Shown here piece after piece: positions 1-64,000 of a stretch of DNA of 64,000 nt; within the stretch, counting starts at the first letter, position 1, and each line of letters begins with the position of its first letter. The translations under genes and the position numbers were made by a program. Source of the DNA: Rhodobacter sp. SGA-6-6 (GTDB taxonomy: Bacteria > Pseudomonadota > Alphaproteobacteria > Rhodobacterales > Rhodobacteraceae); contig NZ_JAAKGP010000007.1 in assembly GCF_011043545.1 (NCBI RefSeq), positions 1 through 64,000 of the forward strand, written 5' to 3'. A model generated the notes under the pieces. The model was not told the origin of the DNA. It did no database searches and saw only the letters and a program-made list of their open reading frames with translations.

Positions 1-2
1 GA

Positions 3-1688
3 TCACCGCCACAGCCGCGCCGCCTCTTCCGCCGTATAGCGCTCCAGCCGCACGTCCTCGGCCACCGCCGCCGGATCGCGCCGCGCCGGGTCGCCATAGC
101 CGCCGCCGCCCGGCGTGCGCACCCGCACCCGGTCGCCCGGCGCCAGCGCGATGTCCTGCGCCTTGGACAGGTGCTCGGGCACCAGCACCTCGCCGCCGCG
201 GCAGATCTCCACCCGGTTCACCGCCCCCTCGCCGCCGCCGAGCGCCCCCTGCGGCCCCACCCTGCCGTGGTCCATCACGAAGGAGGCCCGCGCCTCGCCG
301 CGCAGCAGCTCGATCTCGTAGTCCAGCCCGAAGCCGCCCCGCCACTCTCCCGCGCCGCCCGAGCCTTCATGCAGCGCATAGCGGCGATACAGCACCGGGA
401 ACTTCTGCTCCATGATCTCCACCGGCGGCGCCTTGGAGATGCCGATGGTGGAGCAGCCGTTGGCGATGCCGTCGCCGCCCCGGAACCCGCCGTAGCCGCC
501 GCCGGAAATCTGATACATCACATAGCCCGCCCCGGTCTCCGGGTCCGTCCCCCCCAGCCCGAAGTTGCCGGAGGTCCCCGCCGGCGCCGCCGTCACCCGG
601 TCGGGGATCGCCTGCACCAGCGCCGCGAAGACCGCCTCGGCGATCCGCTGGCTGACCTCCGCCGCGCAGCCCGAGACCGGGCGGGGATAATGGGCGTCGA
701 GGAAGGTGCCCTCGATCCCCACCACCTCCAGCGGCTCGAAGGCCCCGGCCGAGATCAGCACGTCGGGGAAGATGTGCCGCATCGCCAGATAGACCGAGGA
801 AAGCGTGGTCGCCCGCACCGAATTCATCGGCCCCATGCAGGGCGGCGAGGACCCGGCGAAATCGAACACCAGCCCGTCGCCTTGCCGCGTCACCGCCAGC
901 GCGATGGTCAGGGGCGCGTTCACCACCCCGTCGGAATCGAGGCAAGCCCGCGCCTGATACCGCCCCTCCGGGATCAGCCCGATCATCGCCCGCATCTGCC
1001 GCGCCGCCAGATCGCGCATCCGGGCGATGGCCTCCTCCACCACCGCATCGCCGTAGCGGTCCAGCAGCGCCGCCAACCGCTCCGCCCCCACCATCAGCGC
1101 CGAGGCTTGCGCCTTCACGTCGCCGATCCGCTGCTCGGAGACCCGGATGTTCGACCGGATGATCGCCCAGATCTCCGCATCCATGACTCCCTTCTTGAAC
1201 AGCTTCACCGGCGGCAGCCGCAGCCCCTCCTGCTCGGCGCTGATGGCGGAGGCGGAAAACCCGCCCGGCACCATCCCGCCGGTGTCCGGCCAATGCCCGG
1301 TGTTCGACAGCCAGCACCAGAGCCGCCCCTGCCGCCAGAACGGCATCACGAAGCGCACGTCCATCAGATGGGTGCCGCCGAGGTAGGGGTCGTTGACGAT
1401 GTAGATGTCCCCCGGCTCCGGCGCCGCCGTCTCGCCCGCGGCGATCCGCTCCACCAGCGTGCGGGTGGAGAACTGCATGACGCCGACGAAGACCGGCAGC
1501 CCCTTCGACCCTTGCGCGATCAGCGCCCCGTCCCCGGCCGCATAGATGCCGTCCGAGCGGTCGTCGGCCTCGGCGATCACCGGCGAGAAGGCCGCCCGCG
1601 AGAAGGTCAGGTCCATCTCGTCGCAGACCTGCTGCAACCCCGCCTGAATGACGGCAAGAGTAACCGGATCGACCATCGCCTTGCCCAT
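3..1688 (-). CDS. hyuB: Hydantoinase B/oxoprolinase family subunit (HyuB-like)
   Basis: This is the beta subunit of an ATP-dependent cyclic-amide hydrolase of the N-methylhydantoinase/5-oxoprolinase family, which opens a lactam or imide ring together with HyuA. The 561-residue product matches the family length (550-600). It contains the HyuB-typical stretches GGTHLMDVRF and NTGHWPDTGG in its N-terminal half, and a Gly-rich C-terminal half ending in TPGGGGYGDP. I chose the ATG at 1688, seven bases after GGGGA; an ATG at 1676 (MVDPVT) with AAGGCG before it is equally possible. A longer in-frame start at 1835 would run through the intergenic repeat and overlap hyuA, so I rejected it. It is the last gene of the catabolic operon. 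The exact substrate cannot be read from sequence. Confidence 0.85.
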   Translation of the reverse strand: MGKAMVDPVTLAVIQAGLQQVCDEMDLTFSRAAFSPVIAEADDRSDGIYAAGDGALIAQGSKGLPVFVGVMQFSTRTLVERIAAGETAAPEPGDIYIVNDPYLGGTHLMDVRFVMPFWRQGRLWCWLSNTGHWPDTGGMVPGGFSASAISAEQEGLRLPPVKLFKKGVMDAEIWAIIRSNIRVSEQRIGDVKAQASALMVGAERLAALLDRYGDAVVEEAIARMRDLAARQMRAMIGLIPEGRYQARACLDSDGVVNAPLTIALAVTRQGDGLVFDFAGSSPPCMGPMNSVRATTLSSVYLAMRHIFPDVLISAGAFEPLEVVGIEGTFLDAHYPRPVSGCAAEVSQRIAEAVFAALVQAIPDRVTAAPAGTSGNFGLGGTDPETGAGYVMYQISGGGYGGFRGGDGIANGCSTIGISKAPPVEIMEQKFPVLYRRYALHEGSGGAGEWRGGFGLDYEIELLRGEARASFVMDHGRVGPQGALGGGEGAVNRVEICRGGEVLVPEHLSKAQDIALAPGDRVRVRTPGGGGYGDPARRDPAAVAEDVRLERYTAEEAARLWR

Positions 1689-1690
1689 TT

Positions 1691-1775
1691 TCTGTCCCCA
1701 AATATCCCGGGGTGCGACCATTGTTGCGCCATTGGTTCGAGCAACCAATGGTCGCGGGGGGCTGGCCCCCGGCCT
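1691..1775. repeat. Intergenic hairpin plus ATATTTGGGG element, interrupted by a nested palindrome
   Basis: On the minus strand the gap between hyuA and hyuB starts with a GGGGGC/GCCCCC hairpin (about 1754-1773) and ends with CCCCGGGATATTTGGGGACA (1693-1712). This is the same composite element as at 51208-51257. Here the two halves are separated by about 40 bases. These have outer inverted arms GCGACCATTG (1714-1723) and CAATGGTCGC (1746-1755), and inner arms CCATTGGTT (1729-1737) and AACCAATGG (1743-1751). The hairpin may attenuate hyuB or protect mRNA; that is inference. Confidence 0.7.
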
Positions 1776-1780
1776 CGGCT

Positions 1781-3805
1781 TCAACCCGCAAACCCCACCA
1801 CCAGATTGCCGTCCGCATCCGACCTCACCCGGCACCCAGGCTCCACCACCAGCGTGGTGTCCATCTGCTCGACGATCGCCGGCCCCGCCAGGTCCAGCGC
1901 CAGGGGCAGGTGGTCGCGCCAGTAGACCGGCGTCTCCACCCAGCCGCCGAACCAGACCGGCCGCGTGCCCGCAGGCTCCGCCTGCGGCTTCCGGCCCGCG
2001 GGGTCGATGAGCCGCGACAGGTCCGGCTCGGCGCGACGGCCGGTGACGCTGGCGGTCAGGTTGACCAGGTTGGCGCGGATTTCCGGCAGTTCCACCCGAA
2101 AGCGGGCGCGGTAGGCCGCCTCGAACAGGCGCTGCACCTCCTCGCGCGAGGGCGTGGCCGAGGGCAAGGGCACCCGCAGCAGATGGGTCTGGCCGACGAA
2201 CTGCATCTCGGCGGCGAACTCGGCGCGGATGTCGCGGATCTCCACCCGCTCCTCCCCGATCAGCCGCCGCCCCTCGGCCTCCTGCGCCGCAAGGATGGCA
2301 TGGACCTGCCCCATCTCCACCGCGTCCAGCGGCCGGTTCAGGGTGCGGACGAAATCGTGCCGCAGGTCGGCCACCACGCAGCCGAGCGCATTGGTGATCC
2401 CCGGCCGGGCCGGCACCAGCACCTGCGGCACCGCAAGCTCCCGCGCCAGCGCCACGGCATGAAGCGGCCCGGCGCCGCCGAAGGCGAACAGCGCGAAATC
2501 GCGCGGATCGGCGCCCATGGAAATCGACACCATGCGGATCGCCCCGGCCATATGGGTATTCGCGATCCGCACCACCGCCTCGGCGGCCGCCTCCACCCCA
2601 AGCCCCAGAGGCCGGGCGATCTGCCCCTCCATAGCCTGCCGCGCCGCCTCCGCCGCCTGACCGAAGCGGCTGGCCGGAAGCCGGCCGAGGATCAGGTTGG
2701 CATCCGACAGCGTGACCTTCGTGCCGCCGCGGCCGTAGCAGACCGGCCCGGGGTCCGACCCGGCCGAGTCCGGCCCGACCCGCAGCATCCCGCTGGCATC
2801 CACCCGGGCGATGGACCCGCCCCCTGCCCCCACGGTGCGCACGTCCACCATCGGCACATGGATCGGCATGGCATATTCCACCTCGATCTCGTTCGAGACC
2901 GGCGCGATGCCGCCGCGGATCATCGCCACGTCGGTGGAGGTGCCGCCCATGTCGTAGGTCAAGAGGTTGGGGAACCCCGCCCGCCGCCCGGTCGCCACCG
3001 CCGCCATCACGCCCGAGGCCGGGCCGGACATTACCGTCTTCACCGCCTCGCGCGCGACATGGGCCGCACTGACCATGCCGCCGTTGCCGTTCATCACCAG
3101 AAGGTCGCGGGCATAGCCGCGCGCCTTCAGCTCCCCGGCCAGCCGCGAGACGTAGCGCTCCAGCACCGGCTGGACGGAGGCATTCACCGCTGCCGTCACC
3201 CCGCGCTCGTATTCCCGCGCCTCGGAGAGGAGGGAATGGCCGGTGGTGACATAGCCATTCGGCCAGAGGGAAGCGGCGATCTCTGCCGCACGCAGTTCAT
3301 GCGCCGGATTGGCGTAGGAATGCAGGAAATGGATCACCAGCGCCTCGCAGCCCTGCGCCAGCAGGGCGCGGATGGCCGCGGCGACGGCCGCCTCGTCCAG
3401 CGGCGTGACCACCCTGCCCCGGGCATCCATCCGCTCCGGCACCTCCAGCCGCAGGTCCCGCGGGATGATCGGGGTGAAGCGGCCGGCCATGCCATAGGGC
3501 TGCGGCCGGGTGCGGCGGCCGAGTTCCAGCACGTCGCGGAAGCCTTCGGTGGTGATCAGGCCGGTCCTCGCCAGCCGCCGCTCCAGCACCGCATTGGTGG
3601 TGGTGGTGGTGCCGTGGACGATCAGGTCCAGGTTAGCAAGGTCGGTCCCCGCTTGCGCGAAGGCCGCCAGCACCCCGCCCGACTGGTTCGGCAAGGTGGT
3701 CGGCACCTTGGCCAGCCGCACCGCGCCCGAGGCCGGGTCGAAGACCACCAGGTCGGTGAAGGTGCCGCCGACATCCACCCCGGCGACGAGGCCCGTTTCC
3801 GTCAT
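1781..3805 (-). CDS. hyuA: Hydantoinase/oxoprolinase A subunit (HyuA-like)
   Basis: This is the ATP-binding alpha subunit of the cyclic-amide hydrolase, 674 residues. The N-terminus carries the ASKHA-fold phosphate motif GVDVGGTFTD (residues 9-18). The middle has TYDMGGTSTDVA, another hallmark of the family, followed by GAGGGSIA. The ATG at 3805 is preceded by a GGGGGCGGGG purine run. An upstream ATG at 3847, abutting the livF stop, would add 14 atypical residues. It lies directly downstream of livF and upstream of hyuB in one operon, so imported substrate or a ring-reduced intermediate is the likely target. Hydantoin, N-methylhydantoin, 5-oxoproline or another lactam are all possible. Confidence 0.87.
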   Translation of the reverse strand: MTETGLVAGVDVGGTFTDLVVFDPASGAVRLAKVPTTLPNQSGGVLAAFAQAGTDLANLDLIVHGTTTTTNAVLERRLARTGLITTEGFRDVLELGRRTRPQPYGMAGRFTPIIPRDLRLEVPERMDARGRVVTPLDEAAVAAAIRALLAQGCEALVIHFLHSYANPAHELRAAEIAASLWPNGYVTTGHSLLSEAREYERGVTAAVNASVQPVLERYVSRLAGELKARGYARDLLVMNGNGGMVSAAHVAREAVKTVMSGPASGVMAAVATGRRAGFPNLLTYDMGGTSTDVAMIRGGIAPVSNEIEVEYAMPIHVPMVDVRTVGAGGGSIARVDASGMLRVGPDSAGSDPGPVCYGRGGTKVTLSDANLILGRLPASRFGQAAEAARQAMEGQIARPLGLGVEAAAEAVVRIANTHMAGAIRMVSISMGADPRDFALFAFGGAGPLHAVALARELAVPQVLVPARPGITNALGCVVADLRHDFVRTLNRPLDAVEMGQVHAILAAQEAEGRRLIGEERVEIRDIRAEFAAEMQFVGQTHLLRVPLPSATPSREEVQRLFEAAYRARFRVELPEIRANLVNLTASVTGRRAEPDLSRLIDPAGRKPQAEPAGTRPVWFGGWVETPVYWRDHLPLALDLAGPAIVEQMDTTLVVEPGCRVRSDADGNLVVGFAG

Positions 3806-3847
3806 CCCCGCCCCCTTCCGAAACGGCGATTGCGCCCGGGTTGCCAT

Positions 3848-4543
3848 TCACACCCCCACGAAATCGGCGAATTGTCGGGCGCCGGGATGCAGGGCGGCGG
3901 CCTCGGCCACCTCCTCCACGCTGCCATGCGCCATGAAGGCCACCCGGTCCGCCATCCGCAGCACCGCCTCCACCCGCTGCTCGACCAGCACCACCGCCAC
4001 GCCCTCGGCCTTCAGCCGCAAGACCGCCTCGCGTATCAGGGCGATCATGCTGGGCTGCAACCCCTCGGTCGGCTCGTCCAGCAGCAGCACCTTCGGCTCC
4101 AGGCACAGCGCCCGGGCGATGGCCAGCATCTGCTGCTCGCCCCCTGACAGGGTGGCGGCGGGCTGGTTGAGACGCTCCCGCAGCCGGGGGAAGAGCGCCA
4201 GCACATGGTCCCGGACCTTCGCCCGGTTGCCGCGGATCAGTCCGCCGACATCGAGGTTCTCGGCCACGGTCAACGGGCCGAACAGCCGCCGCCCCTGCGG
4301 CACCCAGGCGAGGCCCTTTCCCGGCACCAGATGCGCGGGCAGGTCCTGGATCGCCTGCCCGTCCAGCATGACGGTGCCCGCCGAGACCGGCACGATCCCC
4401 ATGATCGCCTTCATCAGCGTGGTCTTGCCGGCGCCGTTGCGGCCCATGACGCAGGTGACCTCGCCCGCCCGGGCCGCGAAATCCACCCCGCGCAGCACGG
4501 TGACGGGGCCGTATCCGGCGGTGAGTCCGCGCAGCTCAAGCAC
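3848..4543 (-). CDS. livF: Branched-chain amino acid type ABC transporter ATPase LivF
   Basis: Second ATPase of a Liv/HAAT-type importer, 231 residues, cytoplasmic. Walker A is GRNGAGKTT at residues 34-42, the signature is LSGGEQQ, and Walker B is VLLLDEPTEGL. The EPTEGLQPS stretch is typical of LivF rather than LivG. It overlaps the livG stop by 8 bases, which implies translational coupling. Liv-type systems import amino acids, amides, short acids and aromatic or heterocyclic compounds. Co-transcription with heterocycle-degrading enzymes suggests that kind of substrate here, not leucine. Confidence 0.92.
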   Translation of the reverse strand: MLELRGLTAGYGPVTVLRGVDFAARAGEVTCVMGRNGAGKTTLMKAIMGIVPVSAGTVMLDGQAIQDLPAHLVPGKGLAWVPQGRRLFGPLTVAENLDVGGLIRGNRAKVRDHVLALFPRLRERLNQPAATLSGGEQQMLAIARALCLEPKVLLLDEPTEGLQPSMIALIREAVLRLKAEGVAVVLVEQRVEAVLRMADRVAFMAHGSVEEVAEAAALHPGARQFADFVGV

Positions 4544-5240
4544 CGAGATAGGCCTCCTGCACCGCCTTGTCGGCGCGGATCTCCGCCGGTGTCCCCCGCG
4601 CCAGAACCCGGCCGGAGGTCAGCACGGTGATGCGGGTGGCAAGGTCCATCACCACCTCCATGTTGTGCTCGATCAGCAGCACCGCGACCTGCGGCACCAG
4701 CCCGCGGACCAGCGCCTTGAAGCCCTCGATCTCGCCCGCCGCCAGCCCCTGCGTCGGCTCGTCCAGGATCAGCACCCGCGGCGCCAGCGCCAGTCCCATC
4801 GCCAGCTCCAGCAGCCGCTGGTGGCCGTAGGAGAGGGTTCCGGCCACCTCCGCCCCCATCCCTTGCAGCCCCACCCGGGCCAGCGCGGCCTCCACCGTGG
4901 GGCCGAGGGCCCCCGGCTGCCGCCCGCCCTGCACCGCCAGCGCCACGTTGTCGAAGACGGTCAGGCCGGGGAAGATGCTGGTGATCTGGAAGGTATAGGC
5001 CAGCCCGCGGCGGACGCGGGCATGGGCGGGCAGCCGGGTGATGTCCTCGCCCGCCAGCGTGATCGTGCCCGCCTGCGCCGGGATGCGGCCCGACAGCAGC
5101 GAGACCAGCGTGGTCTTGCCGGCGCCGTTCGGGCCGATCAGGGCGTGGATCTCGCCGGGCTCCAGGTCGAAATCCACCCCGTCCACGGCGCGGATGCCGC
5201 CGAAATGGCGCGTCAGGCCGCGGGCGGAGAGAAGGCTCAT
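4536..5240 (-). CDS. livG: Branched-chain amino acid type ABC transporter ATPase LivG
   Basis: First ATPase of the Liv-type importer, 234 residues. Walker A GPNGAGKTT lies at residues 36-44; LSYGHQRLLELAMGLA is the LivG-type signature region, and VLILDEPTQGLA is Walker B. The ATG at 5240 overlaps the livM stop in an ATGA tetranucleotide, and the C-terminus overlaps livF by 8 bases. LivG and LivF form the heterodimeric motor for LivH and LivM. Confidence 0.92.
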   Translation of the reverse strand: MSLLSARGLTRHFGGIRAVDGVDFDLEPGEIHALIGPNGAGKTTLVSLLSGRIPAQAGTITLAGEDITRLPAHARVRRGLAYTFQITSIFPGLTVFDNVALAVQGGRQPGALGPTVEAALARVGLQGMGAEVAGTLSYGHQRLLELAMGLALAPRVLILDEPTQGLAAGEIEGFKALVRGLVPQVAVLLIEHNMEVVMDLATRITVLTSGRVLARGTPAEIRADKAVQEAYLGA

Positions 5241-6169
5241 GGCAGCTCCCTCCACAGCCTCGCCCGCACCCAGCCGAGGATGCCCTTCGGCGCGAAGAGC
5301 ACCAGCACCACCAGCACAAGGCCCACAAGGAACAGCCAGGCCGAAGTGACGGAGGAGGCGAATTCGGTCAGGTAGAACATCAGCCCGGCCCCGAGCACCG
5401 CGCCCAAGGTGGTGCCGGCGCCGCCGAGAAGGACGTAGAGCATCGGCAGGATCGAATACTGGATTCCGGCGAAGCTGCCGCCGGCATAGCCGAACAGCAG
5501 CGCATATGCCGCCCCCGCCGCGCCGGACCAGGCGCCGGAGATCACCAGCACCTTCAGCTTGGCGGCGAAGGGGTTTATGCCCAGCATCCGTGCCCGCTCC
5601 TCGTTTTCCCGCAGCGCCACCATCACCCGGCCGAAGCGGGACCGCACCAGCGCCAGCGACAAGAGCAGACCGAGGGCGAAGAGGCTCCAGGCCGCCAGGA
5701 AGCGCGGGGTGTCGGCAGCGAGGGAGGTGCCGAAGAGGTGGCGCGAGGCGGAGGGGATGACGAAGCCCTCGTCGCCGCCGGTCCAGCCGTTGAAATAGAG
5801 GATCGCCAGCGCGAAGGCCTGGGCGAACATCAGCGTCACGATCATGAAGGAGACGCCTGCGGTGCGCAGCGCCAGCGCGCCCGTCGCCAGCGCCATCAGC
5901 GCGCCGCCGGCGGTTCCGGCCAGTAGCGCCGGCGCGGCGGGCCAGCCCCAATGCCAGGCGGGAAGGGCTGCGGCATACATGCCGGCGGCGAAGAACATGG
6001 CGTGGCCGAGGCTGAGGAGCCCGGTATAGCCGAAGGCGAGGTTGTAGCCGGCGGCGAAGGTGGCCAGCACCAGGATGCGGGCAAGGTTGGTGGTGTGGTA
6101 GCCGGGGAGCAGAAGCCCCGCCGCCAGCAGCGCAGCCAGCACCGCCAGATGGACCGCCCAGGCCCTCAT
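5237..6169 (-). CDS. livM: Liv-type ABC transporter permease LivM
   Basis: Inner-membrane permease, 310 residues, of the BPD_transp_2 family. It starts MRAWAVHLAVLAALLAAGLLLP and has the conserved FGYTGLLSLGHAMFFAAGMY loop region near residues 40-60, plus the LivM motif NEERARMLGINPF that couples to the ATPase. The start at 6169 overlaps the livH stop by ATGA, and the stop overlaps livG the same way. The stepwise 4-base overlaps show a tightly coupled livH-M-G-F block. Confidence 0.92.
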   Translation of the reverse strand: MRAWAVHLAVLAALLAAGLLLPGYHTTNLARILVLATFAAGYNLAFGYTGLLSLGHAMFFAAGMYAAALPAWHWGWPAAPALLAGTAGGALMALATGALALRTAGVSFMIVTLMFAQAFALAILYFNGWTGGDEGFVIPSASRHLFGTSLAADTPRFLAAWSLFALGLLLSLALVRSRFGRVMVALRENEERARMLGINPFAAKLKVLVISGAWSGAAGAAYALLFGYAGGSFAGIQYSILPMLYVLLGGAGTTLGAVLGAGLMFYLTEFASSVTSAWLFLVGLVLVVLVLFAPKGILGWVRARLWRELP

Positions 6170-7044
6170 GCCTTCGCCCCGAACAGGCCCTGCGGGCGGA
6201 ACACCAGCACCATGGCGACCAGCAGGGTCGCAAGGATCTTCGCCAGCGTCGGCGAGAAGAACATGCTGATGACGCCATCCGACAGCCCGATCACCAGCGC
6301 CGCCACCAGCGTGCCGCGGAGGGAGCCGAGGCCGCCGATGATCACCACGATGAACGAGAGCAGCAGCGGGTCGTGCCCCATCAGGTAATGCGCCTGGGAG
6401 ATCGGCACGTAGAGCACCGCCCCCATGGCGGCGAGACCGGCACCTAGGGCAAAGGTGCCCATATAGACCCGTTCCACGTCGATGCCGAAGGCGCGGGCGA
6501 CATCGCGGTCCACCTGCGTCGCCCGCATCACCAGCCCGGCCCGGGTGCGGGTCATCCCCAGCCAGACCGCCAGCAGCACCGCAACCGCCGCCGCGACCAC
6601 GAACAGCTTGTAGCCGGAATAGCCGAACCATGGCAGCTGGAAGCGCCAGTCGAAGGGGGCGGCGACGGGGCGGGCGTCGGGGCCGTAGAAGCTCAGCGCC
6701 GCCTGCTGGACCATATACATCACGCCGATGGTGGCGACGATGGTGGCCTCGGGGTCGTAGTTCAGCCGTTTCAGCACCAGCCCGTCCACCGCCGCCGCCA
6801 GCGCCCCGACGACCAGCGGCGCCAGCACCAGCGCCGCCAGGAAGGCCATCCATGCGGGCCCCGGGACCAGCCCGGCCACGAACCAGGCGATCACCGCGCC
6901 CAGCATGAAGAACTCGCCATGGGCGACGTTGACCACCCGCATGACGCCGAACACCAGCGAAAGCCCCACCGCCGCCAGCGACAGCACCGCGGCGGTGACC
7001 AGGCCCTCCATCAGGGCGAGAAGCAGGAAGGGACCGAAACCCAT
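6166..7044 (-). CDS. livH: Liv-type ABC transporter permease LivH
   Basis: Inner-membrane permease, 292 residues, with about eight hydrophobic segments. The early segment GLSLVFGVMRVVNVAHGEFF is the standard LivH signature. It pairs with LivM. The gene follows the binding-protein gene after 39 bases containing a GC-rich stem-loop, an arrangement that often leaves binding protein in excess over membrane components. Confidence 0.92.
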   Translation of the reverse strand: MGFGPFLLLALMEGLVTAAVLSLAAVGLSLVFGVMRVVNVAHGEFFMLGAVIAWFVAGLVPGPAWMAFLAALVLAPLVVGALAAAVDGLVLKRLNYDPEATIVATIGVMYMVQQAALSFYGPDARPVAAPFDWRFQLPWFGYSGYKLFVVAAAVAVLLAVWLGMTRTRAGLVMRATQVDRDVARAFGIDVERVYMGTFALGAGLAAMGAVLYVPISQAHYLMGHDPLLLSFIVVIIGGLGSLRGTLVAALVIGLSDGVISMFFSPTLAKILATLLVAMVLVFRPQGLFGAKA

Positions 7045-7053
7045 GAAGATATA

Positions 7054-7074
7054 GGGTGGGGTTATACCCCACCC
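7054..7074 (-). promoter_or_regulatory. Intercistronic stem-loop between binding protein and livH
   Basis: Arms GGGTGGGG (7054-7061) and CCCCACCC (7067-7074) are perfectly complementary around a TTATA loop. No T-run follows on the minus strand, so it is not a classical terminator. It lies 9 bases past the binding-protein stop and just before livH, where such hairpins commonly stabilise the upstream message segment. Function is inferred. Confidence 0.6.
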
Positions 7075-7083
7075 CTCGGCCCG

Positions 7084-8361
7084 TCAGAACGACATCGCCG
7101 TGTAGTCGGTGTCGTTGTCGTAGAGCCCTTCCTCGATCGTGGTCTGGTGCACCCGCACCAGCTTGCCGCCCTCCATCTTCGAGATGTTCTGCACCCCGAA
7201 GGCCTGGTGCTTCTTGCCGTCGAAGCGCATCGGCCCCTGCGGCCGCTCTGCGCCTTCGGGCAGGTCGGTCACCGCCTCCATCGCCTCGACCAGCTTTTGC
7301 CGGTCGGCCGGGCCGGCATAGCCGGAAGCCTCCACCGCCTGCTTGATGAAGTAGAGCGTCTCCCAGCAGGAGAACATATGGGCATAGGTCGACACGTCCT
7401 TGGCATCGCTGACCGAGGCGCCGTTGTCGTCCACCCCCACCGCGGCGCGATAGGCGGTCTCGGCCTCGCCGGCGTCGGCGGGCTTCGCCCGGCAATGGCC
7501 CTCCCAGAAATGGCTGCCCTCCAGGAACTCCAGTCCCGGCGAGGCGGTGTCCACCGCCTCCAGGCTGTCGATGAAGCCGAACAGGGCGGGCTTGGCGCCG
7601 GTGCCGTAGAACTCTCCCAGCTCCTTGACGAAGGTCAGCACGGCGGGGCCGACCATGACGTGATACAGCACTTCGGTCTCGGCCGGGATCTGCGGGAAAT
7701 AGCGGGTGAAGCTGGTCTCGGTCGGCGGGATGGCGATCTGGGCGATCACCTCGCCGCCCTGCGCGGCGATGGCGGTGGTGAAGAAATCACGGTGGTCATG
7801 GCCGAAGGCATAGTCGGGGAAGACCATCGTCACCTTCTTGCCGAGGGTCGAGGCGACCCAGGGCGCCATGGTGGAAATCTGCGCCCGCACGTCGGTGATG
7901 CCGGGCTGCAGCACCCAGCGGTTCAGCGCGCCGGAGGCGACGTGATAGCCCTCGGAACAGACCAGATAGGGGATTTTCAGCTCCCCCGCCCGCGGCGCCG
8001 CGCCCATGACGACATGGGAGAACAGCGTCCCCATGATCAGGTCGCAGCCCGAAGGGCCGGCCAGCTTCTCCACCACTTCCGCGCCGCGCTTGGGGTCGGT
8101 GGCGTCATCCTCGTAAAGGATCTCCACCTGCCGCCCGGCGATGCCGCCGGCGGCGTTGATCGCCGCGGCGGCGGCGGTGGTCGTCCGCTCATACCAGCGG
8201 CCGTAAGCCGCGCCGATGCCGGTGCGGTGCAGCTGGAAGCCGATCTTCAACGGCGCCGCCTGCCCCCAGACATGCCCCGGCAGCGCGGCCGTCGCCAGAC
8301 CGGCCCCCATGCCTTGCAGCACCCGGCGGCGGGACGGCGTGAACAGCGAAGTCGTGGTCAT
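7084..8361 (-). CDS. Liv-type ABC transporter substrate-binding protein
   Basis: Periplasmic solute-binding protein of the Peripla_BP_6 (LivJ/AmiC/UrtA-like) family, 425 residues. The N-terminus (residues 10-33) is a twin-arginine-like signal, SRRRVLQG followed by a hydrophobic Ala/Gly stretch and a cleavage-like VWGQA, so Tat export is plausible. The mature part begins LKIGFQLHRTGIGAAYGRWY and has the family's ILYEDDATDPKRG segment. It is the receptor for the adjacent livHMGF and defines specificity, but I cannot name the ligand. The ATG at 8361 follows a GGGGAGAGAGAAAG purine tract. Confidence 0.88.
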   Translation of the reverse strand: MTTTSLFTPSRRRVLQGMGAGLATAALPGHVWGQAAPLKIGFQLHRTGIGAAYGRWYERTTTAAAAAINAAGGIAGRQVEILYEDDATDPKRGAEVVEKLAGPSGCDLIMGTLFSHVVMGAAPRAGELKIPYLVCSEGYHVASGALNRWVLQPGITDVRAQISTMAPWVASTLGKKVTMVFPDYAFGHDHRDFFTTAIAAQGGEVIAQIAIPPTETSFTRYFPQIPAETEVLYHVMVGPAVLTFVKELGEFYGTGAKPALFGFIDSLEAVDTASPGLEFLEGSHFWEGHCRAKPADAGEAETAYRAAVGVDDNGASVSDAKDVSTYAHMFSCWETLYFIKQAVEASGYAGPADRQKLVEAMEAVTDLPEGAERPQGPMRFDGKKHQAFGVQNISKMEGGKLVRVHQTTIEEGLYDNDTDYTAMSF

Positions 8362-8419
8362 CTTTCTCTCTCCCCGTTGTGGCTGGCCCCGCTGCCGGGG
8401 ACCTCTGGTCGCAACTTGT

Positions 8420-8434
8420 CGCTGCATCGCAGCG
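8420..8434. promoter_or_regulatory. Short stem-loop before the binding-protein gene
   Basis: CGCTGC (8420-8425) and GCAGCG (8429-8434) form a six-base-pair stem around ATC in the 86-base gap between the membrane-protein stop and the binding-protein start. A second weaker GC hairpin (GGCCCCGCTGCCGGGG region, 8385-8400) is adjacent. They may be an mRNA processing site that uncouples the transporter genes from the enzymes upstream. This is inference only. Confidence 0.35.
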
Positions 8435-8447
8435 TTGTCCATAGATT

Positions 8448-9848
8448 TCACCCCACCCGGGCGGTGGACAGAAGCCACAGCCCGAGCACGGTATAGCCCA
8501 CCATCAGCACCGTCAGCGGCAGATGCGCCAGCGCCCGCACCGGCCCGGCCAGCCGGAACGACAGCACGACGGCCAGGAGATGCGCGCCCAGGATCACCGC
8601 GAACTGGGTGCCGTAAAGCAGCGGCATCACCCGCGCATCGGTCAGGAAGCCGAAGGAGACGTAGAACGGCGGCAGGCCCAGCCAGCTGTCGCCGGTGAAG
8701 AACGGGTCGTTCAGCGCGGCCAGCGTGTATTGCCCCGCGGTCAGCAGCATCACCAGGTAATGCGCCGCATGATAGCCGCTGGCGATGGCGAGGAAGGACA
8801 GCATCACCCGGTCGGCCCGGAACGCCCCGCCCGAGAGCCGGGCGCCGAGCCGCATCCCTGCCCACAGCGCCGCCAGCGTCAGCGCGAAGGTGGCCAGAAG
8901 CCCGGCCGAATTCTGCCAGACCACGGCGGAGCGGCCCACGGGTTCCAGCGGGTTCTGGCCGATCAGGCCCTGCCAGAAGAAGGTCTCGCTCAGCCCCTCG
9001 AAGGTCAGCGCCGCCAGCGCCAGCGCGATGAAGACCATGGCCGACAGGTCCAGCGGCGGCATCCGCAGCACCTGCGCGCCCGGCCAGCCGGCCCTCTGGC
9101 GGGAGCGGGCACCCTCCGTCTCCACCCAGAAGGGCGCGATCCTGGAGACGAAGCCGAAAAGCACGGTCAGGAACTCGCCCTTCTGCAGCCAGTCCTCGCC
9201 CTCGGCCACGGCAAGGGCGAAGATCGCCAGCCAGTAGACCAGCGCCGCCTGCGCCAGCACCGCCGGGTCGTCGGGCGAGAGCGAGATCATCTGGAACCAG
9301 ATGAAGCAAAGGTAGAAGCCGATGGCGGGCCAGTGGCCGAGGCGGGAGAGCCCGATCCCTCCCCTGCGGCCGAGCAGCAGCCGGGCGACCCGCACCGGCC
9401 CGGTCCAGGGGTTGATCCAGCGCCAGAGGTTGCCGAAGACGGCCGAGGCCAGCGGGACGGCGATCCAGACCCCGGTCCAGAACACCAGCGTCATCAGGTT
9501 GTGCATCGGGTCGCGCGGGCCGAGGAAGCCGGTCAGCACGAGGCCGAGGAAGATGAGGAAGGCAAGGTAGGAGGTCAGCGCCTCGGGCAGGATGCGGCGG
9601 GTTTCCCACAGGGTATGGGCCTGCATCTGCGGCATCCGGCCCGAGAGGGCGGCCAGCACCGCGGTCAGCGCGACGGTCAGCGCGGCGGCGGCGATATAAT
9701 GCCCGGTCGGCAGGATCAGGATGACCGAGGGCGGCAGGGCACAGGCCAGCGCGACGGAAGGCAGCAGAACGGCCAGAGCGCCGCAGGCAAGGATTTTGGA
9801 AAATCCTTGCCAAAATTCTTTGAAGAATTTTGCGTTCCCGGCGGTCAC
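8448..9848 (-). CDS. Polytopic membrane protein of unrecognised family
   Basis: A 466-residue integral membrane protein with roughly 12 hydrophobic helices spread over its whole length. I do not recognise the family. Visible features are LSGRMPQMQAHTLWETRRIL after the second helix, an RWINPWTGP loop after the fourth, GHWPAIGFYLCFIWFQM, and the His-bearing helix region SGYHAAHYLVMLLTAG near the C-terminus. The chosen GTG at 9848 overlaps the DUF1185 stop (GTGA). The first residues (AKFFKEFWQGFSKIL) come from a hairpin repeat found elsewhere between genes, so translation may begin slightly later. Its place inside the operon suggests transport of substrate or product, or membrane electron transfer to the redox enzymes. 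Neither can be shown. Confidence 0.7.
   Translation of the reverse strand: MTAGNAKFFKEFWQGFSKILACGALAVLLPSVALACALPPSVILILPTGHYIAAAALTVALTAVLAALSGRMPQMQAHTLWETRRILPEALTSYLAFLIFLGLVLTGFLGPRDPMHNLMTLVFWTGVWIAVPLASAVFGNLWRWINPWTGPVRVARLLLGRRGGIGLSRLGHWPAIGFYLCFIWFQMISLSPDDPAVLAQAALVYWLAIFALAVAEGEDWLQKGEFLTVLFGFVSRIAPFWVETEGARSRQRAGWPGAQVLRMPPLDLSAMVFIALALAALTFEGLSETFFWQGLIGQNPLEPVGRSAVVWQNSAGLLATFALTLAALWAGMRLGARLSGGAFRADRVMLSFLAIASGYHAAHYLVMLLTAGQYTLAALNDPFFTGDSWLGLPPFYVSFGFLTDARVMPLLYGTQFAVILGAHLLAVVLSFRLAGPVRALAHLPLTVLMVGYTVLGLWLLSTARVG
9789..9832. repeat. Paired AT-rich hairpins (AAAATTC/GAATTTT family), copy 1
   Basis: Two adjacent perfect or near-perfect inverted repeats: AAGGATTTT/AAAATCCTT (9789-9808) and CAAAATTC/GAATTTTG (9811-9832). 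The second has the same arms as the hairpin at 22729-22750. Unusually, this copy lies inside the 5' end of the predicted membrane-protein gene. Confidence 0.7.
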
Positions 9849-10426
9849 CGCAGCCCGTCCTCCCCCTTCACCTGATGGGTCTCCAGCCCGCCCATGCGGG
9901 AATGCACCCGCCCGCCCCGCGCCATGGCCAGCGCGAACAGCACCTCGCCCGCCCGCGGCCCGTCGGCGCAAGCGACGGTGATCGCGTCGAAGCGTGACCG
10001 GACATAGGCCGCGTTCAGATGGCCGAGGGGAATGTCCAGCGTATGGCCCATACCGCCGACCTTCATCGCGCTCGGCACGATGGCGCGGCATTCCCCCAGG
10101 CGTTCCCGCATCCCGTAGCCGCCCGCGACATGCCAGAGCGCGCCATGCTCGGCCTCGCCCGCCTCGCCGACGAGGGCGCCCTTGCCGTAGGCGTCGATCC
10201 CCTCCCGCCCGCCGAGCGCGGCGACCAGCCGGTCGGTCAGCTCCAGCGCCAGCGGCTTCAGCGCCTCCATCGCCGGCTGCAGGTCGGGCTCGTAGCGGCC
10301 GGCGAAGGGATTGGCACAGATCGCGTAGATCGCGCCGCGCACGGGCGGGGGCGAGGCCACGGGTCCGCCCTCGTGGCGGATTTCCTCGACCTGGGTCACG
10401 ATCTTGCGGAGGGCGAAATCAGTCAT
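9845..10426 (-). CDS. DUF1185 / AA_synth (PF06684) family protein
   Basis: A 193-residue protein matching the 'amino acid synthesis' family DUF1185, with recognisable stretches ALVGEAGEAEHGALWHV, GHTLDIPLGH and RSRFDAITVACADGPRAGEV. Family crystal structures show a variant of the Bacillus chorismate mutase fold, but no reaction has been assigned. Here it sits between a UPF0280 gene (8-base overlap) and a membrane protein (4-base overlap) in a heterocycle-catabolism operon. A role in lactam or imide ring chemistry is therefore attractive but inferred. The ATG at 10426 is preceded by GGAAAGGAAG, a strong ribosome-binding site. Confidence 0.82.
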   Translation of the reverse strand: MTDFALRKIVTQVEEIRHEGGPVASPPPVRGAIYAICANPFAGRYEPDLQPAMEALKPLALELTDRLVAALGGREGIDAYGKGALVGEAGEAEHGALWHVAGGYGMRERLGECRAIVPSAMKVGGMGHTLDIPLGHLNAAYVRSRFDAITVACADGPRAGEVLFALAMARGGRVHSRMGGLETHQVKGEDGLR

Positions 10427-11249
10427 CTTCTTCCTTTCCCGGTGCCAGGAGGGCCAGACCCCCGGTCACCCGCCGGCCACCTTGCAGGTAAATCGCCGCG
10501 GCTTCAATCAGCCCGCGGGCGCGGAAGGCTTCGGCAGCGGCCAGCCCGGCCTCCAGCGCGGCGTCACGATCTTTCGGCGAAAGATCGGGCACGGCGACCG
10601 TCACCGGGCGCGCGCCGAGGTCGCTGTCCGCCTGCATCTCGCAAGCCGGGCGGCGCAGGATGCCCGGGTGTCCGGGCCGGTCCACCGCATTGGCCACCAT
10701 GGTCGCCGCCGCATCCGCCATGGCGGCGGTCCGCGCCAGCACCGTCACCGCATCGGCGATGCCGAGGGAGAAGCTGCGCCCGCGCCAGCCCGAGGTGGCA
10801 ATGCCCCGGATCGGGTCCCCCCACCCTACGGCGGTATGGTCCCTGCCGCCCGAGGCCGCCAAGGCGCAGGTCAGCCGCTGCCCGCGGGTCAGCAGCAGCG
10901 CGATATCGCCGCCGTTGTTCACACAGGCGCGGGTGATGCCCGGCCCCGCCAGCGCCGCCAGCACCTCCTCGGCCACCGCGCCGGCGACCGCGGCCATGGG
11001 GGTGATGAAGGCGGGGCGGAAGGGGGCGACGGCGGCGGCCATGCGGCGGGCGACAGGGCCGTGCAGCGGGGCATCTTCGGCGCGCAGGGCGGGAAGCTCC
11101 GCCACCAGTTCCCCCAGGATCGAGGCGAACCGCCGCGCCGCACGGGCATAGCTCTCACGGACCGCGGCAGGCGTGCCCCAGCCCTCGGCGACGATGTCGA
11201 TCGGCCCGTGCTGAAGGTGCAGCCGCCCGTCCGGCAGCAGCACCGCCAT
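10419..11249 (-). CDS. UPF0280 family protein (ApbE-like fold)
   Basis: A 276-residue protein of the UPF0280 family. It opens MAVLLPDGRLHLQHGPIDIV, which is where family members begin, and contains ITRACVNNGGDIALLL, resembling the GGD region of ApbE flavin transferases. ApbE proteins attach FMN to partner proteins; whether UPF0280 members do so is unknown. I chose ATG 11249, with GGAAG eight bases upstream. The open frame continues upstream to an ATG at 11354 that overlaps the reductase stop. That extension would be translated from an intergenic repeat (11277-11309), so I consider it untranslated. A flavin-related role for the neighbouring reductase is inference. Confidence 0.8.
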   Translation of the reverse strand: MAVLLPDGRLHLQHGPIDIVAEGWGTPAAVRESYARAARRFASILGELVAELPALRAEDAPLHGPVARRMAAAVAPFRPAFITPMAAVAGAVAEEVLAALAGPGITRACVNNGGDIALLLTRGQRLTCALAASGGRDHTAVGWGDPIRGIATSGWRGRSFSLGIADAVTVLARTAAMADAAATMVANAVDRPGHPGILRRPACEMQADSDLGARPVTVAVPDLSPKDRDAALEAGLAAAEAFRARGLIEAAAIYLQGGRRVTGGLALLAPGKEEDD

Positions 11250-11276
11250 CGCCCGGCTTCCCGCCGCCTTTCCTCT

Positions 11277-11309
11277 TTCTGGACGGCAAATATCCCCGCC
11301 GGAGGCCCC
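11277..11309. repeat. Intergenic GGGGATATTTG element, variant copy
   Basis: On the minus strand this reads GGCCTCCGGCGGGGATATTT followed by GCCGTCCAGAAAG. It is a variant of the CCCCGG(A/G)ATATTTGG element seen at four other gaps in this window. It lies between the 6-hydroxynicotinate reductase-like gene and the preferred UPF0280 start, which supports the shorter UPF0280 start. Confidence 0.6.
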
Positions 11310-11350
11310 GGCCGCCGCCAGGACCGCCGCTGTAGGAGAGAGGGCCCCGC

Positions 11351-12787
11351 TCATCCCTCCCCCCATCGTTCGACCCGCGCGGCGGTGGGGTATTCGGCCC
11401 CTTCCTCCATCACCCGGTCCAGATCGCGGATCGCGTCCTCGTGCCCGCCCATGGCGAGATACTCCGCCCGCGGCAGGGTGAACTCCAGGGGAGCCACCAG
11501 CGCCGGCGTCGGCACATAGCCGAAGGCGCCCTTTGGCAGCCGGGTCACGTCGACCATGAAGGTGATGCCGCCGCCGGGCCAGACCCAGGTCTCGGCCCCG
11601 CCGCAGGTCAGCCTTGTCGCGCCGCCCTGCACCGAGCGGGTCAGCCGCACCGGGTTCTTCGTCACCCCGGCCCGCAGCGAGCCGCCGGCGCCCCCCATGA
11701 ACAGGACAGTGCAGAGCGAGGGTTCGCAATTCTCGTCAATCAGTTGCACGGTCTTCCTCAGATCCGGTGGCAACTCCTGCCGGACCGGCCGCAGGTCCTG
11801 ATCCAGCAGGTAATAGCCGTATTCCTCGCCGGTGGTCGACACCATCAAGAGCCGCAGCCCCGGCCGCGCGCCCTTGGCCGCCTGCCAGTCGCCGAGGATC
11901 TCCAGCGGGTCGGTCAGCCGCGTGCCGCCCCAGCCCTGCCCGGGCTCCGACACCCGGAAATAGCGCCCGGGGGTGGAGCGGTGGCCCTTGATCCTGATCC
12001 CGCTGGGCGGCCACCCCAGCACCTTGCCGGCCTGATGCTCGGAGACCACGCCGGTGATGTGGTCGTCCACCACCACCACCTCGTCCACCAGCCCCTGCCA
12101 TTGCACCGCGAACATGCCGATGGTGGCCGAGCCGCAGCCGACCCGCATCCGCCGCTCCGGCACGCCGTCCACCACCGGCGCCCGCCCGGCCTGCACGATG
12201 ACGCGGGAGCCGCCCTCGATCTCCATCTCCACCGCCTCGCCGTTGCACAGGCTGAGCAGCGTGGCGCAGGTGACGCGGCCCTTGGCCTTGTCGCCGCCGG
12301 TCAGGTGATGGACGCCGCCGAGCGACAGCATCTGGCTGCCGTATTCGGCGGTGGTGACATGGCCGATCGCCTGCCCCGCCACCCGCACCACCGCGCCCTC
12401 GGGGCCGACGAAACGGTCGGTGTCGATCTTCACCTTCACCCCGCAGTAGGAGAAGATCGCCTCGGTCACCACCGTCACCATGTCGGCGCCGCCGAGGCGG
12501 GACGACACGATGAAAGGCGCGGGCTTGTAGTCCGGGTAGGTGGTGCCGGCGCCGATGCCGGTGACGAAGGCATCGGCCGGCACCGGACTGCCGTCCCAGT
12601 CCCGCGCGGCGAAGGGGACAACGCGGCCGCCCTGTTCCACCGCATGGGACAGCATCACCACCGGGTCGGTGCGGACGATTCTCCCGGCCTCGTTGGCATA
12701 GCGGTCGCAGGCGCCGGTCTGGCCCGGGGCGATGTAGCACATCACCGGGCAGGCATCGCAGCGAATCTTTTCGGGCGCTTGGGTCAC
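11351..12787 (-). CDS. 6-hydroxynicotinate reductase-like iron-sulfur protein
   Basis: A 478-residue protein similar to proteins annotated as 6-hydroxynicotinate reductase. In anaerobic nicotinate degradation that enzyme reduces 6-hydroxynicotinate to 1,4,5,6-tetrahydro-6-oxonicotinate. The N-terminus has a Cys cluster C10-x2-C13-x3-C17-x9-C27 (CDACPVMCYIAPGQTGAC), suitable for a 4Fe-4S cluster. Further recognisable segments are GIGAGTTYPDYKPAPFI, GGVHHLTGGDKAKGRVT and VVVDDHITGVVSEHQAGKVLG. The start is GTG (12787) with GGGAG nine bases upstream. It lies directly downstream of the molybdenum hydroxylase, the same order of reactions as in nicotinate catabolism. The actual ring substrate may differ. 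Confidence 0.72.
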   Translation of the reverse strand: MTQAPEKIRCDACPVMCYIAPGQTGACDRYANEAGRIVRTDPVVMLSHAVEQGGRVVPFAARDWDGSPVPADAFVTGIGAGTTYPDYKPAPFIVSSRLGGADMVTVVTEAIFSYCGVKVKIDTDRFVGPEGAVVRVAGQAIGHVTTAEYGSQMLSLGGVHHLTGGDKAKGRVTCATLLSLCNGEAVEMEIEGGSRVIVQAGRAPVVDGVPERRMRVGCGSATIGMFAVQWQGLVDEVVVVDDHITGVVSEHQAGKVLGWPPSGIRIKGHRSTPGRYFRVSEPGQGWGGTRLTDPLEILGDWQAAKGARPGLRLLMVSTTGEEYGYYLLDQDLRPVRQELPPDLRKTVQLIDENCEPSLCTVLFMGGAGGSLRAGVTKNPVRLTRSVQGGATRLTCGGAETWVWPGGGITFMVDVTRLPKGAFGYVPTPALVAPLEFTLPRAEYLAMGGHEDAIRDLDRVMEEGAEYPTAARVERWGEG

Positions 12788-12814
12788 GGCCGGGCTCCCT
12801 GCGGCAGCGCAGGA

Positions 12815-12861
12815 GCGGGGGCCAGCCCCCGCACCCCCGGAGTATTTGGATCAAGAGGAAG
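12815..12861. repeat. Intergenic hairpin plus AGTATTTGG element
   Basis: A GCGGGGGC/GCCCCCGC hairpin (12816-12832) is followed by CACCCCCGGAGTATTTGGAT (12832-12851) and CAAGAGGAAGG. It matches the elements at 32583-32636 and 51208-51257, here in plus orientation although both flanking genes are minus. It fills most of the 88-base gap between the Mo-hydroxylase stop and the reductase start. Confidence 0.65.
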
Positions 12862-12875
12862 GGGGCGCAGGACTT

Positions 12876-15560
12876 TCATTCCCGGCCCTCCATCGCGGCG
12901 AGGATGCGGTGGGGCAGCGCCGGGGTGCGGGCGATCTCCGCCCCGGTGGCGTGGCGGATGGCGTTCAGGATCGCCGGGGCGGTGGGGATCAGCACGTGTT
13001 CGCCCAGGCCCTTGGCGCCGAAGGGGCCTTCGGGGTCGGGGATCTCGATCAGGATCGGGTCGATGGGCGGCACGTCGCCGGTGGTGGGGATCAGGTAGTC
13101 GTGCAGGTTCTCGGTCCGGCCGGGCAGGTATTCCTCCATCAGCGCCATGCCGATGCCCTGGGCGATGCCGCCCTCGATCTGGCCGCGGGCGAGGAGCGGG
13201 TTGATCACCCGGCCGAGGTCGTGGGCGGCGGTGATCCGGTGCAGGCGGACGGTGCCGAGGGCCGGGTCCACCTCCAGCTCCACCAGCTGCGCGCCGTAGC
13301 CGTAGACGGCATAGGGAATGCCCTGGCCGTCGGCATCCAGCGGGCGGGTCGGCGGGTCGTAGCTCTCCTCCGCCGACAGCGCATAGCCGCGCGGGTCGGC
13401 GGGCAGCGCGCGCAGGTCGATCTCGCGCCGTATGGTCCCTTCGGTGACGAGGAGGCGTCCCGGCGCCGGCGTGAGGACGGACCCTTCGCCCGCATTGGCC
13501 AGGCGCAGGACCGCCGCCCGCAGCGCCAGCGCCGCCTTCTGCGCCGCCCGCCCGGTGACATAGGTCTGCCGGCTGGCCGAGGTCTTGCCGGCGTCCGGGG
13601 TCAGCGCGGTGTCGGGGCCGACCAGCCGCAGGGCCCCGACCGGCAGCCCGAGCGCATCGGCGGCGATCTGCGGGATCACGGTGTTCGAGCCCTGGCCGAT
13701 GTCGGTGGCGCCCTGGTGCAGCACCACCTCTCCGGCATGGGTGATGCCGATGCGGATGGTGGAGGGGTTGGGCAGGGCGGTGTTGCCGCAGCCATACCAG
13801 CAGGAGGCGACGCCGATGCCGCGGCCCTTGCCTTCCTGCGCCCAGGCCAGGCCCCGCCTCCAGGACGGCCGCAGGGCTTCCAGGCAGGGGCCGATCCCCA
13901 CCGCCTGCAGGGCATTGCCGGTGGGCGAGGTGTCGCCGTCGCGCAGCGCGTTCAGGATGCGGAACTCCAGCCGGTCGATCCCCGCCTTCCCGGCCAGCCG
14001 GTCGTAGAGCACCTCCTGCCAGAGCGCCGCCTGCGGCACGCCGAAGCCGCGGAAGGCGCCGGAGACCGGGCCATGGGTATGCACCGCCCGCGCCCGGGCA
14101 TGGATGGCGGGGGTGCGGTAGGGGCCGGAGACATGCACCGGCACCCGGTTCGCCACCGTCGGCCCCCAGCTGGAATAGGCGCCGGTGTCGAAGCGGCCCT
14201 CGAACTCCATCCCGGTGATCCGGCCCGTCGCATCGCAGCCGATCCGGCCCCGCATCCCGGCCGGGTGGCGCTTGGTGGTGGAGGCCATGCTCTCGCCCCG
14301 CGTATAGGCCATGCGCGCCGGGCGGCCGGTCTTCAGCGCCACCAGCCCGATCAGCGGCTGCAGCGAGACATCCAGCTTCGAGCCGAAGCCGCCGCCGACC
14401 GCCGAGGGGATGATGCGCAGCCTGTCGACCGGCAGCCCGAGGATGGCCGCGGTCTCCTCGCGGTCCATGCCGGGGGCCTGGGTGCAGGCGCGGATGACCA
14501 GGGTGTCGCCCTCCAGCCAGGCCGCCCCGGCCTCGGGCTCGATATAGGCATGTTCGACGAAGGCGGTGGCGAAGCTGCCCTCGACCACATGGGCCGAGGC
14601 CGCCAGAGCCGCCGCCGCATCGCCGCGCCGCACCCGGCCCTCGATCAGCAGGTTGCCGGGGCGGTTGGGGTGGATCAGGGGGGCATCTTCGGCCTCGGCT
14701 TCGGCGGGGCTATGCAACGCGGGCAAGGGATGCCATTCCACCGGGAAATCCGAAAGGTCGGTCTCGGCCCCCGGCTCGAAGGCCACCAGCGCCACGCATT
14801 CGCCGCGGAAGCGGGCGGGAGAGGCGGCGATGGCGGGTTGGTCGGCGAAGGGCGGGATGACGGAAAAGGCGTTGCGGCCGGGGATGTCGGCGGCGGTGAA
14901 GACCGCGGCGACGCCCGGGCGGGCGGCGAAGCCGGCGAGGTCGCCAAGGCGGAAGGCGGCATGGGGATGCGGCGAGCGGATCGCCTTCACCACCAGCGCG
15001 CCCGCGGGCACCACGTCGTCGCCGAACAGGTCGCCCGCCACCTTGGCCGCGCCGTCCAGCCGGGGCAGCGCCGCGCCCACGGCCCGACCGGCGGCCGGGG
15101 CCTCCGGGGCTGCGACCCCCTGCCCCGCCGCCACCACCGCCGCGACGATCCGGGCATAGCCGGTGCAGCGGCAGAGGACGCCGCCGAGGGCCTGGCGCAC
15201 CATGGCCTCGTCCGGCTGCGGCCGGCGCTCCAGCAGCTCCGCCGCCGCCATCAGCATCCCCGGGGTGCAGATGCCGCATTGCGCCGCGCCTTCGGCCAGG
15301 AAGGCGGCGCGCAGGCGGGTCAGGACGGGGGTTTCGGCCTCCACCGTGGTGACCTCGCGGCCTTCGACCCGGGCCAGCGGGGTCAGGCAGGCGCAGGTGG
15401 CCCAGCCGTCCACCAGCACGGTGCAGGCGCCGCAATCGCCGGCGTCGCAGCCGACCTTGGTGCCGGTCTTGCCCAGTCTTTCCCGCAAGGTCAGGCTCAG
15501 CCGCTCGGCGGGCGGAGCCTCCGCGGCGACCTCCTTTCCGTTGAGCCGGAACCGGATCAC
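12876..15560 (-). CDS. Molybdenum hydroxylase, fused Fe-S and molybdopterin-binding subunits (xanthine dehydrogenase family)
   Basis: An 894-residue fusion of the small and large subunits of a xanthine dehydrogenase/nicotinate hydroxylase-type enzyme that hydroxylates N-heterocycles or purines with water as oxygen donor. The N-terminal about 150 residues carry two 2Fe-2S sites: C38-x4-C43-x2-C46-x11-C58 (plant type) and C95-x2-C98 with C130-x-C132. The molybdopterin part follows from about residue 170. The catalytic-type Glu is E854 in GLGE near the C-terminus. The start is GTG at 15560, overlapping the FAD-subunit stop (GTGA). Fusion in the order Fe-S then Mo, with a separate FAD subunit, is less common than three separate genes. 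Specificity is not deducible. Confidence 0.88.
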   Translation of the reverse strand: MIRFRLNGKEVAAEAPPAERLSLTLRERLGKTGTKVGCDAGDCGACTVLVDGWATCACLTPLARVEGREVTTVEAETPVLTRLRAAFLAEGAAQCGICTPGMLMAAAELLERRPQPDEAMVRQALGGVLCRCTGYARIVAAVVAAGQGVAAPEAPAAGRAVGAALPRLDGAAKVAGDLFGDDVVPAGALVVKAIRSPHPHAAFRLGDLAGFAARPGVAAVFTAADIPGRNAFSVIPPFADQPAIAASPARFRGECVALVAFEPGAETDLSDFPVEWHPLPALHSPAEAEAEDAPLIHPNRPGNLLIEGRVRRGDAAAALAASAHVVEGSFATAFVEHAYIEPEAGAAWLEGDTLVIRACTQAPGMDREETAAILGLPVDRLRIIPSAVGGGFGSKLDVSLQPLIGLVALKTGRPARMAYTRGESMASTTKRHPAGMRGRIGCDATGRITGMEFEGRFDTGAYSSWGPTVANRVPVHVSGPYRTPAIHARARAVHTHGPVSGAFRGFGVPQAALWQEVLYDRLAGKAGIDRLEFRILNALRDGDTSPTGNALQAVGIGPCLEALRPSWRRGLAWAQEGKGRGIGVASCWYGCGNTALPNPSTIRIGITHAGEVVLHQGATDIGQGSNTVIPQIAADALGLPVGALRLVGPDTALTPDAGKTSASRQTYVTGRAAQKAALALRAAVLRLANAGEGSVLTPAPGRLLVTEGTIRREIDLRALPADPRGYALSAEESYDPPTRPLDADGQGIPYAVYGYGAQLVELEVDPALGTVRLHRITAAHDLGRVINPLLARGQIEGGIAQGIGMALMEEYLPGRTENLHDYLIPTTGDVPPIDPILIEIPDPEGPFGAKGLGEHVLIPTAPAILNAIRHATGAEIARTPALPHRILAAMEGRE

Positions 15561-16375
15561 AGCGCCGCCTCCACCGCCCGGCGGACCAGTTCGGCCGCCG
15601 CCCGCAGCCGATACGCCGCACTCGCCCGCACGTCGTCGATGGGCGCCAGCGCCGCCGCCACCGCAGCCGGATCGACCCGGGCCGCGGCGCCCTCCACCGG
15701 CCCGCAGAGCGCCGCCTCCACCGAAGGCAGCCGGCGGGGCACCGGGGAACAGGCGCCGACCGCCACCGCCGCCGCCTCGATCCGCCCGCCCGAGACCTCC
15801 AGCCGCACCGCGGCCGAGGCGATGGAGATCACCAGATGCGCCCGCGCGCCCAGCTTGCCGAAGGCGGAAACGCCCGCCAGCCCTGCCCGCGGCAGCAGCA
15901 CCGCCGCGAGCAGTTCTCCCGGCCGCAGGTCCACGCGCCGGGGTCCGAGCAGGAAATCCTCCAGCGCCAACAGCCGGGTGCCGGTGGCGGAGGCCAGTTC
16001 CACCTTCGCCCCAAGCACCAGAAGCGGCGGCACCCCGTCGGCGGCGGGAGAGGCGTTGCAGAGGTTGCCGCCGATTGTGCCGGCGTTCTGCACCTGCCGC
16101 CCGCCGACCTGCAGCGCCGCCTGTTGCAGGGCGCGGGTGGCGGGGGGCAGCGACGCCTCGGCAATAGCGGTCCAGCTGGTGCAGGCGCCGATCCGCAACC
16201 CCTCCGGCCCCTCGGCGATCCCCGTGATCCCGGGCAGGGCGGCGAGGTCCATCACCGGCCCCTTCAGCCGCGGCCCCGCCAGCGGATAAAGATCCGTCCC
16301 GCCCGCCAGCACCCGCGCCCCGCCCGCTGCCGCGGCCAGCGCCTGCTCCAGGCTGTCGGGGCGAAGGTAATCCAT
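15557..16375 (-). CDS. Molybdenum hydroxylase FAD-binding subunit (CoxM/XdhB-type)
   Basis: The 272-residue flavin subunit passes electrons from the 2Fe-2S clusters to the acceptor. It has the two FAD-binding signatures: VLAGGTDLYPL (about residues 22-32) and TIGGNLCNASPAAD (about 95-108). The C-terminal CO_deh_flav_C region follows. The ATG at 16375 begins MDYLRPDSLEQAL, a usual family start. This is the first gene of the minus-strand operon. Its promoter region (16376-16480) is shared with the divergent marR and contains inverted repeats. Confidence 0.88.
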   Translation of the reverse strand: MDYLRPDSLEQALAAAAGGARVLAGGTDLYPLAGPRLKGPVMDLAALPGITGIAEGPEGLRIGACTSWTAIAEASLPPATRALQQAALQVGGRQVQNAGTIGGNLCNASPAADGVPPLLVLGAKVELASATGTRLLALEDFLLGPRRVDLRPGELLAAVLLPRAGLAGVSAFGKLGARAHLVISIASAAVRLEVSGGRIEAAAVAVGACSPVPRRLPSVEAALCGPVEGAAARVDPAAVAAALAPIDDVRASAAYRLRAAAELVRRAVEAAL

Positions 16376-16390
16376 CCGCTCGGGCCCATC

Positions 16391-16404
16391 GTTCGTATGC
16401 GAAC
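16391..16404. promoter_or_regulatory. Candidate MarR operator GTTCG-N4-CGAAC
   Basis: Perfect five-base inverted arms GTTCG (16391-16395) and CGAAC (16400-16404) around TATG lie 15 bases upstream of the FAD-subunit start, in the shared divergent promoter region. The position fits autoregulated control of the catabolic operon by the neighbouring MarR protein. The binding protein is inferred. Confidence 0.5.
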
Positions 16405-16462
16405 AAGGTGCCAAGCCCGGGGCCGGCCTGTCAACAGCTGTCCCTTGCGCGGGGCAAAAGCC

Positions 16463-16490
16463 TATGGTCCATTCGGGCGCATGGACCATA
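16463..16490. promoter_or_regulatory. Ten-base inverted repeat over the marR start codon
   Basis: TATGGTCCAT (16463-16472) and ATGGACCATA (16481-16490) are perfect inverted arms separated by eight bases. The right arm includes the marR start codon. It could be an autoregulatory operator or translation-blocking hairpin. It may instead be one copy of a dispersed ATGGACCAT repeat that also occurs around the desaturase gene at 38-39 kb. Confidence 0.5.
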
Positions 16491-16897
16491 CGGGCTATGT
16501 GCTGGACGAGCAGATCGGCTTCCTGCTGCGCCGGGTGACGCAGCGGCATCTGGCGATCTTCGCCAGGGAAATCCCGCAGGTCACCACCACCCAATTCGCC
16601 CTGCTGGCCCGGCTGGCCGAACTGGGGCCGCAGTCGCAGAACGCGCTCGGCCGCGAGACGGCGATGGATGCGGCGACGGTGAAGGGCGTGGTGGACCGGC
16701 TGGTGCGGCAGGGGCTGGTCGCCACCGCCCCCGATCCGGCCGACCGCCGCCGCCGGACCGTGGCGCTGACGCCGGAGGGCCGGGCGCTGTTCGACCGGCT
16801 GGCGCCGGTCGCGCTGCAGGTCAGCGCCCTGACACTGGAGCCGCTGGAGGACAAGGACGCCGCCCTGCTGACCCGGCTGCTGGCGCGGCTTGCCTAA
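16481..16897 (+). CDS. MarR family transcriptional regulator
   Basis: A 138-residue winged-helix regulator. The recognition region QNALGRETAMDAATVKGVVD is followed by DPADRRRRTVALTPEGRALF, the MarR wing (about residues 85-104). It is divergent from the 13-gene catabolic operon and tail-to-tail with tetR: its TAA (16895-16897) overlaps the tetR TAG. MarR proteins next to aromatic-catabolism operons usually repress until a pathway ligand binds; that role here is inferred. The ATG at 16481 lacks a strong Shine-Dalgarno sequence and lies within an inverted repeat. Confidence 0.85.
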   Translation: MDHTGYVLDEQIGFLLRRVTQRHLAIFAREIPQVTTTQFALLARLAELGPQSQNALGRETAMDAATVKGVVDRLVRQGLVATAPDPADRRRRTVALTPEGRALFDRLAPVALQVSALTLEPLEDKDAALLTRLLARLA

Positions 16898-17529
16898 AGC
16901 GAATGCCGCGCCCGGAAGGCCGCCACCTCTGCAGCCGAGGGGGCGACGCCGGTGAAGACCAGCGCATAGGAGGGGATGCGGGCCATCCGCGCCGCGAAAT
17001 CCTCTTCCGAGCGGAGCGCGATATAGCCGACCTGGGTCAGGTAGACCGTGCGGGCGCGGGTGTCCGCCTCCTCCGCCGGATAGCCGTGGCGCAGGAAGAG
17101 CCCGGTCAGCGCGGCGATCCGCGCCGCATCCTCCTGGGCCAGCGCGGCCTCCACCGCCGGGTCGGTCAGCGCCCAGGTCCGCATGGCGAATTCCGCCGCC
17201 GAATCAAAGACCTGCGCATCCACCCAGGCGTCGAACAGCGCCAGCACCGCCTCGGTCACCGTCGCCGCGGGCCGGTCGATCCGCGCCACCAGCGCCGCGG
17301 TGTTGGTCTCGCGCCAGCGGGCGACCAGCGCCGCCAGCAGCGCCTCGCGGTCGGCGAAATGCCAGTAGAACGAGGTTCGCGACAGGCCGAGCCGGGCCGC
17401 CAGCGGGCCGATCTTCACCGCCTCGACGCCCCCCTCGATCAGGAGCGCGTGCGCCCCCTCCAGCCACAGCGCGGCCGAGCCGCGCCAGCCGCGATCCTTC
17501 GCTTCCGCCTCTTCCGCCACCTTGTCCAT
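16894..17529 (-). CDS. TetR family transcriptional regulator
   Basis: A 211-residue TetR-type repressor. The N-terminal helix-turn-helix (about residues 40-60) reads IGPLAARLGLSRTSFYWHFA, the best-conserved part of the family; the all-helical ligand-binding C-terminus diverges as usual. It is divergent from the StcD-like gene, with a long palindrome (17589-17612) between them. It is therefore probably the local repressor of the demethylase/amidase unit and of itself. Stop codons of tetR and marR overlap. Confidence 0.87.
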   Translation of the reverse strand: MDKVAEEAEAKDRGWRGSAALWLEGAHALLIEGGVEAVKIGPLAARLGLSRTSFYWHFADREALLAALVARWRETNTAALVARIDRPAATVTEAVLALFDAWVDAQVFDSAAEFAMRTWALTDPAVEAALAQEDAARIAALTGLFLRHGYPAEEADTRARTVYLTQVGYIALRSEEDFAARMARIPSYALVFTGVAPSAAEVAAFRARHSL

Positions 17530-17588
17530 TGCGCAAGGGTAAGCCCCCTGCCCGTCCGCCGCAACCAGCGCCAGACAGGCGGGGCGCA

Positions 17589-17612
17589 AAAATCGACACC
17601 AGTGTCGATTTT
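17589..17612. promoter_or_regulatory. Candidate TetR operator (11-base perfect arms)
   Basis: AAAATCGACAC (17589-17599) and GTGTCGATTTT (17602-17612) form a perfect inverted repeat with a two-base centre. It lies 60 bases upstream of tetR and 65 bases upstream of the divergent StcD-like gene. Size, symmetry and location match a TetR-dimer operator. Binding by this TetR is inferred. Confidence 0.7.
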
Positions 17613-17676
17613 ATGTTTGACGAAATCCGCGCCCTGGCGGAAATTGCCGCCAGCCACCCGCGAAAGGCCGCTCGCC

Positions 17677-19740
17677 ATGTCCCATCCCCAGCCCCGCCCC
17701 TCGAACGACCCGCTGCTGCAACCCTACCGGCTGCACCACCTGACCCTGCGCAACCGCATCATCACCACCGCCCACGAACCCGCCTATGGCGAGGACGGGC
17801 TGCCGAAGGACCGCTACCGGCTTTATCATCTGGAGCGGGCCAAGGCCGGGGTGGCGATGGTGATGACCGCGGGATCGGCCTCGGTCAGCCGCGACAGCCC
17901 GCCGGTGTTCTCCAACCTGCTGGTCTGGAAGGACGAGGTGGTGCCGTGGATGAAGCGGCTGACCGACGATTGCCACGAGGCCGGCGCGGCGGTGATGATC
18001 CAGCTGTCCCACCTCGGCCGCCGCACCCGCTGGGACAAGGGCGACTGGCTGCCGGTGGTCGCCCCCGGGCCGGTGCGCGAACCCAGCCACCGCGCCTTCC
18101 CCAAGGTAATCGAGGACTGGGACATCTCCCGCATCATCCGGGACTATGCCGATGCCGCCGAGCGGATGGCGGCCTCCGGCGTCGATGGCATCGAGTTCGA
18201 GTGCTACGGCCACCTGATGGACCAGTTCATCAGCCCGCTGACCAATGCGCTGGAGGACAGCCCCTACGGCGGCCCCGGCCTCGACAACCGGCTGCGCTTC
18301 GCCTTCGAGGTGCTGGAAGCCTGCCGCCAGCGGGTGGGCGAGAAGGTCCTGCTGGGCCTGCGCTACACCGCCGACGAGGACGCCCCCGGCGGCCTGCCCG
18401 TAGAGGACGGGGTGGAGATGGCGCGGCGCTTCAAGGCCTCCGGCCTGGTCGATTTCGTCAACGTCATCCGCGGCCGCATCCACACCGATGCCGCGCTGAC
18501 CGACGTGATCCCGGTGCAGGGGATGCGCTCGGCCCCGCATCTGGACCTGGCCGGGCGGATCAGGGCCGAGGTCGGCCTGCCCACCTTCCACGCCGCCCGC
18601 ATCCCGGACGTGGCGACGGCGCGCCATGCGGTTTCCTCGGGCCTGGTGGACATGGTGGGGATGACGCGGGCGCATATGGCCGACCCGCATGTGGTGCGGA
18701 AGATCGTCGAGGGGCGCGAGCACGACATCCGCCCCTGCGTCGGCGCCACCTATTGCCTGGACCGGATCTACCAGGGCGGCATGGCCCTTTGCATCCACAA
18801 CCCGGCGACGGGCCGGGAAGAGACCATGCCGCACGACATCCCCGCCGCAGAAGTGGCGAAGACTGTGGTGGTGGTCGGCGCCGGCCCCGGCGGGCTGGAG
18901 GCGGCGCGGGTCGCCGCCGAGCGCGGGCACCGGGTCACGGTGTTCGAGGCCGGGCCGCGGGCCGGCGGGCAGGTGCTCTTGACGGCGCAGCAGAAACGGC
19001 GGTCCGAGATGATCGGCATCGTCGACTGGCGGATGGAGCAATGCACCGCCAAGGGGGTGACGTTCCACTTCAACACCTGGGCCGAAGCCTCTGACGTGAC
19101 GGCGCTTTCCCCGGATGTGGTGATCATCGCCACCGGCGGATTGCCGCAGCCGGTGGGCCTTGCCTCGGGCGAGGAGCTTTGCGTGCAGGCCTGGGACATC
19201 CTCTCAGGTGACGTGAAGCCCGGCTCGAACGTGCTGCTTTACGACGACGCCGGCGACCATACCGCGATGCAGACCGCCGATGCGCTGGCCGCGGCAGGAG
19301 CGACGGTCGAGGTGATGACCCCCGACCGCAGCTTCGCGCCCGAGGTGATGGGGATGAACCTCGTCCCCTATATGCGCAGCCTGCAAGGGAAATCCGTCAC
19401 CTTCACCGTCACCTACCGGCTGCTGTCGGCGGCGCGCGACGGCAACCGGCTGAAGGCGGTGATCGGCTCGGACTACATCGCCGACCTGGCGCTGGAGAAG
19501 CACTACGACCAGATCGTGGTGAACCACGGCACCGCGCCGAACGCCGATCTCTACTTCGCGCTGAAGCCCCTGTCCGAGAATCTCGGCGCGGTGGATTACG
19601 ACGCGCTGATCGACGGGCGGCCGCAGCCGCAGGGCGACGGGCCGAAGGGCTTCCGCCTCTACCGGATCGGCGATGCGGTGGAAAGCCGCAACACCCATGC
19701 GGCGATCTATGACGCGCTGCGGCTGATGAAGGACATCTGA
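17677..19740 (+). CDS. StcD-like FMN/Fe-S/FAD demethylase (N-methylproline demethylase family)
   Basis: A 687-residue old-yellow-enzyme-type protein. An N-terminal FMN TIM barrel (about 1-340) is followed by an Fe-S segment and a C-terminal FAD/NAD(P) domain with VVVVGAGPGGLEAARVAAERG (about 402-422). Stretches such as DPLLQPYRLHHLTLRNRI and LSHLGRRTRWDKGDWLPV closely resemble StcD, the N-methylproline demethylase of stachydrine catabolism. The Fe-S ligand region is C354-VGA-TY-C360-x11-C372: relative to trimethylamine dehydrogenase (CxxCxxC), the second Cys is Ala357. The N-terminus has no VPHC Cys for covalent FMN. The ATG at 17677 has AAAGG ten bases upstream. It probably oxidises an N-methyl or cyclic amine, substrate unproven. 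Confidence 0.83.
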   Translation: MSHPQPRPSNDPLLQPYRLHHLTLRNRIITTAHEPAYGEDGLPKDRYRLYHLERAKAGVAMVMTAGSASVSRDSPPVFSNLLVWKDEVVPWMKRLTDDCHEAGAAVMIQLSHLGRRTRWDKGDWLPVVAPGPVREPSHRAFPKVIEDWDISRIIRDYADAAERMAASGVDGIEFECYGHLMDQFISPLTNALEDSPYGGPGLDNRLRFAFEVLEACRQRVGEKVLLGLRYTADEDAPGGLPVEDGVEMARRFKASGLVDFVNVIRGRIHTDAALTDVIPVQGMRSAPHLDLAGRIRAEVGLPTFHAARIPDVATARHAVSSGLVDMVGMTRAHMADPHVVRKIVEGREHDIRPCVGATYCLDRIYQGGMALCIHNPATGREETMPHDIPAAEVAKTVVVVGAGPGGLEAARVAAERGHRVTVFEAGPRAGGQVLLTAQQKRRSEMIGIVDWRMEQCTAKGVTFHFNTWAEASDVTALSPDVVIIATGGLPQPVGLASGEELCVQAWDILSGDVKPGSNVLLYDDAGDHTAMQTADALAAAGATVEVMTPDRSFAPEVMGMNLVPYMRSLQGKSVTFTVTYRLLSAARDGNRLKAVIGSDYIADLALEKHYDQIVVNHGTAPNADLYFALKPLSENLGAVDYDALIDGRPQPQGDGPKGFRLYRIGDAVESRNTHAAIYDALRLMKDI

Positions 19741-19765
19741 GCCGATACCCCGCGCGATACCTCTT

Positions 19766-19783
19766 GGGGGGTATATACCCCCC
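19766..19783. promoter_or_regulatory. Perfect 18-base palindrome between demethylase and amidase genes
   Basis: GGGGGGTAT/ATACCCCCC forms a perfect palindrome 25 bases after the StcD-like stop. A second GGGG-GTAT-CCCC hairpin lies at about 19819-19830, just before the amidase ribosome-binding site. The core recalls the GGGG-TTATA-CCCC stem at 7054-7074. No T-run follows. It could be an mRNA-stability element or a second operator. Confidence 0.5.
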
Positions 19784-19843
19784 GATGCCGCCCGAGATAG
19801 CTTCCGGGCAGGCAATCGGGGGTATCCCCGGGGAGAAGACGCA

Positions 19844-20602
19844 ATGCGGCTGGCACTCTGGCAGGGGCATTCCCCCGCCTCCGACCTCGGGCTGGCGCTG
19901 GCGCAGGCCGAGGCCGCGCTGGCGGCGGCGGGGGCGATGGCGGCGGATGCGCTGGTGCTGCCGGAGGTCTGGCTGCCGGGCTACAACCAGCCGATCTCGG
20001 CGGCGAATGCCCTGCCGCCGGACGCGCCCGAGTTCGACCGCCTGTCCCGCGCCGCCGCAGAGGCCCGCTGCGCAGTGGTGGTCGGCTATGCCGAGCGCGA
20101 CGGCGAGAGGGTGTTCAACTCCGCCCTCTGCCTCGGCTCGGACGGGCGGCGGCTGGCGCATTACCGCAAGATCCAGCTCTACGGGCCGCGCGAGAAGGCG
20201 ATCTACTGCCCCGGCGCGGCCTATGTCACCTTCCCGCTGGCCGGAGAGACCGCGGCGCTGCTGATCTGCTACGACGTGGAATTCGCCCCGCATGTCAAGG
20301 CCTTGGCCGACAGAGGGGCGACGGCGATCCTGGTCCCCACCGCCAACATGCAGCCCTATGCCCATGTCGTCCGCGCCACCGTGCCGGCGATGGCGGCGAA
20401 CCATGGCGTCGCCATCGCCTATGCCAATTACTGCGCCAGCGAGGGCGACCTGACGTATCTCGGCGGCAGCCTGATCGCCGGGCCGCATGGCGAAATCCTC
20501 GCCCAAGCCGGCGAAAGCCCGGCGCTGCTGGTCGCCAACATCCCCGCCCGCCGCCCCGCGCATCTGTCCACCCAGTCCGCCGACCTGAGACGCATCGAAT
20601 GA
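19844..20602 (+). CDS. Carbon-nitrogen hydrolase (nitrilase superfamily amidase)
   Basis: A 252-residue cytoplasmic amidase/N-carbamoylase-type enzyme with the complete catalytic triad: E41 in LVLPEVWLPGY, K109 in HYRKIQLYG and C142 in LLICYDVEF. The length is typical of the single-domain family. The ATG at 19844 has a GGGGAGAAG ribosome-binding site. The stop overlaps the next gene by four bases (ATGA). It may hydrolyse the linear amide left after ring opening; nitrile activity is less likely from the CYDVEF signature. The substrate is inferred from context. Confidence 0.85.
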   Translation: MRLALWQGHSPASDLGLALAQAEAALAAAGAMAADALVLPEVWLPGYNQPISAANALPPDAPEFDRLSRAAAEARCAVVVGYAERDGERVFNSALCLGSDGRRLAHYRKIQLYGPREKAIYCPGAAYVTFPLAGETAALLICYDVEFAPHVKALADRGATAILVPTANMQPYAHVVRATVPAMAANHGVAIAYANYCASEGDLTYLGGSLIAGPHGEILAQAGESPALLVANIPARRPAHLSTQSADLRRIE

Positions 20603-22680
20603 CCCGCGATCCCCGCCACGACATCCTGTTCATGCCGCTGCGGATCGGCCCCAAGACCGCGAAGAACCGCTTCTACCAGGTGCCGCATTGCAACGGCGGC
20701 GGCTACCGCGACCCCTCGGCGGTGGTCGAGATGCGGCGGACCAAGGCCGAGGGCGGCTGGGGCGTGATCTTCACCGAGCAGACCGAGATCCACCCCTCCA
20801 GCGAGATCACCCCCTTCATCGAGCAGCACCTCTGGGACGACCGCGACATCCCGGCGCTGGCGCGGATGGCCGAGGCGATGAAGTCGCACGGGGCGCTTGC
20901 CGGGATTCAGCTTGCCTATTCAGGCATCAACGGGCCGAACCTCTACTCGCGCGAGGTGCCGCTGGCGGTGACCGGCGGGCCGATCCTGACCTTCACCTCG
21001 GACCCGGTGCAGGCCCGCACCATGGACCGCGAGGACATCCGCTCCTTGAGGCGTTGGTTCCGCAACGCCTTCCGCCGGTCGCGGCAGGCGGGCTTCGACC
21101 TGATCTGCCTCTACGGCGCCCATGGCTTCGGCATCCTGCAGCATTTCCTGTCGCGCGCCACCAACCAGCGGACCGACGAATACGGCGGGAGCCTGGAGAA
21201 CCGCGCGAGGTTTCTGCGCGAAGTGGTTGAAGAGGCTCGGGAAGAGACGAAAGGCGAACTCGCCGTCAGCCTGCGGATGTCGCTGCACGAAGCCGGACCC
21301 TACGGCTTTTCCAACGCCGAGCTGCGCGATTTCATCGAGATGCATGGCGAGCTGCCCGACATCTGGGACCTCGCCAACGGCACCTGGGAGGCCTGCTCCG
21401 GCACCTCGCGCTTCAAGGAGGAGGGTGCGCAGGAACAGCTGGTCGCCGGGATCAAGGCGCTGACGCCGAAGCCGGTGGTGGGCGTCGGCCGCTTCACCAG
21501 CCCGGATGCGATGATACGGCAGATCAGGACCGGCGTGCTGGATTTCATCGGCGCGGCAAGGCCCTCCATCGCGGACCCGTTCCTGCCGGTGAAGGTGCAG
21601 GAAGGCCGCTACGAGGACATCCGCGAGTGCATCGGCTGCAACATCTGCGTCTCCGGCGACATGACCGGGGGGATTTCCCGCTGCACCCAGAACACCGCCT
21701 TCATGGAGGAATGGCGCAAGGGCTGGCACCCCGACCGGGCGCGGCCGAAGGGGCCGTCGCAATCGGTGCTGGTCGTCGGCGCCGGTCCGGCGGGGCTGGA
21801 GGCCGCGCTGCAAGCCGCCCGCCGCGGCTATGCGGTGACGCTGGCCGAGGCGACGACCACGCTCGGCGGCCGGGTGGCGCGGGAACGCGCGCTGCCGGGC
21901 CTGTCGGCCTGGGGCCGGGTGGCGGATTACCGCACCGGCCAGATGGCGCCGATGCCGAATGTCGAGATCTACCGCGACAGCCGGCTGACGGCCGAGGACA
22001 TCCTGTCGATGGGCGCCGATCACGTCGCCATCGCCACCGGCGCGGTCTGGCGGCGCGATGCGGTGGCGCGGCTGCACCTGCACCCGATCCCGACCGATCC
22101 GGCGATGCCCATCTATACGCCCGACGACCTGATGGCGGGGAACGTGCCGGAGGGACTCCGCGTAACCCTTTACGACGACGATCATTTCTACATGGGCTCG
22201 GTGCTGGCCGAACTGCTGGTGGCGAAGGGCTGCCGGGTCGATTTCGTCACCCCGGCGGTGAAGGTGGCGGAATGGGCGGAGAACACGCTGGAACAGGGCA
22301 CGATCATGCGACGGCTGCTGGAGATCGGGGTGGAGGTCCACGTCAGCAAGGCCCCGGAAGCCATTGGCCGGAATGAGGTAACGCTCGGCTGCACCTGGAC
22401 CGGGCGGCAATCGGCGCTGGCGGCCGAGGCGGTGGTGATGGTCACCAGCCGCAGCCCGGAGGATGCGCTTTACCGCGAGACGAAGGCGATGGACTGGCAG
22501 GAGGCGGGCATCCGCAGCCTGCAGCTGATCGGCGATGCCGCGGCGCCGGGGCCGATCGCCTGGGCGACCTATGCCGGGCGACGCTGGGCGGAGGATCTGG
22601 ATGCGCCGGAGCGCGGCGATGACCTGGCCTTCCGGCGCGAGATCGCAGGGCTGCTGCCGGAGGTGCGGATCACGCCGTAA
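20599..22680 (+). CDS. Trimethylamine/dimethylamine dehydrogenase-like (DgcA-type) flavoprotein
   Basis: A 693-residue Fe-S flavoprotein closely resembling trimethylamine and dimethylamine dehydrogenases and dimethylglycine demethylase DgcA. C31 in FYQVPHC corresponds to the Cys that binds FMN covalently in trimethylamine dehydrogenase. YGAH (Y172, H175) and IWD match its active-site Tyr, His and Trp/Asp. The 4Fe-4S ligands are C344-x2-C347-x2-C350-x11-C362. The C-terminus is an FAD/NAD-like domain starting VLVVGAGPAGLEAALQA. It overlaps the amidase by ATGA. It likely removes a methyl group from a secondary or tertiary amine, giving formaldehyde and passing electrons to an electron-transfer flavoprotein that is not encoded here. 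Confidence 0.84.
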   Translation: MTRDPRHDILFMPLRIGPKTAKNRFYQVPHCNGGGYRDPSAVVEMRRTKAEGGWGVIFTEQTEIHPSSEITPFIEQHLWDDRDIPALARMAEAMKSHGALAGIQLAYSGINGPNLYSREVPLAVTGGPILTFTSDPVQARTMDREDIRSLRRWFRNAFRRSRQAGFDLICLYGAHGFGILQHFLSRATNQRTDEYGGSLENRARFLREVVEEAREETKGELAVSLRMSLHEAGPYGFSNAELRDFIEMHGELPDIWDLANGTWEACSGTSRFKEEGAQEQLVAGIKALTPKPVVGVGRFTSPDAMIRQIRTGVLDFIGAARPSIADPFLPVKVQEGRYEDIRECIGCNICVSGDMTGGISRCTQNTAFMEEWRKGWHPDRARPKGPSQSVLVVGAGPAGLEAALQAARRGYAVTLAEATTTLGGRVARERALPGLSAWGRVADYRTGQMAPMPNVEIYRDSRLTAEDILSMGADHVAIATGAVWRRDAVARLHLHPIPTDPAMPIYTPDDLMAGNVPEGLRVTLYDDDHFYMGSVLAELLVAKGCRVDFVTPAVKVAEWAENTLEQGTIMRRLLEIGVEVHVSKAPEAIGRNEVTLGCTWTGRQSALAAEAVVMVTSRSPEDALYRETKAMDWQEAGIRSLQLIGDAAAPGPIAWATYAGRRWAEDLDAPERGDDLAFRREIAGLLPEVRITP

Positions 22681-22686
22681 GCAAGC

Positions 22687-22750
22687 GAAATCTTGGAAGA
22701 TTTCGGCAAGTCCCTTGGAAGGAACTTGCAAAATTCCTCCAGGAATTTTG
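22687..22750. repeat. Triple AT-rich hairpins (AAAATTC/GAATTTT family), copy 2
   Basis: Three successive inverted repeats: GAAATCTT/AAGATTTC (22687-22704, overlapping arms around GG), an imperfect CAAGTCCC/GGAACTTG (22707-22728), and CAAAATTC/GAATTTTG (22729-22750). The last has the arms found at 9811-9832. They fill the 75-base gap between two convergent genes and probably serve as a bidirectional transcription end. No long T-run is present. Confidence 0.65.
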
Positions 22751-22755
22751 GGCTC

Positions 22756-23193
22756 TTACCCCCGCTTGCGGCAATACAGCTCCAGCCGGTGGTGCACGAT
22801 CTCGTAGCCCATCTCGGCGGCGATCTGGCGTTGCAGTTCCTCGATCCGCTCGTTGCGGAACTCGATGATCTCGCCCGAGTCGACGTCGACGATATGGTCG
22901 TGATGGGCCTGGTCGGCGACCTCGAAGCGCGCGCCGCCCGATTCGAAGGAATGGCGCTGCACCACCCCCTCGCGCTCCAGCACCGAGAGCGTGCGGTAGA
23001 CGGTGGCCAGCGAGACGGACTCGTCCACCCCCCGCGCCCTTCGGTGCAGCTCGGTGGCGTCGGGGTGGTCGGCGGCCTCGGCCAGCACGCGCAGCACCGC
23101 CTCGCGCTGCCGCGTCACCCGCACGCCGCCGTCGCGCAGGCTCTGGGTCATCCGGCCGGTCTTGTCGCGCAGGGATTTGTCGGAACTCTTCAT
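22756..23193 (-). CDS. fur: Fur family metalloregulator (Mur/Fur type)
   Basis: A 145-residue Fur-family repressor. The helix-turn-helix region VSLATVYRTLSVLEREG and metal-site segment HHDHIVDVDSGEIIEF are clear. Where E. coli Fur has its first CxxC zinc motif this protein has D-V-D-S, so the structural CxxC is missing. This is usual for alphaproteobacterial Fur/Mur proteins, which often sense manganese. It is a single gene, convergent with the demethylase unit. Start at 23193 is kept; Met15 is an alternative. Confidence 0.85.
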   Translation of the reverse strand: MKSSDKSLRDKTGRMTQSLRDGGVRVTRQREAVLRVLAEAADHPDATELHRRARGVDESVSLATVYRTLSVLEREGVVQRHSFESGGARFEVADQAHHDHIVDVDSGEIIEFRNERIEELQRQIAAEMGYEIVHHRLELYCRKRG

Positions 23194-23248
23194 CCGCGAA
23201 GCCTAGCAGAGCCCTTCGCAGCTGCAACCCGTCAGTTGCGAAGGGGCG

Positions 23249-24453
23249 TCACTGGTGCCGCAGCGCCTCGATCGGGTCCATCCGCGCCGCCCGGCGGGCC
23301 GGGAAATAGCCGAAGATCACCCCCACCAGCGCCGAGAAGCCGAAGGCGCCCAGGATCACCATCGGATCGGCGACGAAGGGGATCGCCATGAAGCGGCTGG
23401 CCACCCCGGCCATCGCCAGCCCGACCAGGATGCCGATGATCCCGCCCAAAAGCGACAGCGCCACCGATTCCACAAGGAACTGCGTCAGCACCTGCCGCGC
23501 GCTGGCCCCGACCGCCAGCCGGATGCCGATCTCGCGGGTGCGCTCGGTCACCGAGACCAGCATGATGTTCATGATGCCGATGCCGCCGACCAGAAGGCTG
23601 ACCGCGGCGACCGAGGACAGCAGCCCCGACAGCACCGAGTTGACCGAGTTCAGCATGGTGGCGATCTCCTTCATGTCGGTGAGGGAGAAGTCGTCGTCCT
23701 TGTCGATGCTCAGCCGCCGCCGCTCGCGCATCACCTGCTGGATGGCGGAGGAGGCCTCCTGCACCGAGACGCCGCCCGCCACCTTGATCTGGATGGTGCT
23801 GACATCGGTGTCGCCGGCCAGCCGGCGCTGCAAGAGCCGGATCGGCATCGCCACCACGTCGTCCTGGTCCTGGCCGAAGCTGCCCGCCCCCTTCGGCGCC
23901 AAGAGGCCCACCACCTGGCAGGCGATGGACTTGATCCGCACGGTCTGGCCCACGGGGTCGGCATCGCCGAACAGGGTCTGCCGCACGGTCTGGCCCAGGA
24001 GGCAGACCGCCAACCCGGCATTGTCCTCGGCCGGGGTGAAGTTGCGGCCGGCGGCCAGGCTCCAGTTGGTCACCCCCAGCCAGTCGGGGGTGGAGCCGGT
24101 GATCTGGGTGGCGGCATTGGCGTTCCCCGCGATCACCGTCTGGCTGGAGGTGACGATCGGCGCCAGCGCCCCGACCTCGGGTAGAAGGGCCAGCGCCTCG
24201 GCATCGCGCAGGGTGAAGGGCCGCGCCCTTCCGCCGGCGCCGGGGGGGCCGAACTCGCGCCGGCCAGGGCGCAGCACCAGCACGTCGGACCCCATCGCCT
24301 CGACCGAGGCGGAGACCTGCTGCGACGAGCCCTGCCCCACCGTGACCATGGCGATCACCGCCGCCACGCCGATGACGATGCCGAGGATGGTCAGGAAGGA
24401 CCGCAGCTTGTTGCGGATGATCGACCTTGCGGCCAGTCGGAACGCCTCGGCGA

Positions 24454-24457
<4 letters not shown>
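23249..24457 (-). CDS. MacB-like ABC transporter permease
   Basis: A 402-residue inner-membrane protein. It has one N-terminal helix (IRNKLRSFLTILGIVIGVAAVIAM, about residues 15-38), a large MacB-type periplasmic domain, and three C-terminal FtsX helices containing SLLVGGIGIMNIMLVSVTER. The end, ARRAARMDPIEALRHQ, is diagnostic of this mechanotransmission family. It is split from its ATPase, unlike E. coli MacB. ATGA overlap with the ATPase gene. Probable role: export of a lipopeptide, peptide or macrolide-like compound with the adaptor encoded upstream. Confidence 0.9.
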
Positions 24458-25151
<694 letters not shown>

Positions 25152-25155
<4 letters not shown>

Positions 25156-26393
25156 GGGCTGCTCTGGTCGGTGATCACCAGGTCGCCCTCGGCCAGTTCC
25201 TCGGAGGAGACCGCGATCATCCTGCCGTCCGAGGCGCCGGGGGTGACCTTCACCTTCACCGGCTGCCCGGCCTTCAGCACCCAGAGCGAGCTGCCGTCCA
25301 CCTTGGCCCGGGTGCCGGAGGTGCGCCGGGGCATGATCAGCCCCAGAAGCCCGCCGCCCGAGCGGCTGGAGGTATCGGCCACCGGCGGGGCGTAGCGCAG
25401 CGCCGCCATCGGCACCAGCAGCACCTGCGGCTGGCGGGCCACGGTGATGGTGGCGGTGGCGGTCATGCCGGGACGCAGGAGCAGCTCCTCGTTCTCGACC
25501 GAGAGCACCGCCTTGTAGGTGACGACGCCGTCGGTTTCCTCCGGCGCATAGCGCAGCTGGGTGATCCGGGCCGGGAAGCTGCGGCCCGGGTAGGCATCGA
25601 CGCTGAAGGTGGCCACGTTGCCCACCGTGACGCGGCCGATGTCGGCCTCGTCGATGGCGACCTGCAGTTCCATCCGGGACAGGTCCTCGGCCAGGGTGAA
25701 CAACACCGGGGCGTTCAGCGTGGCGGCGACGATCATCCCCTTCTCGGCGGTGCGGTCCAGCACGATGCCAGTGATCGGGCTGCGGATGTCGGCCTTGGCG
25801 AGGTCGGTCTTCGCCTCTTCCAGGCTGGCCTCGGCCAGTTTCAGGTCGGCCCGGGCGATCTCCACCGCGGCGACGGCGCGGTCGTGGGCGGCCTTGGCGG
25901 CGATCACGGTGGAGCGGACGGCAAGGCCGCGCTCGTCCAGCGCATGGGTGGAGGTCCAGGCCTCGGCGGTCTCGGTGGCGGTGGCCTCGGCCTGGGTCAG
26001 CCTCGCGGCGGCGGCGGCCAGCTGCGCCTCGGCGGTGGCGAGGCGGGCGCGCAGGTTGGTGCTGTCCAGGCGGGCGAGGACCTGGCCTTCGGTCACCTCG
26101 TCGTTGAAATCGGCCTCGACCGCGGCCAGCGTGCCGGAAAGCTCGGACGAGATGTCCACCCGGGTGGTGGGCTGCACGGTGCCGGTGGCGATGACGGTGA
26201 CCACCAAGTCGCCGCGCTCCACCGGGGTGGTGTCGTAGCGCACCGCGGCCGGAGTGGCGCTGCGGCTGGCCCAGGCCCATCCGGCCAGCGCCAGCACGGC
26301 GGCCAGCAGCAGGAGCCAGAGCCAGCGGCGGCGCGGGCGGCGGGCCGAGAGCGACAGTTGCGCGAGGTCGGGGCGGCTGGCGGGATCTGGCAA
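25152..26393 (-). CDS. MacA-like periplasmic adaptor subunit (HlyD family)
   Basis: A 413-residue membrane-fusion protein. A single N-terminal anchor (RRRWLWLLLLAAVLALAGWAWA, about residues 21-42) precedes a first beta/lipoyl segment (GTVQPTTRVDISSELSG), an Ala-rich alpha-helical hairpin (about 105-205) and a second lipoyl half (DIRSPITGIVLDRTAEKGM). The family-typical start is TTG at 26393 with AGAGGA eight bases upstream; the longer frame up to 26510 gives a Pro/Arg-rich, non-conserved N-terminus. It bridges the MacB-like permease to a TolC-type outer-membrane channel, which is not encoded here. Confidence 0.85.
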
Positions 26394-26510
26394 GGGCGGT
26401 CCTCTGGCTTTCCCCTGATACGCCGGGGGCCTGGCTTTCCGTCGGACTATAGGGCGGGCGGAAGGCGGCCGGAAGATGGGGGGTTCCCCAGCAGTCCGGC
26501 ACGCCGCCAA

Positions 26511-26544
26511 ATGAAAGGGCGGCGGAGGTCGCCCCCCGCCGCCC
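26511..26544 (-). terminator. Probable terminator downstream of nrdJ
   Basis: Arms GGGCGGCGG (26517-26525) and CCGCCGCCC (26536-26544) pair perfectly over a ten-base loop. On the minus strand the stem is followed by TTTCAT. It begins 22 bases past the nrdJ stop. The T-run is short, so termination strength is uncertain. A second hairpin, GCTGACCG/CGGTCAGC (26548-26570), overlaps the stop codon. Confidence 0.55.
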
Positions 26545-26565
26545 GGCGCTGACCGGAACAGTCGG

Positions 26566-29500
26566 TCAGCTGCAGCCCGTCGTCCCGCCGCAGGTGTTGC
26601 ACTTCAGGCAGGTGCCGTTGCGCACGAGCGTGTAGTTGCCGCATTCGCCGCAGGGGTCGCCGGTGTAGCCCTGCATCTTGGCCTTTGTGCGGGCCACATC
26701 GGCGCCGGACGAGGCCGCGGCCATGGCGAAGCCGGAGGCGCCTTCGGCAAGACCCATGGCGCGGGTTTCCGGCACCAGCATGTTCAGCGTCGCCACCGGG
26801 TCGGTGCCGGTGGACAGCGCCGTCGCCCCTGCGCCCCCTTGCAGCACCACCAGTTCCTGCGGCAGCCGCTTCCTCAGGTAGCCCGAGGAGGAGATCGACT
26901 TCAGCAGTTCCACCGATTTCGACGCCGCGGTTTCCGACACCTCGGAGATGTTGCGCTTGCCCTCGTCGTCGCCGCGGCCGAGGTCGTCGAAGGTGGTGCC
27001 CTTCGGCGCGACATGGGCCAGGTCGGTGCGGTCGAGGTAGCTGATCGCCAGTTCGCGGAAGATGTAGTCGAGGATCGAGGTGGCGTTCTTGATCGAGTCG
27101 TTCCCCTGCACCATGCCCGCGGGTTCAAAGCGGGTGAAGGTGAAGGCCTCGACGAACTCCTCCAGCGGCACGCCGTATTGCAGGCCCACGGAGACCGCGA
27201 TGGCGAAGTTGTTCATCATCGCCCGGAAGCCCGCGCCTTCCTTGTGCATGTCGATGAAGATCTCGCCAAGCGAGCCGTCGGCATATTCCCCGGTGCGCAG
27301 ATAGACCTTGTGGCCGCCGATGATGGCCTTCTGGGTATAGCCCTTGCGGCGCTCCGGCAGCTTCTCGCGGTGGGACCGCACGATCTCCTTGACGATCACC
27401 TTCTCGACGATCTTCTCGGCGATGACCGCGGCTTTCTCCTGCAAGGAGCCGGTGGCGAGGATCTCCTCGGCCTCCTCGTCGTCCTCGATCAGCGCCGAGG
27501 CCAGCGGCTGGCTCAGCTTGGACCCGTCGCGATAGAGCGCATTGGCCTTGATCCCCAGAGAATGCGACAGTTCATAGGCCGCCAGCGTTTCCGCGATGGT
27601 GGCGGTGTTCGGCATGTTGATCGTCTTCGAGATCGCGCCCGAGATGAACGACTGCGCCGCCGCCATCATGTGGATGTGGCTTTCCACCGACAGGAAGCGC
27701 TTGCCGGTCTTGCCGCAGGGGTTGGCGCAGTCGAAGACCGGCAGGTGCTCGGCCTTCAGGAAGGGCGCGCCTTCCAGCGTCATCGTCCCGCAGACGTGGT
27801 CGTTGGCGGCGTCGATCTGCGCCTTGGTGAAGCCGAGGTGGCGCAGCAGGTCGAAGGTGGGGTCGGCCAGCTTCTCGGCGGGGATGCCGAGGGTGCCCTT
27901 GCAGAAATCCTCGCCCAGGGTCCACTGGTTGAAGACGAAGCGGATGTCGAAGGCGGTCGGCAGCGCGGCCTCGACCTTCTCGATCTCGCGCGGGCCGAAG
28001 CCGTGGCCGACCAGCGCGGTGTGGTTGACCGCCGGAGCCTGCGCCAGCGATCCATGGCCGACCGCATAGGCGACGATCTCGGCGATCTGGTGCGGGGCGT
28101 AGCCCAGGGTCTCCAGCGCGGCCGGGACCGACTGGTTGATGATCTTGAAATAGCCGCCGCCGGCCAGTTTCTTGAACTTCACCAGCGCGAAGTCGGGCTC
28201 GATGCCGGTGGTGTCGCAGTCCATCACCAGGCCAATGGTGCCGGTGGGGGCGATGACGGTGGTCTGGGCGTTGCGGTAGCCGTGCTGCTCGCCAAGCGCC
28301 AGCGCCTCGTCCCAGGCGGATTTCGCCAGGGCGACCAGGGTCTGGTCGGGGCAGTTGACCTGATCCAGCGCGACCGGCGCAACGTTCAGCGCCTCATAGC
28401 CCTCGGTCCGGCCCCAGGCGGCGGCGCGGTGGTTGCGGATGACGCGCAGCATGTGCTCGCGGTTGCGGGCATAGCCCGAGAACGGCCCCAGCTCCTTGGC
28501 CATCTCGGCACTGGTCGCATAGGCGATGCCGGTCATGATCGCGGTCAGCGCGCCGCAGAGCGCCCGGCCCTCGGCGGAATCGTAGCCGAGGCCCATGTTC
28601 ATCAAGAGGCCGCCGATGTTGGCATAGCCGAGGCCGAGGGTGCGGAAGTCGTAGGAAAGCCGGGCGATCTCCTTCGAGGGGAACTGCGCCATCATCACCG
28701 AGATTTCCAGCGTCACCGTCCACAGACGGGTGGCGTGGATGTAGCCGGCGGCGTCGAACTTGCCGTCATGGAAGAAGGTCAGCAGGTTCATCGACGCCAG
28801 GTTGCAGGCGGTGTCGTCGAGGAACATGTATTCCGAGCAGGGGTTGGAGCCGCGGATCGGCCCGTCCTCGGGGCAGGTGTGCCAGGCGTTGACGGTGTCG
28901 TGGAACTGGATGCCGGGGTCGGCGCAGGCCCAGGCGGCATGGCCGATCTGGTCCCAGAGGTCGCGGGCCGAGACGGTCTTCGACACCTTGCCGTCGGTGC
29001 GGCGGACCAGTTCCCAGGGCAGGTCCTCCTTCACCGCGCGCAGGAAGGCGTCGGTGACGCGGACCGAGTTGTTGGAGTTCTGGCCGGAGACGGTGACATA
29101 GGCCTCGGAATCCCAGTCGGTGTCATAGGCCGGGAATTCGATCGAGGAATAGCCCTGGCGGGCGTATTGCAGCACCCGGTTGGTGTAGGTGTCGGGGATC
29201 ATCGCCTTCTTGGCGGCCTTGATCGCAGTCTTCAGCGCCGGGTTCCTGGCCGGATCGACCGAGGCTTCCGACGAGCCGTCCCAGCCGCGGATGGCGGTGA
29301 AGATGTCGTTCAGCCGGGCCTGGTGCATCTTCGAGCCGGCGACCAGCGAAGCGACCTTCTGCTCTTCGATCACCTTCCAGTTGATGAACTGCTCGATGTC
29401 GGGGTGATCCATGTCGCAGATCACCATCTTGGCGGCGCGGCGGGTGGTGCCGCCCGACTTGATCGCGCCCGCGGCGCGGTCGCCGATCTTCAGGAAGCCC

Positions 29501-30264
29501 ATCAGCCCCGAGGACTTGCCGCCGCCCGACAGCTTCTCGCCCTCGCCGCGCAGCGAGGAGAAGTTGGTGCCGGTGCCGGAGCCATACTTGAACAGCCGCG
29601 CCTCGCGCACCCAGAGGTCCATGATGCCGCCGTCGTTCACCAGATCGTCCGAGACCGACTGGATGAAGCAGGCATGGGGCTGCGGGTGCTCGTAGGCGCT
29701 GGTCGATTGCGTCAGCTTGCCGGTCTTGTGGTCGACGTAGAAATGCCCCTGCCCCGGGCCGTCGATGCCATAGGCCCAATGCAGCCCGGTGTTGAACCAT
29801 TGCGGGCTGTTCGGCGCCGCCATCTGGCGCGCCAGCATGAAGCGCATCTCGTCGTAATAGGCCGAAGCGTCGGCCTCGGTGGTGAAATAGCCGCCCTTCC
29901 AGCCCCAATAGGCCCAGGCCCCGGCCAGACGGTCGAAGACCTGCTTGGCCGAGGTCTCGCCGACAAAGCGCTGCTCGGGCGGCAGCTCGGCCAGCGCCTC
30001 CTCGTCGGGGACCGAGCGCCAGAGGAATTCGGGCACGCCCTTTTCCTTGACGCGCTTCAGGACCGCCGGAACCCCCGCCTTGCGGAAATACTTCTGCGCC
30101 AGCACGTCCGAGGCGACCTGGCTCCAGCCCTCGGGCACTTCCACCGCATCGTTGCGGAACACGATCTTGCCGTCGGGATTGCGGATTTCCGAGGTGGTGG
30201 TGGTGAAGGCCATCGCCCCATAGGCACCCGTTGCCGCGGCGGTGAACTTGCGCTCGATCTTCAT
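26566..30264 (-). CDS. nrdJ: Vitamin B12-dependent (class II) ribonucleotide reductase
   Basis: A 1232-residue adenosylcobalamin-dependent ribonucleotide reductase that makes deoxyribonucleotides without oxygen. [17 protein letters not shown] and a long C-terminal extension typical of alphaproteobacterial NrdJ are visible. The last about 28 residues form a Cys-rich tail ([18 protein letters not shown] then CGGTTGC), likely a zinc-ribbon and redox-active thiol relay. Start MKIERKF at 30264 has an AAGGATCAGGGG ribosome-binding tract; the longer frame to 30327 is non-conserved. A palindrome resembling an NrdR box lies about 150 bases upstream. No nrdA/nrdB is present in the window, so this may be the main reductase. 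I cannot confirm that from one window. Confidence 0.93.
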
Positions 30265-30415
30265 TGCCCCTGATCCTTCGTTGGCCGGTGGCCCGGCATG
30301 TCCCTCTGCGTCATCGGCGGGGAACATGGGATCCCGGCCCGCCGGCCCTTGCCGACAGGGGTTCGGCGCCGTGAGACCGGCCGCCTGTTCCTTGGGATTC
30401 CTGCTCTGCCCGCCA

Positions 30416-30431
30416 GCACTAGATTTAGTGT
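30416..30431. promoter_or_regulatory. NrdR-box-like palindrome upstream of nrdJ
   Basis: GCACTAGATTTAGTGT has perfect arms CACTA/TAGTG around GATT and fits the ACACTATATATAGTGT-type consensus of the ribonucleotide reductase repressor NrdR. Two boxes about 31 bases apart are usual; I found only one convincing copy. The position, about 150 bases upstream of nrdJ, suggests repression of nrdJ by NrdR. Confidence 0.65.
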
Positions 30432-30610
30432 CTGTCCGAAACGCCCAGTCAACCTGTCGTATTCACCGCCCCGGTTCAACGGTTTTTTTTGCGTATCCGA
30501 CGGATTTTCGGTCTTGACGCTTTGGTCATTCCGTCACGGCCCCTTCACGCCCTTGTCATCTTTCCGCGCCCCCGGTTGTGGAGGGGTCTGTGGACAAGAG
30601 TTGGAGTGTT

Positions 30611-30669
30611 TTCTGAACTCCGCCGCTTTTGCCAAGGAAGCGGCGGCTTTGGGGCGGAGGGTTCAGAAA
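30611..30669. repeat. Nested inverted repeat downstream of the DMT exporter
   Basis: Outer arms TTCTGAACTCCGCC (30611-30624) and GGCGGAGGGTTCAGAA (30653-30668, two-base bulge) enclose inner arms CCGCCGCTT (30620-30628) and AAGCGGCGG (30638-30646). The two stems share bases, so they would form alternative structures. It starts about 55 bases beyond the minus-strand exporter stop and may end that transcript or regulate the nrdJ leader. Confidence 0.5.
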
Positions 30670-30723
30670 GCGGTTGATGCGGGGGACAAATCCTCTGCCG
30701 CAGTTCGGCCGATTCTCGCGGCC

Positions 30724-31608
30724 TCAGCGGCGGGCGGCGGCGCGGTTGATCAGCACGATGCCCGCCGCCACCAGAACCCCGGGGCCGAGAATCGCCGGCG
30801 ACAGGGTTTCGCCGAAGATCGCGGCGCCGAGGAGAATCGCCATCACCGGGGTCAGGAAGGAGAAGGCGGCGACGGTGGAGGGCGGATAGACCGACATCAG
30901 CCAGAGCCACCAGATGAATCCCCCCGCCACCACGATGGCGGCCTGGAACAGCAGGAGCCACAGGTGCAGCGGCTGCACCTCGCGGATCAGCGGGCCGAAC
31001 AGCGGCGCCACCGCCAGCAGGATCGGCGCGGAGACCAGCACCATCCAGTAGAGTTGCATCTCCGGCCCCTCGGCCCGCATCACCGGGCGGCGGGCGATGA
31101 AGGCCGTCCCCGCCCAGCCGAGCGCGGCGCCGAGCGCGCAGAGATCGCCCCAGATGCTGCCCTCGCCGCCCCGCGCGCCGCCGAGGATCGCCCAGGCGGT
31201 GCCGGCGAAGGCCAGCGCCAGGCCGAGCGCCTTCATCGGCGTGATCCGGTCCCCCAGCCCAAAATGCGCCATCAGCGCGAACCAGAGCGGCATCGAATAC
31301 ATCAGCACCGAGGCGCGGCCGACCGTGGTCAGGTCCAGCGCGACGAAGAGGAACAGGAACTCGGCCGCGAAGACCGCGCCGAGGACGAGGCCGGGCAGCA
31401 GCGCCGCCCGGGTCAGCCGCGGCGGCCTGCCGCGGAAGCGGAGCCAGCCCCAGACGAAGAAGATCGCCAGGGCAGAGCGCAAGCCGGCGAAGAACACCGG
31501 TTGGAGCCCGGCGTTCACCACCTTGATGCTGATCTGGTTCAGCGCCAGCAGCAGCTGCACCCCGAGGAGCATCGCCAGCCCTGCGGCATCGAGGCCGTCC
31601 TTGCGCAT
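30724..31608 (-). CDS. DMT superfamily (EamA) transporter
   Basis: A 294-residue inner-membrane protein with ten predicted helices in two EamA repeats. It starts MRKDGLDAAGLAMLLGVQLL and includes LNQISIKVVNAGLQPVFFAG and FSFLTPVMAILLGAAIFGE, the conserved end of repeat 2. EamA proteins usually export amino acids or other metabolites; the substrate is not predictable. It is divergent from the DUF533 gene, with a 111-base gap carrying the promoters. Start 31608 is preceded by GGGGGATC, a modest ribosome-binding site. Confidence 0.85.
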   Translation of the reverse strand: MRKDGLDAAGLAMLLGVQLLLALNQISIKVVNAGLQPVFFAGLRSALAIFFVWGWLRFRGRPPRLTRAALLPGLVLGAVFAAEFLFLFVALDLTTVGRASVLMYSMPLWFALMAHFGLGDRITPMKALGLALAFAGTAWAILGGARGGEGSIWGDLCALGAALGWAGTAFIARRPVMRAEGPEMQLYWMVLVSAPILLAVAPLFGPLIREVQPLHLWLLLFQAAIVVAGGFIWWLWLMSVYPPSTVAAFSFLTPVMAILLGAAIFGETLSPAILGPGVLVAAGIVLINRAAARR

Positions 31609-31719
31609 GATCTGACGCGATCCCCCGGGATTTCCCCCCGCCCGAGACGGTGTTTTGCATTGACCGGGGGGCAAGCGCAAGCAAGGCTCTGCTCCTGTCG
31701 TCCGGCTGGAGGGTTTGCG

Positions 31720-32568
31720 ATGAGTCTTGCGAAGACATTGATGAAGGTGGCGATCGGCGTGGCGGTGGCCAAGGGCGTCTCGACCCTCGCGAAGAACATG
31801 GGCGGCGGCAGCGCCTCGGGCGCGGGCGGCGGCCTGGGCGACATGCTCGGCGGAATGCTGGGCGGCGGCAGCAGCTCGGCCGGCAGCACCCGCCCGTCCG
31901 GGCGGTCCGCGGGGCAGTCCGGCGGGCTCGGCGATCTGATGGGCGACCTCCTGGGCAACGCCGGCGGCAATGCCGCGCGGTCGACCCGCAGCGGCCGCGG
32001 CGGCGACCTGCTGGAGGAGGTGCTGGGGCAGAAGCGCACCACCAGCCGCAGCACCGCGCCGAAGGGCGGGCTGCAGGACGTGCTGGAGCAGATGACCGGC
32101 GCGCGGTCGGGCCGCGGCGGGCAGAACGCCGGCGGGATCGGCGACCTGCTCGGCTCCGTCCTCGGCGGCGCCGCGGCGCGGCCGGCGGGGGGCGCCCTGC
32201 GGGTCGAGGAGGAGGAAGAGGTCTCCGCCGCACTGATGCTGAAGGCGATCATCCAGGCGGTGAAATGCGACTGCGACCTCGACGCCTCCGAGAAGCAGAA
32301 GCTGATGCAGGCCATGGGCGACGCCAGCCAGGCCGAGGTGCAGGCGGTGAACGCCGAGCTGTCGGCGCCGGTGGATGTGGACGCGCTGGTGCGGATGGTG
32401 CCGGAGGGGATGGAGGCGCAGGTCTACCTCGCCTCGCTGTCGGCGATCGACCTCGACCGGCAGGAGGAGGCGCAGTATCTGCACGCGCTGGCGCAGGGGC
32501 TGGAGCTTCAGCCGCATGAGGTGAATGCGCTGCACGACCGGATCGGCGCACCGCAGATCTACCGTTAG
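31720..32568 (+). CDS. DUF533 / TerB-like domain protein
   Basis: A 282-residue protein of the DUF533 family. The first helix (SLAKTLMKVAIGVAVAKGVS) is followed by a long low-complexity Gly/Ser/Arg region (about 28-165) with repeated GGLGDLLG-type motifs, then an acidic stretch and a C-terminal all-helical TerB-like domain beginning ALMLKAIIQAVKCDCDLDAS (about 172). TerB domains bind metal and associate with the inner membrane; E. coli YebE is a family example, with no clear biochemical function. GGAGGG precedes the ATG at 31720. Single gene, function unknown. Confidence 0.82.
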   Translation: MSLAKTLMKVAIGVAVAKGVSTLAKNMGGGSASGAGGGLGDMLGGMLGGGSSSAGSTRPSGRSAGQSGGLGDLMGDLLGNAGGNAARSTRSGRGGDLLEEVLGQKRTTSRSTAPKGGLQDVLEQMTGARSGRGGQNAGGIGDLLGSVLGGAAARPAGGALRVEEEEEVSAALMLKAIIQAVKCDCDLDASEKQKLMQAMGDASQAEVQAVNAELSAPVDVDALVRMVPEGMEAQVYLASLSAIDLDRQEEAQYLHALAQGLELQPHEVNALHDRIGAPQIYR

Positions 32569-32582
32569 CGCTTTTGGCCGGC

Positions 32583-32636
32583 GGCCGGGGGCGCTTCGCC
32601 CCCCGGACCCCCCGAGAGTATTTGGGCCAAGATGAA
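32583..32636. repeat. Intergenic hairpin plus AGTATTTGGGCCAAGATGAA element
   Basis: CCGGGGGCG/CGCCCCCCGG (32585-32606, one mismatch) forms a hairpin followed by ACCCCCCGAGAGTATTTGGG (32607-32626) and CCAAGATGAAGG. It lies 15 bases after the DUF533 stop, so the hairpin probably also ends that transcript. It is the same composite unit as at 12815 and 51208. Confidence 0.7.
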
Positions 32637-32721
32637 GGCATAAGGCTTTTGGGGGCGTGAGGTTCCCTTTCCCCGGCCGCCGGTGTAGCCCTTGGCCGTT
32701 CCCGGCTGCCGGAGGCTTGCC

Positions 32722-33639
32722 ATGACCACCGCCCCGGCGGCCGAAAACTCGCGCGCGGCCGCCCTGATGATCGGCTCGATGGCCTTCTTCGCCGTCGAGG
32801 ACCTGTTCCTGAAGCGCGCCGCCGAGGCGCTGCCGCCGGGCGAGGTGCTGGCGCTGACCGGCGGCGTCGGCGCGCTGGTGTTCTGGGCGCTGGCGGCGCG
32901 GCGGCGCGAGAAGGTGCTGACGATGCAGGCGCTGCGCGGCGTGCCGCTGCTGCGCACCCTGTCCGAGGCCGCGGCGGCGATGCTGTATATCGTCGCGCTG
33001 GCGCTGGCGCCCCTGTCGATGACCGCGGCGCTGTTGCAGGCCTCGCCGCTGGTCGTGGTGGCCGGGGCGGCGCTGTTCCTGGGCGAAACCGTCGGCTGGC
33101 GACGCTGGGCCTCGGTGGTGGTGGGCTTCGTCGGCGTGCTGGTGATCCTGTCGCCCTGGGACGCCGATTTCGACCCGACCGGCCTCTTGACCGTCGCCTG
33201 CGTCGTGGTGCTGGCGGTGCGCGACCTGTCGACCCGGCTGATGCCGGCGCGGATCGGCACCTTCCAGGTCTCGGCCTGGGCCTATCTGGGGCTGGTGCCC
33301 TCCGGCATCCTCTTGATGGCGATCATGGGACAGGGCTTCGTCTGGCCCTCGCCGATGCAATGGGCGGGCCTCGGCGGCGCGCTGGTGGCCGGGCTCTTCG
33401 GCTATTACGCCGTGGTCGCGGCGATGCGGCTGGGGGAGGTCTCGGTGGTCGCCCCCTTCCGCTATGCGCGGCTGCTGTTCTCGGTGGCGCTGGCGATGAT
33501 CTTCTTCGGCGAACGCCCCGGCCTGTCCACCTATATCGGCGCCGCCATCGTGGTGGCCTCCGGCCTTTATGCCTTCGCACGCGAGCGAATCCGCCAGCGG
33601 CGGCTGGCGGCGGAGTCGGAAAGCCGTCTTTCCCTCTAG
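32722..33639 (+). CDS. DMT superfamily (EamA) transporter
   Basis: A 305-residue inner-membrane protein with ten helices. It starts MTTAPAAENSRAAALMIGSM; GGAGG lies seven bases before the ATG at 32722. Two EamA halves are visible, the first ending LQASPLVVVAGAALFLGE and the second VSVVAPFRYARLLFSVALA. The latter resembles the drug/metabolite S-adenosylmethionine-uptake-like subgroup. The C-terminus is basic (RERIRQRRL). The enolase gene starts 54 bases downstream; co-transcription is possible but functionally unexplained. Confidence 0.85.
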   Translation: MTTAPAAENSRAAALMIGSMAFFAVEDLFLKRAAEALPPGEVLALTGGVGALVFWALAARRREKVLTMQALRGVPLLRTLSEAAAAMLYIVALALAPLSMTAALLQASPLVVVAGAALFLGETVGWRRWASVVVGFVGVLVILSPWDADFDPTGLLTVACVVVLAVRDLSTRLMPARIGTFQVSAWAYLGLVPSGILLMAIMGQGFVWPSPMQWAGLGGALVAGLFGYYAVVAAMRLGEVSVVAPFRYARLLFSVALAMIFFGERPGLSTYIGAAIVVASGLYAFARERIRQRRLAAESESRLSL

Positions 33640-33654
33640 CCCGAAGGCGGCTAA

Positions 33655-34971
<1,317 letters not shown>

Positions 34972-35025
34972 GGCGCGCAGACGCTGGCATTTGCGGCGGG
35001 CCCCCTGAGGAGACCCGCCCTTCGA

Positions 35026-35688
35026 TCAATGCGCCTGCATCTCGGCGACGATTTCCGCCGGGGTCAGCGCGGCGGGATAATGGGTCGGCCAGTTGGTGAC
35101 TTCCTGCAACAGCGCCGCGCGGTCGTCGCCCCAGTAGAGGTGGTAGTGCCCCGCCTTCACCGGCGCGATGGCGTGGTCGCTGAACTGGATGAAGGCCGGA
35201 GCCCCGGCATCGCCCTCGACCTTGCGGAAGATGTAGCGGACGCCGCGGTTGCCCTTCTCGTAGGTCAGCACCTCGTGCCCGTCGTCGGCATAGGTGCCGG
35301 AGACCACGCCCGAGGCGCTGTGGAAGCTGACCCGGTCGCCGTGGATATCGATCCGGTCGACATCGGTGCGGTAGCCGGTGTCGTAATAGGCGCGATACTC
35401 CTCGGCGGTCTTGTCGCCGTGCTCGGCCTTGTGCGCCATCACCGGGTCCAGCGTGCCGTCCTGCAGCAGCGGATAGACCGACTGCCAGTCGCCTTCCCAG
35501 TCCGACAGGCTGCGGGCCTAGACCTGGGCATCGTCGAAATAGCCCTGGTAGACCTTGTCGTCGGCATGGGAATGGTCATGCGCGTGATCGTGGTCATGGT
35601 CGTGGCCCTCGGTCGCCTGCTGCGCGGCGGCGGGCAGCGCCAGGGCAAGCGCCAGCAGCCCCGCCCATCCGAATCTCGTCATCTGCAT
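35026..35688 (-). pseudogene. zinT: zinT with in-frame amber codon (periplasmic zinc-binding protein)
   Basis: The reading frame encodes a ZinT/YodA lipocalin-like zinc chaperone: signal peptide (residues 1-22), a His/Asp-rich segment [16 protein letters not shown], then FDDAQV, a stop codon, [19 protein letters not shown] and the C-terminal domain ending IVAEMQAH. The TAG at 35518-35520 is codon 57. The same frame continues without any shift on both sides. In E. coli ZinT the matching position is Gln (FDDANVQNRTLSDW), so a CAG-to-TAG change explains it. An internal ATG at 35442 could give a 138-residue cytoplasmic fragment without signal or His tract, which is unlikely to work. A Zur-type operator sits 31 bases upstream of the ATG at 35688. 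The stop is either real and recent or a sequencing error. Confidence 0.85.
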
Positions 35689-35718
35689 CTGTGGTTCCTT
35701 TCGAGCGGATTCCTGATT

Positions 35719-35741
35719 GATATGTTATATCATAACATATC
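35719..35741. promoter_or_regulatory. Zur-type operator upstream of zinT
   Basis: GATATGTTAT (35719-35728) and ATAACATATC (35732-35741) are perfect ten-base inverted arms around ATC. This matches the GATATGTTATA-type palindromes bound by the zinc repressor Zur in alphaproteobacteria. It lies 31 bases before the zinT start, consistent with derepression under zinc limitation. Confidence 0.85.
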
Positions 35742-35785
35742 CAAGGCAAGGCATAGCCTCCTTCCCCGGCGGCTGCAAGCCGGTG

Positions 35786-35829
35786 GCGGATTTCGCGCGA
35801 AATCCGCAGCGATTCCGGGCGGAAATCGC
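35786..35829. terminator. Two adjacent palindromes downstream of the DAO-type oxidase
   Basis: A perfect 22-base palindrome built of GCGGATTTCGC and its complement (35786-35807) is followed by GCGATT/AAATCGC arms around a GC-rich centre (35809-35829). They start one base after the minus-strand oxidase stop codon at 35830. Location suggests a transcript end; there is no T-run. The GATTTC arms recall the AAATC hairpins at 22687. Confidence 0.5.
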
Positions 35830-36885
35830 CTAGTCGAAGCGTTGAGGCCGGAAGGCGGCGAGCAGCGGGCTTTCCCCGCCCTCGATCTCCTGCGCCACCA
35901 GTTCCCCGGTGATCGCGGCCAGCGTGGCGCCGGAATGCATCACCGCCAGCCAGAGGCCGGGCCGCGCCGCACCGATCACCGGCAGGCCGTCGCCCGGCAC
36001 CGGCCGGTGGGCCAGCGCCACCTCGTCCCAGTCGGTCTTCACCCCGGGCAGCAGCGCCCGCAGCCGGGCCATCGCCGCATCGGCATGGGTCCCGGCCAGC
36101 CCGGCGATGGTCTCGGCCGCGCCGCCCTGATGGTTGGCGGCGGTCGGCATCACCAGGCGCCCGGCCTCGTCCTGCCGCAGTTCTCCGCCCGGACCCCAGA
36201 GGATCAGCGGCAGCACCGGCGGCAAGGGCGGCGTCTTCAGGATCAGCCCGGGGCGCGCGACCATCGGCAGCGCCACCCCCAGCGGCTCCACCAGCGCCGG
36301 CGCGCCGGTGCCGGCGGCGACCACCACGGCATCGGCCGCCAGCACCCCCTGCGCGGTGCGGACGCCGGCCACCCTGCCCTGCGCCTCCACCAGCGCCTCG
36401 GCCGCCACCCCGCGCCAGAGCCGCGCGCCGGAGGCGGCGATCAGCCGGGCGGCCAGCAGGCCCGGGTCCACCGCGCCCTCGCCCGGCAGGAACAGCGCGG
36501 TCTCCGGCGCGGCGCCGAGTTGCGGCAGTTCCCGGGCGATGCGGGCGCGGTCCCAGGGCTCCACCGGATAGCCGAGGGCGCGCAGGTCCGCGGCGAAGGT
36601 GGCTTGCGCCGCGCCCTCCTCCTCGAACCACAGGCAGCCGGGCCAGCCGGTGGGGTTGCCGGGCAGCGTCTCACAGAGGCGGCGGTGGGCGGCGATGCCC
36701 TCCAGCCGCAGCCGGTAATGCGCCTCGGTCAGGAAATAGGAGGCGTTGATCCAGCCGAAGCTGCGCCCCGAGGCCCCGGCGGCGATGCCGTGGCTGTCGA
36801 GGAGGGTGACCGCATGGCCGCGGCGGGCCAGCTGGAAGGCGATGGCTGCGCCGATCACTCCGGCGCCGATGACGACGATCTGCAT
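35830..36885 (-). CDS. FAD-dependent oxidoreductase, D-amino acid oxidase (DAO) fold
   Basis: A 351-residue flavoprotein. The N-terminus is a dinucleotide-binding motif [20 protein letters not shown] (residues 5-24), with the second strand ending in [20 protein letters not shown] is the FAD-contact region of DAO/glycine-oxidase-like proteins, and the C-terminus has [11 protein letters not shown] and [15 protein letters not shown]. It probably oxidises an amine or amino acid; the exact substrate is unknown. It is a single gene, divergent from the pseudouridine synthase gene with 57 bases between start codons. Confidence 0.85.
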
Positions 36886-36942
36886 GGGCCGACCCTGCCA
36901 GCCGCGCCGCCCGCTGGCAAGCCGCCCGGCGATGCGCTACCC

Positions 36943-37488
36943 ATGGCGCGCATGGCCCGGCTGATCCTGTTGAACAAACCCTATGACGTGCTCTGCCAGT
37001 TCACCAACGGCGAGGGGCGGCCGGTGCTGGCCGATTTCGTGTGCGAGAAAGGCGTCTATCCGGCCGGGCGGCTGGACCGCGATTCCGAAGGACTGGTGGT
37101 GCTGACCGACGACGGCAAGCTGCAGGCCCGGATCAGCGATCCGCGCCACAAGCTGGAGAAGGTCTATCTGGCGCAGGTCGAGGGGGTGATCGCCGAGGCG
37201 GCGCTGGAGCGGCTGCGCCGCGGGGTCGATCTGAAGGACGGCCCGACCCTTCCCGCCGGCGCCCGGAGGGTGGATACGCCCGAATGGCTGTGGCCCCGGG
37301 TGCCGCCGGTGCGGATGCGCAAGACGGTGCCGGACGGCTGGATCGAGCTGACCCTGCGCGAGGGCCGCAACCGTCAGGTGCGCCGGATGTGCGCCGCCGT
37401 CGGCCTGCCCTGCCTGCGGCTGATCCGCTGGCGGGTGGGCGACTGGACGCTGGAGGGGCTGGCGCCGGGGGAAATGCGGAGGGTGTGA
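36943..37488 (+). CDS. 23S rRNA pseudouridine synthase, RluE-like
   Basis: A 181-residue RsuA/RluB/E-family enzyme without an N-terminal S4 domain, like RluE, which modifies U2457 of 23S rRNA. The catalytic Asp is D45 in [29 protein letters not shown] and [17 protein letters not shown] are the other family motifs. Two ATGs (36943 and 36952) are possible; neither has a strong ribosome-binding site. I used the first. Confidence 0.87.
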
Positions 37489-38160
37489 GCGGGAAGCGGC
37501 CGGGACGTATGCCGGGACCTGTGGGGCAGCGCGGGCTGTCGGGGTGAAGAAGCGGGCGCGGTTGAGGAAAAATCGCCCCGGGTTTACGACAGGCCGGTGC
37601 ACCTTGCCGCTTCGCTCCGGGCATGACGCCCGCTGCCGATGATAGAGAAACGGCTGATGCCACCTTGCCGCCTCGCCCGCGACCACCCCGTCGCTTCGCC
37701 AGCGGCCACGTCCTTTCCCACCGGTCTCGCGCTTTCCCATCGGTCTCGGCCGGACCGGCCCAGCCGAGGAGAGGATCAGAAGCCCGGCAGCGGAGGCCCG
37801 CCCGGGCCGGTTTCGACCGCGGCATCGAGCTTCGTCGCTTGGGCCGTCTGCGCCCCTGATGCGCAAAGCGGCCGCTTCCGCCTCCCTCGCCTCCAGTCCG
37901 CCGGCGCCCCCGGAGGGCAGTCCGCGACGGCAGGATGCGGCGAGGCACAATCCGGATCGCGTCCGTATGGACCATATTCCGGCACGGGCCATGCGCCCGA
38001 ATCCGCCATACGCCCGTATGGACGATGCGCCCGTATTGCCCATACTGGCGGATGGGGCAGCGGTCTGCCGGTTGAGAGGGACGGCAGATCTGGCGCTTGG
38101 CGGCGAGAGCGGGCAGGATCGGGCACCGGATCGAAACAGCAGCCGGAGCGGGAGGCGGCG
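37489..38160 (+). repeat. 672-base gap with short repeats before the desaturase gene
   Basis: No convincing gene is present. The open frame running into the desaturase from 37639 is Pro/Ser/Arg-rich and unlike any desaturase N-terminus. Two TTCCCA(C/T)CGGTCTCG direct repeats lie near 37713-37745. From 37964 to 38050 there is a cluster of ATGGACCAT-like palindromes: TATGG-A-CCATA (37966-37976), CCATACG/CGTATGG (38006-38021), then CGTATGGACGATGCGCCCGT and CCCATACTGG. A good GGGAGG ribosome-binding site ends the gap. Confidence 0.6.
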
Positions 38161-39057
38161 ATGGATCACAAGGACTTCCTGTCGGGCCTGCCGCTCGATG
38201 TGCGGGCCGGGATGACGGAAAGGTCCGATGCCCGCGGCCTGCGCCATCTGGCCGGGCATCTGGGGGCGATCCTTCTCTGCGGCGGGCTGATCGCGGCGGG
38301 TGTGCCGGGCTGGCAGGTGCTGCTGCCGGTGCAGGGGGTGCTGCTGGTCTTCCTCTTCACCCTGGAACACGAATGCACCCACCGCACCCCCTTCGCCAGC
38401 GAGCGGCTGAACACCTGGGTCGGGCGGTTCTGCGGGCTGGTGTTGCTGCTGCCGTTCGAGTGGTTCCGCTGGTTCCACCTGGCGCATCACCGCTGGACCA
38501 ACCTGCCGGGCAAGGACCCGGAACTGGCCTCGGAAAAACCCGAAAGCCTGCCGGCCTGGCTCTGGCATGTCTCGGGCCTGCCGTTCTGGGGCGCCGGGCT
38601 GCGGCTGATGGCGGCGCTGACCCTGGGCCGGGCCGAGGGCGACTACCTGCCCGAGGGCGCCAAGGCCCGCATTATCCGCGAGGCGCGGGGGATGGCGCTG
38701 GTCCATGCCGGGCTGGCGGCCAGCCTGATCTGGACGCCCGCGGTGCTGTGGGTCTGGGTGGTGCCGGCGCTGCTGGGCCAGCCGGTGCTGCGGCTCTATC
38801 TGCTGGCCGAGCATGGCGACTGCCCGCGGGTGGCGAACATGTTCGAGAACACCCGGACCACCTTCACCAACCGCATCGTCCGGGCGCTGGCCTGGAACAT
38901 GCCCTATCACGTCGAGCACCACGTCTGGCCCGCCGTCCCCTTCCACCGCCTGCCCGAGGTCCATGCGCTGATGCGCGACGAGTTGCGGGTGACGGCGGAG
39001 GGCTACGCGGCCTTCACCCGGGAATATCTGGCGCGGCGGGTCCGGGCCGGGCGGTAG
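38161..39057 (+). CDS. Membrane fatty acid desaturase family protein
   Basis: A 298-residue integral membrane di-iron enzyme with the three His boxes of the FA_desaturase family: H70-x3-H74 (EHECTH), H106-x2-H109-H110 (FHLAHHRW) and H250-x2-H253-H254 (YHVEHHVWP). Four or more hydrophobic segments separate them. It introduces a double bond or hydroxyl into a lipid, or acts on a carotenoid-like or amine substrate; specificity is open. Start ATG 38161 has GGGAGG nine bases upstream. Both flanks carry the ATGGACCAT repeat, so the gene may sit in a mobile or recently rearranged segment. Confidence 0.85.
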   Translation: MDHKDFLSGLPLDVRAGMTERSDARGLRHLAGHLGAILLCGGLIAAGVPGWQVLLPVQGVLLVFLFTLEHECTHRTPFASERLNTWVGRFCGLVLLLPFEWFRWFHLAHHRWTNLPGKDPELASEKPESLPAWLWHVSGLPFWGAGLRLMAALTLGRAEGDYLPEGAKARIIREARGMALVHAGLAASLIWTPAVLWVWVVPALLGQPVLRLYLLAEHGDCPRVANMFENTRTTFTNRIVRALAWNMPYHVEHHVWPAVPFHRLPEVHALMRDELRVTAEGYAAFTREYLARRVRAGR

Positions 39058-39405
39058 CGGGCGCAAGTGGGCGGCAGGGCGCATACGCCCGGAGGGCGCC
39101 TGCGGGCGGATGGACCATACGGCGGGATGGACCATGCGGGCGGAGGGAAAGGTCGGCGCGGGGCATCCGTCTTCCGTGCGGAGGGTGCCCGTTGCGCAGC
39201 CTCGCTTCGCTCTCTTCCTCGGCCAGCTTCGGTAGAAGGGGTGCCGGGAGACCTCTGCCCGGGATCAGGCGAGGCGCGCAGGAAGGTAGCCGGAGCTTAA
39301 GGCAGGAGCGCCGCAGGGGTCCAGCGGGCCTGCGGGGCTTCCGCCGATTGTAAGGGTGACAACTTCCCCATGGCGCTGCACCGGCGGGGCGGATATGCCC
39401 GGTGC
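39058..39405 (+). repeat. 348-base gap with ATGGACCAT repeats after the desaturase gene
   Basis: No gene is evident. GCGGATGGACCATACGGCGG (39105-39124) and GGGATGGACCATGCGGGCGG (39124-39143) are two tandem copies of the repeat also found at 37964-38050 and 16463-16490. The remainder is GC-rich sequence without clear structure. The rarD frame opens at 39370 but the conserved start is 39406. Confidence 0.55.
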
Positions 39406-40299
39406 ATGACCGGGCAGACCGACAGCGGGGACACCCTTTCGGGGTTCTTCTACGGGCTTGCGGCCTATCTCCTCTGGGGGTTCCTGCCGCTTTACATGAA
39501 GGCGCTGGCGCATATCCCGCCGGTCGAGGTGATCGCGCACCGGGTGATCTGGTCGGTGCCGGTGGCGCTGATCGTGCTGGTCTGGCTGGGGCGGACGGCG
39601 GACCTGAAGGCGGCGCTGACCAATCCGCGGATGCTGGGGATGGCGGCGCTGACGGCGACGATCATCTCGGTCAACTGGGGGATCTATGTCTGGGCCATCG
39701 GCGCGGACCATGCGCTGGACGCGGCCTTGGGCTATTACATCAACCCGCTGTTCTCGATCTTCCTCGGCGCGGTGCTGCTGGGGGAACGCCTGCGCGGCAT
39801 CCAGTGGCTGGCCATCGCACTGGTCTGCATCGCCGTCGGCATCCTGACCTGGGAGGCCGGGCAGTTGCCCGTCATCGCCGCGGGGCTGTTCCTGACCTGG
39901 GGCTTCTATGCCTATCTGAAACGCCGCCTGCCGATCGGCCCGAACCAGGGCTTCGCGCTGGAGGTGCTGATCCTCTTGCCCTTCGGCCTCGGCTATGCCG
40001 GCTGGCTGGCGTGGCAGGGGACGGGGCATTTCATGGCGGGTGTGCCCTTCGACACATGGATGCTGTTCGGCTGCGGCATCGTCACCGCGGCGCCGCTGAT
40101 GATCTATGCCAACGGCGCCAAGCGGCTGCGGCTGTCGACCATCGCCATCATGCAATACATCGCGCCGACGATGATCTTCCTGACCGCGGTGTTCCTTTTC
40201 GGCGAGCCGTTCAGCAAGGTGAAGCTGGTGGCCTTCGGCTTCATCTGGGCGGCGCTGGTGGTCTATTCCTGGTCGGTGCTGCGGCGGGCGCGGGGGTAG
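39406..40299 (+). CDS. rarD: RarD-type EamA transporter
   Basis: A 297-residue protein of the RarD subfamily of DMT transporters, with ten membrane segments. GFFYGLAAYLLWGFLPLYMK at the N-terminus, NWGIYVWAI and SLGYYINPL-like ALGYYINPLFSIFLGAVLLGE are RarD hallmarks. RarD is named for chloramphenicol sensitivity in E. coli homologues; the real substrate is unclear. The ATG at 39406 gives the usual N-terminus; the ATG at 39370 would add 12 unlike residues. Convergent with anmK. Confidence 0.88.
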   Translation: MTGQTDSGDTLSGFFYGLAAYLLWGFLPLYMKALAHIPPVEVIAHRVIWSVPVALIVLVWLGRTADLKAALTNPRMLGMAALTATIISVNWGIYVWAIGADHALDAALGYYINPLFSIFLGAVLLGERLRGIQWLAIALVCIAVGILTWEAGQLPVIAAGLFLTWGFYAYLKRRLPIGPNQGFALEVLILLPFGLGYAGWLAWQGTGHFMAGVPFDTWMLFGCGIVTAAPLMIYANGAKRLRLSTIAIMQYIAPTMIFLTAVFLFGEPFSKVKLVAFGFIWAALVVYSWSVLRRARG

Positions 40300-40306
40300 G
40301 CGGCAG

Positions 40307-40378
40307 CGCTCGTCGTTGCATTTCATGCACTCCTCGCGGGAGTGTCCGCGCGAGGAGGAACGAAGTTCCCGACGAGCG
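40307..40378. terminator. Nested inverted repeats between convergent rarD and anmK
   Basis: Outer arms CGCTCGTCG (40307-40315) and CGACGAGCG (40370-40378) enclose inner arms CCTCGCG (40332-40338) and CGCGAGG (40350-40356). The 84-base gap between the two convergent stop codons is almost entirely filled by this structure. It is most simply a bidirectional transcription end; no T-run is present. Confidence 0.6.
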
Positions 40379-40383
40379 GCGCG

Positions 40384-41493
40384 CTACGGCCGGCTGACCT
40401 GGCCGCCGCCGACTGCCGCGGGAACGCCGGTGGTCGAGGCGCAGGAGGTGGGCAGGCCGCGCATCACCCGCACAGCGAGGAAGGCGAAGGCCTGCGCCTC
40501 CAGCATGTCACCGTCGAGACCCGCCGCCTCCACCGGCTGGACCGGGCAGGGGAATTTCCGCGAAAGATGCCGCATCAGCGTGGCATTGTGGCGGCCGCCG
40601 CCGGTGACGAGCAGGCGGGAGATGGGCTTCGGGAAATGCTCCGCCCCCTGCGCCACCGCGGCCGCGGCGGCAGCGGTGAGGGTGGCCAGCGCCGCCTCGG
40701 TGCCGAGCGGCTTCACCGCCTGCAAGAGGCCGGCGAAATCGTTGCGGTCCAGCGACTTCGGCGGGACGCGGTAGAAATAGGGATGGGCCAGGAAGGCCTC
40801 GATCACCTGTTTCCTCACCCGGCCCTTCGCGGCGAGACTGCCACCGTCGTCCCGATCACGCCCCAGCCGCCCGCGGATCAGGTCGTCGATCGGGGCATTG
40901 GCCGGGCCGGTGTCGAAGGCCAGGAGCGCGCCGGGAACCTCGGGCGCCGGCTGCGCCGGGTCGACCCAGGTCAGGTTGCCGACGCCGCCGAGGTTGAGGA
41001 AGGCCAGTGGCTCCGTCGCGCCGATCCGCTTGGCCAGCGCGAAATGGTAGAACGGGGCCAGCGGCGCGCCCTGCCCGCCGAGCGCCACATCGGAGGAGCG
41101 GAAATCCCAGACCACCGGCCGGTCCAGCACCTGCGCCAGCAGGCTGCCGTTGCCGGCCTGGTGGGTGCCCCTGCCCTTCGGGTCATGCGCCAGGGTCTGG
41201 CCGTGGAAGCCGACCACATCGACGCCGGAGAAGCGCGACAGCAGTTCGGCATGGGCGGTCTCCACCACCTCCGCCGCCTCGGCCACGCCGGGATCTCCGG
41301 GCCAGCGACCGAGGGCGGCGCGCAGCACGGATTGCTCGGCTTGCGTATAGGGGCGGTAGGCGACAGGCCCGAACTCCTGCACCGAATGGCCGTCGGTCAG
41401 CACCATCGCGGCATCGACCCCGTCCAGCGAAGTGCCCGACATCGCCCCCAGAGCCCAGACCGGACCTTCCGCCTTCGCCATCTTCCCCTTCAT
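40384..41493 (-). CDS. anmK: Anhydro-N-acetylmuramic acid kinase
   Basis: A 369-residue ASKHA-fold kinase that phosphorylates and opens 1,6-anhydro-MurNAc recovered from peptidoglycan turnover. [14 protein letters not shown] (about residues 16-29) is the ATP-phosphate motif. [28 protein letters not shown] and VTGGGRHN are further family motifs. Divergent from tyrS with 45 bases between starts, so the promoters must overlap. murQ and other recycling genes are not adjacent. Confidence 0.93.
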
Positions 41494-41538
41494 CCCCTGC
41501 CCCGCTATACCGCCTGCACCTTAAAGCACGGGCAAGCC

Positions 41539-42789
41539 ATGACCTACCATCCGAAATCCGATTTCCTGCGCGTGATGTTCGAGCGCGGCTTCGTCGCCGA
41601 CTGCACCGACTATCAGGCGCTGGACGAGGCCTTGGTCAAGGGCGTGGTGCCGGCCTATATCGGCTATGACGCCACCGCGGCGTCGCTGCATGTCGGCCAC
41701 CTGATGAACATCATGGTGCTGCGCTGGCTGCAGAAGACCGGTCACAGGCCGATCACGCTGATGGGCGGCGGCACCACCAAGGTGGGCGATCCCTCCTTCC
41801 GGTCCGAGGAGCGGCCGCTGCTGACGCCGGAGAAGATCGACGAGAACATCGCCGGGCTGAAGAAGGTCTTTGCGAAATACCTGTCCTACGGCGACGGGCC
41901 GACCGACGCGATCATGCTGAACAATGCCGAATGGCTGGACAGCCTGAACTACCTGGATTTCCTGCGCGACATCGGCCGGCATTTCAGCGTCAACCGGATG
42001 CTGAGCTTCGAGAGCGTGAAGTCGCGGCTGGACCGGGAGCAATCGCTGTCCTTCCTCGAATTCAACTACATGATCCTGCAGGCCTATGATTTCCTGGAAA
42101 TCCACCGGCGCTATGGCTGCCTGCTGCAGATGGGCGGAAGCGACCAGTGGGGCAACATCGTCAACGGGGTGGACCTGACCCGGCGGGTGATCGACAAGGA
42201 GATCTACGGGCTGACCACGCCGCTTCTCACCACTTCGGACGGGCGGAAGATGGGCAAGTCGGCCTCCGGCGCGGTCTGGCTGAACGGCGACATGCTGAGC
42301 CCTTACGAGTTCTGGCAGTTCTGGCGCAACACCACGGATGCCGATACCGGCCGCTTCCTGAAGATTTTCACCGAGCTGCCGGTCGAGGAATGCGACCGGC
42401 TGGGCGCGCTGCAGGGGGCCGAGATCAACGAGGCGAAGGTGACGCTGGCCAATCTGGCCACCACGCTGCTGCACGGGGCCGAGGCGGCGGCGGCGGCCGA
42501 GGCGACGGCGCGCGAGGTGTTCGAGAAGGGCGGCATCGGCGACGACCTGCCGACGGTGACGCTGGCACCCGAGGAATTGGCCGAGGGCGTCGGCATCGTG
42601 CAGTTGCTGGTGCGGGCCGGGCTGGCGGGGTCGGGCAAGGACGCCAAGCGGCTGATCGCCGAGGGCGGCGCCAAGGTGAACGACGAGACCGTCACCGACG
42701 CCGGCCTGCGTTTCGGCGCCAGCGAACTGGCCGAGCCGGTGAAGCTGACCGCGGGGCGCAAACGCCACGCGCTGGTGGTGCTGGGATGA
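41539..42789 (+). CDS. tyrS: Tyrosyl-tRNA synthetase
   Basis: A 416-residue class I aminoacyl-tRNA synthetase charging tRNA-Tyr. The HIGH motif appears as HVGH in [10 protein letters not shown], and the KMSKS motif as KMGKS in [25 protein letters not shown] is the Tyr-specific binding segment. A C-terminal S4-like RNA-binding domain ([17 protein letters not shown]) ends the protein. The stop overlaps the next gene (ATGA). Confidence 0.96.
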
Positions 42790-43277
42790 TGCGGGCCGCG
42801 CTGGCGGCGCTGGCGCTGACGGCGGGCGCGGCGCAGGCCTGCCCGATGACGCTGGCGCTCTATGCGGACACCGAGACGGGGACGGAGCTGCGCATCCGCA
42901 CTCCGGCGCCTTGGGAGGGGTCAGGCGGCACGATCTATTCCATCGAACTCGGGCTGCGCGACGGACGGGTGCTCTGGGGCCGGATCGGGCAGAACATGGG
43001 CACCAGCAGGGACGTGGGCCAGCTCTACTCCGGCTGCGACCGGCCGGGGCCGGACGACGGGCCGCTGTCCGAGGAAGCGGCGGAGGAGTGCCGGGCCTGG
43101 GAGGGCGTGGTCTATGCGCTGCAGGACGGCGTGGTGGCCGGCCTGCCCGGGCCGCAGGAGAAGGCGCCAGACAGCCTGATCCTGACCGACCTCGGCCGCA
43201 AGCTGCGCTATGCGGTGTTCTCCAGCCCGGGCGAGGAGCCTTGGGACCAGTTCCGCCTGCACGGCTGCGCCGAATGA
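42786..43277 (+). CDS. Small exported protein of unknown function
   Basis: A 163-residue protein with a signal peptide ([20 protein letters not shown]; predicted cleavage near residue 18) and a Cys-containing mature part. The mature sequence starts [20 protein letters not shown] and ends in LHGCAE. I recognise no domain. It overlaps the tyrS stop by four bases, so it is translated from the same message. A strong hairpin follows directly. The coupling to tyrS does not suggest a function. Confidence 0.75.
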
Positions 43278-43301
43278 GAAGAGGCCCCGAAGGGCCTCTT
43301 C
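43278..43301. terminator. Bidirectional terminator hairpin
   Basis: GAAGAGGCCC (43278-43287) and GGGCCTCTTC (43292-43301) form a perfect ten-base stem with a CGAA loop. It occupies the gap between the exported-protein stop (43277) and the convergent cyclophilin stop (43306). Confidence 0.8.
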
Positions 43302-43305
43302 CGCG

Positions 43306-43863
43306 TCACTTCTGGACCGTGACCCTGGTCATCACGTCGGGCGTCGCCGGCGGCTCGCCCTTGGCGACGGCGTCCACCACCTCCATGCCCTGCACCACAT
43401 GGCCGACCACGGTATATTGCCCGTCCAGATGCGGCGCCGGGGCGAACATGATGAAGAACTGGCTGTTCGCGCTGTCGGGGTCCTGCGCCCGGGCCATGCC
43501 GACGATGCCGCGCTGGAACGAGACGTCCGAGAATTCGGCCGGCAGGTTCGGCATGTCGCTGTCGCCCATGCCGGCCATCGACAGGTCGCCCCCCGCCTTG
43601 CCATAGCGCACGTCGCCGGTCTGGGCCATGAAGCCGTCGATGACGCGGTGGAAGACCACGCCGTCATAGGCGCCGGATTCCGCCAACGCCACGATCTGCG
43701 CCACGTGTTTCGGGGCGTAGTCGGGCAGCAGGTCGATGACCACGGTGCCGTTGGCCTCGCCCGCGACCTCGATCACCAGGTTGGGGCCGGGGCCGTCGGG
43801 CGGGGTCTGCGCGAAGGCGGGAGAGGCCAGCAGGACGGCGGCGAGGATGAGCTTACGCAACAT
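43306..43863 (-). CDS. Periplasmic peptidyl-prolyl isomerase (cyclophilin)
   Basis: A 185-residue cyclophilin-type PPIase with a signal peptide (MLRKLILAAVLLASPAFAQ). Core motifs VVFHRVIDGFMAQTGDV and SQFFIMFAPAPHLDGQYTVVG carry the active-site Arg, Phe and Gln residues (HRVI, QTGD, SQFF). It assists folding in the periplasm. Its start lies 11 bases inside the end of the upstream cytoplasmic paralogue, so the two are a tandem, co-translated pair from a duplication. Confidence 0.92.
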   Translation of the reverse strand: MLRKLILAAVLLASPAFAQTPPDGPGPNLVIEVAGEANGTVVIDLLPDYAPKHVAQIVALAESGAYDGVVFHRVIDGFMAQTGDVRYGKAGGDLSMAGMGDSDMPNLPAEFSDVSFQRGIVGMARAQDPDSANSQFFIMFAPAPHLDGQYTVVGHVVQGMEVVDAVAKGEPPATPDVMTRVTVQK

Positions 43864-44365
43864 CGGCGGCCACCCGGACGGTGATCATGCGGTCGGGCGA
43901 AGCCGGCGGCTCGCCGCGGGTGATCTTGTCGACATGCTCCATGCCGGAAATCACCTGGCCGTAGACGGTATACTGGCCGTTGAGAAAGCTGTTCTCGCCG
44001 AAGTTGATGAAGAACTGGCTGTTGGCCGAGTTCGGGTTCTGCGACCGCGCCGCGCCGAGCGACCCGCGGGCGTGCGGGACCTTGGAGAATTCGGCCGGCA
44101 GGTCGGGATATTTCGACCCGCCCGTCCCCGCCCGGCGGGGGTTGTAGTTCGGGCTGTCCATGTTGGCGTTCTCGACATCGCCGGTCTGGGCCATGAAGCC
44201 GTCGATCACCCGGTGGAAGGCCACGCCGTCATAGGCCTTGTCGCGGGCCAGCTGCTTCATCCGCTCGACATGTTTCGGCGCTACGTCGGGCAAGAGCTGG
44301 ATCACCACCTCGCCGTCCTTCAGCGTCATGATGATGGTGTTCTCGGGGTCCTTGATCTCGGCCAT
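43853..44365 (-). CDS. ppiB: Cytoplasmic peptidyl-prolyl isomerase (cyclophilin)
   Basis: A 170-residue cyclophilin without signal peptide, like PpiB. VAFHRVIDGFMAQTGDVENA and SQFFINFGENSFLNGQYTVY contain the catalytic and binding residues. A short loop insertion (NYNPRRAGTGGSKYP) between them is common in alphaproteobacterial PpiB. ATG 44365 has GGAGAG upstream. First gene of a two-gene unit, divergent from pgk. Confidence 0.92.
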   Translation of the reverse strand: MAEIKDPENTIIMTLKDGEVVIQLLPDVAPKHVERMKQLARDKAYDGVAFHRVIDGFMAQTGDVENANMDSPNYNPRRAGTGGSKYPDLPAEFSKVPHARGSLGAARSQNPNSANSQFFINFGENSFLNGQYTVYGQVISGMEHVDKITRGEPPASPDRMITVRVAADVA

Positions 44366-44503
44366 GGCCGCTCTCCTCGTGTCATGTCGGCGGGAAACGT
44401 AGCGGCGGGATGCCGCAAGGGGAAGGGCAAAAGCCCGTGATCGGTTGACGCGGGCGGGCGGCTTCGGTCAAACCTGCGGCCGAACGAACAGGGAGACGCG
44501 ACG

Positions 44504-45694
44504 ATGGGCTGGAACACGCTGGACGATATCGCCATGGCCGGGAAGGTGGTGCTGGCGCGCGTCGACATCAACGTGCCGATGGAGGGCGCGACCGTCACCG
44601 ACACCACGCGGATCGACAAGATCAGGCCGACGGTGGAGGATATCATCGCCCGCGGCGGCAAGGTGGTGCTCTTGGCGCATTTCGACCGGCCGAAGGGCAA
44701 GGTGGTGCCGGAGATGAGCCTGTCGCGCATCCTGCCCTCGCTGGAGGCCAGCCTGGGCCGCAAGGTGGTGTTCGGCGCGGATTGCATCGGCGAGGTCGCG
44801 GCGGAGGCCATCGCCAAGGCCGGGCCGGCCGAGGTGGTTCTGCTGGAGAACACCCGCTTCCACCCCGGCGAGGAGAAGAACGACCCCGAACTGGCGAAGG
44901 CGATGGCGGCGCTCGGCGACATCTATGTCAACGACGCCTTCTCGGCCGCGCATCGGGCCCATGCCTCGACCGAGGGGCTGGCGCATCTGCTGCCGCACGC
45001 CGCCGGGCGGCTGATGGAGGCGGAGCTGAAGGCGCTGGAAGCCGCGCTCGGCACCCCTGCCCGGCCGGTGATGGCGGTGGTGGGCGGCGCCAAGGTATCG
45101 ACCAAGCTGGAGCTTCTGGGCAACCTGGTGAGCAGGGTCGACCATCTGGCGATCGGCGGCGGCATGGCCAACACCTTCCTGCTGGCGCAGGGGCTGGAGG
45201 TCGGCACGTCGCTGGCCGAGCGCGACATGGCCGGAACGGCGGCGGAGATCATCGAGAAGGCCAAGGCGGCGGGTTGCAGCATCCACCTGCCGGTCGATGT
45301 GGTGGTGGCGCGCGAGTTCAAGGCGGGGGCTGCCAGCGAGATCGTCGTGGCCTCGGCCTGCCCGGCGGATGCGATGATCCTCGACGCCGGCCCCGAGACG
45401 GTGGCGCGCCTGACCGCGGTGATGGGCCAATGCGCCACGCTGATCTGGAACGGCCCGCTGGGGGCCTTCGAGATCCCGCCCTTCGACATGGCGACCAATG
45501 CGGCGGCGGCCGAGGCGGCGCGGCTGACCCGGGCCGGACGGCTGGTCTCGGTCGCCGGCGGCGGCGACACCGTGGCAGCGCTGAACGGCGCCGGCGCGGC
45601 GGAGGACTTCACCTTCATCTCCACCGCGGGCGGGGCCTTCCTCGAATGGATGGAAGGGAAGGATCTGCCGGGGGTGAAGGCGCTGATGGGCTGA
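44504..45694 (+). CDS. pgk: Phosphoglycerate kinase
   Basis: A 396-residue glycolytic/Calvin-cycle kinase. [10 protein letters not shown] at the N-terminus, HFDRPKGK (usually HLGRPKG), [12 protein letters not shown], and [13 protein letters not shown] near the C-terminus are all recognisable family motifs. The replacement of the LG pair by FD in the substrate-binding HLGRPKG motif is a small departure, seen also in some alphaproteobacteria to my knowledge. GGGAGA precedes the ATG. fba follows after 89 bases, probably in the same transcript. Confidence 0.95.
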
Positions 45695-45783
45695 GACCCG
45701 CCGTTAGCGCAAGCCGGATTGCGGGGCGCGGGCATCGAGGCTATGCCGGAGGGCAGGATTTCCCATTGCAGACAGGGTGCGCC

Positions 45784-46677
45784 ATGGCCAATGCCGAGAT
45801 GACCAGACAGATCGCCGAAGGGCGCGGCTTCATCGCCGCGCTGGACCAGTCGGGCGGATCGACCCCGAAGGCGCTGAAGCAATACGGCGTGGCCGAGACG
45901 GAATGGTCCGACGAGAAGGGCATGTTCGACCTGATCCATGCCATGCGGGTGCGGATCATCAAGTCGCCCGCCTTCACCGGCGACAAGGTGGTGGGCGCGA
46001 TCCTGTTCGAGCAGACCATGGACCGCGACGTGGACGGCATCCCGACCGCCACCTATCTGTGGGAAAACCGCCATGTCGTGCCCTTCCTGAAGATCGACAA
46101 GGGGCTGGAGGCGGAGGCCGACGGCTGCCAGCTGATGAAGCCGATGCCGGGGCTGGATGGCCTGCTGGCCCGCGGGGTGAAGGCGGGGATCTTCGGGACC
46201 AAGGAACGCTCGGTGATCTCGGCGGCCAATGAAAAGGGCATCCAGGCGGTGGTGGACCAGCAGTTCGCGGTCGGCGCCCAGGTGGCGGCGCATGGGCTGA
46301 TGCCGATCCTGGAGCCGGAGGTGACCATCTCGATCGCCGACAAGGCCGAGGCCGAGGCGATGCTGCGCGAGGCGATCCTGAAGGGGCTGGAGGCGTTGCC
46401 GTCCGGGCAGCAGGTGATGCTGAAGCTGTCGCTGCCGACGGTGGACAATTTCTATGCGCCGCTGGTCGATCACCCCAAGGTGCTGAAGGTGGTGGCGCTG
46501 TCGGGCGGGCATTCGCGGGCGGCGGCCAATGCGATCCTGGCGCGCAACCGCGGCATGATCGCGTCGTTCAGCCGGGCGCTGACCGAGGGGCTGTCGGCGC
46601 AGCAGAGCGATGCCGAGTTCGACGCGGTGCTGGCCGAGGCCATCGGCTCGATCCACGCGGCCTCCGTCGCCGGCTGA
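45784..46677 (+). CDS. Class I fructose-bisphosphate aldolase
   Basis: A 297-residue Schiff-base aldolase of the bacterial class I type. GFIAALDQSGGSTPKALKQY at the N-terminus is the substrate-phosphate region, and the Lys in VMLKLSLPTVDN is the expected Schiff-base residue. ALSGGHSRAAANAILARN lies near the C-terminus. It cleaves fructose 1,6-bisphosphate and needs no metal. It sits after pgk and is followed by a clear terminator. Confidence 0.93.
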   Translation: MANAEMTRQIAEGRGFIAALDQSGGSTPKALKQYGVAETEWSDEKGMFDLIHAMRVRIIKSPAFTGDKVVGAILFEQTMDRDVDGIPTATYLWENRHVVPFLKIDKGLEAEADGCQLMKPMPGLDGLLARGVKAGIFGTKERSVISAANEKGIQAVVDQQFAVGAQVAAHGLMPILEPEVTISIADKAEAEAMLREAILKGLEALPSGQQVMLKLSLPTVDNFYAPLVDHPKVLKVVALSGGHSRAAANAILARNRGMIASFSRALTEGLSAQQSDAEFDAVLAEAIGSIHAASVAG

Positions 46678-46690
46678 GGCGGTAAAAACC

Positions 46691-46721
46691 AGGGAATCCC
46701 GCAGGATGGGGATTCCCTTTT
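46691..46721 (+). terminator. Rho-independent terminator after the aldolase gene
   Basis: AGGGAATCCC (46691-46700) and GGGATTCCCT (46709-46718) pair perfectly over an eight-base loop and are followed by TTTTC. This is the best classical terminator in the window, 14 bases after the aldolase stop. Confidence 0.85.
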
Positions 46722-46782
46722 CGCCGCAGCCATGGCATGGTTCGCCAAAGGCCCCCGCAGAGGGGCAGGACGAGGCGGCAGA

Positions 46783-47085
46783 ATGACCCACAAGACGGCG
46801 CGGCGCACCCTGGGCGGGTTGACCTATTTCATCCTGGCTTTCGCGCTCGGCGGCTATTTCACCTTCGCCGCGGTGCAGGGCGACTACGGCGTGTTCCGCC
46901 GGGTCGAGATCGCCGCCGAGGCCGACCAGCTGCGGGCCGAGCGCGACCGCCTGCGCACCGAACTGGCCGAGGTGCAGAACCTGACCCACCGGCTGTCGGA
47001 CGCCTATCTGGACCTGGACCTCTTGGACCAGCAGGCGCGCGAGGTCCTGGGCTACATGCGCGCGGACGAGATCGTCATCCGCTGA
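46783..47085 (+). CDS. ftsB: Septum formation initiator FtsB
   Basis: A 100-residue bitopic membrane protein: a short basic cytoplasmic N-terminus, one membrane helix (LTYFILAFALGGYFTFAAV, about residues 13-31) and a periplasmic coiled coil (EADQLRAERDRLRTELAEVQ, about 48-67). It links FtsL and FtsQ in the divisome. The ATG at 46783 gives the family length; 46732 would add 17 non-conserved residues. The pdh operon lies downstream, a common neighbour in this order. Confidence 0.88.
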   Translation: MTHKTARRTLGGLTYFILAFALGGYFTFAAVQGDYGVFRRVEIAAEADQLRAERDRLRTELAEVQNLTHRLSDAYLDLDLLDQQAREVLGYMRADEIVIR

Positions 47086-47481
47086 GAGCCGACGACAGTC
47101 CGGTCTGCTTTGGCGAAGGCTTCTGCCTTCGCCATGCGATGCCATTGCCATCTGTCGGGCCGGGCCCAAAGGCCCGGCCAGCGCCCGCCCCGCCCTCGGC
47201 GGGCTTCTCGCCCGCCGGGTCGGGCGCTGGCCTCTCGGGATCTCGTGCCACCGCCGTCTCCGGGTGATATGTCCCGCACGGGCGGGGGCGAGGCAGTGCC
47301 TCGCCTTCTCCCGCCCGGCCAAGACGTCGGTTCCAGTTCCGTTCCGATCCGCCCCTCTCCGGCGCAAATCCCCCTGCGCCGGGCGCAACCCGGCACGGCA
47401 GACTTGCTTTGACTCAATGTTCCCCGATAGTATATGGATAGTTTAACGTTGAACCATTTCTTTTCCGGGGAGGAGAAGCCT
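47086..47481 (+). repeat. 396-base gap with four strong hairpins between ftsB and pdhA
   Basis: Hairpin 1: TGGCGAAGGC/GCCTTCGCCA with TTCT loop (47111-47134), the likely ftsB terminator. Hairpin 2: GGCCAGCGCCCG (47176-47187) and CGGGCGCTGGCC (47221-47232), enclosing hairpin 3, CGGCGGGC/GCCCGCCG (47197-47217, TTCTC loop). Hairpin 4: GCGAGGCA/TGCCTCGC (47288-47304), itself flanked by CGGGCGGG and CCCGCCC. A plausible promoter follows at 47409-47436. No convincing protein-coding frame is present; a structured small RNA is possible. Confidence 0.65.
47409..47436 (+). promoter_or_regulatory. Sigma-70-like promoter of the pdh operon
   Basis: TTGACT (47409-47414) and TATATG (47431-47436) are separated by 16 bases, in an AT-rich pocket that stands out from the surrounding GC-rich DNA. 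Transcription would start about 35-40 bases before the pdhA ribosome-binding site. GTTTAACGTTGAAC just downstream is a near-palindrome and could be a regulator site. Confidence 0.6.
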
Positions 47482-48468
47482 ATGGCGAGGAAGCCGGAGT
47501 CGAGGCCCAATGTCTCGAAGGACGAACTTCTGAAATATTACCGGGACATGCTGCTGATCCGCCGCTTCGAGGAGAAGGCCGGGCAGCTTTACGGCATGGG
47601 CCTGATCGGCGGCTTCTGCCACCTCTACATCGGCCAGGAGGCGGTGGTCGTCGGGCTGGAAGCCGCATCCAAGGAAGGTGACAAGCGGATCACCTCCTAC
47701 CGCGACCACGGCCACATGCTGGCCTGCGGCATGGATGCCAAGGGGGTGATGGCGGAACTGACCGGGCGCATCGGGGGCTACTCGAAGGGCAAGGGCGGCT
47801 CGATGCACATGTTCAGCAAAGAGCGCCACTTCTACGGCGGCCACGGCATCGTCGGGGCGCAGGTGCCGCTGGGGGCCGGGCTGGCCTTCGCCGACAAGTA
47901 TCTGGGCAACGACAACGTGACCTTCACCTATTTCGGCGACGGCGCGGCGAACCAGGGCCAGGTCTACGAGACCTACAACATGGCCGAACTCTGGGACCTG
48001 CCGGTGGTCTTCGTGATCGAGAACAACCAATATGCCATGGGCACCAGCATGAAGCGGGCCACCAAGTCGGAAACGCTCTATGGCCGCGGCGTGGCCTATG
48101 GCATTCCGGGCGAACAGGTCGACGGCATGGACGTGCTGGCGGTGAAGGCGGCGGGCGAGAAGGCGGTGGCACACTGCCGGGCCGGCAAGGGGCCCTATAT
48201 CCTGGAGATGATGACCTATCGCTATCGCGGGCATTCGATGTCGGACCCGGCGAAATACCGCACCCGCGAGGAGGTCGAGAAGATCAAGACCGAGAAGGAC
48301 TGCATCGAGCATGTGCGGGACCTGCTGACGCAGGGGGGCTTGGCCTCGGACGAGGAGCTGAAGGCCATCGACAAGGAGATCAAGGCGCTGGTGAACGAGG
48401 CGGCCGAGTTCTCGAAGGAAAGCCCGGAGCCGCCGCTGGACGAGCTCTGGACCGACATCTACGCCTGA
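47482..48468 (+). CDS. pdhA: Pyruvate dehydrogenase E1 component, alpha subunit
   Basis: A 328-residue thiamine diphosphate-dependent subunit. RDMLLIRRFEEKAGQLYGMG at the start, HGHMLACG, GGSMHMF and the ThDP-binding GDGAANQGQVYETYNMAELW are typical. YRYRGHSMSDPAKYRTREE is the phosphorylation-loop region of E1 alpha. ATG 47482 has the strong GGGAGGAGAAG site; an ATG at 47434 inside the promoter region is unlikely. First gene of pdhA-pdhB-pdhC; no lpd gene follows within the window. Confidence 0.95.
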   Translation: MARKPESRPNVSKDELLKYYRDMLLIRRFEEKAGQLYGMGLIGGFCHLYIGQEAVVVGLEAASKEGDKRITSYRDHGHMLACGMDAKGVMAELTGRIGGYSKGKGGSMHMFSKERHFYGGHGIVGAQVPLGAGLAFADKYLGNDNVTFTYFGDGAANQGQVYETYNMAELWDLPVVFVIENNQYAMGTSMKRATKSETLYGRGVAYGIPGEQVDGMDVLAVKAAGEKAVAHCRAGKGPYILEMMTYRYRGHSMSDPAKYRTREEVEKIKTEKDCIEHVRDLLTQGGLASDEELKAIDKEIKALVNEAAEFSKESPEPPLDELWTDIYA

Positions 48469-48480
48469 GGGAGGAAGACC

Positions 48481-48720
48481 ATGGCGACGCAAGTATTGAT
48501 GCCCGCGCTTTCTCCGACGATGGAGGAGGGCACGCTGGCCAAATGGCTGGTGAAGGAAGGCGATGCGGTGAAATCCGGCCAGATCATCGCCGAGATCGAG
48601 ACCGACAAGGCGACGATGGAATTCGAGGCGGTCGATGAGGGGACCGTCGGGAAGATCCTGGTGGCCGAGGGCACGGCGGGGGTGAAGGTGAACACCCCCA
48701 TCGCGGTGCTGGTCGAGGAA
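48481..48720 (+). repeat. Lipoyl-domain coding repeat, copy A (matches 49874-50113)
   Basis: The first 240 bases of pdhB and of pdhC align without gaps with about 18 mismatches by eye, including long identical runs at synonymous sites. This is a direct repeat in the same orientation, 1393 bases apart, and suggests recent duplication or gene conversion. Confidence 0.85.
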
Positions 48721-49863
48721 GGCGAAACCGTCTCCGACGCCCCTGCTCCCGCCGCGGTGTCTGCGGCGGCCGAGAAGGGCGAGGCTCCGGCGGCGGTGGC
48801 CGCCGCCCCCGTGGCCGCGCCCCCTGCCCCGGTGCAGGCGGCGAAGGGCTGGCCGCATTCCGACGTGCCGGAAGGCGTGCCGACCAGGACCATGACGGTG
48901 CGTGAAGCCCTGCGCGAGGCGATGGCCGAGGAGATGCGGGCGGACGCATCGGTCTTCCTGATGGGCGAGGAAGTCGGCGAATACCAGGGCGCCTACAAGA
49001 TCTCGCAAGGGTTGCTGGACGAGTTCGGGCCGAAGCGGGTGGTGGACACCCCGATCACCGAGATCGGCTTCGCCGGCATCGCCACCGGCGCCAGCTGGGG
49101 CGGCTTGAGGCCCATCGTCGAGTTCATGACCTTCAACTTCGCCATGCAGGCGATCGACCACATCATCAACTCGGCGGCGAAGACGCTGTATATGTCGGGC
49201 GGCCAGATGGGCAGCCCGATGGTGTTCCGCGGCCCGAACGGCGCGGCGGCGCGGGTGGGCGCGCAGCACAGCCAGGACTTCGCGGCCTGGTATGCGGCGA
49301 TCCCGGGGCTGCGGGTCTGCATGCCCTATACCGCGGCGGATGCGAAGGGTCTGTTGAAATCGGCGATCCGCGATCCGAATCCGGTGGTGTTCCTGGAGAA
49401 CGAGATCCTCTATGGCCGCAGCTTCGAGGTGCCGGCCGAGGGCGACTTCACCATTCCCTTCGGCAAGGCCAGCATCCTGCGCGAGGGCGCGGATGTGACG
49501 CTGGTCTCCTTCGGCATCGGCGTGTCCCACGCCTTGGCCGCCGCCGAGGACCTGGCGAAGGAGGGCATCCAGGCCGAGGTGATCAACCTGCGCACCCTGC
49601 GGCCCATCGACTACGACACGGTGCTGGCCTCGGTGCAGAAGACCAACCGCTGCGTGACAGTGGAAGAGGGCTTCCCGGTCGGCAGCATCGGCGACCACCT
49701 GGCCAGCACGATCATGCAGCGGGCGTTCGACTACCTCGACGCGCCGGTGATCACCTGCACCGGCAAGGACGTGCCGATGCCCTATGCGGCGAACCTTGAG
49801 AAACTGGCGCTGATCACCCCGGCGGAGATCGTCGCCGCGGTGAAATCGGTCTGCTATCGGTAA
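48481..49863 (+). CDS. pdhB: Pyruvate dehydrogenase E1 beta subunit with N-terminal lipoyl domain
   Basis: A 460-residue fusion: an N-terminal lipoyl domain (residues 1-80, lipoyl Lys K43 in ETDKATMEF), an Ala/Pro-rich linker (about 80-130), and the E1 beta domain starting [24 protein letters not shown]-like [18 protein letters not shown] and [14 protein letters not shown] belong to E1 beta. The lipoyl domain fused to E1 beta is characteristic of many alphaproteobacterial PDH complexes. Its DNA is nearly identical to the start of pdhC. It is 12 bases after pdhA. Confidence 0.95.
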
Positions 49864-49873
49864 GGGGGAGACC

Positions 49874-50113
49874 ATGGCGACGCAAATATTGATGCCCGCG
49901 CTTTCTCCGACGATGGAGGAGGGCACGCTGGCCAGATGGCTGGTGAAGGAAGGCGACGAGGTCAAGTCGGGGATGGTGATCGCCGAGATCGAGACCGACA
50001 AGGCGACGATGGAATTCGAGGCGGTCGATGAAGGCACCGTCGGGAAGATCCTGGTGGCCGAGGGCACGGCGGGGGTGAAGGTGAACACCCCCATCGCCGT
50101 GCTGCTGGAGGAA
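49874..50113 (+). repeat. Lipoyl-domain coding repeat, copy B (matches 48481-48720)
   Basis: Second copy of the near-identical lipoyl-domain DNA. Most differences cluster in codons 29-36 (DEVKSGMV versus DAVKSGQI), with identical stretches on both sides, a pattern expected from conversion tracts or strong constraint. Confidence 0.85.
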
Positions 50114-51202
50114 GGCGAGGATGCCTCGGCAATCGCCTCCTCCACCGCCTCCGGCGGGTCGTCGGCTCCGGCGAAGACCGAGGCCAAGGCGGGCGATGCG
50201 CCCGCGGCGGCTCCTGCCCCTGCTGCTGCGTCGGCTTCCGCAGCGGCACCTGCGGCCTCTGGCGGCACACGGGTCTTCGCCTCGCCGCTGGCGCGGCGGA
50301 TCGCGAAGGAAAAGGGACTGGACCTCGCCGCGGTGAAAGGCTCCGGCCCGCATGGCCGGATCGTCCGGGCGGATGTCGAAGCGGCGAAGCCGGGGGCTGC
50401 GGCTCCGGCGGCAGCCGCGGCGGCGGTCCCTGCCCCGGCGGCTGCGGCGAAGCCCACTGCAGTGGCCGCGGGGATGTCGCCGGAAACGGTGCTGAAGCTC
50501 TATGCCGACCGCGACTTCGAGGAGGTCGCGCTGGACGGGATGCGCCGGACCATCGCGGCGCGGCTGACCGAGGCCAAGCAAACCATCCCGCATTTCTACC
50601 TGCGCCGCGAGGTGCGGCTGGATGCGCTGATGGCCTTCCGCGAGCAGCTGAACAAGGGGCTGGAAAGCCGCGGCGTGAAGCTGAGCGTGAACGACTTCAT
50701 CATCAAGGCCTGCGCCCTGGCACTGCAGGCGGTGCCGGACGCCAATGCCGTCTGGGCCGGCGACCGCATCCTGAAGCTGAAGCCTTCGGATGTGGCGGTG
50801 GCCGTGGCGGTGGAGGGCGGGCTCTTCACTCCCGTCCTGAAGGATGCCGAGAAGAAGACCCTCTCGGCCCTGTCGGCGGAGATGAAGGACCTGGCCAGCC
50901 GGGCGAAGTCCAAGAAGCTGGCACCGCATGAGTATCAGGGCGGCAGCTTTGCGATCTCGAACCTCGGGATGATGGGGATCGAGAATTTCGACGCGGTGAT
51001 CAACCCGCCGCACGGCGCTATCCTTGCGGTCGGCGCCGGGGTGAAGAAGCCGGTGGTTCTGGCGGACGGCTCGGTCGGGGTGGCGACGGTGATGTCGATG
51101 ACGCTGTCGGTCGATCACCGGGTGATCGACGGGGCCCTGGGCGCGGCCTTCCTGAAGGTGGTGGTCGAGGCGCTGGAGAACCCGATCTCGATGCTGGCCT
51201 GA
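49874..51202 (+). CDS. pdhC: Dihydrolipoyl acetyltransferase (PDH E2)
   Basis: A 442-residue E2 core. One lipoyl domain (1-80, K43), an Ala/Pro linker, a peripheral subunit-binding domain ([20 protein letters not shown], about 133-170), a second Ala-rich linker, and the catalytic acetyltransferase domain with the active-site His415 in DHRVIDGA near the C-terminus. It transfers the acetyl group from lipoamide to CoA. Ten bases after pdhB, GGGGGAG ribosome-binding site. Confidence 0.95.
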
Positions 51203-51207
51203 GGCGT

Positions 51208-51257
51208 GGGCGGGGGGCCAGCCCCCCGCACCCCCCGGGATATTTGGGGACAGATGA
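51208..51257. repeat. Intergenic hairpin plus ATATTTGGGGACAGATGAAA element
   Basis: CGGGGGGC/GCCCCCCG (51211-51228) is followed by CACCCCCCGGGATATTTGGG (51228-51247) and GACAGATGAAAGG. It starts six bases after the pdhC stop and lies before the convergent ynbA-like gene, so it probably also ends the pdh transcript. A further GAGGC/GCCTC hairpin is at about 51263-51276. It is the clearest copy of the five in the window. Confidence 0.75.
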
Positions 51258-51282
51258 AAGGGGAGGCTTCGGCCTCTCTTTT

Positions 51283-51906
51283 CTATCTCGCGTTCAGGGA
51301 AGAGAGCAGCCGGGAACTGCGGCGCAGGATCGTCGCGGCGGTGCCGAGGGCGATGATCCAGAGGGTGAGGGTCATCACCCATTCGGTCGCGTAGAAGGCG
51401 GCGATGAGGCTGCCGAGGGTCAGCGCAGCCATGCGGTGCGGTTTTGCCATCGGGCCGGAGAAATCCGCCGGGAAGCCCTCGGCCCGGCCGAGTTCGCGGA
51501 TATAGGCGGTGGCGACGGCCAGCGCGGCGGCGGCGAGGCCGAGCGCGGGGCAACCGGCGGCAAGGCCCGCTCCGGCGAGGAAGAGGATGTCGGCAGCGCG
51601 GTCCGGAGCCTCGTTCCAGAACGGACCAGTGGGGGCGGACCGGCCGCCCTCGATCGCCACCATGCCGTCGAGCAGGTTGCAGAGGAGCCGCAGCTGCACC
51701 GTGGCGGCGGCGAGGATCAGGCAGAGGAATTGCAGGAAACCGCCGGTGCAGCCCGCGCCCCAGTAGAGCAGGAAGCCGAGGGCGGCGAAGCCCATCGAGG
51801 CCTGCGAGATGTGGTTCGGGGTGACGCGGCTTTCCACCAGCCGCGCCGCAAGGGCCCTGGCCCAGGCGGTGTCGCGGGAATTCAGCGGGCGTCGGTTGGC
51901 GCTCAT
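51283..51906 (-). CDS. YnbA-like CDP-alcohol phosphatidyltransferase
   Basis: A 207-residue membrane enzyme of the CDP-OH-P transferase family. Its motif reads N-x2-DG-x2-AI-x8-G-x3-N-x3-D (within NLLDGMVAI ... GPFWNEAPDRAAD). Two canonical Asp positions are Asn and the AR pair is AI. E. coli YnbA has the same Asn substitutions (NALDGM and NETGD), so this belongs with YnbA, not PgsA or PssA. It joins CDP-diacylglycerol, made by the CdsA-like neighbour, with an unknown alcohol. ATGA overlap with the cdsA-like gene. Confidence 0.8.
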   Translation of the reverse strand: MSANRRPLNSRDTAWARALAARLVESRVTPNHISQASMGFAALGFLLYWGAGCTGGFLQFLCLILAAATVQLRLLCNLLDGMVAIEGGRSAPTGPFWNEAPDRAADILFLAGAGLAAGCPALGLAAAALAVATAYIRELGRAEGFPADFSGPMAKPHRMAALTLGSLIAAFYATEWVMTLTLWIIALGTAATILRRSSRLLSSLNAR

Positions 51907-52850
51907 ACGGCAGAATACCAGTAGCGGGTGAGGTGGAAGAAGATCGGTGCTGCGAAGATCACCGAATCCAGCCGGTCGATGAAGCCGCCATGCCCGGCGA
52001 TCAGATGGCCCCAGTCCTTCACCCCCTTGTCGCGCTTGATCGCCGACATGACGAGGCCGCCGAAGAAGCCCATCAGGGTGATGACAAGGCACATGCCTGC
52101 CGCCTGGGTCAGGGTGAACGGTGTCATCCACCACAGCGAGGCGCCGATCAGCGTGGCGGACAGCGCGCCGCCGACCAGCCCCTCCCAGGTCTTCGAGGGC
52201 GAGAGATTGGGCGCGACCTTGCGGCGGCCGATCAGCTTGCCCCAGACATATTGCAGCACGTCCGACAGCTGCACCACGAAGATCAGCCAAGCGATCAGCA
52301 TGACGTTGCGGCCCTCGAATCCGGGGATCTGCAGGGTCAGCAGCGCCGGGACATGGCTGATGCAGAAGACGCAGATCATCAGCGCCCATTGGGTCTCGGC
52401 CACCCGGATCAGGAAGTGCTTCGTATTGCCGTGCAGGGCCGAGACGACGGGCAGCAGCAGGAAGGCATAGACCGGCACGAAGACGGAATAGAGCCCATAC
52501 CAGTCCAGCCAGATCAGCCAGTATTGCAGCGGCAGGATGACGAAGAAGCCGGCCGCCAGAGACCAGTGGTCGGCGGCGTGCTTGGCGGTCAGAGAGAGGA
52601 ACTCGCGCAGGGCGGCGAAGGACAGGAGCGCGAAGAGCAGGATCACCCCGCCCCGCCCGGCGATGAAGGCGACGGAGAGAAGCGCCACCATCCCCCACCA
52701 GGCGGCGATGCGGGCGTTCAGGTTCTCGATCACCGGATCGGTGCCCTGCGGGTCGAGCCGCGCCCGCAACACCTGCCCGATCAGCGTCGCCAGCACCAGG
52801 ATGCAGGCCACGCCACCGAGCAGAAGGAGCAGATGCGGAGCGCCGTTCAT
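51903..52850 (-). CDS. Phosphatidate cytidylyltransferase (CdsA/YnbB-like)
   Basis: A 315-residue membrane protein with eight or more helices. SAIKRDKGVKDWGHLIAGHG followed by GFIDRLDS is an intact CDP-diacylglycerol synthase signature (S-x-x-K-R then K-D and H-G-G-x-x-D-R-x-D). The length and its pairing with a YnbA-like gene resemble E. coli YnbB, not the essential CdsA of the uppS/dxr region. It makes CDP-diacylglycerol for the coupled phosphotransferase. ATGA overlaps with both neighbours. Confidence 0.87.
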   Translation of the reverse strand: MNGAPHLLLLLGGVACILVLATLIGQVLRARLDPQGTDPVIENLNARIAAWWGMVALLSVAFIAGRGGVILLFALLSFAALREFLSLTAKHAADHWSLAAGFFVILPLQYWLIWLDWYGLYSVFVPVYAFLLLPVVSALHGNTKHFLIRVAETQWALMICVFCISHVPALLTLQIPGFEGRNVMLIAWLIFVVQLSDVLQYVWGKLIGRRKVAPNLSPSKTWEGLVGGALSATLIGASLWWMTPFTLTQAAGMCLVITLMGFFGGLVMSAIKRDKGVKDWGHLIAGHGGFIDRLDSVIFAAPIFFHLTRYWYSAV

Positions 52851-53500
52851 GCCGCCTCTCCCGACAAGGCCAGCAGGGAGGACGAGGCGCGGGCCAGGAA
52901 GGCCTCCTTGCTCTCGTTCGGGTCGAGCCGCAGCGCCGCGCCGAAGGTCAGCGTGCAGATCAGCGGCACCGGGACGACCTTGCCCTTGGGCATGACGTGG
53001 TTGAGGTTCGAGATCCAGACCGGCACCAGATCGACATTCGGCCGCATCCGGGCCAAGTGGTAGAGGCCGGACTTGAACGGCAGCAGCGGCGTCTCGCCGG
53101 AATTGCGCCCGCCCTCGGGGAACAGGATCAGCGACGATCCCTCGTCCAGCGCCGCGGCCATCTGCGCCACCGGGTCCTCGGTCCGTTCCTCGGGGCGGCG
53201 GTCGATCAGGACGGCGTTGAACACCTCGCGGCCGATGAAGGCGCGGAGGGGGGATTTCAGCCAGTAGTCCAGCGCGGCGACCGGCCGGGTGCGGGCCCGC
53301 AGCGCGGCGGGCAGCACCGTCCAGATCAGCACGAAATCGCCGTTGGAACTGTGATTGGCGAAATAGACCCGCTGCGCATAGGTCGGCTCGATCCCCTGCC
53401 ACAGCGCACGGGGAGCGGTGACGAAGCGGGCGAAAAGGGTGATGGCCTTGCCGGTGGCAAGCGCTGCGGCAGAGCGGAGCGCGGCCTTCACCCCCTCCAT
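52847..53500 (-). CDS. 1-acylglycerol-3-phosphate acyltransferase (PlsC family)
   Basis: A 217-residue PlsC-type acyltransferase. The catalytic HX4D box is NHSSNGD (H50, D55), and FPEGGRNSGE is the second substrate-binding box. It would supply phosphatidic acid for the CdsA-like enzyme encoded next. ATGA overlap at its 3' end; its ATG lies one base past the cysE stop, so cysE, plsC, cdsA-like and ynbA-like read as one unit. Confidence 0.87.
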   Translation of the reverse strand: MEGVKAALRSAAALATGKAITLFARFVTAPRALWQGIEPTYAQRVYFANHSSNGDFVLIWTVLPAALRARTRPVAALDYWLKSPLRAFIGREVFNAVLIDRRPEERTEDPVAQMAAALDEGSSLILFPEGGRNSGETPLLPFKSGLYHLARMRPNVDLVPVWISNLNHVMPKGKVVPVPLICTLTFGAALRLDPNESKEAFLARASSSLLALSGEAA

Positions 53501-53501
53501 G

Positions 53502-54308
53502 TCATTCCGGTTTCAGGATCTGGTCCATGGTCAGCGCCGGCTGCGCGCAGCCCGCCTTGCCGACCACGCGGGCGGGAACGCCGGCCACGGTGGTGTTGTG
53601 CGGCACGTCCTCCAGCACAACCGAGCCCGCGGCGATGCGCGAGCAATAGCCGACATGGATGTTCCCCAGCACCTTGGCCCCCGCCCCGATCAGCACGCCG
53701 TCGCCGATCTTCGGATGGCGGTCGCCGTCTTCCTTGCCGGTGCCGCCCAGGGTGACCGAATGCAGCATCGACACGTTGTCGCCCACCACCGCGGTTTCGC
53801 CGATGACGATGGAATGGGCGTGGTCGATCATGATGCCGCGGCCGACGCGGGCCGCCGGGTGGATGTCGACGCCGAAGACCTCGCTGACCCGCATCTGCAC
53901 GAAATAGGCCATGTCCTTGCGGCCCATCCGCCACAGCCAGTTGCCGACGCGATAGGCCTGCACCGCCTGATAGCCCTTGAAGAACAGGATCGGCTGGATG
54001 AAGCGGTGGCAGGCCGGGTCGCGCTCGTAGACCGCCATCAGGTCGGTGCGGGCGGCGGCGCCGAGGTCCGGGTCGGCCAGATAGGCCTCGTCGGCGATCT
54101 CGCGCAGGATCTGCTCGCTCATCTCAGGCGAGGCCAGCTTCATCGAGAAGCGGTAGGCCAGCGCGCGTTCCATCGAGGGATGGTGCAGCAACCCGGAATG
54201 GATCAGCGAGCCCAGCAGGGGCTCGGCCCGCACCGCCTCTTCCGCCTCGTCGCAGAGGCGGCGCCAGAGCGGATCGACGGGAGTAACCTTGATGCGGGGA
54301 TCGGCCAT
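53502..54308 (-). CDS. cysE: Serine O-acetyltransferase
   Basis: A 268-residue CysE. The N-terminal helical domain (to about 150) has LIHSGLLHHPSMERALAYR. The left-handed beta-helix with hexapeptide repeats follows: DIHPAARVGRGIMIDHAHSI, GETAVVGDNVSMLHSVTLGG and GDGVLIGAGAKVLGNI. It makes O-acetylserine for cysteine synthesis. It lies between the gene transfer agent genes and the phospholipid genes, with its own promoter-like sequence just upstream. Confidence 0.94.
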   Translation of the reverse strand: MADPRIKVTPVDPLWRRLCDEAEEAVRAEPLLGSLIHSGLLHHPSMERALAYRFSMKLASPEMSEQILREIADEAYLADPDLGAAARTDLMAVYERDPACHRFIQPILFFKGYQAVQAYRVGNWLWRMGRKDMAYFVQMRVSEVFGVDIHPAARVGRGIMIDHAHSIVIGETAVVGDNVSMLHSVTLGGTGKEDGDRHPKIGDGVLIGAGAKVLGNIHVGYCSRIAAGSVVLEDVPHNTTVAGVPARVVGKAGCAQPALTMDQILKPE

Positions 54309-54351
54309 GGCGTAGCGTCCTGTTGCTGTCCGGCCGGATGCCGGAGCGGGA

Positions 54352-54380
54352 TATATCCTACTCCCCGCAGTATGTTTCAA
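54352..54380 (-). promoter_or_regulatory. Promoter of cysE with an inverted repeat in the spacer
   Basis: On the minus strand TTGAAA (54380-54375) and GATATA (54357-54352) are 17 bases apart. The spacer contains TACT-N6-AGTA arms (54359-54372 on the plus strand). An operator between the -35 and -10 boxes would block transcription when occupied. The regulator is unknown; a sulfur-responsive Rrf2-type protein is one possibility, not shown. Confidence 0.55.
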
Positions 54381-54421
54381 GACGGCCCGGGCGGCAACCG
54401 GATTGCACGGGCCATCCGGTG

Positions 54422-57400
54422 TCAAGGTCCGACGGAGACCCGGCGGAACGGCCCCGGCCCGAACCGCGCCGACAATTGCGCAACGGCGATGTCGAAGGCT
54501 CCCGTCACCCCATCCACAGCCTGCGCCGCGGCCGGATAGCTGAAGGCGGCGGCATTTTCCCGATATTCCGCCAGGATCGTCTCGCCCGCCATGATCCGCA
54601 CCAGATAGGCCTCGGCCTCCTCCCCCAGCGGCACCTCGGCCTGCTGCCAGCTGTCGCCCTCGATCCGGGTCCGCCGTATCCATCTCGCCTGCACAGCCTG
54701 CCCCACCCTGCCCGCCGCCCGCAGATGGCAGACCGGATAGGGCCGCAGCCCGATGCCGTCGAAGGCCTCCGCCCGCGCCACCACCGCCGGGTCGTCGTAG
54801 CCTCGGGCGGTGACGCCGATCCGGTAGTGCCGCAACAACCCCCGGGCCGAGGGCGCAAGCTCCAGCTGCTGCAACGCCCGGTCCAGCAGCACCACCGTGC
54901 TGCCGGCCGGCCATTCCGCCGGCATGATCCCGTCGGTCCCCGCCTGCCCCCGCAGCCGCAAGGACAGATCCCAGGTGTCCGGCGCGACCAGCTCGGCGGT
55001 GGCGAACTGGAACACCTCCCAGGTGCTGCCGCTGCCGTCGCCGATGGCCATGGCATTGGCGCCGTTCAGCACCGGCATCTCGCCGGCCGAACTCAGCGGC
55101 CCGCCGGTCACCCTCACCCGCAGCGCCGCCCCCCGGTCCCAGAGGCCGGGCCGCGCCGCCGCCAGCGCGGTCTCGGTCACGCCGATCACCGCCGGCGCCG
55201 CGATCACCCGGTTCAGCTCGAACCCCGCCTCGTCGGCCGAGGACCAGACCCCCACCGTCCCCGGCCAGGGCTCCGCCGTCACCGCCACATGCGGCGCATG
55301 GGGCACCTCGCCGCCGGTCAGCAGCGGCAGGTCCAGGAACACCGGATGGGTCGGCACCGGCGCCACGAAGCCGCGCGTGGCGAAGATCTCCTCGTCCATG
55401 TCCGCCGGGCGATAGGTGCCGGTCTCGACCCGCACCCCCTCAAGCAGCGCCACATCGCCCCGCTCCACCCGGTCCACCCGCCACAGCGCCCCCTGCAGCG
55501 CGACGGTATCCCCCGCCCCCACCGCCAGCCGCGACGGCGGCAGCGCCAGCCGGATCGCATCGCGGCCGATCCTCTCCTCCGCCAGCCAGCGATGGGTCAG
55601 CCCCCGCGCCTCCGCCGCCGTCAGCCCGAGCGCCAGTTCCGTCGCCGAGACCGCCCGCAATTCCTCGTCGGGATAGCGCGCCTCGGCCGCCCGCACCTCG
55701 AAATCGCCCTGCACGTCGACATAGCCCAGCCGCACCGTGCCGCTGGCCTCCGCCGCGCCCTGCCGGGCGATCTCGGCATAGCCGTCCAGCTCCTCGGCCA
55801 CCGCAAGGTCTTCCGGCTCCAGCACATGGACCACCCGCCCGTCGCGCAACGCGAAGCGCAGCATCCCATCCCGCTCCACCGCATCGGCCGAATGACCCAG
55901 CAGCAGCGGCTGCAGGGTCGCCCGCCCCGGCTGCACCTGATCGGCGGCATAGCCGCGGACCAGCCCGTAAAGCGCCGAGGTGTCCAGCGCGGCAACCCCG
56001 CTCTGCCCGCAGATCTCGCGCACCACCGCATCCAGCGGCTGGCTGGTCGCCCGCCCGTTCAGCCAGTGGCCGCGGGCATAGCCGCCGGCATCCGCCCAGA
56101 GGTCCGCCCGCGCCGGAAAGGCCGGGAAGGGCCGCGCATCCCAGGCCCAGGCATGGGCATGGCCCATGTCCACCATCGGGCCGCCATAGACCGGCGAGAC
56201 CGGATTCCGCGCCGGATCGGCGAAATGCCCTGCCACCGCCCGCAGATATTGCATCTGCACCAGATCGTCCCGCCGCCCGCTCGACGCCCGCGGCAGCCTG
56301 GATTCCGACGACAGCGCATCCAGGAACCTGTTCGGCTGGTTCGTCCCCTTGTCGATGGCCGCACAGCCGTATTCGGTAAAGCGGATCGGCTTCGACATCG
56401 GCACCCATCCGGTCGCCGCCGCTTCCCGCACCCCGCCGATCCGCGGGTGATGCGGGTTCGACCACCACCCCCCCAGGTCCTTGGCCCTGAACACCCAGGG
56501 CTCCCCATAGGCCCCATCGGTGATCGGCTCCCGCCGCTGGAACGCCTCCCCCTCCGGCGAGTCGTAATGCCAGTCGTGATATTCGCCGCTGGCGATGTTC
56601 GCCCGCAGGTAATCCAGATTGTAGAGGCTGCCCCAGCCCTCGTCGGCATGGCCCTCCTCGTCGCGCCAGTCCGACAGCGGCATGTAATTGTCGATGCCGA
56701 CGAAATCGACCGCCGGGCTGGCCCACAGCGGATCCAGCGGGAAATACAGGTTCCCGTCCGCCTGATAACCGGCATATTCCGTCCAGTCCGCCGCATAGCT
56801 GACCTTGCAGCCCGGCCCGACGATCGCCTTCACCTCCTCCGCCAGCCGCACCAGCGCTGCCACCGCCGGGAAACCGTCTCCCACCCCCCGCACCCGCACC
56901 AGCGACACCAGTTCCGAGCCGATGCAGAACGCATCCACGCCCCCCGCCGCCGCGCAAAGATGGGCGTAATGCAGGATGAAACGGCGGAACCCCCAGTCCG
57001 CCGGCCCGGAATAGCCGACCGCCCCGCCCGAGACGGCGAAATCCGACGGCAACGCCGCGCCGAAGAAGGCCGCCACCTCCGCCTCGGCCCCGGCGCTGCG
57101 ATCCGGCGTCCCCGCCCGCCCCGGCGCGACCGAGGTGGTGATCCGCCCCCGCCAGGGCAGCACCGGCTGGCCCTCCGCCCCGCTCCAGGGGTCGGGCAAG
57201 GTGTTCCCCGCCAGCTGGTCCATCAGCACGAAGGGATAGAACATCACCTCCATACCCCTGTCCCGGACCGCTCGGATCGCCTCCACCACCGCGGTATCTG
57301 CCGGGGTGCCGCCATAGACCGGCCGCCCCTCGACCTGCGGCACGACCGCGGCCTCGGCCCGCCCGATCCCGCCCGCCCGCCAGGGCATTCCTACCCCGTC

Positions 57401-58315
57401 CAGCTGCTTCTGCTCGACCTTCGGCTGCACCTTGCAAGCCCCGCAGCGCAGGTCGTCGCCGAACCAGGACACCACCAGCGAGACCGAGCCGCATTCCGGC
57501 AGCTCCGTCGCCAGATGCTCCAGCGATGTGGCAAAATCGGTCCGGCCCGAGGCGGTATGGACATTCGCCGAAACGCTGCGCCCCGGCCCGTGGTTCAGAT
57601 GCACCGGCGTGGTGGCCAGCGCATATTCCCCGGTGCCCGGGATCATCGCCACCGCCCGCACCGCCTGGTGCAGCGAGGGCTCCGCCCCCGGCGCGGTCCG
57701 CGCCGCCCGCACCACCTCGAAGGAGAACTGCGGCACCCGGTTGCCGAACGCCGTCAGGTCCAGGTCCTCGATCACCACATAGGCGATACCGCGATAGGCC
57801 GGCGCCCGGCCTACCCCCTCCACCGCCTCGATCCGCGGATCGGGTCCCTGCGTCTCGCTGCCGGCATAGACCCGCAGGTTCAGATCGTCCGGCGCGATCT
57901 CGGTGCCGTCGGCCCAGATCCGCCCGACCTTCAGGATCTCCCCTTCGCACAGCGCGATGGCCAGGCTGACCGAATAGCTGTATTCGGTCACCTTCGGCTG
58001 CGGCATCCCCTTGCCGCCGCCGCGCCGGGTGACATGCTCCCGGAACTGCGTCGCCCAGATCACCTGTCCGGCGATGCGCATCCGCCCCCAGACCTGACCC
58101 ACCGGCGCCCCTTCCGAGGCCCCGGTCAGCCGCAGCCGGTCGATCCGGCCGACCTCCACCGCCTCGGACCCGCCGCCGAGGATGCGCTGGTCGATGCTGC
58201 GGCCCAGGGTGGCGCCGACGGCCCGGCCGATCACCGCGCCGGACAACCCCAGCACGGTGCCGCCGAAGCCGGCGCCGATGGCGGCGCCGGCCGCCGAAAG
58301 AAGAAGGGTCGCCAT
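54422..58315 (-). CDS. Gene transfer agent tail-fibre/host-specificity protein gp15 ('megatron')
   Basis: A 1297-residue protein matching RcGTA gp15 in length and order. The N-terminus is a glycine-rich membrane-like segment (LLLSAAGAAIGAGFGGTVLG). A central GTA TIM-barrel-like domain (about 440-740) contains VDAFCIGSELVSL, LDPLWASPAVDFVGIDNYMP and RFTEYGCAAID. A phage-tail domain follows. In RcGTA it forms the baseplate's central part that contacts and crosses the recipient envelope. The frame is intact. It is the last gene of the cluster and is followed by 113 bases before the cysE start. Confidence 0.93.
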   Translation of the reverse strand: MATLLLSAAGAAIGAGFGGTVLGLSGAVIGRAVGATLGRSIDQRILGGGSEAVEVGRIDRLRLTGASEGAPVGQVWGRMRIAGQVIWATQFREHVTRRGGGKGMPQPKVTEYSYSVSLAIALCEGEILKVGRIWADGTEIAPDDLNLRVYAGSETQGPDPRIEAVEGVGRAPAYRGIAYVVIEDLDLTAFGNRVPQFSFEVVRAARTAPGAEPSLHQAVRAVAMIPGTGEYALATTPVHLNHGPGRSVSANVHTASGRTDFATSLEHLATELPECGSVSLVVSWFGDDLRCGACKVQPKVEQKQLDGVGMPWRAGGIGRAEAAVVPQVEGRPVYGGTPADTAVVEAIRAVRDRGMEVMFYPFVLMDQLAGNTLPDPWSGAEGQPVLPWRGRITTSVAPGRAGTPDRSAGAEAEVAAFFGAALPSDFAVSGGAVGYSGPADWGFRRFILHYAHLCAAAGGVDAFCIGSELVSLVRVRGVGDGFPAVAALVRLAEEVKAIVGPGCKVSYAADWTEYAGYQADGNLYFPLDPLWASPAVDFVGIDNYMPLSDWRDEEGHADEGWGSLYNLDYLRANIASGEYHDWHYDSPEGEAFQRREPITDGAYGEPWVFRAKDLGGWWSNPHHPRIGGVREAAATGWVPMSKPIRFTEYGCAAIDKGTNQPNRFLDALSSESRLPRASSGRRDDLVQMQYLRAVAGHFADPARNPVSPVYGGPMVDMGHAHAWAWDARPFPAFPARADLWADAGGYARGHWLNGRATSQPLDAVVREICGQSGVAALDTSALYGLVRGYAADQVQPGRATLQPLLLGHSADAVERDGMLRFALRDGRVVHVLEPEDLAVAEELDGYAEIARQGAAEASGTVRLGYVDVQGDFEVRAAEARYPDEELRAVSATELALGLTAAEARGLTHRWLAEERIGRDAIRLALPPSRLAVGAGDTVALQGALWRVDRVERGDVALLEGVRVETGTYRPADMDEEIFATRGFVAPVPTHPVFLDLPLLTGGEVPHAPHVAVTAEPWPGTVGVWSSADEAGFELNRVIAAPAVIGVTETALAAARPGLWDRGAALRVRVTGGPLSSAGEMPVLNGANAMAIGDGSGSTWEVFQFATAELVAPDTWDLSLRLRGQAGTDGIMPAEWPAGSTVVLLDRALQQLELAPSARGLLRHYRIGVTARGYDDPAVVARAEAFDGIGLRPYPVCHLRAAGRVGQAVQARWIRRTRIEGDSWQQAEVPLGEEAEAYLVRIMAGETILAEYRENAAAFSYPAAAQAVDGVTGAFDIAVAQLSARFGPGPFRRVSVGP

Positions 58316-58317
58316 GG

Positions 58318-58761
58318 TCAGCAGGCTCCGTCAGGAAATGCGAAACGCGCCGCGATCCGGCGGCGCCAGGGGTCGGTCAGGGCGCTTTCGGTAACGCTAT
58401 GGCCGCTGTAGGCATGGATGAACCGCGCCGCGGGGCCGGTTGCCGATTGCAGTCCCAGATGCTTGGCCACATGGCCCGCCCGCATCCGGAACAGGATCAC
58501 GTCGCCCGCCGCCTCGGCCGCCAGCGGCTTCGCCAGCAGCAGGCGATGCCCCGCCCGCAGCAGCACCTCGTCGCCGGTCGGCTCGGCCCAGTCCGCGGTA
58601 TAGGCCGGCACCGCCTCGGGCTCCACGCCGTAAAGCGCCCGCCAGACGCCCCGCAGCAGGCCCAGGCAATCCGTCCCCGCCCCGCGCCGGCTGGCCTGAT
58701 GGACATAGGGCGTGCCCAGCCACAGCCGCGCCTCCGCCACCGCCCGCTCCGCCACGCTCAT
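58318..58761 (-). CDS. Gene transfer agent NlpC/P60 peptidase gp14
   Basis: A 147-residue NlpC/P60-type cell-wall peptidase. The catalytic Cys is C32 in GAGTDCLGLLRG, and the His is in RMRAGHVAKHLGL (about residue 96). In RcGTA it is part of the baseplate and is thought to cut recipient peptidoglycan. ATGA overlap with gp13, and two bases before the gp15 start. Confidence 0.93.
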   Translation of the reverse strand: MSVAERAVAEARLWLGTPYVHQASRRGAGTDCLGLLRGVWRALYGVEPEAVPAYTADWAEPTGDEVLLRAGHRLLLAKPLAAEAAGDVILFRMRAGHVAKHLGLQSATGPAARFIHAYSGHSVTESALTDPWRRRIAARFAFPDGAC

Positions 58762-59654
58762 GCCGGCCCGCCGAACAGCGAACCGCCGCCGGTGTTCTGC
58801 CCGGCCCTGGGATAGGCGGTCAGCCAGTCCTCGCCCGGGATATGGGGAAAACCGCGGAAATTCGGCAGGTTGGCGAATTTCAGCCGGCAGGTCTCCGCCC
58901 GCTTGTCGCAGCCGGCGGTGAGGCGCAGCAGGTCCCCCGCCCGCAATTCCGCGCGGAGTCCGTGCCACAGTTCCATCACCCGCCCCACCCCCGCCACCCG
59001 GTCCGACTTCACCAGACCGACCAGGCCGGAGGCCGCACCGCTCAGCACTTCCACCCGGCCGAACTCGAACCACCTGTCGTCGAACCCACCGAAGGCGGCG
59101 AAGCGGAACACCCGCCGTTCGCCGTCCACCTCCTCCACCGCCCGTTCGGCGAAATAGCCCGGCTGCGCGGCATCGAACCGGCAGCGCCCGTCGCCCAGAA
59201 CGGCCGAGCAGCCGCGGGTATAGGCCAGCCCCACCGGCTGGTTCAGCGCCTCCGACAGGCCCCGCAGCTCGGCCCGGAACTCCGCCCCCAGCCGCACCAC
59301 CTCGCCCAGCGTGCCCCGGAACAGTTCCGCCCGCTGCGCAACATCGGCCCAGTTGACCAGCCAGACCCGCACCTCCGCCGCATCGTAGCGCCCCGCCGCC
59401 AGATCGGCCTCCGAGATCGCCGCATCCGACAGCGCCCCCACGGCCTCGGTATTGTCCACCGCCAGCCCGGTGCCCTGCTGCAAGGCCCGCGCCGTCAGGC
59501 CCGACCCCGCCCGGTGCAGCACCCCCTCGATCAGCAGGTCGCAATCGTGGTCGGTGAACCCCAGCACCACCCCGTCGCGCCGCGACACCGTCCAGGCCCG
59601 GCAGGTCGTCGTCGCGCCGCCGTCCAGATGCGCCTGCAATTCCGCCGGGATCAT
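58758..59654 (-). CDS. Gene transfer agent hub protein gp13 (DUF2163)
   Basis: A 298-residue DUF2163/BR0599-type baseplate hub protein. Four Cys residues, C149 and C158 (TRGCSAVLGDGRC) and C249 and C256 (GCDKRAETCRLKF), have the 9- and 7-residue spacing of the four Cys that hold an iron-sulfur cluster in phage lambda gpL. A cluster here is therefore likely. GFPHIPGED near the C-terminus is conserved in the family. ATGA overlaps with gp12 and gp14. Confidence 0.92.
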   Translation of the reverse strand: MIPAELQAHLDGGATTTCRAWTVSRRDGVVLGFTDHDCDLLIEGVLHRAGSGLTARALQQGTGLAVDNTEAVGALSDAAISEADLAAGRYDAAEVRVWLVNWADVAQRAELFRGTLGEVVRLGAEFRAELRGLSEALNQPVGLAYTRGCSAVLGDGRCRFDAAQPGYFAERAVEEVDGERRVFRFAAFGGFDDRWFEFGRVEVLSGAASGLVGLVKSDRVAGVGRVMELWHGLRAELRAGDLLRLTAGCDKRAETCRLKFANLPNFRGFPHIPGEDWLTAYPRAGQNTGGGSLFGGPA

Positions 59655-60283
59655 GCCCGCACCTCCACCACCGGAACCGAGGGCACGTCCCCGGCCTGGA
59701 ACGAGGCCACCGAGGTCTGGATGTGGTCGGTGTCGAAGCGCACCGGCACGTCGAACTCGAACCCCGCGCTGATCTCGGTGCCGAGCGCCGGTGCGGTCTC
59801 GAATGTCACAAGCCCCGTCGCCGGGTCCACCTCGAACTCCAGCCCCTCGATCTTCGGGTCCTGCGCCACCGCCACCAGCACCGAGCCGAGCACCGGCTTC
59901 GCCACCGGCCGCACATAGACCTCCTGACCCGAACGATAGGTCTTCTGCAACCGGAACACCCGCTGCACCCCGTCCCCGGTGCCGATCACCTGGTCCAGGG
60001 CCGAGGGCGCGCGCGAGGCCGGGCAGGACTTGTAGTCCGACCAGTCCTTCCAGCGGAACCCGTGCAGCCGCCCCCGCCGCGCCTCGAAGAAGGCGATCAG
60101 CGCCTCCACGTCGTCCAGCGACCGCAGCCCCACCCCGGCGTCGTAGCGGCGGCGCGAATGCGCCCAGGGGGTGTTCCGCTCCTCGTGCCCGTTCTGCAGC
60201 GTCACCACCTCGGTCCGCCGCTCCGGCCCGCCGACCGAGCCGAAGCTCAGGTTGGCCGGAAATCTGATCTCGTGGAATGCCAT
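59651..60283 (-). CDS. Gene transfer agent distal tail protein gp12 (DUF2460)
   Basis: A 210-residue DUF2460 protein. It starts MAFHEIRFPANLSFGSVGGP, with GRLHGFRWKDWSDYKSC (about 92-108) as the strongest family motif. In RcGTA it forms the distal tail ring joining tube and baseplate. ATGA overlap with gp13, seven bases after gp11. Confidence 0.93.
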   Translation of the reverse strand: MAFHEIRFPANLSFGSVGGPERRTEVVTLQNGHEERNTPWAHSRRRYDAGVGLRSLDDVEALIAFFEARRGRLHGFRWKDWSDYKSCPASRAPSALDQVIGTGDGVQRVFRLQKTYRSGQEVYVRPVAKPVLGSVLVAVAQDPKIEGLEFEVDPATGLVTFETAPALGTEISAGFEFDVPVRFDTDHIQTSVASFQAGDVPSVPVVEVRA

Positions 60284-60290
60284 TCTCGCC

Positions 60291-60944
60291 TCACCTGTTC
60301 CTCTGGCCGCGGGCCAGCGCCCGGCCGACCTGCGCCGCGATCTGGCTCTGGCTGCGCTGGAAGCCCTGCACGTCCGGGGTGGAGATGTTCATCACCACAT
60401 TGACCGGCCGTCCGCCCCCCGCCGCCTGCACCCCCAGCCGCCCGTCGGCGCCGCGCGCCAGCGGCATGATCGCCTCCGGCCCCGCCTCGCCCATCAGTCC
60501 GCGCCCGCCCCGCATCGGAAAGGTCACCGGCGAGGAGACCACGCCCCCCTTGGCGAAGGGCATCACCCTGCCCTGCGCGAAGGCCCCGCCCTTGGCGAAG
60601 GGCATGAAGGCCCCCATGACCCCCGCCAAGGTCTCCGCCAGGGCCCCGCCCATGGCATTGGTCACCGGCTTCATCGCGATGTTGTAGATCGTGTCCGAGA
60701 TCGCCTTGCCCACGCCCTTCAGCGCGTCCGACAGCTTCATCCCGTCGAACACGAGGCCATCGAAGGCCCGCCGCAGGCCGCCGCTCAGGCCCCGCGACAG
60801 GCTGTCCATCTCGCGCCCGGTGAAGACCATCGTCTCCCGCATCCGCGCCATCTCGCCGTCGAAAGCCGCCACCATCGCCGCCGAACTGCCGAGGCTGTCC
60901 TCAAGCGCCGCCAGCCGATCCAGCAAATCCCCGGTCGTCTCCAT
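60291..60944 (-). CDS. Gene transfer agent tape measure protein gp11
   Basis: A 217-residue short tape-measure protein, which fits the short GTA tail. An N-terminal helical region (ETTGDLLDRLAALEDSL) is followed by DGMKLSDALKGVGKAISD and a Gly-rich C-terminal half with two FAKGG repeats (AFMPFAKGGAFA, VMPFAKGGVVSS) and GEAGPEAIMPLARG, a motif shared by many phage tape-measure C-termini. Its start lies 44 bases inside gp10.1. Confidence 0.9.
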   Translation of the reverse strand: METTGDLLDRLAALEDSLGSSAAMVAAFDGEMARMRETMVFTGREMDSLSRGLSGGLRRAFDGLVFDGMKLSDALKGVGKAISDTIYNIAMKPVTNAMGGALAETLAGVMGAFMPFAKGGAFAQGRVMPFAKGGVVSSPVTFPMRGGRGLMGEAGPEAIMPLARGADGRLGVQAAGGGRPVNVVMNISTPDVQGFQRSQSQIAAQVGRALARGQRNR

Positions 60945-61143
60945 CGCCCTTCCCCTTCTCCATGTCCGGGAATGCCGCGGCCAGTTCCGCCAGCCGCGCC
61001 CGCGTCAGGGGCGGAGCCGCCTGCTCCGCCCCCAGCATCATCCGCAACTCCACCGGGGTCAGCCGCCAGAACGCCGCCGGCTCCAGCCGCAGCTCCCGCA
61101 GCCCGGCCCGGATCAGCCCGGGCCAGTCGATCGCCGGCCTCAC
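60901..61143 (-). CDS. Gene transfer agent gp10.1 (rcc01693-type tail assembly protein)
   Basis: An 80-residue protein, starting with GTG at 61143 that overlaps the gp10 stop (GTGA). RLEPAAFWRLTPVELRMMLG is the family signature, equivalent to the small rcc01693-like protein downstream of gp10 in RcGTA and similar to phage tail-assembly chaperone partners. The last 15 residues are encoded by DNA shared with the gp11 start. It is easily missed because of its GTG start and size. Confidence 0.85.
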   Translation of the reverse strand: MRPAIDWPGLIRAGLRELRLEPAAFWRLTPVELRMMLGAEQAAPPLTRARLAELAAAFPDMEKGKGDGDDRGFAGSAGGA

Positions 61144-61460
61144 CCCTCGCCCGGCAGGGCGAAGGCGCGGGCCAGAAGCTCCGCCGCCGCCCGCGCCGCC
61201 TCCACCGGCCCGCCGCCGATCTCCACCCGCAGCAGGTCCGCCGCCGTTCCCTGCCAGCCGCCGCCCCGAAGCCCGGCCACGATCAGCGCCAGCACGTCGC
61301 GGGATGAAAACCGCCCCGCCTCGAACCGCTCCACCAGATCCAGCAGCGACCCTGTTTCCAGCGCCGCCTCCAGCTCCGCCAACGCCCCCAGCGTCAGCTT
61401 GGCCGCATGGGGCCGCCCGTCCAGCACGACCGCCACCTCTCCCGCCCAAGGGTTGGTCAT
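61140..61460 (-). CDS. Gene transfer agent gp10 (GTA_gp10 family)
   Basis: A 106-residue tail-assembly-type protein. MTNPWAGEVAVVLDGRPHAA then LTLGALAELEAALETGSL matches the GTA gp10 family. The ATG at 61460 overlaps the gp9 stop by one base (TGATG); a GTG three bases earlier is an alternative. With gp10.1 it probably assists tail-tube assembly around the tape measure. Confidence 0.9.
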   Translation of the reverse strand: MTNPWAGEVAVVLDGRPHAAKLTLGALAELEAALETGSLLDLVERFEAGRFSSRDVLALIVAGLRGGGWQGTAADLLRVEIGGGPVEAARAAAELLARAFALPGEG

Positions 61461-61873
61461 CACAGCGCCGTAAAGGTCAGCACGCCGGCCGAGGCCAGCG
61501 TCACCTCATAGGTCGCCTCGCCGTTGTGGCTGCCGGCATAGTCCAGCGCCGAAATCTGGAACGGCCCCTCCACCGTGCCGAAATCCGGGATCACCACCTG
61601 GAAGGCCGGAATCTCTCCGTCGAAGAAGATCTGCCGCGCCCTCTCGTCGGTATTGGCATCCCGGAACACGCCCGAGCCGGAGATCGCCGCGGATTTCACC
61701 CCCGCCCCCGCCAGCAACTCGCGCCAGCCGCCCTGGCTCTCCAAGCTGGTGACATCCACCGTCTCGGCGTTGAAGCTGATGCGCGTGGCCCGCAGCCCCG
61801 CGATGGTCTCGAACTGACCGTCCCCGGTCTGGTCGATCTTGATCAGAAGGTCCTTGCCGGCCTGAACTGCCAT
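61460..61873 (-). CDS. Gene transfer agent major tail protein gp9
   Basis: A 137-residue TP901-1-like tail tube protein. MAVQAGKDLLIKIDQTGDG, RISFNAETVDVTSLES and WRELLAGAGVKSAAISGSGV are typical of the family. It forms the tail tube through which DNA is delivered. AAGGAGATGG precedes the ATG. A 24-base gap separates it from gp8. Confidence 0.94.
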   Translation of the reverse strand: MAVQAGKDLLIKIDQTGDGQFETIAGLRATRISFNAETVDVTSLESQGGWRELLAGAGVKSAAISGSGVFRDANTDERARQIFFDGEIPAFQVVIPDFGTVEGPFQISALDYAGSHNGEATYEVTLASAGVLTFTAL

Positions 61874-61897
61874 GGCCCATCTCCTTGCAAATATTGT

Positions 61898-62293
61898 TCA
61901 AAGCTCGATGCGGACGCGGAAGGTCAGGTCGATCCGCCGCACCTCGCCCTCGTCGATCCGCCGGGCGCTGGCGCGCTGGAACAGCAGGCTGACCAGCCGC
62001 CCCCGCGCCAGCGTCAGGCTTGCCCCAGCCAGACGGTCGGAGATCGCCGCGGCGATGGTCTTCGCCGCCAGGAACCCCGCGCCGTCGGAAATCACGCTGA
62101 CCGCCAGCCGGTGCTCCGCCCCCGCACCGGAGTTGTCCGAGGCGTCCCGCACCTCCTCCGGTCCCACCAGCACGAAGGTCCCGGCAGGCCCGGGCGGCAC
62201 CGCGTCATGCACCGCCACTCCCGCCAGCGCCGGGTCCTCCGTCAGATGTTGATAGACCGCCGCCTGCAAAGCAGCCGCTGCGCCATAGCTCAT
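61898..62293 (-). CDS. Gene transfer agent tail terminator gp8 (DUF3168)
   Basis: A 131-residue DUF3168 protein. It starts MSYGAAAALQAAVYQHLTED, with HDAVPPGPAGTFVLVGPEE and a C-terminal IDLTFRVRIEL strand. In RcGTA it caps the tail tube and joins it to the head completion proteins. ATGA overlap with gp7. Confidence 0.93.
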   Translation of the reverse strand: MSYGAAAALQAAVYQHLTEDPALAGVAVHDAVPPGPAGTFVLVGPEEVRDASDNSGAGAEHRLAVSVISDGAGFLAAKTIAAAISDRLAGASLTLARGRLVSLLFQRASARRIDEGEVRRIDLTFRVRIEL

Positions 62294-62628
62294 CTCGGCT
62301 CCTCCTCGCGGCAGAAACAGGTCAGGTAGCGCCCCGCCGGATCGCGCTCGGCCACCGCCAGCACGGCGAAGACCCGCTCCCCCTCGCGCAGCCGCTGCCC
62401 CGGCTTCGGCCGCCCCGCCGCCCCCGCCGGCGCCGCGCGCACGGTGATCCGATAGGGCACCGAGGCCAGCACCACCTCCTCCCCCGCCGGATCGCGCCCC
62501 GCTCCCGGCACCACCTCGGCCCAGAGCGTGCCCAGCGTCGTCCAGACCTCCGAGAAGCCCCCGGCCCCGTCCGGCCCGCGCACCGCCTCCTGCAACTCCA
62601 GCGCCCGGTTCAGATGCGGCGCCCTCAT
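62290..62628 (-). CDS. Gene transfer agent head-tail stopper gp7
   Basis: A 112-residue head-closure protein of the phage head-tail joining family. LNRALELQEAVRGPDGAGGF and GTLWAEVVPG are typical. In RcGTA it is the stopper between adaptor gp6 and tail terminator gp8. ATGA overlaps with both neighbours. Confidence 0.92.
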   Translation of the reverse strand: MRAPHLNRALELQEAVRGPDGAGGFSEVWTTLGTLWAEVVPGAGRDPAGEEVVLASVPYRITVRAAPAGAAGRPKPGQRLREGERVFAVLAVAERDPAGRYLTCFCREEEPR

Positions 62629-63218
62629 CTGCGGCCCCCGCCGAGGATGCGCACCTGCCGCCAACGCTCGATCAGCGCCGCCACGCCCAGAGGCAACCCG
62701 GCGCCCCAAGACCCGTCGTCGTGCCGGTGCTCGTAGAACTCCGCCGCCAGCAGCAGCACCGCCTGCCGCAGGTCGGCCGGCACATCCGTCCACCCCGGCC
62801 CGAAGCCCGCGTCGAACTCCACCTCCGCCCGGCCCTCCGCCGGCACCTCCGGCAAGGCCCCGCCGCGCCCCGCCAACCGCGGCCGGTGCATGTCGGCCAC
62901 CAGCCGCCAGCGCGCCGCCGGTACCGCCACCGCCGCGCCCGCCGCATCCACCAGCGTCACGCCATGGACCTCGGCCACGGGCGCCAGCGGCAACGCCACC
63001 GGATCGCGCCAGCAGCCCGCGACCCAGCGGAACCGCCGCCGGATCAGCGCCTTGGCGATCCGCCCCTCGATCGCCGCCATCGCCGCGCGCAGGTGGCTCT
63101 CCAGCAGCGCCTCCTGCCCCTCGGCCAGCGCGAAGCCCGATCCCATCCGCAGATGGTCCCGCAACTCCGCCACCGGCAGCGCCGCCCCCGGCACCGCCGT
63201 CAGTTCGGTCAACATCAT
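62625..63218 (-). CDS. Gene transfer agent head-tail connector gp6
   Basis: A 197-residue phage gp6-like connector/adaptor. LPVAELRDHLRMGSGFALAE and LRAAMAAIEGRIAKALIRRR are the family's N-terminal helices; VPADLRQAVLLLAAEFYEHR is the conserved C-terminal helix. It binds the portal ring (the portal gene lies beyond the window). It is 142 bases downstream of the capsid gene. Confidence 0.93.
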   Translation of the reverse strand: MMLTELTAVPGAALPVAELRDHLRMGSGFALAEGQEALLESHLRAAMAAIEGRIAKALIRRRFRWVAGCWRDPVALPLAPVAEVHGVTLVDAAGAAVAVPAARWRLVADMHRPRLAGRGGALPEVPAEGRAEVEFDAGFGPGWTDVPADLRQAVLLLAAEFYEHRHDDGSWGAGLPLGVAALIERWRQVRILGGGRR

Positions 63219-63247
63219 CCTGGTCTCCGATGCCGCAAGAATGGGGT

Positions 63248-63321
63248 GGGCGCGCGCCTCTCCCGCTCCGCTCGGACGGAAGGGGGAGCAGCTAGACGGA
63301 ACGGAAGTCCGGCGCGCGCCC
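63248..63321. promoter_or_regulatory. Long inverted repeat between GTA capsid and connector genes
   Basis: GGGCGCGCGCC (63248-63258) and GGCGCGCGCCC (63311-63321) are perfect 11-base arms with a 52-base loop containing CGCTCCGCTCGGACGGAAG. A further GTCCC/GGGAC hairpin lies at 63322-63340, near the capsid stop. Placed just after the most abundantly needed protein of the cluster, it may limit read-through into gp6 or protect the capsid message. Function inferred. Confidence 0.55.
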
Positions 63322-63360
63322 GTCCCGGCCCCGCAAGGGACCGGGATCGCGTCGGCCGCC

Positions 63361-64000
63361 TTACGAGGTGGCGACCTTCAAGAGCTTGATCGCCGCGTAA
63401 TCGGTGATGTCGCCGCCCACGCGCTTCGACGCGTAGAACAGCACATGCGGCTTGGCCGAGAACGGATCGCGCAGGATGCGCAGGTCCGGCCGCTCCGCCA
63501 CCGTATAGCCGGCGGCGAAATCGCCGAAGGCGATGGGATAGGCATTCGCCGCCACATCCGGCATGTCCTCGCAGACCAGCACCGGATAGCCCATCAGCCG
63601 CGCCGGCTCGCCCGCCTGCAGGCTGTCGCCCCACATGAAGCGGCCGTCGGCATCCTTCATCTTCCGCACCGCGCCCGCGGTCTTCGAGTTCATCACGAAG
63701 GCGCCGTTGGCGCGGTAGTCGGCGCCCAGCGCATAGACCAGGTTGACGATGCAGTCGCTGGCATTGGCGGTGGCGAAATCCGCCGCCGCGCCGGTCGGCA
63801 CATAGCCGAGGCTGCCCCAGGTCCAGCTGGCATTCGCCACCTTGGCCGGCAGCAGGATGCCCTTCGGCTTATCCACCCCGTCGCCGTTGACGAAGGCCGC
63901 CGATTCCGCCCGGATGAAGCGGGTGGCGATCTTGTTCGCCAGCCACCCCTCCACGTCGAAGGCGCTGTCGTCCAGAAGCCGCTGGCTGGCCTTCGGCATC
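63361..64000 (-). CDS. Gene transfer agent major capsid protein gp5 (partial, 3' end)
   Basis: The C-terminal about 213 residues of an HK97-fold major capsid protein; the start lies beyond the window. DVEGWLANKIATRFIRAESA, AFVNGDGVDKPKGIL, FVMNSKTAGAVRKMKDADGR and LMGYPVLVCEDMPD are standard in HK97-type and GTA capsids. In RcGTA the N-terminal scaffold region is removed by the gp4 protease. The visible part is intact and ends LLKVATS. Confidence 0.95.
   Translation of the reverse strand, partial: MPKASQRLLDDSAFDVEGWLANKIATRFIRAESAAFVNGDGVDKPKGILLPAKVANASWTWGSLGYVPTGAAADFATANASDCIVNLVYALGADYRANGAFVMNSKTAGAVRKMKDADGRFMWGDSLQAGEPARLMGYPVLVCEDMPDVAANAYPIAFGDFAAGYTVAERPDLRILRDPFSAKPHVLFYASKRVGGDITDYAAIKLLKVATS

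Follow-up and report, generated by a model that had tools for sequence, protein, structure and literature searches.

Which ring compound is degraded by the enzymes encoded at the start of this 64 000 nt stretch of DNA (the window), and how many of the genes situated there belong to one pathway? The original prediction was of a single, undescribed pathway for an N-methylated ring, encoded by a 22 kb island. The 13 closely spaced or overlapping minus-strand genes that it described were all found, at positions 3–16375 and in the same order; seven of the junctions are overlaps of 4–16 bp and the other five are gaps of 39–92 bp. The window begins with base 1 of contig C65, directly behind the HyuB stop codon. 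The features considered here are as follows.

3..1688, minus: HyuB, B subunit of the hydantoinase/oxoprolinase type, candidate lactamase for ring opening (PF02538, 515 bits)
1781..3805, minus: HyuA, hydantoinase A, ATP-binding subunit (PF01968, PF05378, PF19278)
3848..4543, minus: LivF-type ABC ATPase (Liv ABC family match)
4536..5240, minus: LivG-type ABC ATPase (Liv ABC family match)
5237..6169, minus: LivM-type permease (PF02653)
6166..7044, minus: LivH-type permease (PF02653)
7084..8361, minus: LivK-type substrate-binding protein, candidate nicotinate importer component (PF13458)
8448..9848, minus: membrane protein with no Pfam or NCBIfam match, about 10 hydrophobic segments (hydropathy)
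9845..10426, minus: DUF1185 or 'amino acid synthesis' protein (PF06684, 214 bits; PDB 3byq, 2qtp)
10419..11366, minus: UPF0280, with a predicted ApbE fold, may load flavin into Hnr (NF003322)
11351..12787, minus: Hnr, putative 6-hydroxynicotinate reductase (homologues, plasmid annotations)
12876..15560, minus: fused 2Fe-2S and molybdopterin subunit, proposed nicotinate hydroxylase (PF01799, PF00111, PF02738, PF20256)
15557..16375, minus: FAD subunit of Mo hydroxylase (PF00941, PF03450)
16481..16897, plus: MarR regulator, divergent, possible 6-hydroxynicotinate sensor (conserved with the cluster)
16894..17529, minus: TetR regulator, accessory (PF00440)
17677..19740, plus: OYE1, OYE/dienoyl-CoA-reductase-type flavoenzyme, lineage-specific neighbour (PF00724)
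19844..20602, plus: nitrilase-superfamily amidase, partner of OYE2, probably not of the operon (PF00795)
20599..22680, plus: OYE2, histamine-dehydrogenase-like, separate unit (6de6 score)

Pfam and NCBIfam matches (FAD_binding_5, Fer2/MoCoBD, NF003322, PF06684, Hydantoinase A/B) agree with the families predicted for the FAD, Fe-S/Mo, UPF0280, DUF1185, Liv, HyuA and HyuB proteins, and the two regulators between the units and the plus-strand nitrilase-type amidase were likewise confirmed. No Pfam or NCBIfam model matched the membrane protein, which adjoins LivK in many of 80 Hnr loci. A plasmid of Fuscovulum ytuae carries the same 13-gene operon, followed by an 'ATP-binding protein' gene, and on a Pleomorphomonas plasmid Hnr, UPF0280, DUF1185, HyuA, HyuB and 'nicR' lie in a row. 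One genome collection yielded Hnr relatives in 570 stretches or more, and their carriers include marine Rhodobacterales and SAR116. Gene identities, order and conservation are established, and the 13 genes, from the FAD subunit to HyuB, are a conserved putative operon.

Nicotinate as the candidate substrate

There is a good probability that the operon serves the catabolism of nicotinate, and probably also of nicotinate derived from nicotinamide, by the reductive route, with HyuAB in the place of enamidase; we infer all of the reactions and substrates from sequence. The window Hnr is approximately 70% identical to that of a Bradyrhizobium cluster (L164), which also encodes a nicotinate phosphoribosyltransferase, a Mo/cytochrome c hydroxylase, an enamidase (2vun, E 1.5e–109), UPF0280 and DUF1185. 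A nicotinamidase-family gene is present in 25 of the 80 Hnr loci (one representative was scanned for the family). For these two reasons an N-methyl-ring pathway of some unspecified kind is unlikely, and the N-methylated ring of the original prediction is not supported, the genes linked to homologous clusters being those for nicotinamidase and nicotinate phosphoribosyltransferase. Nor is 'undescribed' supported, since clusters containing the same Hnr family match published nicotinate clusters, as given in an excerpt of PMC3511419. Within 20 kb stretches, the nicotinamidase-family gene was found in four HyuB-only genomes, one with both ring-openers and two enamidase-only genomes. The window's own cluster is without it, which counts against the nicotinate reading.

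In the proposed scheme, LivKHMGF would import nicotinate, the FAD and Fe-S/Mo hydroxylase would convert it to 6-hydroxynicotinate, and Hnr would reduce the latter to 1,4,5,6-tetrahydro-6-oxonicotinate (THON). HyuAB, as an ATP-dependent lactam hydrolase, would open THON instead of enamidase, yielding, after loss of ammonia, 2-formylglutarate, which would be carried onward to glutarate. UPF0280 may mature or service Hnr, the substrate of DUF1185 may be the ring-opened product, and MarR may sense an intermediate, e.g. 6-hydroxynicotinate. Of the original prediction, this scheme retains the degradation of an N-heterocycle through Mo hydroxylation, reduction of the ring by a protein of the Hnr type and, probably, opening of an amide by HyuAB.

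The operon shares a Mo hydroxylase, Hnr, UPF0280, DUF1185, a Liv importer and MarR with the reductive pathway of Eubacterium barkeri and Azorhizobium/Bradyrhizobium. The Mo-dependent ring hydroxylase of that route is represented by the FAD and Fe-S/Mo subunits, with nicotinate as putative substrate, and its 6-hydroxynicotinate reductase probably by the conserved Hnr, by way of Bradyrhizobium L164. The hydroxylase itself differs, consisting of an FAD subunit and a fused Fe-S/Mo subunit in the window and being of the Mo/cytochrome c type in L164. In contrast to the known pathway, the window's genome contains HyuAB and gave no enamidase match at E ≤ 1e–30; for this reason the operon was classed as a variant of the pathway rather than a plain member. 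HyuAB is thus the part of the predicted difference from classical nicotinate clusters that stands, whereas UPF0280 and DUF1185 do not set the operon apart, as both adjoin Hnr in enamidase-bearing clusters of Bradyrhizobium and Comamonadaceae. In several clusters no DUF1185 was seen beside Hnr, which counts against the proposed scheme.

As in the nic pathway of Pseudomonas putida, nicotinate would pass through 6-hydroxynicotinate under a MarR-type regulator, NicR in that species (PMC6837509, in excerpt). Unlike in that pathway, the ring would be reduced and not cleaved by a dioxygenase, and the window's genome has no Bradyrhizobium-like Mo/cytochrome hydroxylase at E ≤ 1e–150. The MarR proteins have a residue spacing like that of the BpsR pocket in 95 of 107 cases, with residue numbers taken from the same excerpt and not from an alignment with BpsR.

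Proposed ring opening by HyuAB or enamidase

Among 80 Hnr-positive genomes, 50 contain HyuB only, 29 enamidase only, one both and none neither (Fisher test 6e–21, uncorrected for kinship), so that mutual exclusion of the two is established. HyuB orthologues (≥64% identity) account for 51 of the 80, the window's genome included. Well-supported branches of the Hnr tree, which was built by a quick method from 78 of the 80 rows, force five to six switches of ring-opener. In 79 Hnr-negative control genomes HyuB was found once and enamidase not at all. Ring-openers of both kinds occur with each hydroxylase type. From this exclusion, the at least five switches and the near-absence in Hnr-negative genomes, HyuAB is most likely the replacement for enamidase in the opening of THON. 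The sole genome with both ring-openers, G655, counts against the nicotinate reading with HyuAB in place of enamidase. So does the lack of linkage in part of the set: in 9 of 30 genomes for enamidase and 17 of 51 for HyuB, the ring-opener is on a different contig from Hnr or more than 40 kb distant from it.

It is also conceivable, though improbable, that the route is the same and the pyridine a different one, N-methylated or carboxylated (trigonelline, homarine/picolinate or isonicotinate), HyuAB being the mark of another substrate and not a replacement for enamidase. The substrate is fixed neither by the hydroxylase nor by the Hnr type, no nicotinamidase gene is linked to the window cluster, and homarine is a common metabolite in the sea, where some of the carriers noted above live. 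A 2026 publication describes a homarine pathway, as cited in an excerpt of PMC13390433, and TgnF, a DUF1185-type protein, is part of trigonelline degradation, as cited in an excerpt of PMC7913881. Against this, HyuAB-type clusters elsewhere do have a linked nicotinamidase-family gene, and the switches between enamidase and HyuAB recur inside one tight Hnr family. A NicAB-type hydroxylase accompanies HyuAB (linked in G046, present in G630). Besides OYE1, no demethylase family was found in at least 4 of the 80 loci, where families without a window counterpart were named in eight representatives.

HyuA and HyuB contain the Hydantoinase_A, Hydant_A_N and Hydantoinase_B domains of ATP-dependent amidohydrolases, the families of caprolactamase, 5-oxoprolinase and N-methylhydantoinase, and relatives of HyuA in the PDB are N-methylhydantoinase and 5-oxoprolinase. 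Caprolactamase CapAB is the best NCBIfam match, but HyuA (494 bits, CapA-like NF050156) and HyuB (298 bits, CapB-like NF050157) both fall under the curated equivalog cut-off of 1000, and their genomic context, unlike that of CapAB, is Hnr. THON is an enamide, and in E. barkeri it is opened by an amidohydrolase; the use of ATP on it would therefore be odd. HyuAB could instead act after a further reduction, and a saturated lactam, 6-oxopiperidine-3-carboxylate, formed by e.g. OYE1, would then be opened to 2-(aminomethyl)glutarate and not 2-formylglutarate. Relatives of HyuA and HyuB do act on stable lactams (caprolactamase, 5-oxoprolinase), and OYE1 is ene-reductase-like and adjoins the window cluster; it is, however, missing from most HyuAB-type clusters in the stretch seen, and no other enzyme that was looked for tracks HyuAB, which leaves this substrate unlikely compared with THON. 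In the open-licence literature searched, no enzyme assays of the HyuAB variant were found and, among the matches listed, no HyuAB nicotinate route was named.

Hnr and UPF0280

Nearly all Hnr homologues are 60–84% identical to the window protein, and the predicted reductase-like identity agrees with '6-hydroxynicotinate reductase' as the annotation in 17 of 26 plasmid records with a homologue. Cys is invariant at eight positions and near-invariant at two in an alignment of 51 sequences. No Pfam or NCBIfam model matched Hnr, no credible match emerged among PDB sequences (lowest E 0.23 and 0.26), and an AF2 model (pTM 0.70) had no Foldseek match at E ≤ 0.001 and a best VIA Z of 4.1; the model is too weak for the fold to be called new. 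The Hnr of E. barkeri has covalently bound flavin and Fe-S clusters. The Thr of the stretch GCGSATIG was considered as a flavin site and rejected, being Ala in some members.

UPF0280 (NF003322, 358 bits, cut-off 290) and Hnr occur together in 77 of 79 genomes, which shows that the two are coupled. The predicted UPF0280 model (pTM 0.86) has the fold of the ApbE/Ftp/FmnB flavin transferases (19 entries, Z 13.9–15.8 over 204–216 residues; next, urate oxidase, 8.2), despite only 13–18% identity. The predicted fold and the co-occurrence together suggest that UPF0280 is a dedicated cofactor-loading partner of Hnr. No His is invariant in 38 aligned UPF0280 sequences (by column of the sequence alignment, 95% His in columns 50 and 53, 84% in column 233), and the ApbE target motif (DxxSGAT-type) was found in 0 of 51 Hnr sequences. 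His257 is a conserved catalytic residue of Vibrio cholerae ApbE (PMC12052999, in excerpt). No mention of UPF0280 with Hnr was found in the open-licence literature, nor, among the matches listed, with ApbE. A broader proposal is advanced tentatively, with somewhat less than even expectation: UPF0280 would be a dedicated cytoplasmic ApbE-fold factor loading the Hnr flavin, perhaps covalently, and HyuAB an ATP-driven substitute that has changed places with enamidase repeatedly, so that nicotinate breakdown in many α-proteobacteria would use an Hnr–UPF0280 chassis with exchangeable first and third enzymes.

The plus-strand genes and the extent of the pathway

The original prediction included two demethylases and a nitrilase in the same pathway, and it is very unlikely that the 22 kb island in its entirety encodes a single N-methylated-ring pathway with these as late steps. 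The genes are contiguous here, and 10 of the 80 loci have OYE1 beside the cluster, all of them with Hnr 78–87% identical; TetR, present in 6 of the 80, accompanies OYE1 in close relatives. The nitrilase and OYE2, in contrast, were found in 0 of the 80 fetched Hnr loci, and the Fuscovulum plasmid has the operon without OYE1, nitrilase or OYE2 in the 27 kb seen. Solved structures matching OYE1, StcD-like in the original prediction, at E ≤ 1e–40 were the ene reductase NCR and 2,4-dienoyl-CoA reductase only.

OYE2, predicted to be trimethylamine-dehydrogenase-like, proved nearer to histamine dehydrogenase (6de6, 1058 bits; 3k30, 822 bits) than to trimethylamine dehydrogenase (1djn, 496 bits). The nitrilase lies beside it in the eight nearest OYE2 loci, the window counted. 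Across 198 genomes, both OYE2 and Hnr were present in 19, OYE2 only in 18, Hnr only in 60 and neither in 101 (Fisher P=0.14); the distribution of OYE2 is independent of Hnr. The core pathway does not include OYE1, the nitrilase or OYE2, and the demethylase-like and amidase genes look, from these sequence comparisons, like a mostly separate unit.

The pathway is thus most likely of a known kind, with HyuAB in the putative ring-opening role as what is new. An island of the Hnr type for N-heterocycles becomes a testable operon for vitamin B3 degradation, with candidate carriers that extend to marine Rhodobacterales and SAR116. UPF0280 gains a role that can be checked, as does DUF1185 in a looser sense, and a concrete candidate substrate can be named for one branch of HyuA/HyuB, a poorly assigned family. 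Annotation by enamidase only would overlook the HyuAB-type degraders, 50 of the 80 Hnr-positive genomes examined.

Organization of the operon and the adjoining genes

The minus-strand run consists of 13 genes, from the FAD subunit (16375) to HyuB (3). Their junctions comprise seven overlaps of 4-16 bp and five gaps of 39-92 bp, bearing out the close spacing of the original prediction. Family assignments were verified with Pfam and NCBIfam for all but Hnr (6-hydroxynicotinate reductase family) and the membrane protein, neither of which matched a family in those collections. All functions given are predicted from sequence. Base 1 of contig C65 is also the first base of the window; the genome measures 4.29 Mb.

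Genes of the window
3-16375, minus: 13-gene operon (FAD and fused Fe-S/Mo hydroxylase subunits, Hnr, UPF0280, DUF1185, membrane protein, LivKHMGF, HyuA, HyuB)
8448-9848, minus: conserved membrane protein of the operon; about 10 hydrophobic segments; adjoins LivK in many loci
Beyond the operon, plus: MarR regulator
Beyond the operon, minus: TetR regulator
17677-19740, plus: OYE-type enzyme (OYE1)
19844-20602, plus: nitrilase
20599-22680, plus: second OYE-type enzyme (OYE2)
22756-23193: Fur-family gene
23249-26510, minus, beside the Fur-family gene: MacB-like ABC permease (score under the NCBIfam cut-off) and HlyD-like membrane-fusion protein (assigned by visual inspection of its sequence)
26566-51202: housekeeping genes (B12-dependent ribonucleotide reductase, enolase, pyruvate dehydrogenase E1 alpha, E1 beta and E2; phosphoglycerate-kinase-like gene, under cut-off)

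OYE2 had been labelled trimethylamine-dehydrogenase-like, but its nearest relative among solved structures proved to be histamine dehydrogenase. Of 198 genomes, 37 have an OYE2 ortholog (at least 64%); Hnr is present in 19 of these and missing from 18 (Fisher p = 0.14, kinship ignored). In the 18 other genomes carrying both genes, compared by eye, no OYE2 was found within 100 kb of Hnr; the two share a contig in four, the nearest at about 102 kb, and lie on different contigs in the remainder. This lack of linkage speaks against the single pathway that had been predicted for the operon and the plus-strand genes. The nitrilase adjoins OYE2 in 9 of 20 fetched loci, including the eight nearest (window counted). 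The nitrilase-superfamily gene and the histamine-dehydrogenase-like gene overlap (19844-22680, plus), and the pair is kept in near relatives. Taken together, the likeness of OYE2 to histamine dehydrogenase, its Hnr-independent spread and its pairing with the nitrilase argue that 19844-22680 is a separate unit, perhaps a small amine-degradation unit acting on histamine or on some other primary amine. OYE1 adjoins the cluster in 10 of the best 80 of at least 570 loci and in 5 of 80 genomes (window counted), all near relatives, and is at most accessory.

Spread and conservation of the cluster

Relatives of Hnr were found in 79 of 198 family genomes, 46 of 289 class genomes (including two spurious matches, E about 1e-4) and 21 of 299 phylum genomes, these sets overlapping and each containing the window's genome. 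The relatives other than the window's own are 54-84% identical, nearly all at least 60%. At least 570 stretches in genome_contigs encode an Hnr relative; the best 80 (L088-L167) were fetched, with Rhodobacterales, Rhizobiales, SAR116 and others as hosts. Open-frame groups in these best 80 included Hnr in at least 78 loci, the Mo subunit in at least 72, DUF1185 in at least 68, UPF0280 in at least 65, FAD in at least 53, MarR in at least 40, HyuA in at least 29 and the membrane protein in at least 25; these are minimum counts, since many loci are truncated.

On a Fuscovulum ytuae plasmid the entire 13-gene order recurs with the divergent MarR gene, each protein being 65-87% identical, and an 'ATP-binding protein' gene comes next after the operon. 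No TetR, OYE or nitrilase genes were found in the 27 kb examined there.

Several variants were observed. Two oceanic SAR116 stretches (L162:12284-21387 and L118:2486-11615) carry Hnr-UPF0280 followed by a membrane protein and a different Liv system, as well as a second hydroxylase of the Mo type (FAD, 2Fe-2S, Mo) and a lactonase-like metallo-hydrolase; DUF1185 was not found in either stretch. Tandem DUF1185 paralogs occur in many clusters (e.g. L277:14449-15713). TgnF, a DUF1185-type protein, is part of trigonelline degradation, as cited in the excerpt of PMC7913881. A Ferredoxin--NADP-reductase-like gene (representative under the NCBIfam cut-off) is present in 14 of the best 80 of at least 570 loci, mostly adjoining HyuA (e.g. 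L134:18690-19556, L277:10884-11657), and also in enamidase-type clusters; it is a possible electron source for Hnr.

UPF0280 and the MarR regulator

UPF0280 (NF003322) was detected in 78 of 198 family genomes, comprising 77 of the 79 Hnr-positive genomes and a single Hnr-negative one, G155, where it is a fragment at a contig end. The two Hnr genomes lacking it have a partial Hnr (G008) or Hnr at a contig end (G132). None of 14 control genomes contained UPF0280. In G014 (C28:4385-6521), both Hnr and UPF0280 are interrupted by several in-frame stop codons, as though the two genes were degenerating in parallel.

The Hnr of E. barkeri reportedly carries a covalent flavin. An AF2 model of UPF0280, built from 38 sequences (pTM 0.86), gave DVU1097 (DUF375, a UPF0280-like structure) as its best structural match (Z 20.3); the next 19 entries (Z 13.9-15.8) were without exception flavin transferases of the ApbE, Ftp or FmnB type, followed by urate oxidase (8.2). 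Ranks 3-41 in Foldseek likewise all belonged to the ApbE/Ftp/FmnB group. The modelled fold is common to the ApbE flavin transferases, though a shared fold does not imply a shared reaction: set against the catalytic residues and target motif in the excerpt of PMC12052999, no histidine is invariant across the 38 UPF0280 sequences, and the motif is absent from Hnr. We propose that UPF0280 may load the Hnr flavin.

The MarR proteins keep the motif Y-x7-[F/Y/H]-x2-R-x5-H in 95 of 107 sequences, five having His at the first variable site. By residue numbers alone, this spacing equals that of the BpsR contacts to 6-hydroxynicotinate (Tyr15, His23, Arg26 and His32, in the excerpt of PMC6837509), although the His23 site is mostly Phe or Tyr in the MarR set. 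The MarR of a Pleomorphomonas cluster is annotated NicR.

Ring opening, hydroxylase type and substrate

L164, a Bradyrhizobium locus, resembles the window in Hnr (70% identity), UPF0280 (55%), DUF1185 (50%), MarR (54%) and the Liv system (32-42%), and also holds nicotinate phosphoribosyltransferase and a Mo/cytochrome c hydroxylase with a 2Fe-2S partner. Its amidohydrolase matches 2vun at 370 bits over almost the full length and is, by sequence, plainly an enamidase. A Comamonadaceae plasmid has the same gene set, its amidohydrolase being 70% identical to that of L164. The L164 cluster agrees with that described, in the excerpt of PMC3511419, for strain SG-6C, B. japonicum and R. palustris, among others; according to that excerpt, SG-6C uses up nicotinate and 6-hydroxynicotinate appears. 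In our reading, the two unknown proteins of the published cluster would correspond to UPF0280 and DUF1185. Both being present beside an enamidase in L164, they are not the departure from classical nicotinate clusters that had been supposed.

Enamidase (at least 63% identity) and HyuB (at least 64%) were searched for in 80 Hnr-positive genomes, hand-picked from 139 found; weaker paralogs (36-40% and 41-59%, respectively) were left out. It is apparent that the two rarely coincide: 29 genomes had enamidase only, 50 HyuB only, one (G655) both and none neither, counts that are of related genomes, Fisher values ignoring kinship. Of the 30 enamidases, 21 lay within 20 kb of Hnr, and 9 were separated from it by more than 40 kb or located on a different contig; for the 51 HyuBs the corresponding numbers were 32 and 17. 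Among 79 Hnr-negative controls, none had enamidase at threshold and one (G022, 85% complete) had a partial HyuB (83%); G208 had HyuB at 58%. On the Hnr tree of 78 of the 80 genomes, the two states are interleaved, with a minimum of 8 changes, and 5-6 forced by well-supported branches alone (quick method, SH-aLRT only).

The hydroxylase type is also exchanged among Hnr-positive genomes. The fused Fe-S/Mo type was found in 69 of the 80, the Mo/cytochrome type (at least 55%) in 10, both in one and neither in two; in one of these two, G392, a contig end holds a partial gene. Each of the four possible pairings with a ring-opener was observed.

Hydroxylase and ring-opener combinations
FAD/Mo + HyuAB: the window
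FAD/Mo + enamidase: G003, G038
Mo/cytochrome + enamidase: G511 and kin, taken for Bradyrhizobium (78-82% identity to L164)
Mo/cytochrome + HyuAB: G046

One further family recurs in 25 of the best 80 of at least 570 loci, mostly immediately upstream of FAD; its single scanned representative scored 201.6 against the NCBIfam nicotinamidase cut-off of 174. In 20-kb stretches, this nicotinamidase-family gene was present in four HyuB-only genomes, the one with both and two enamidase-only genomes. Its presence near Hnr in all three classes suggests that HyuAB-type and enamidase-type clusters likely act on the same substrate, that of the HyuAB type being judged from gene neighbours. The natural reading of the distribution of enamidase and HyuB is that HyuAB would take over the job of the enamidase.
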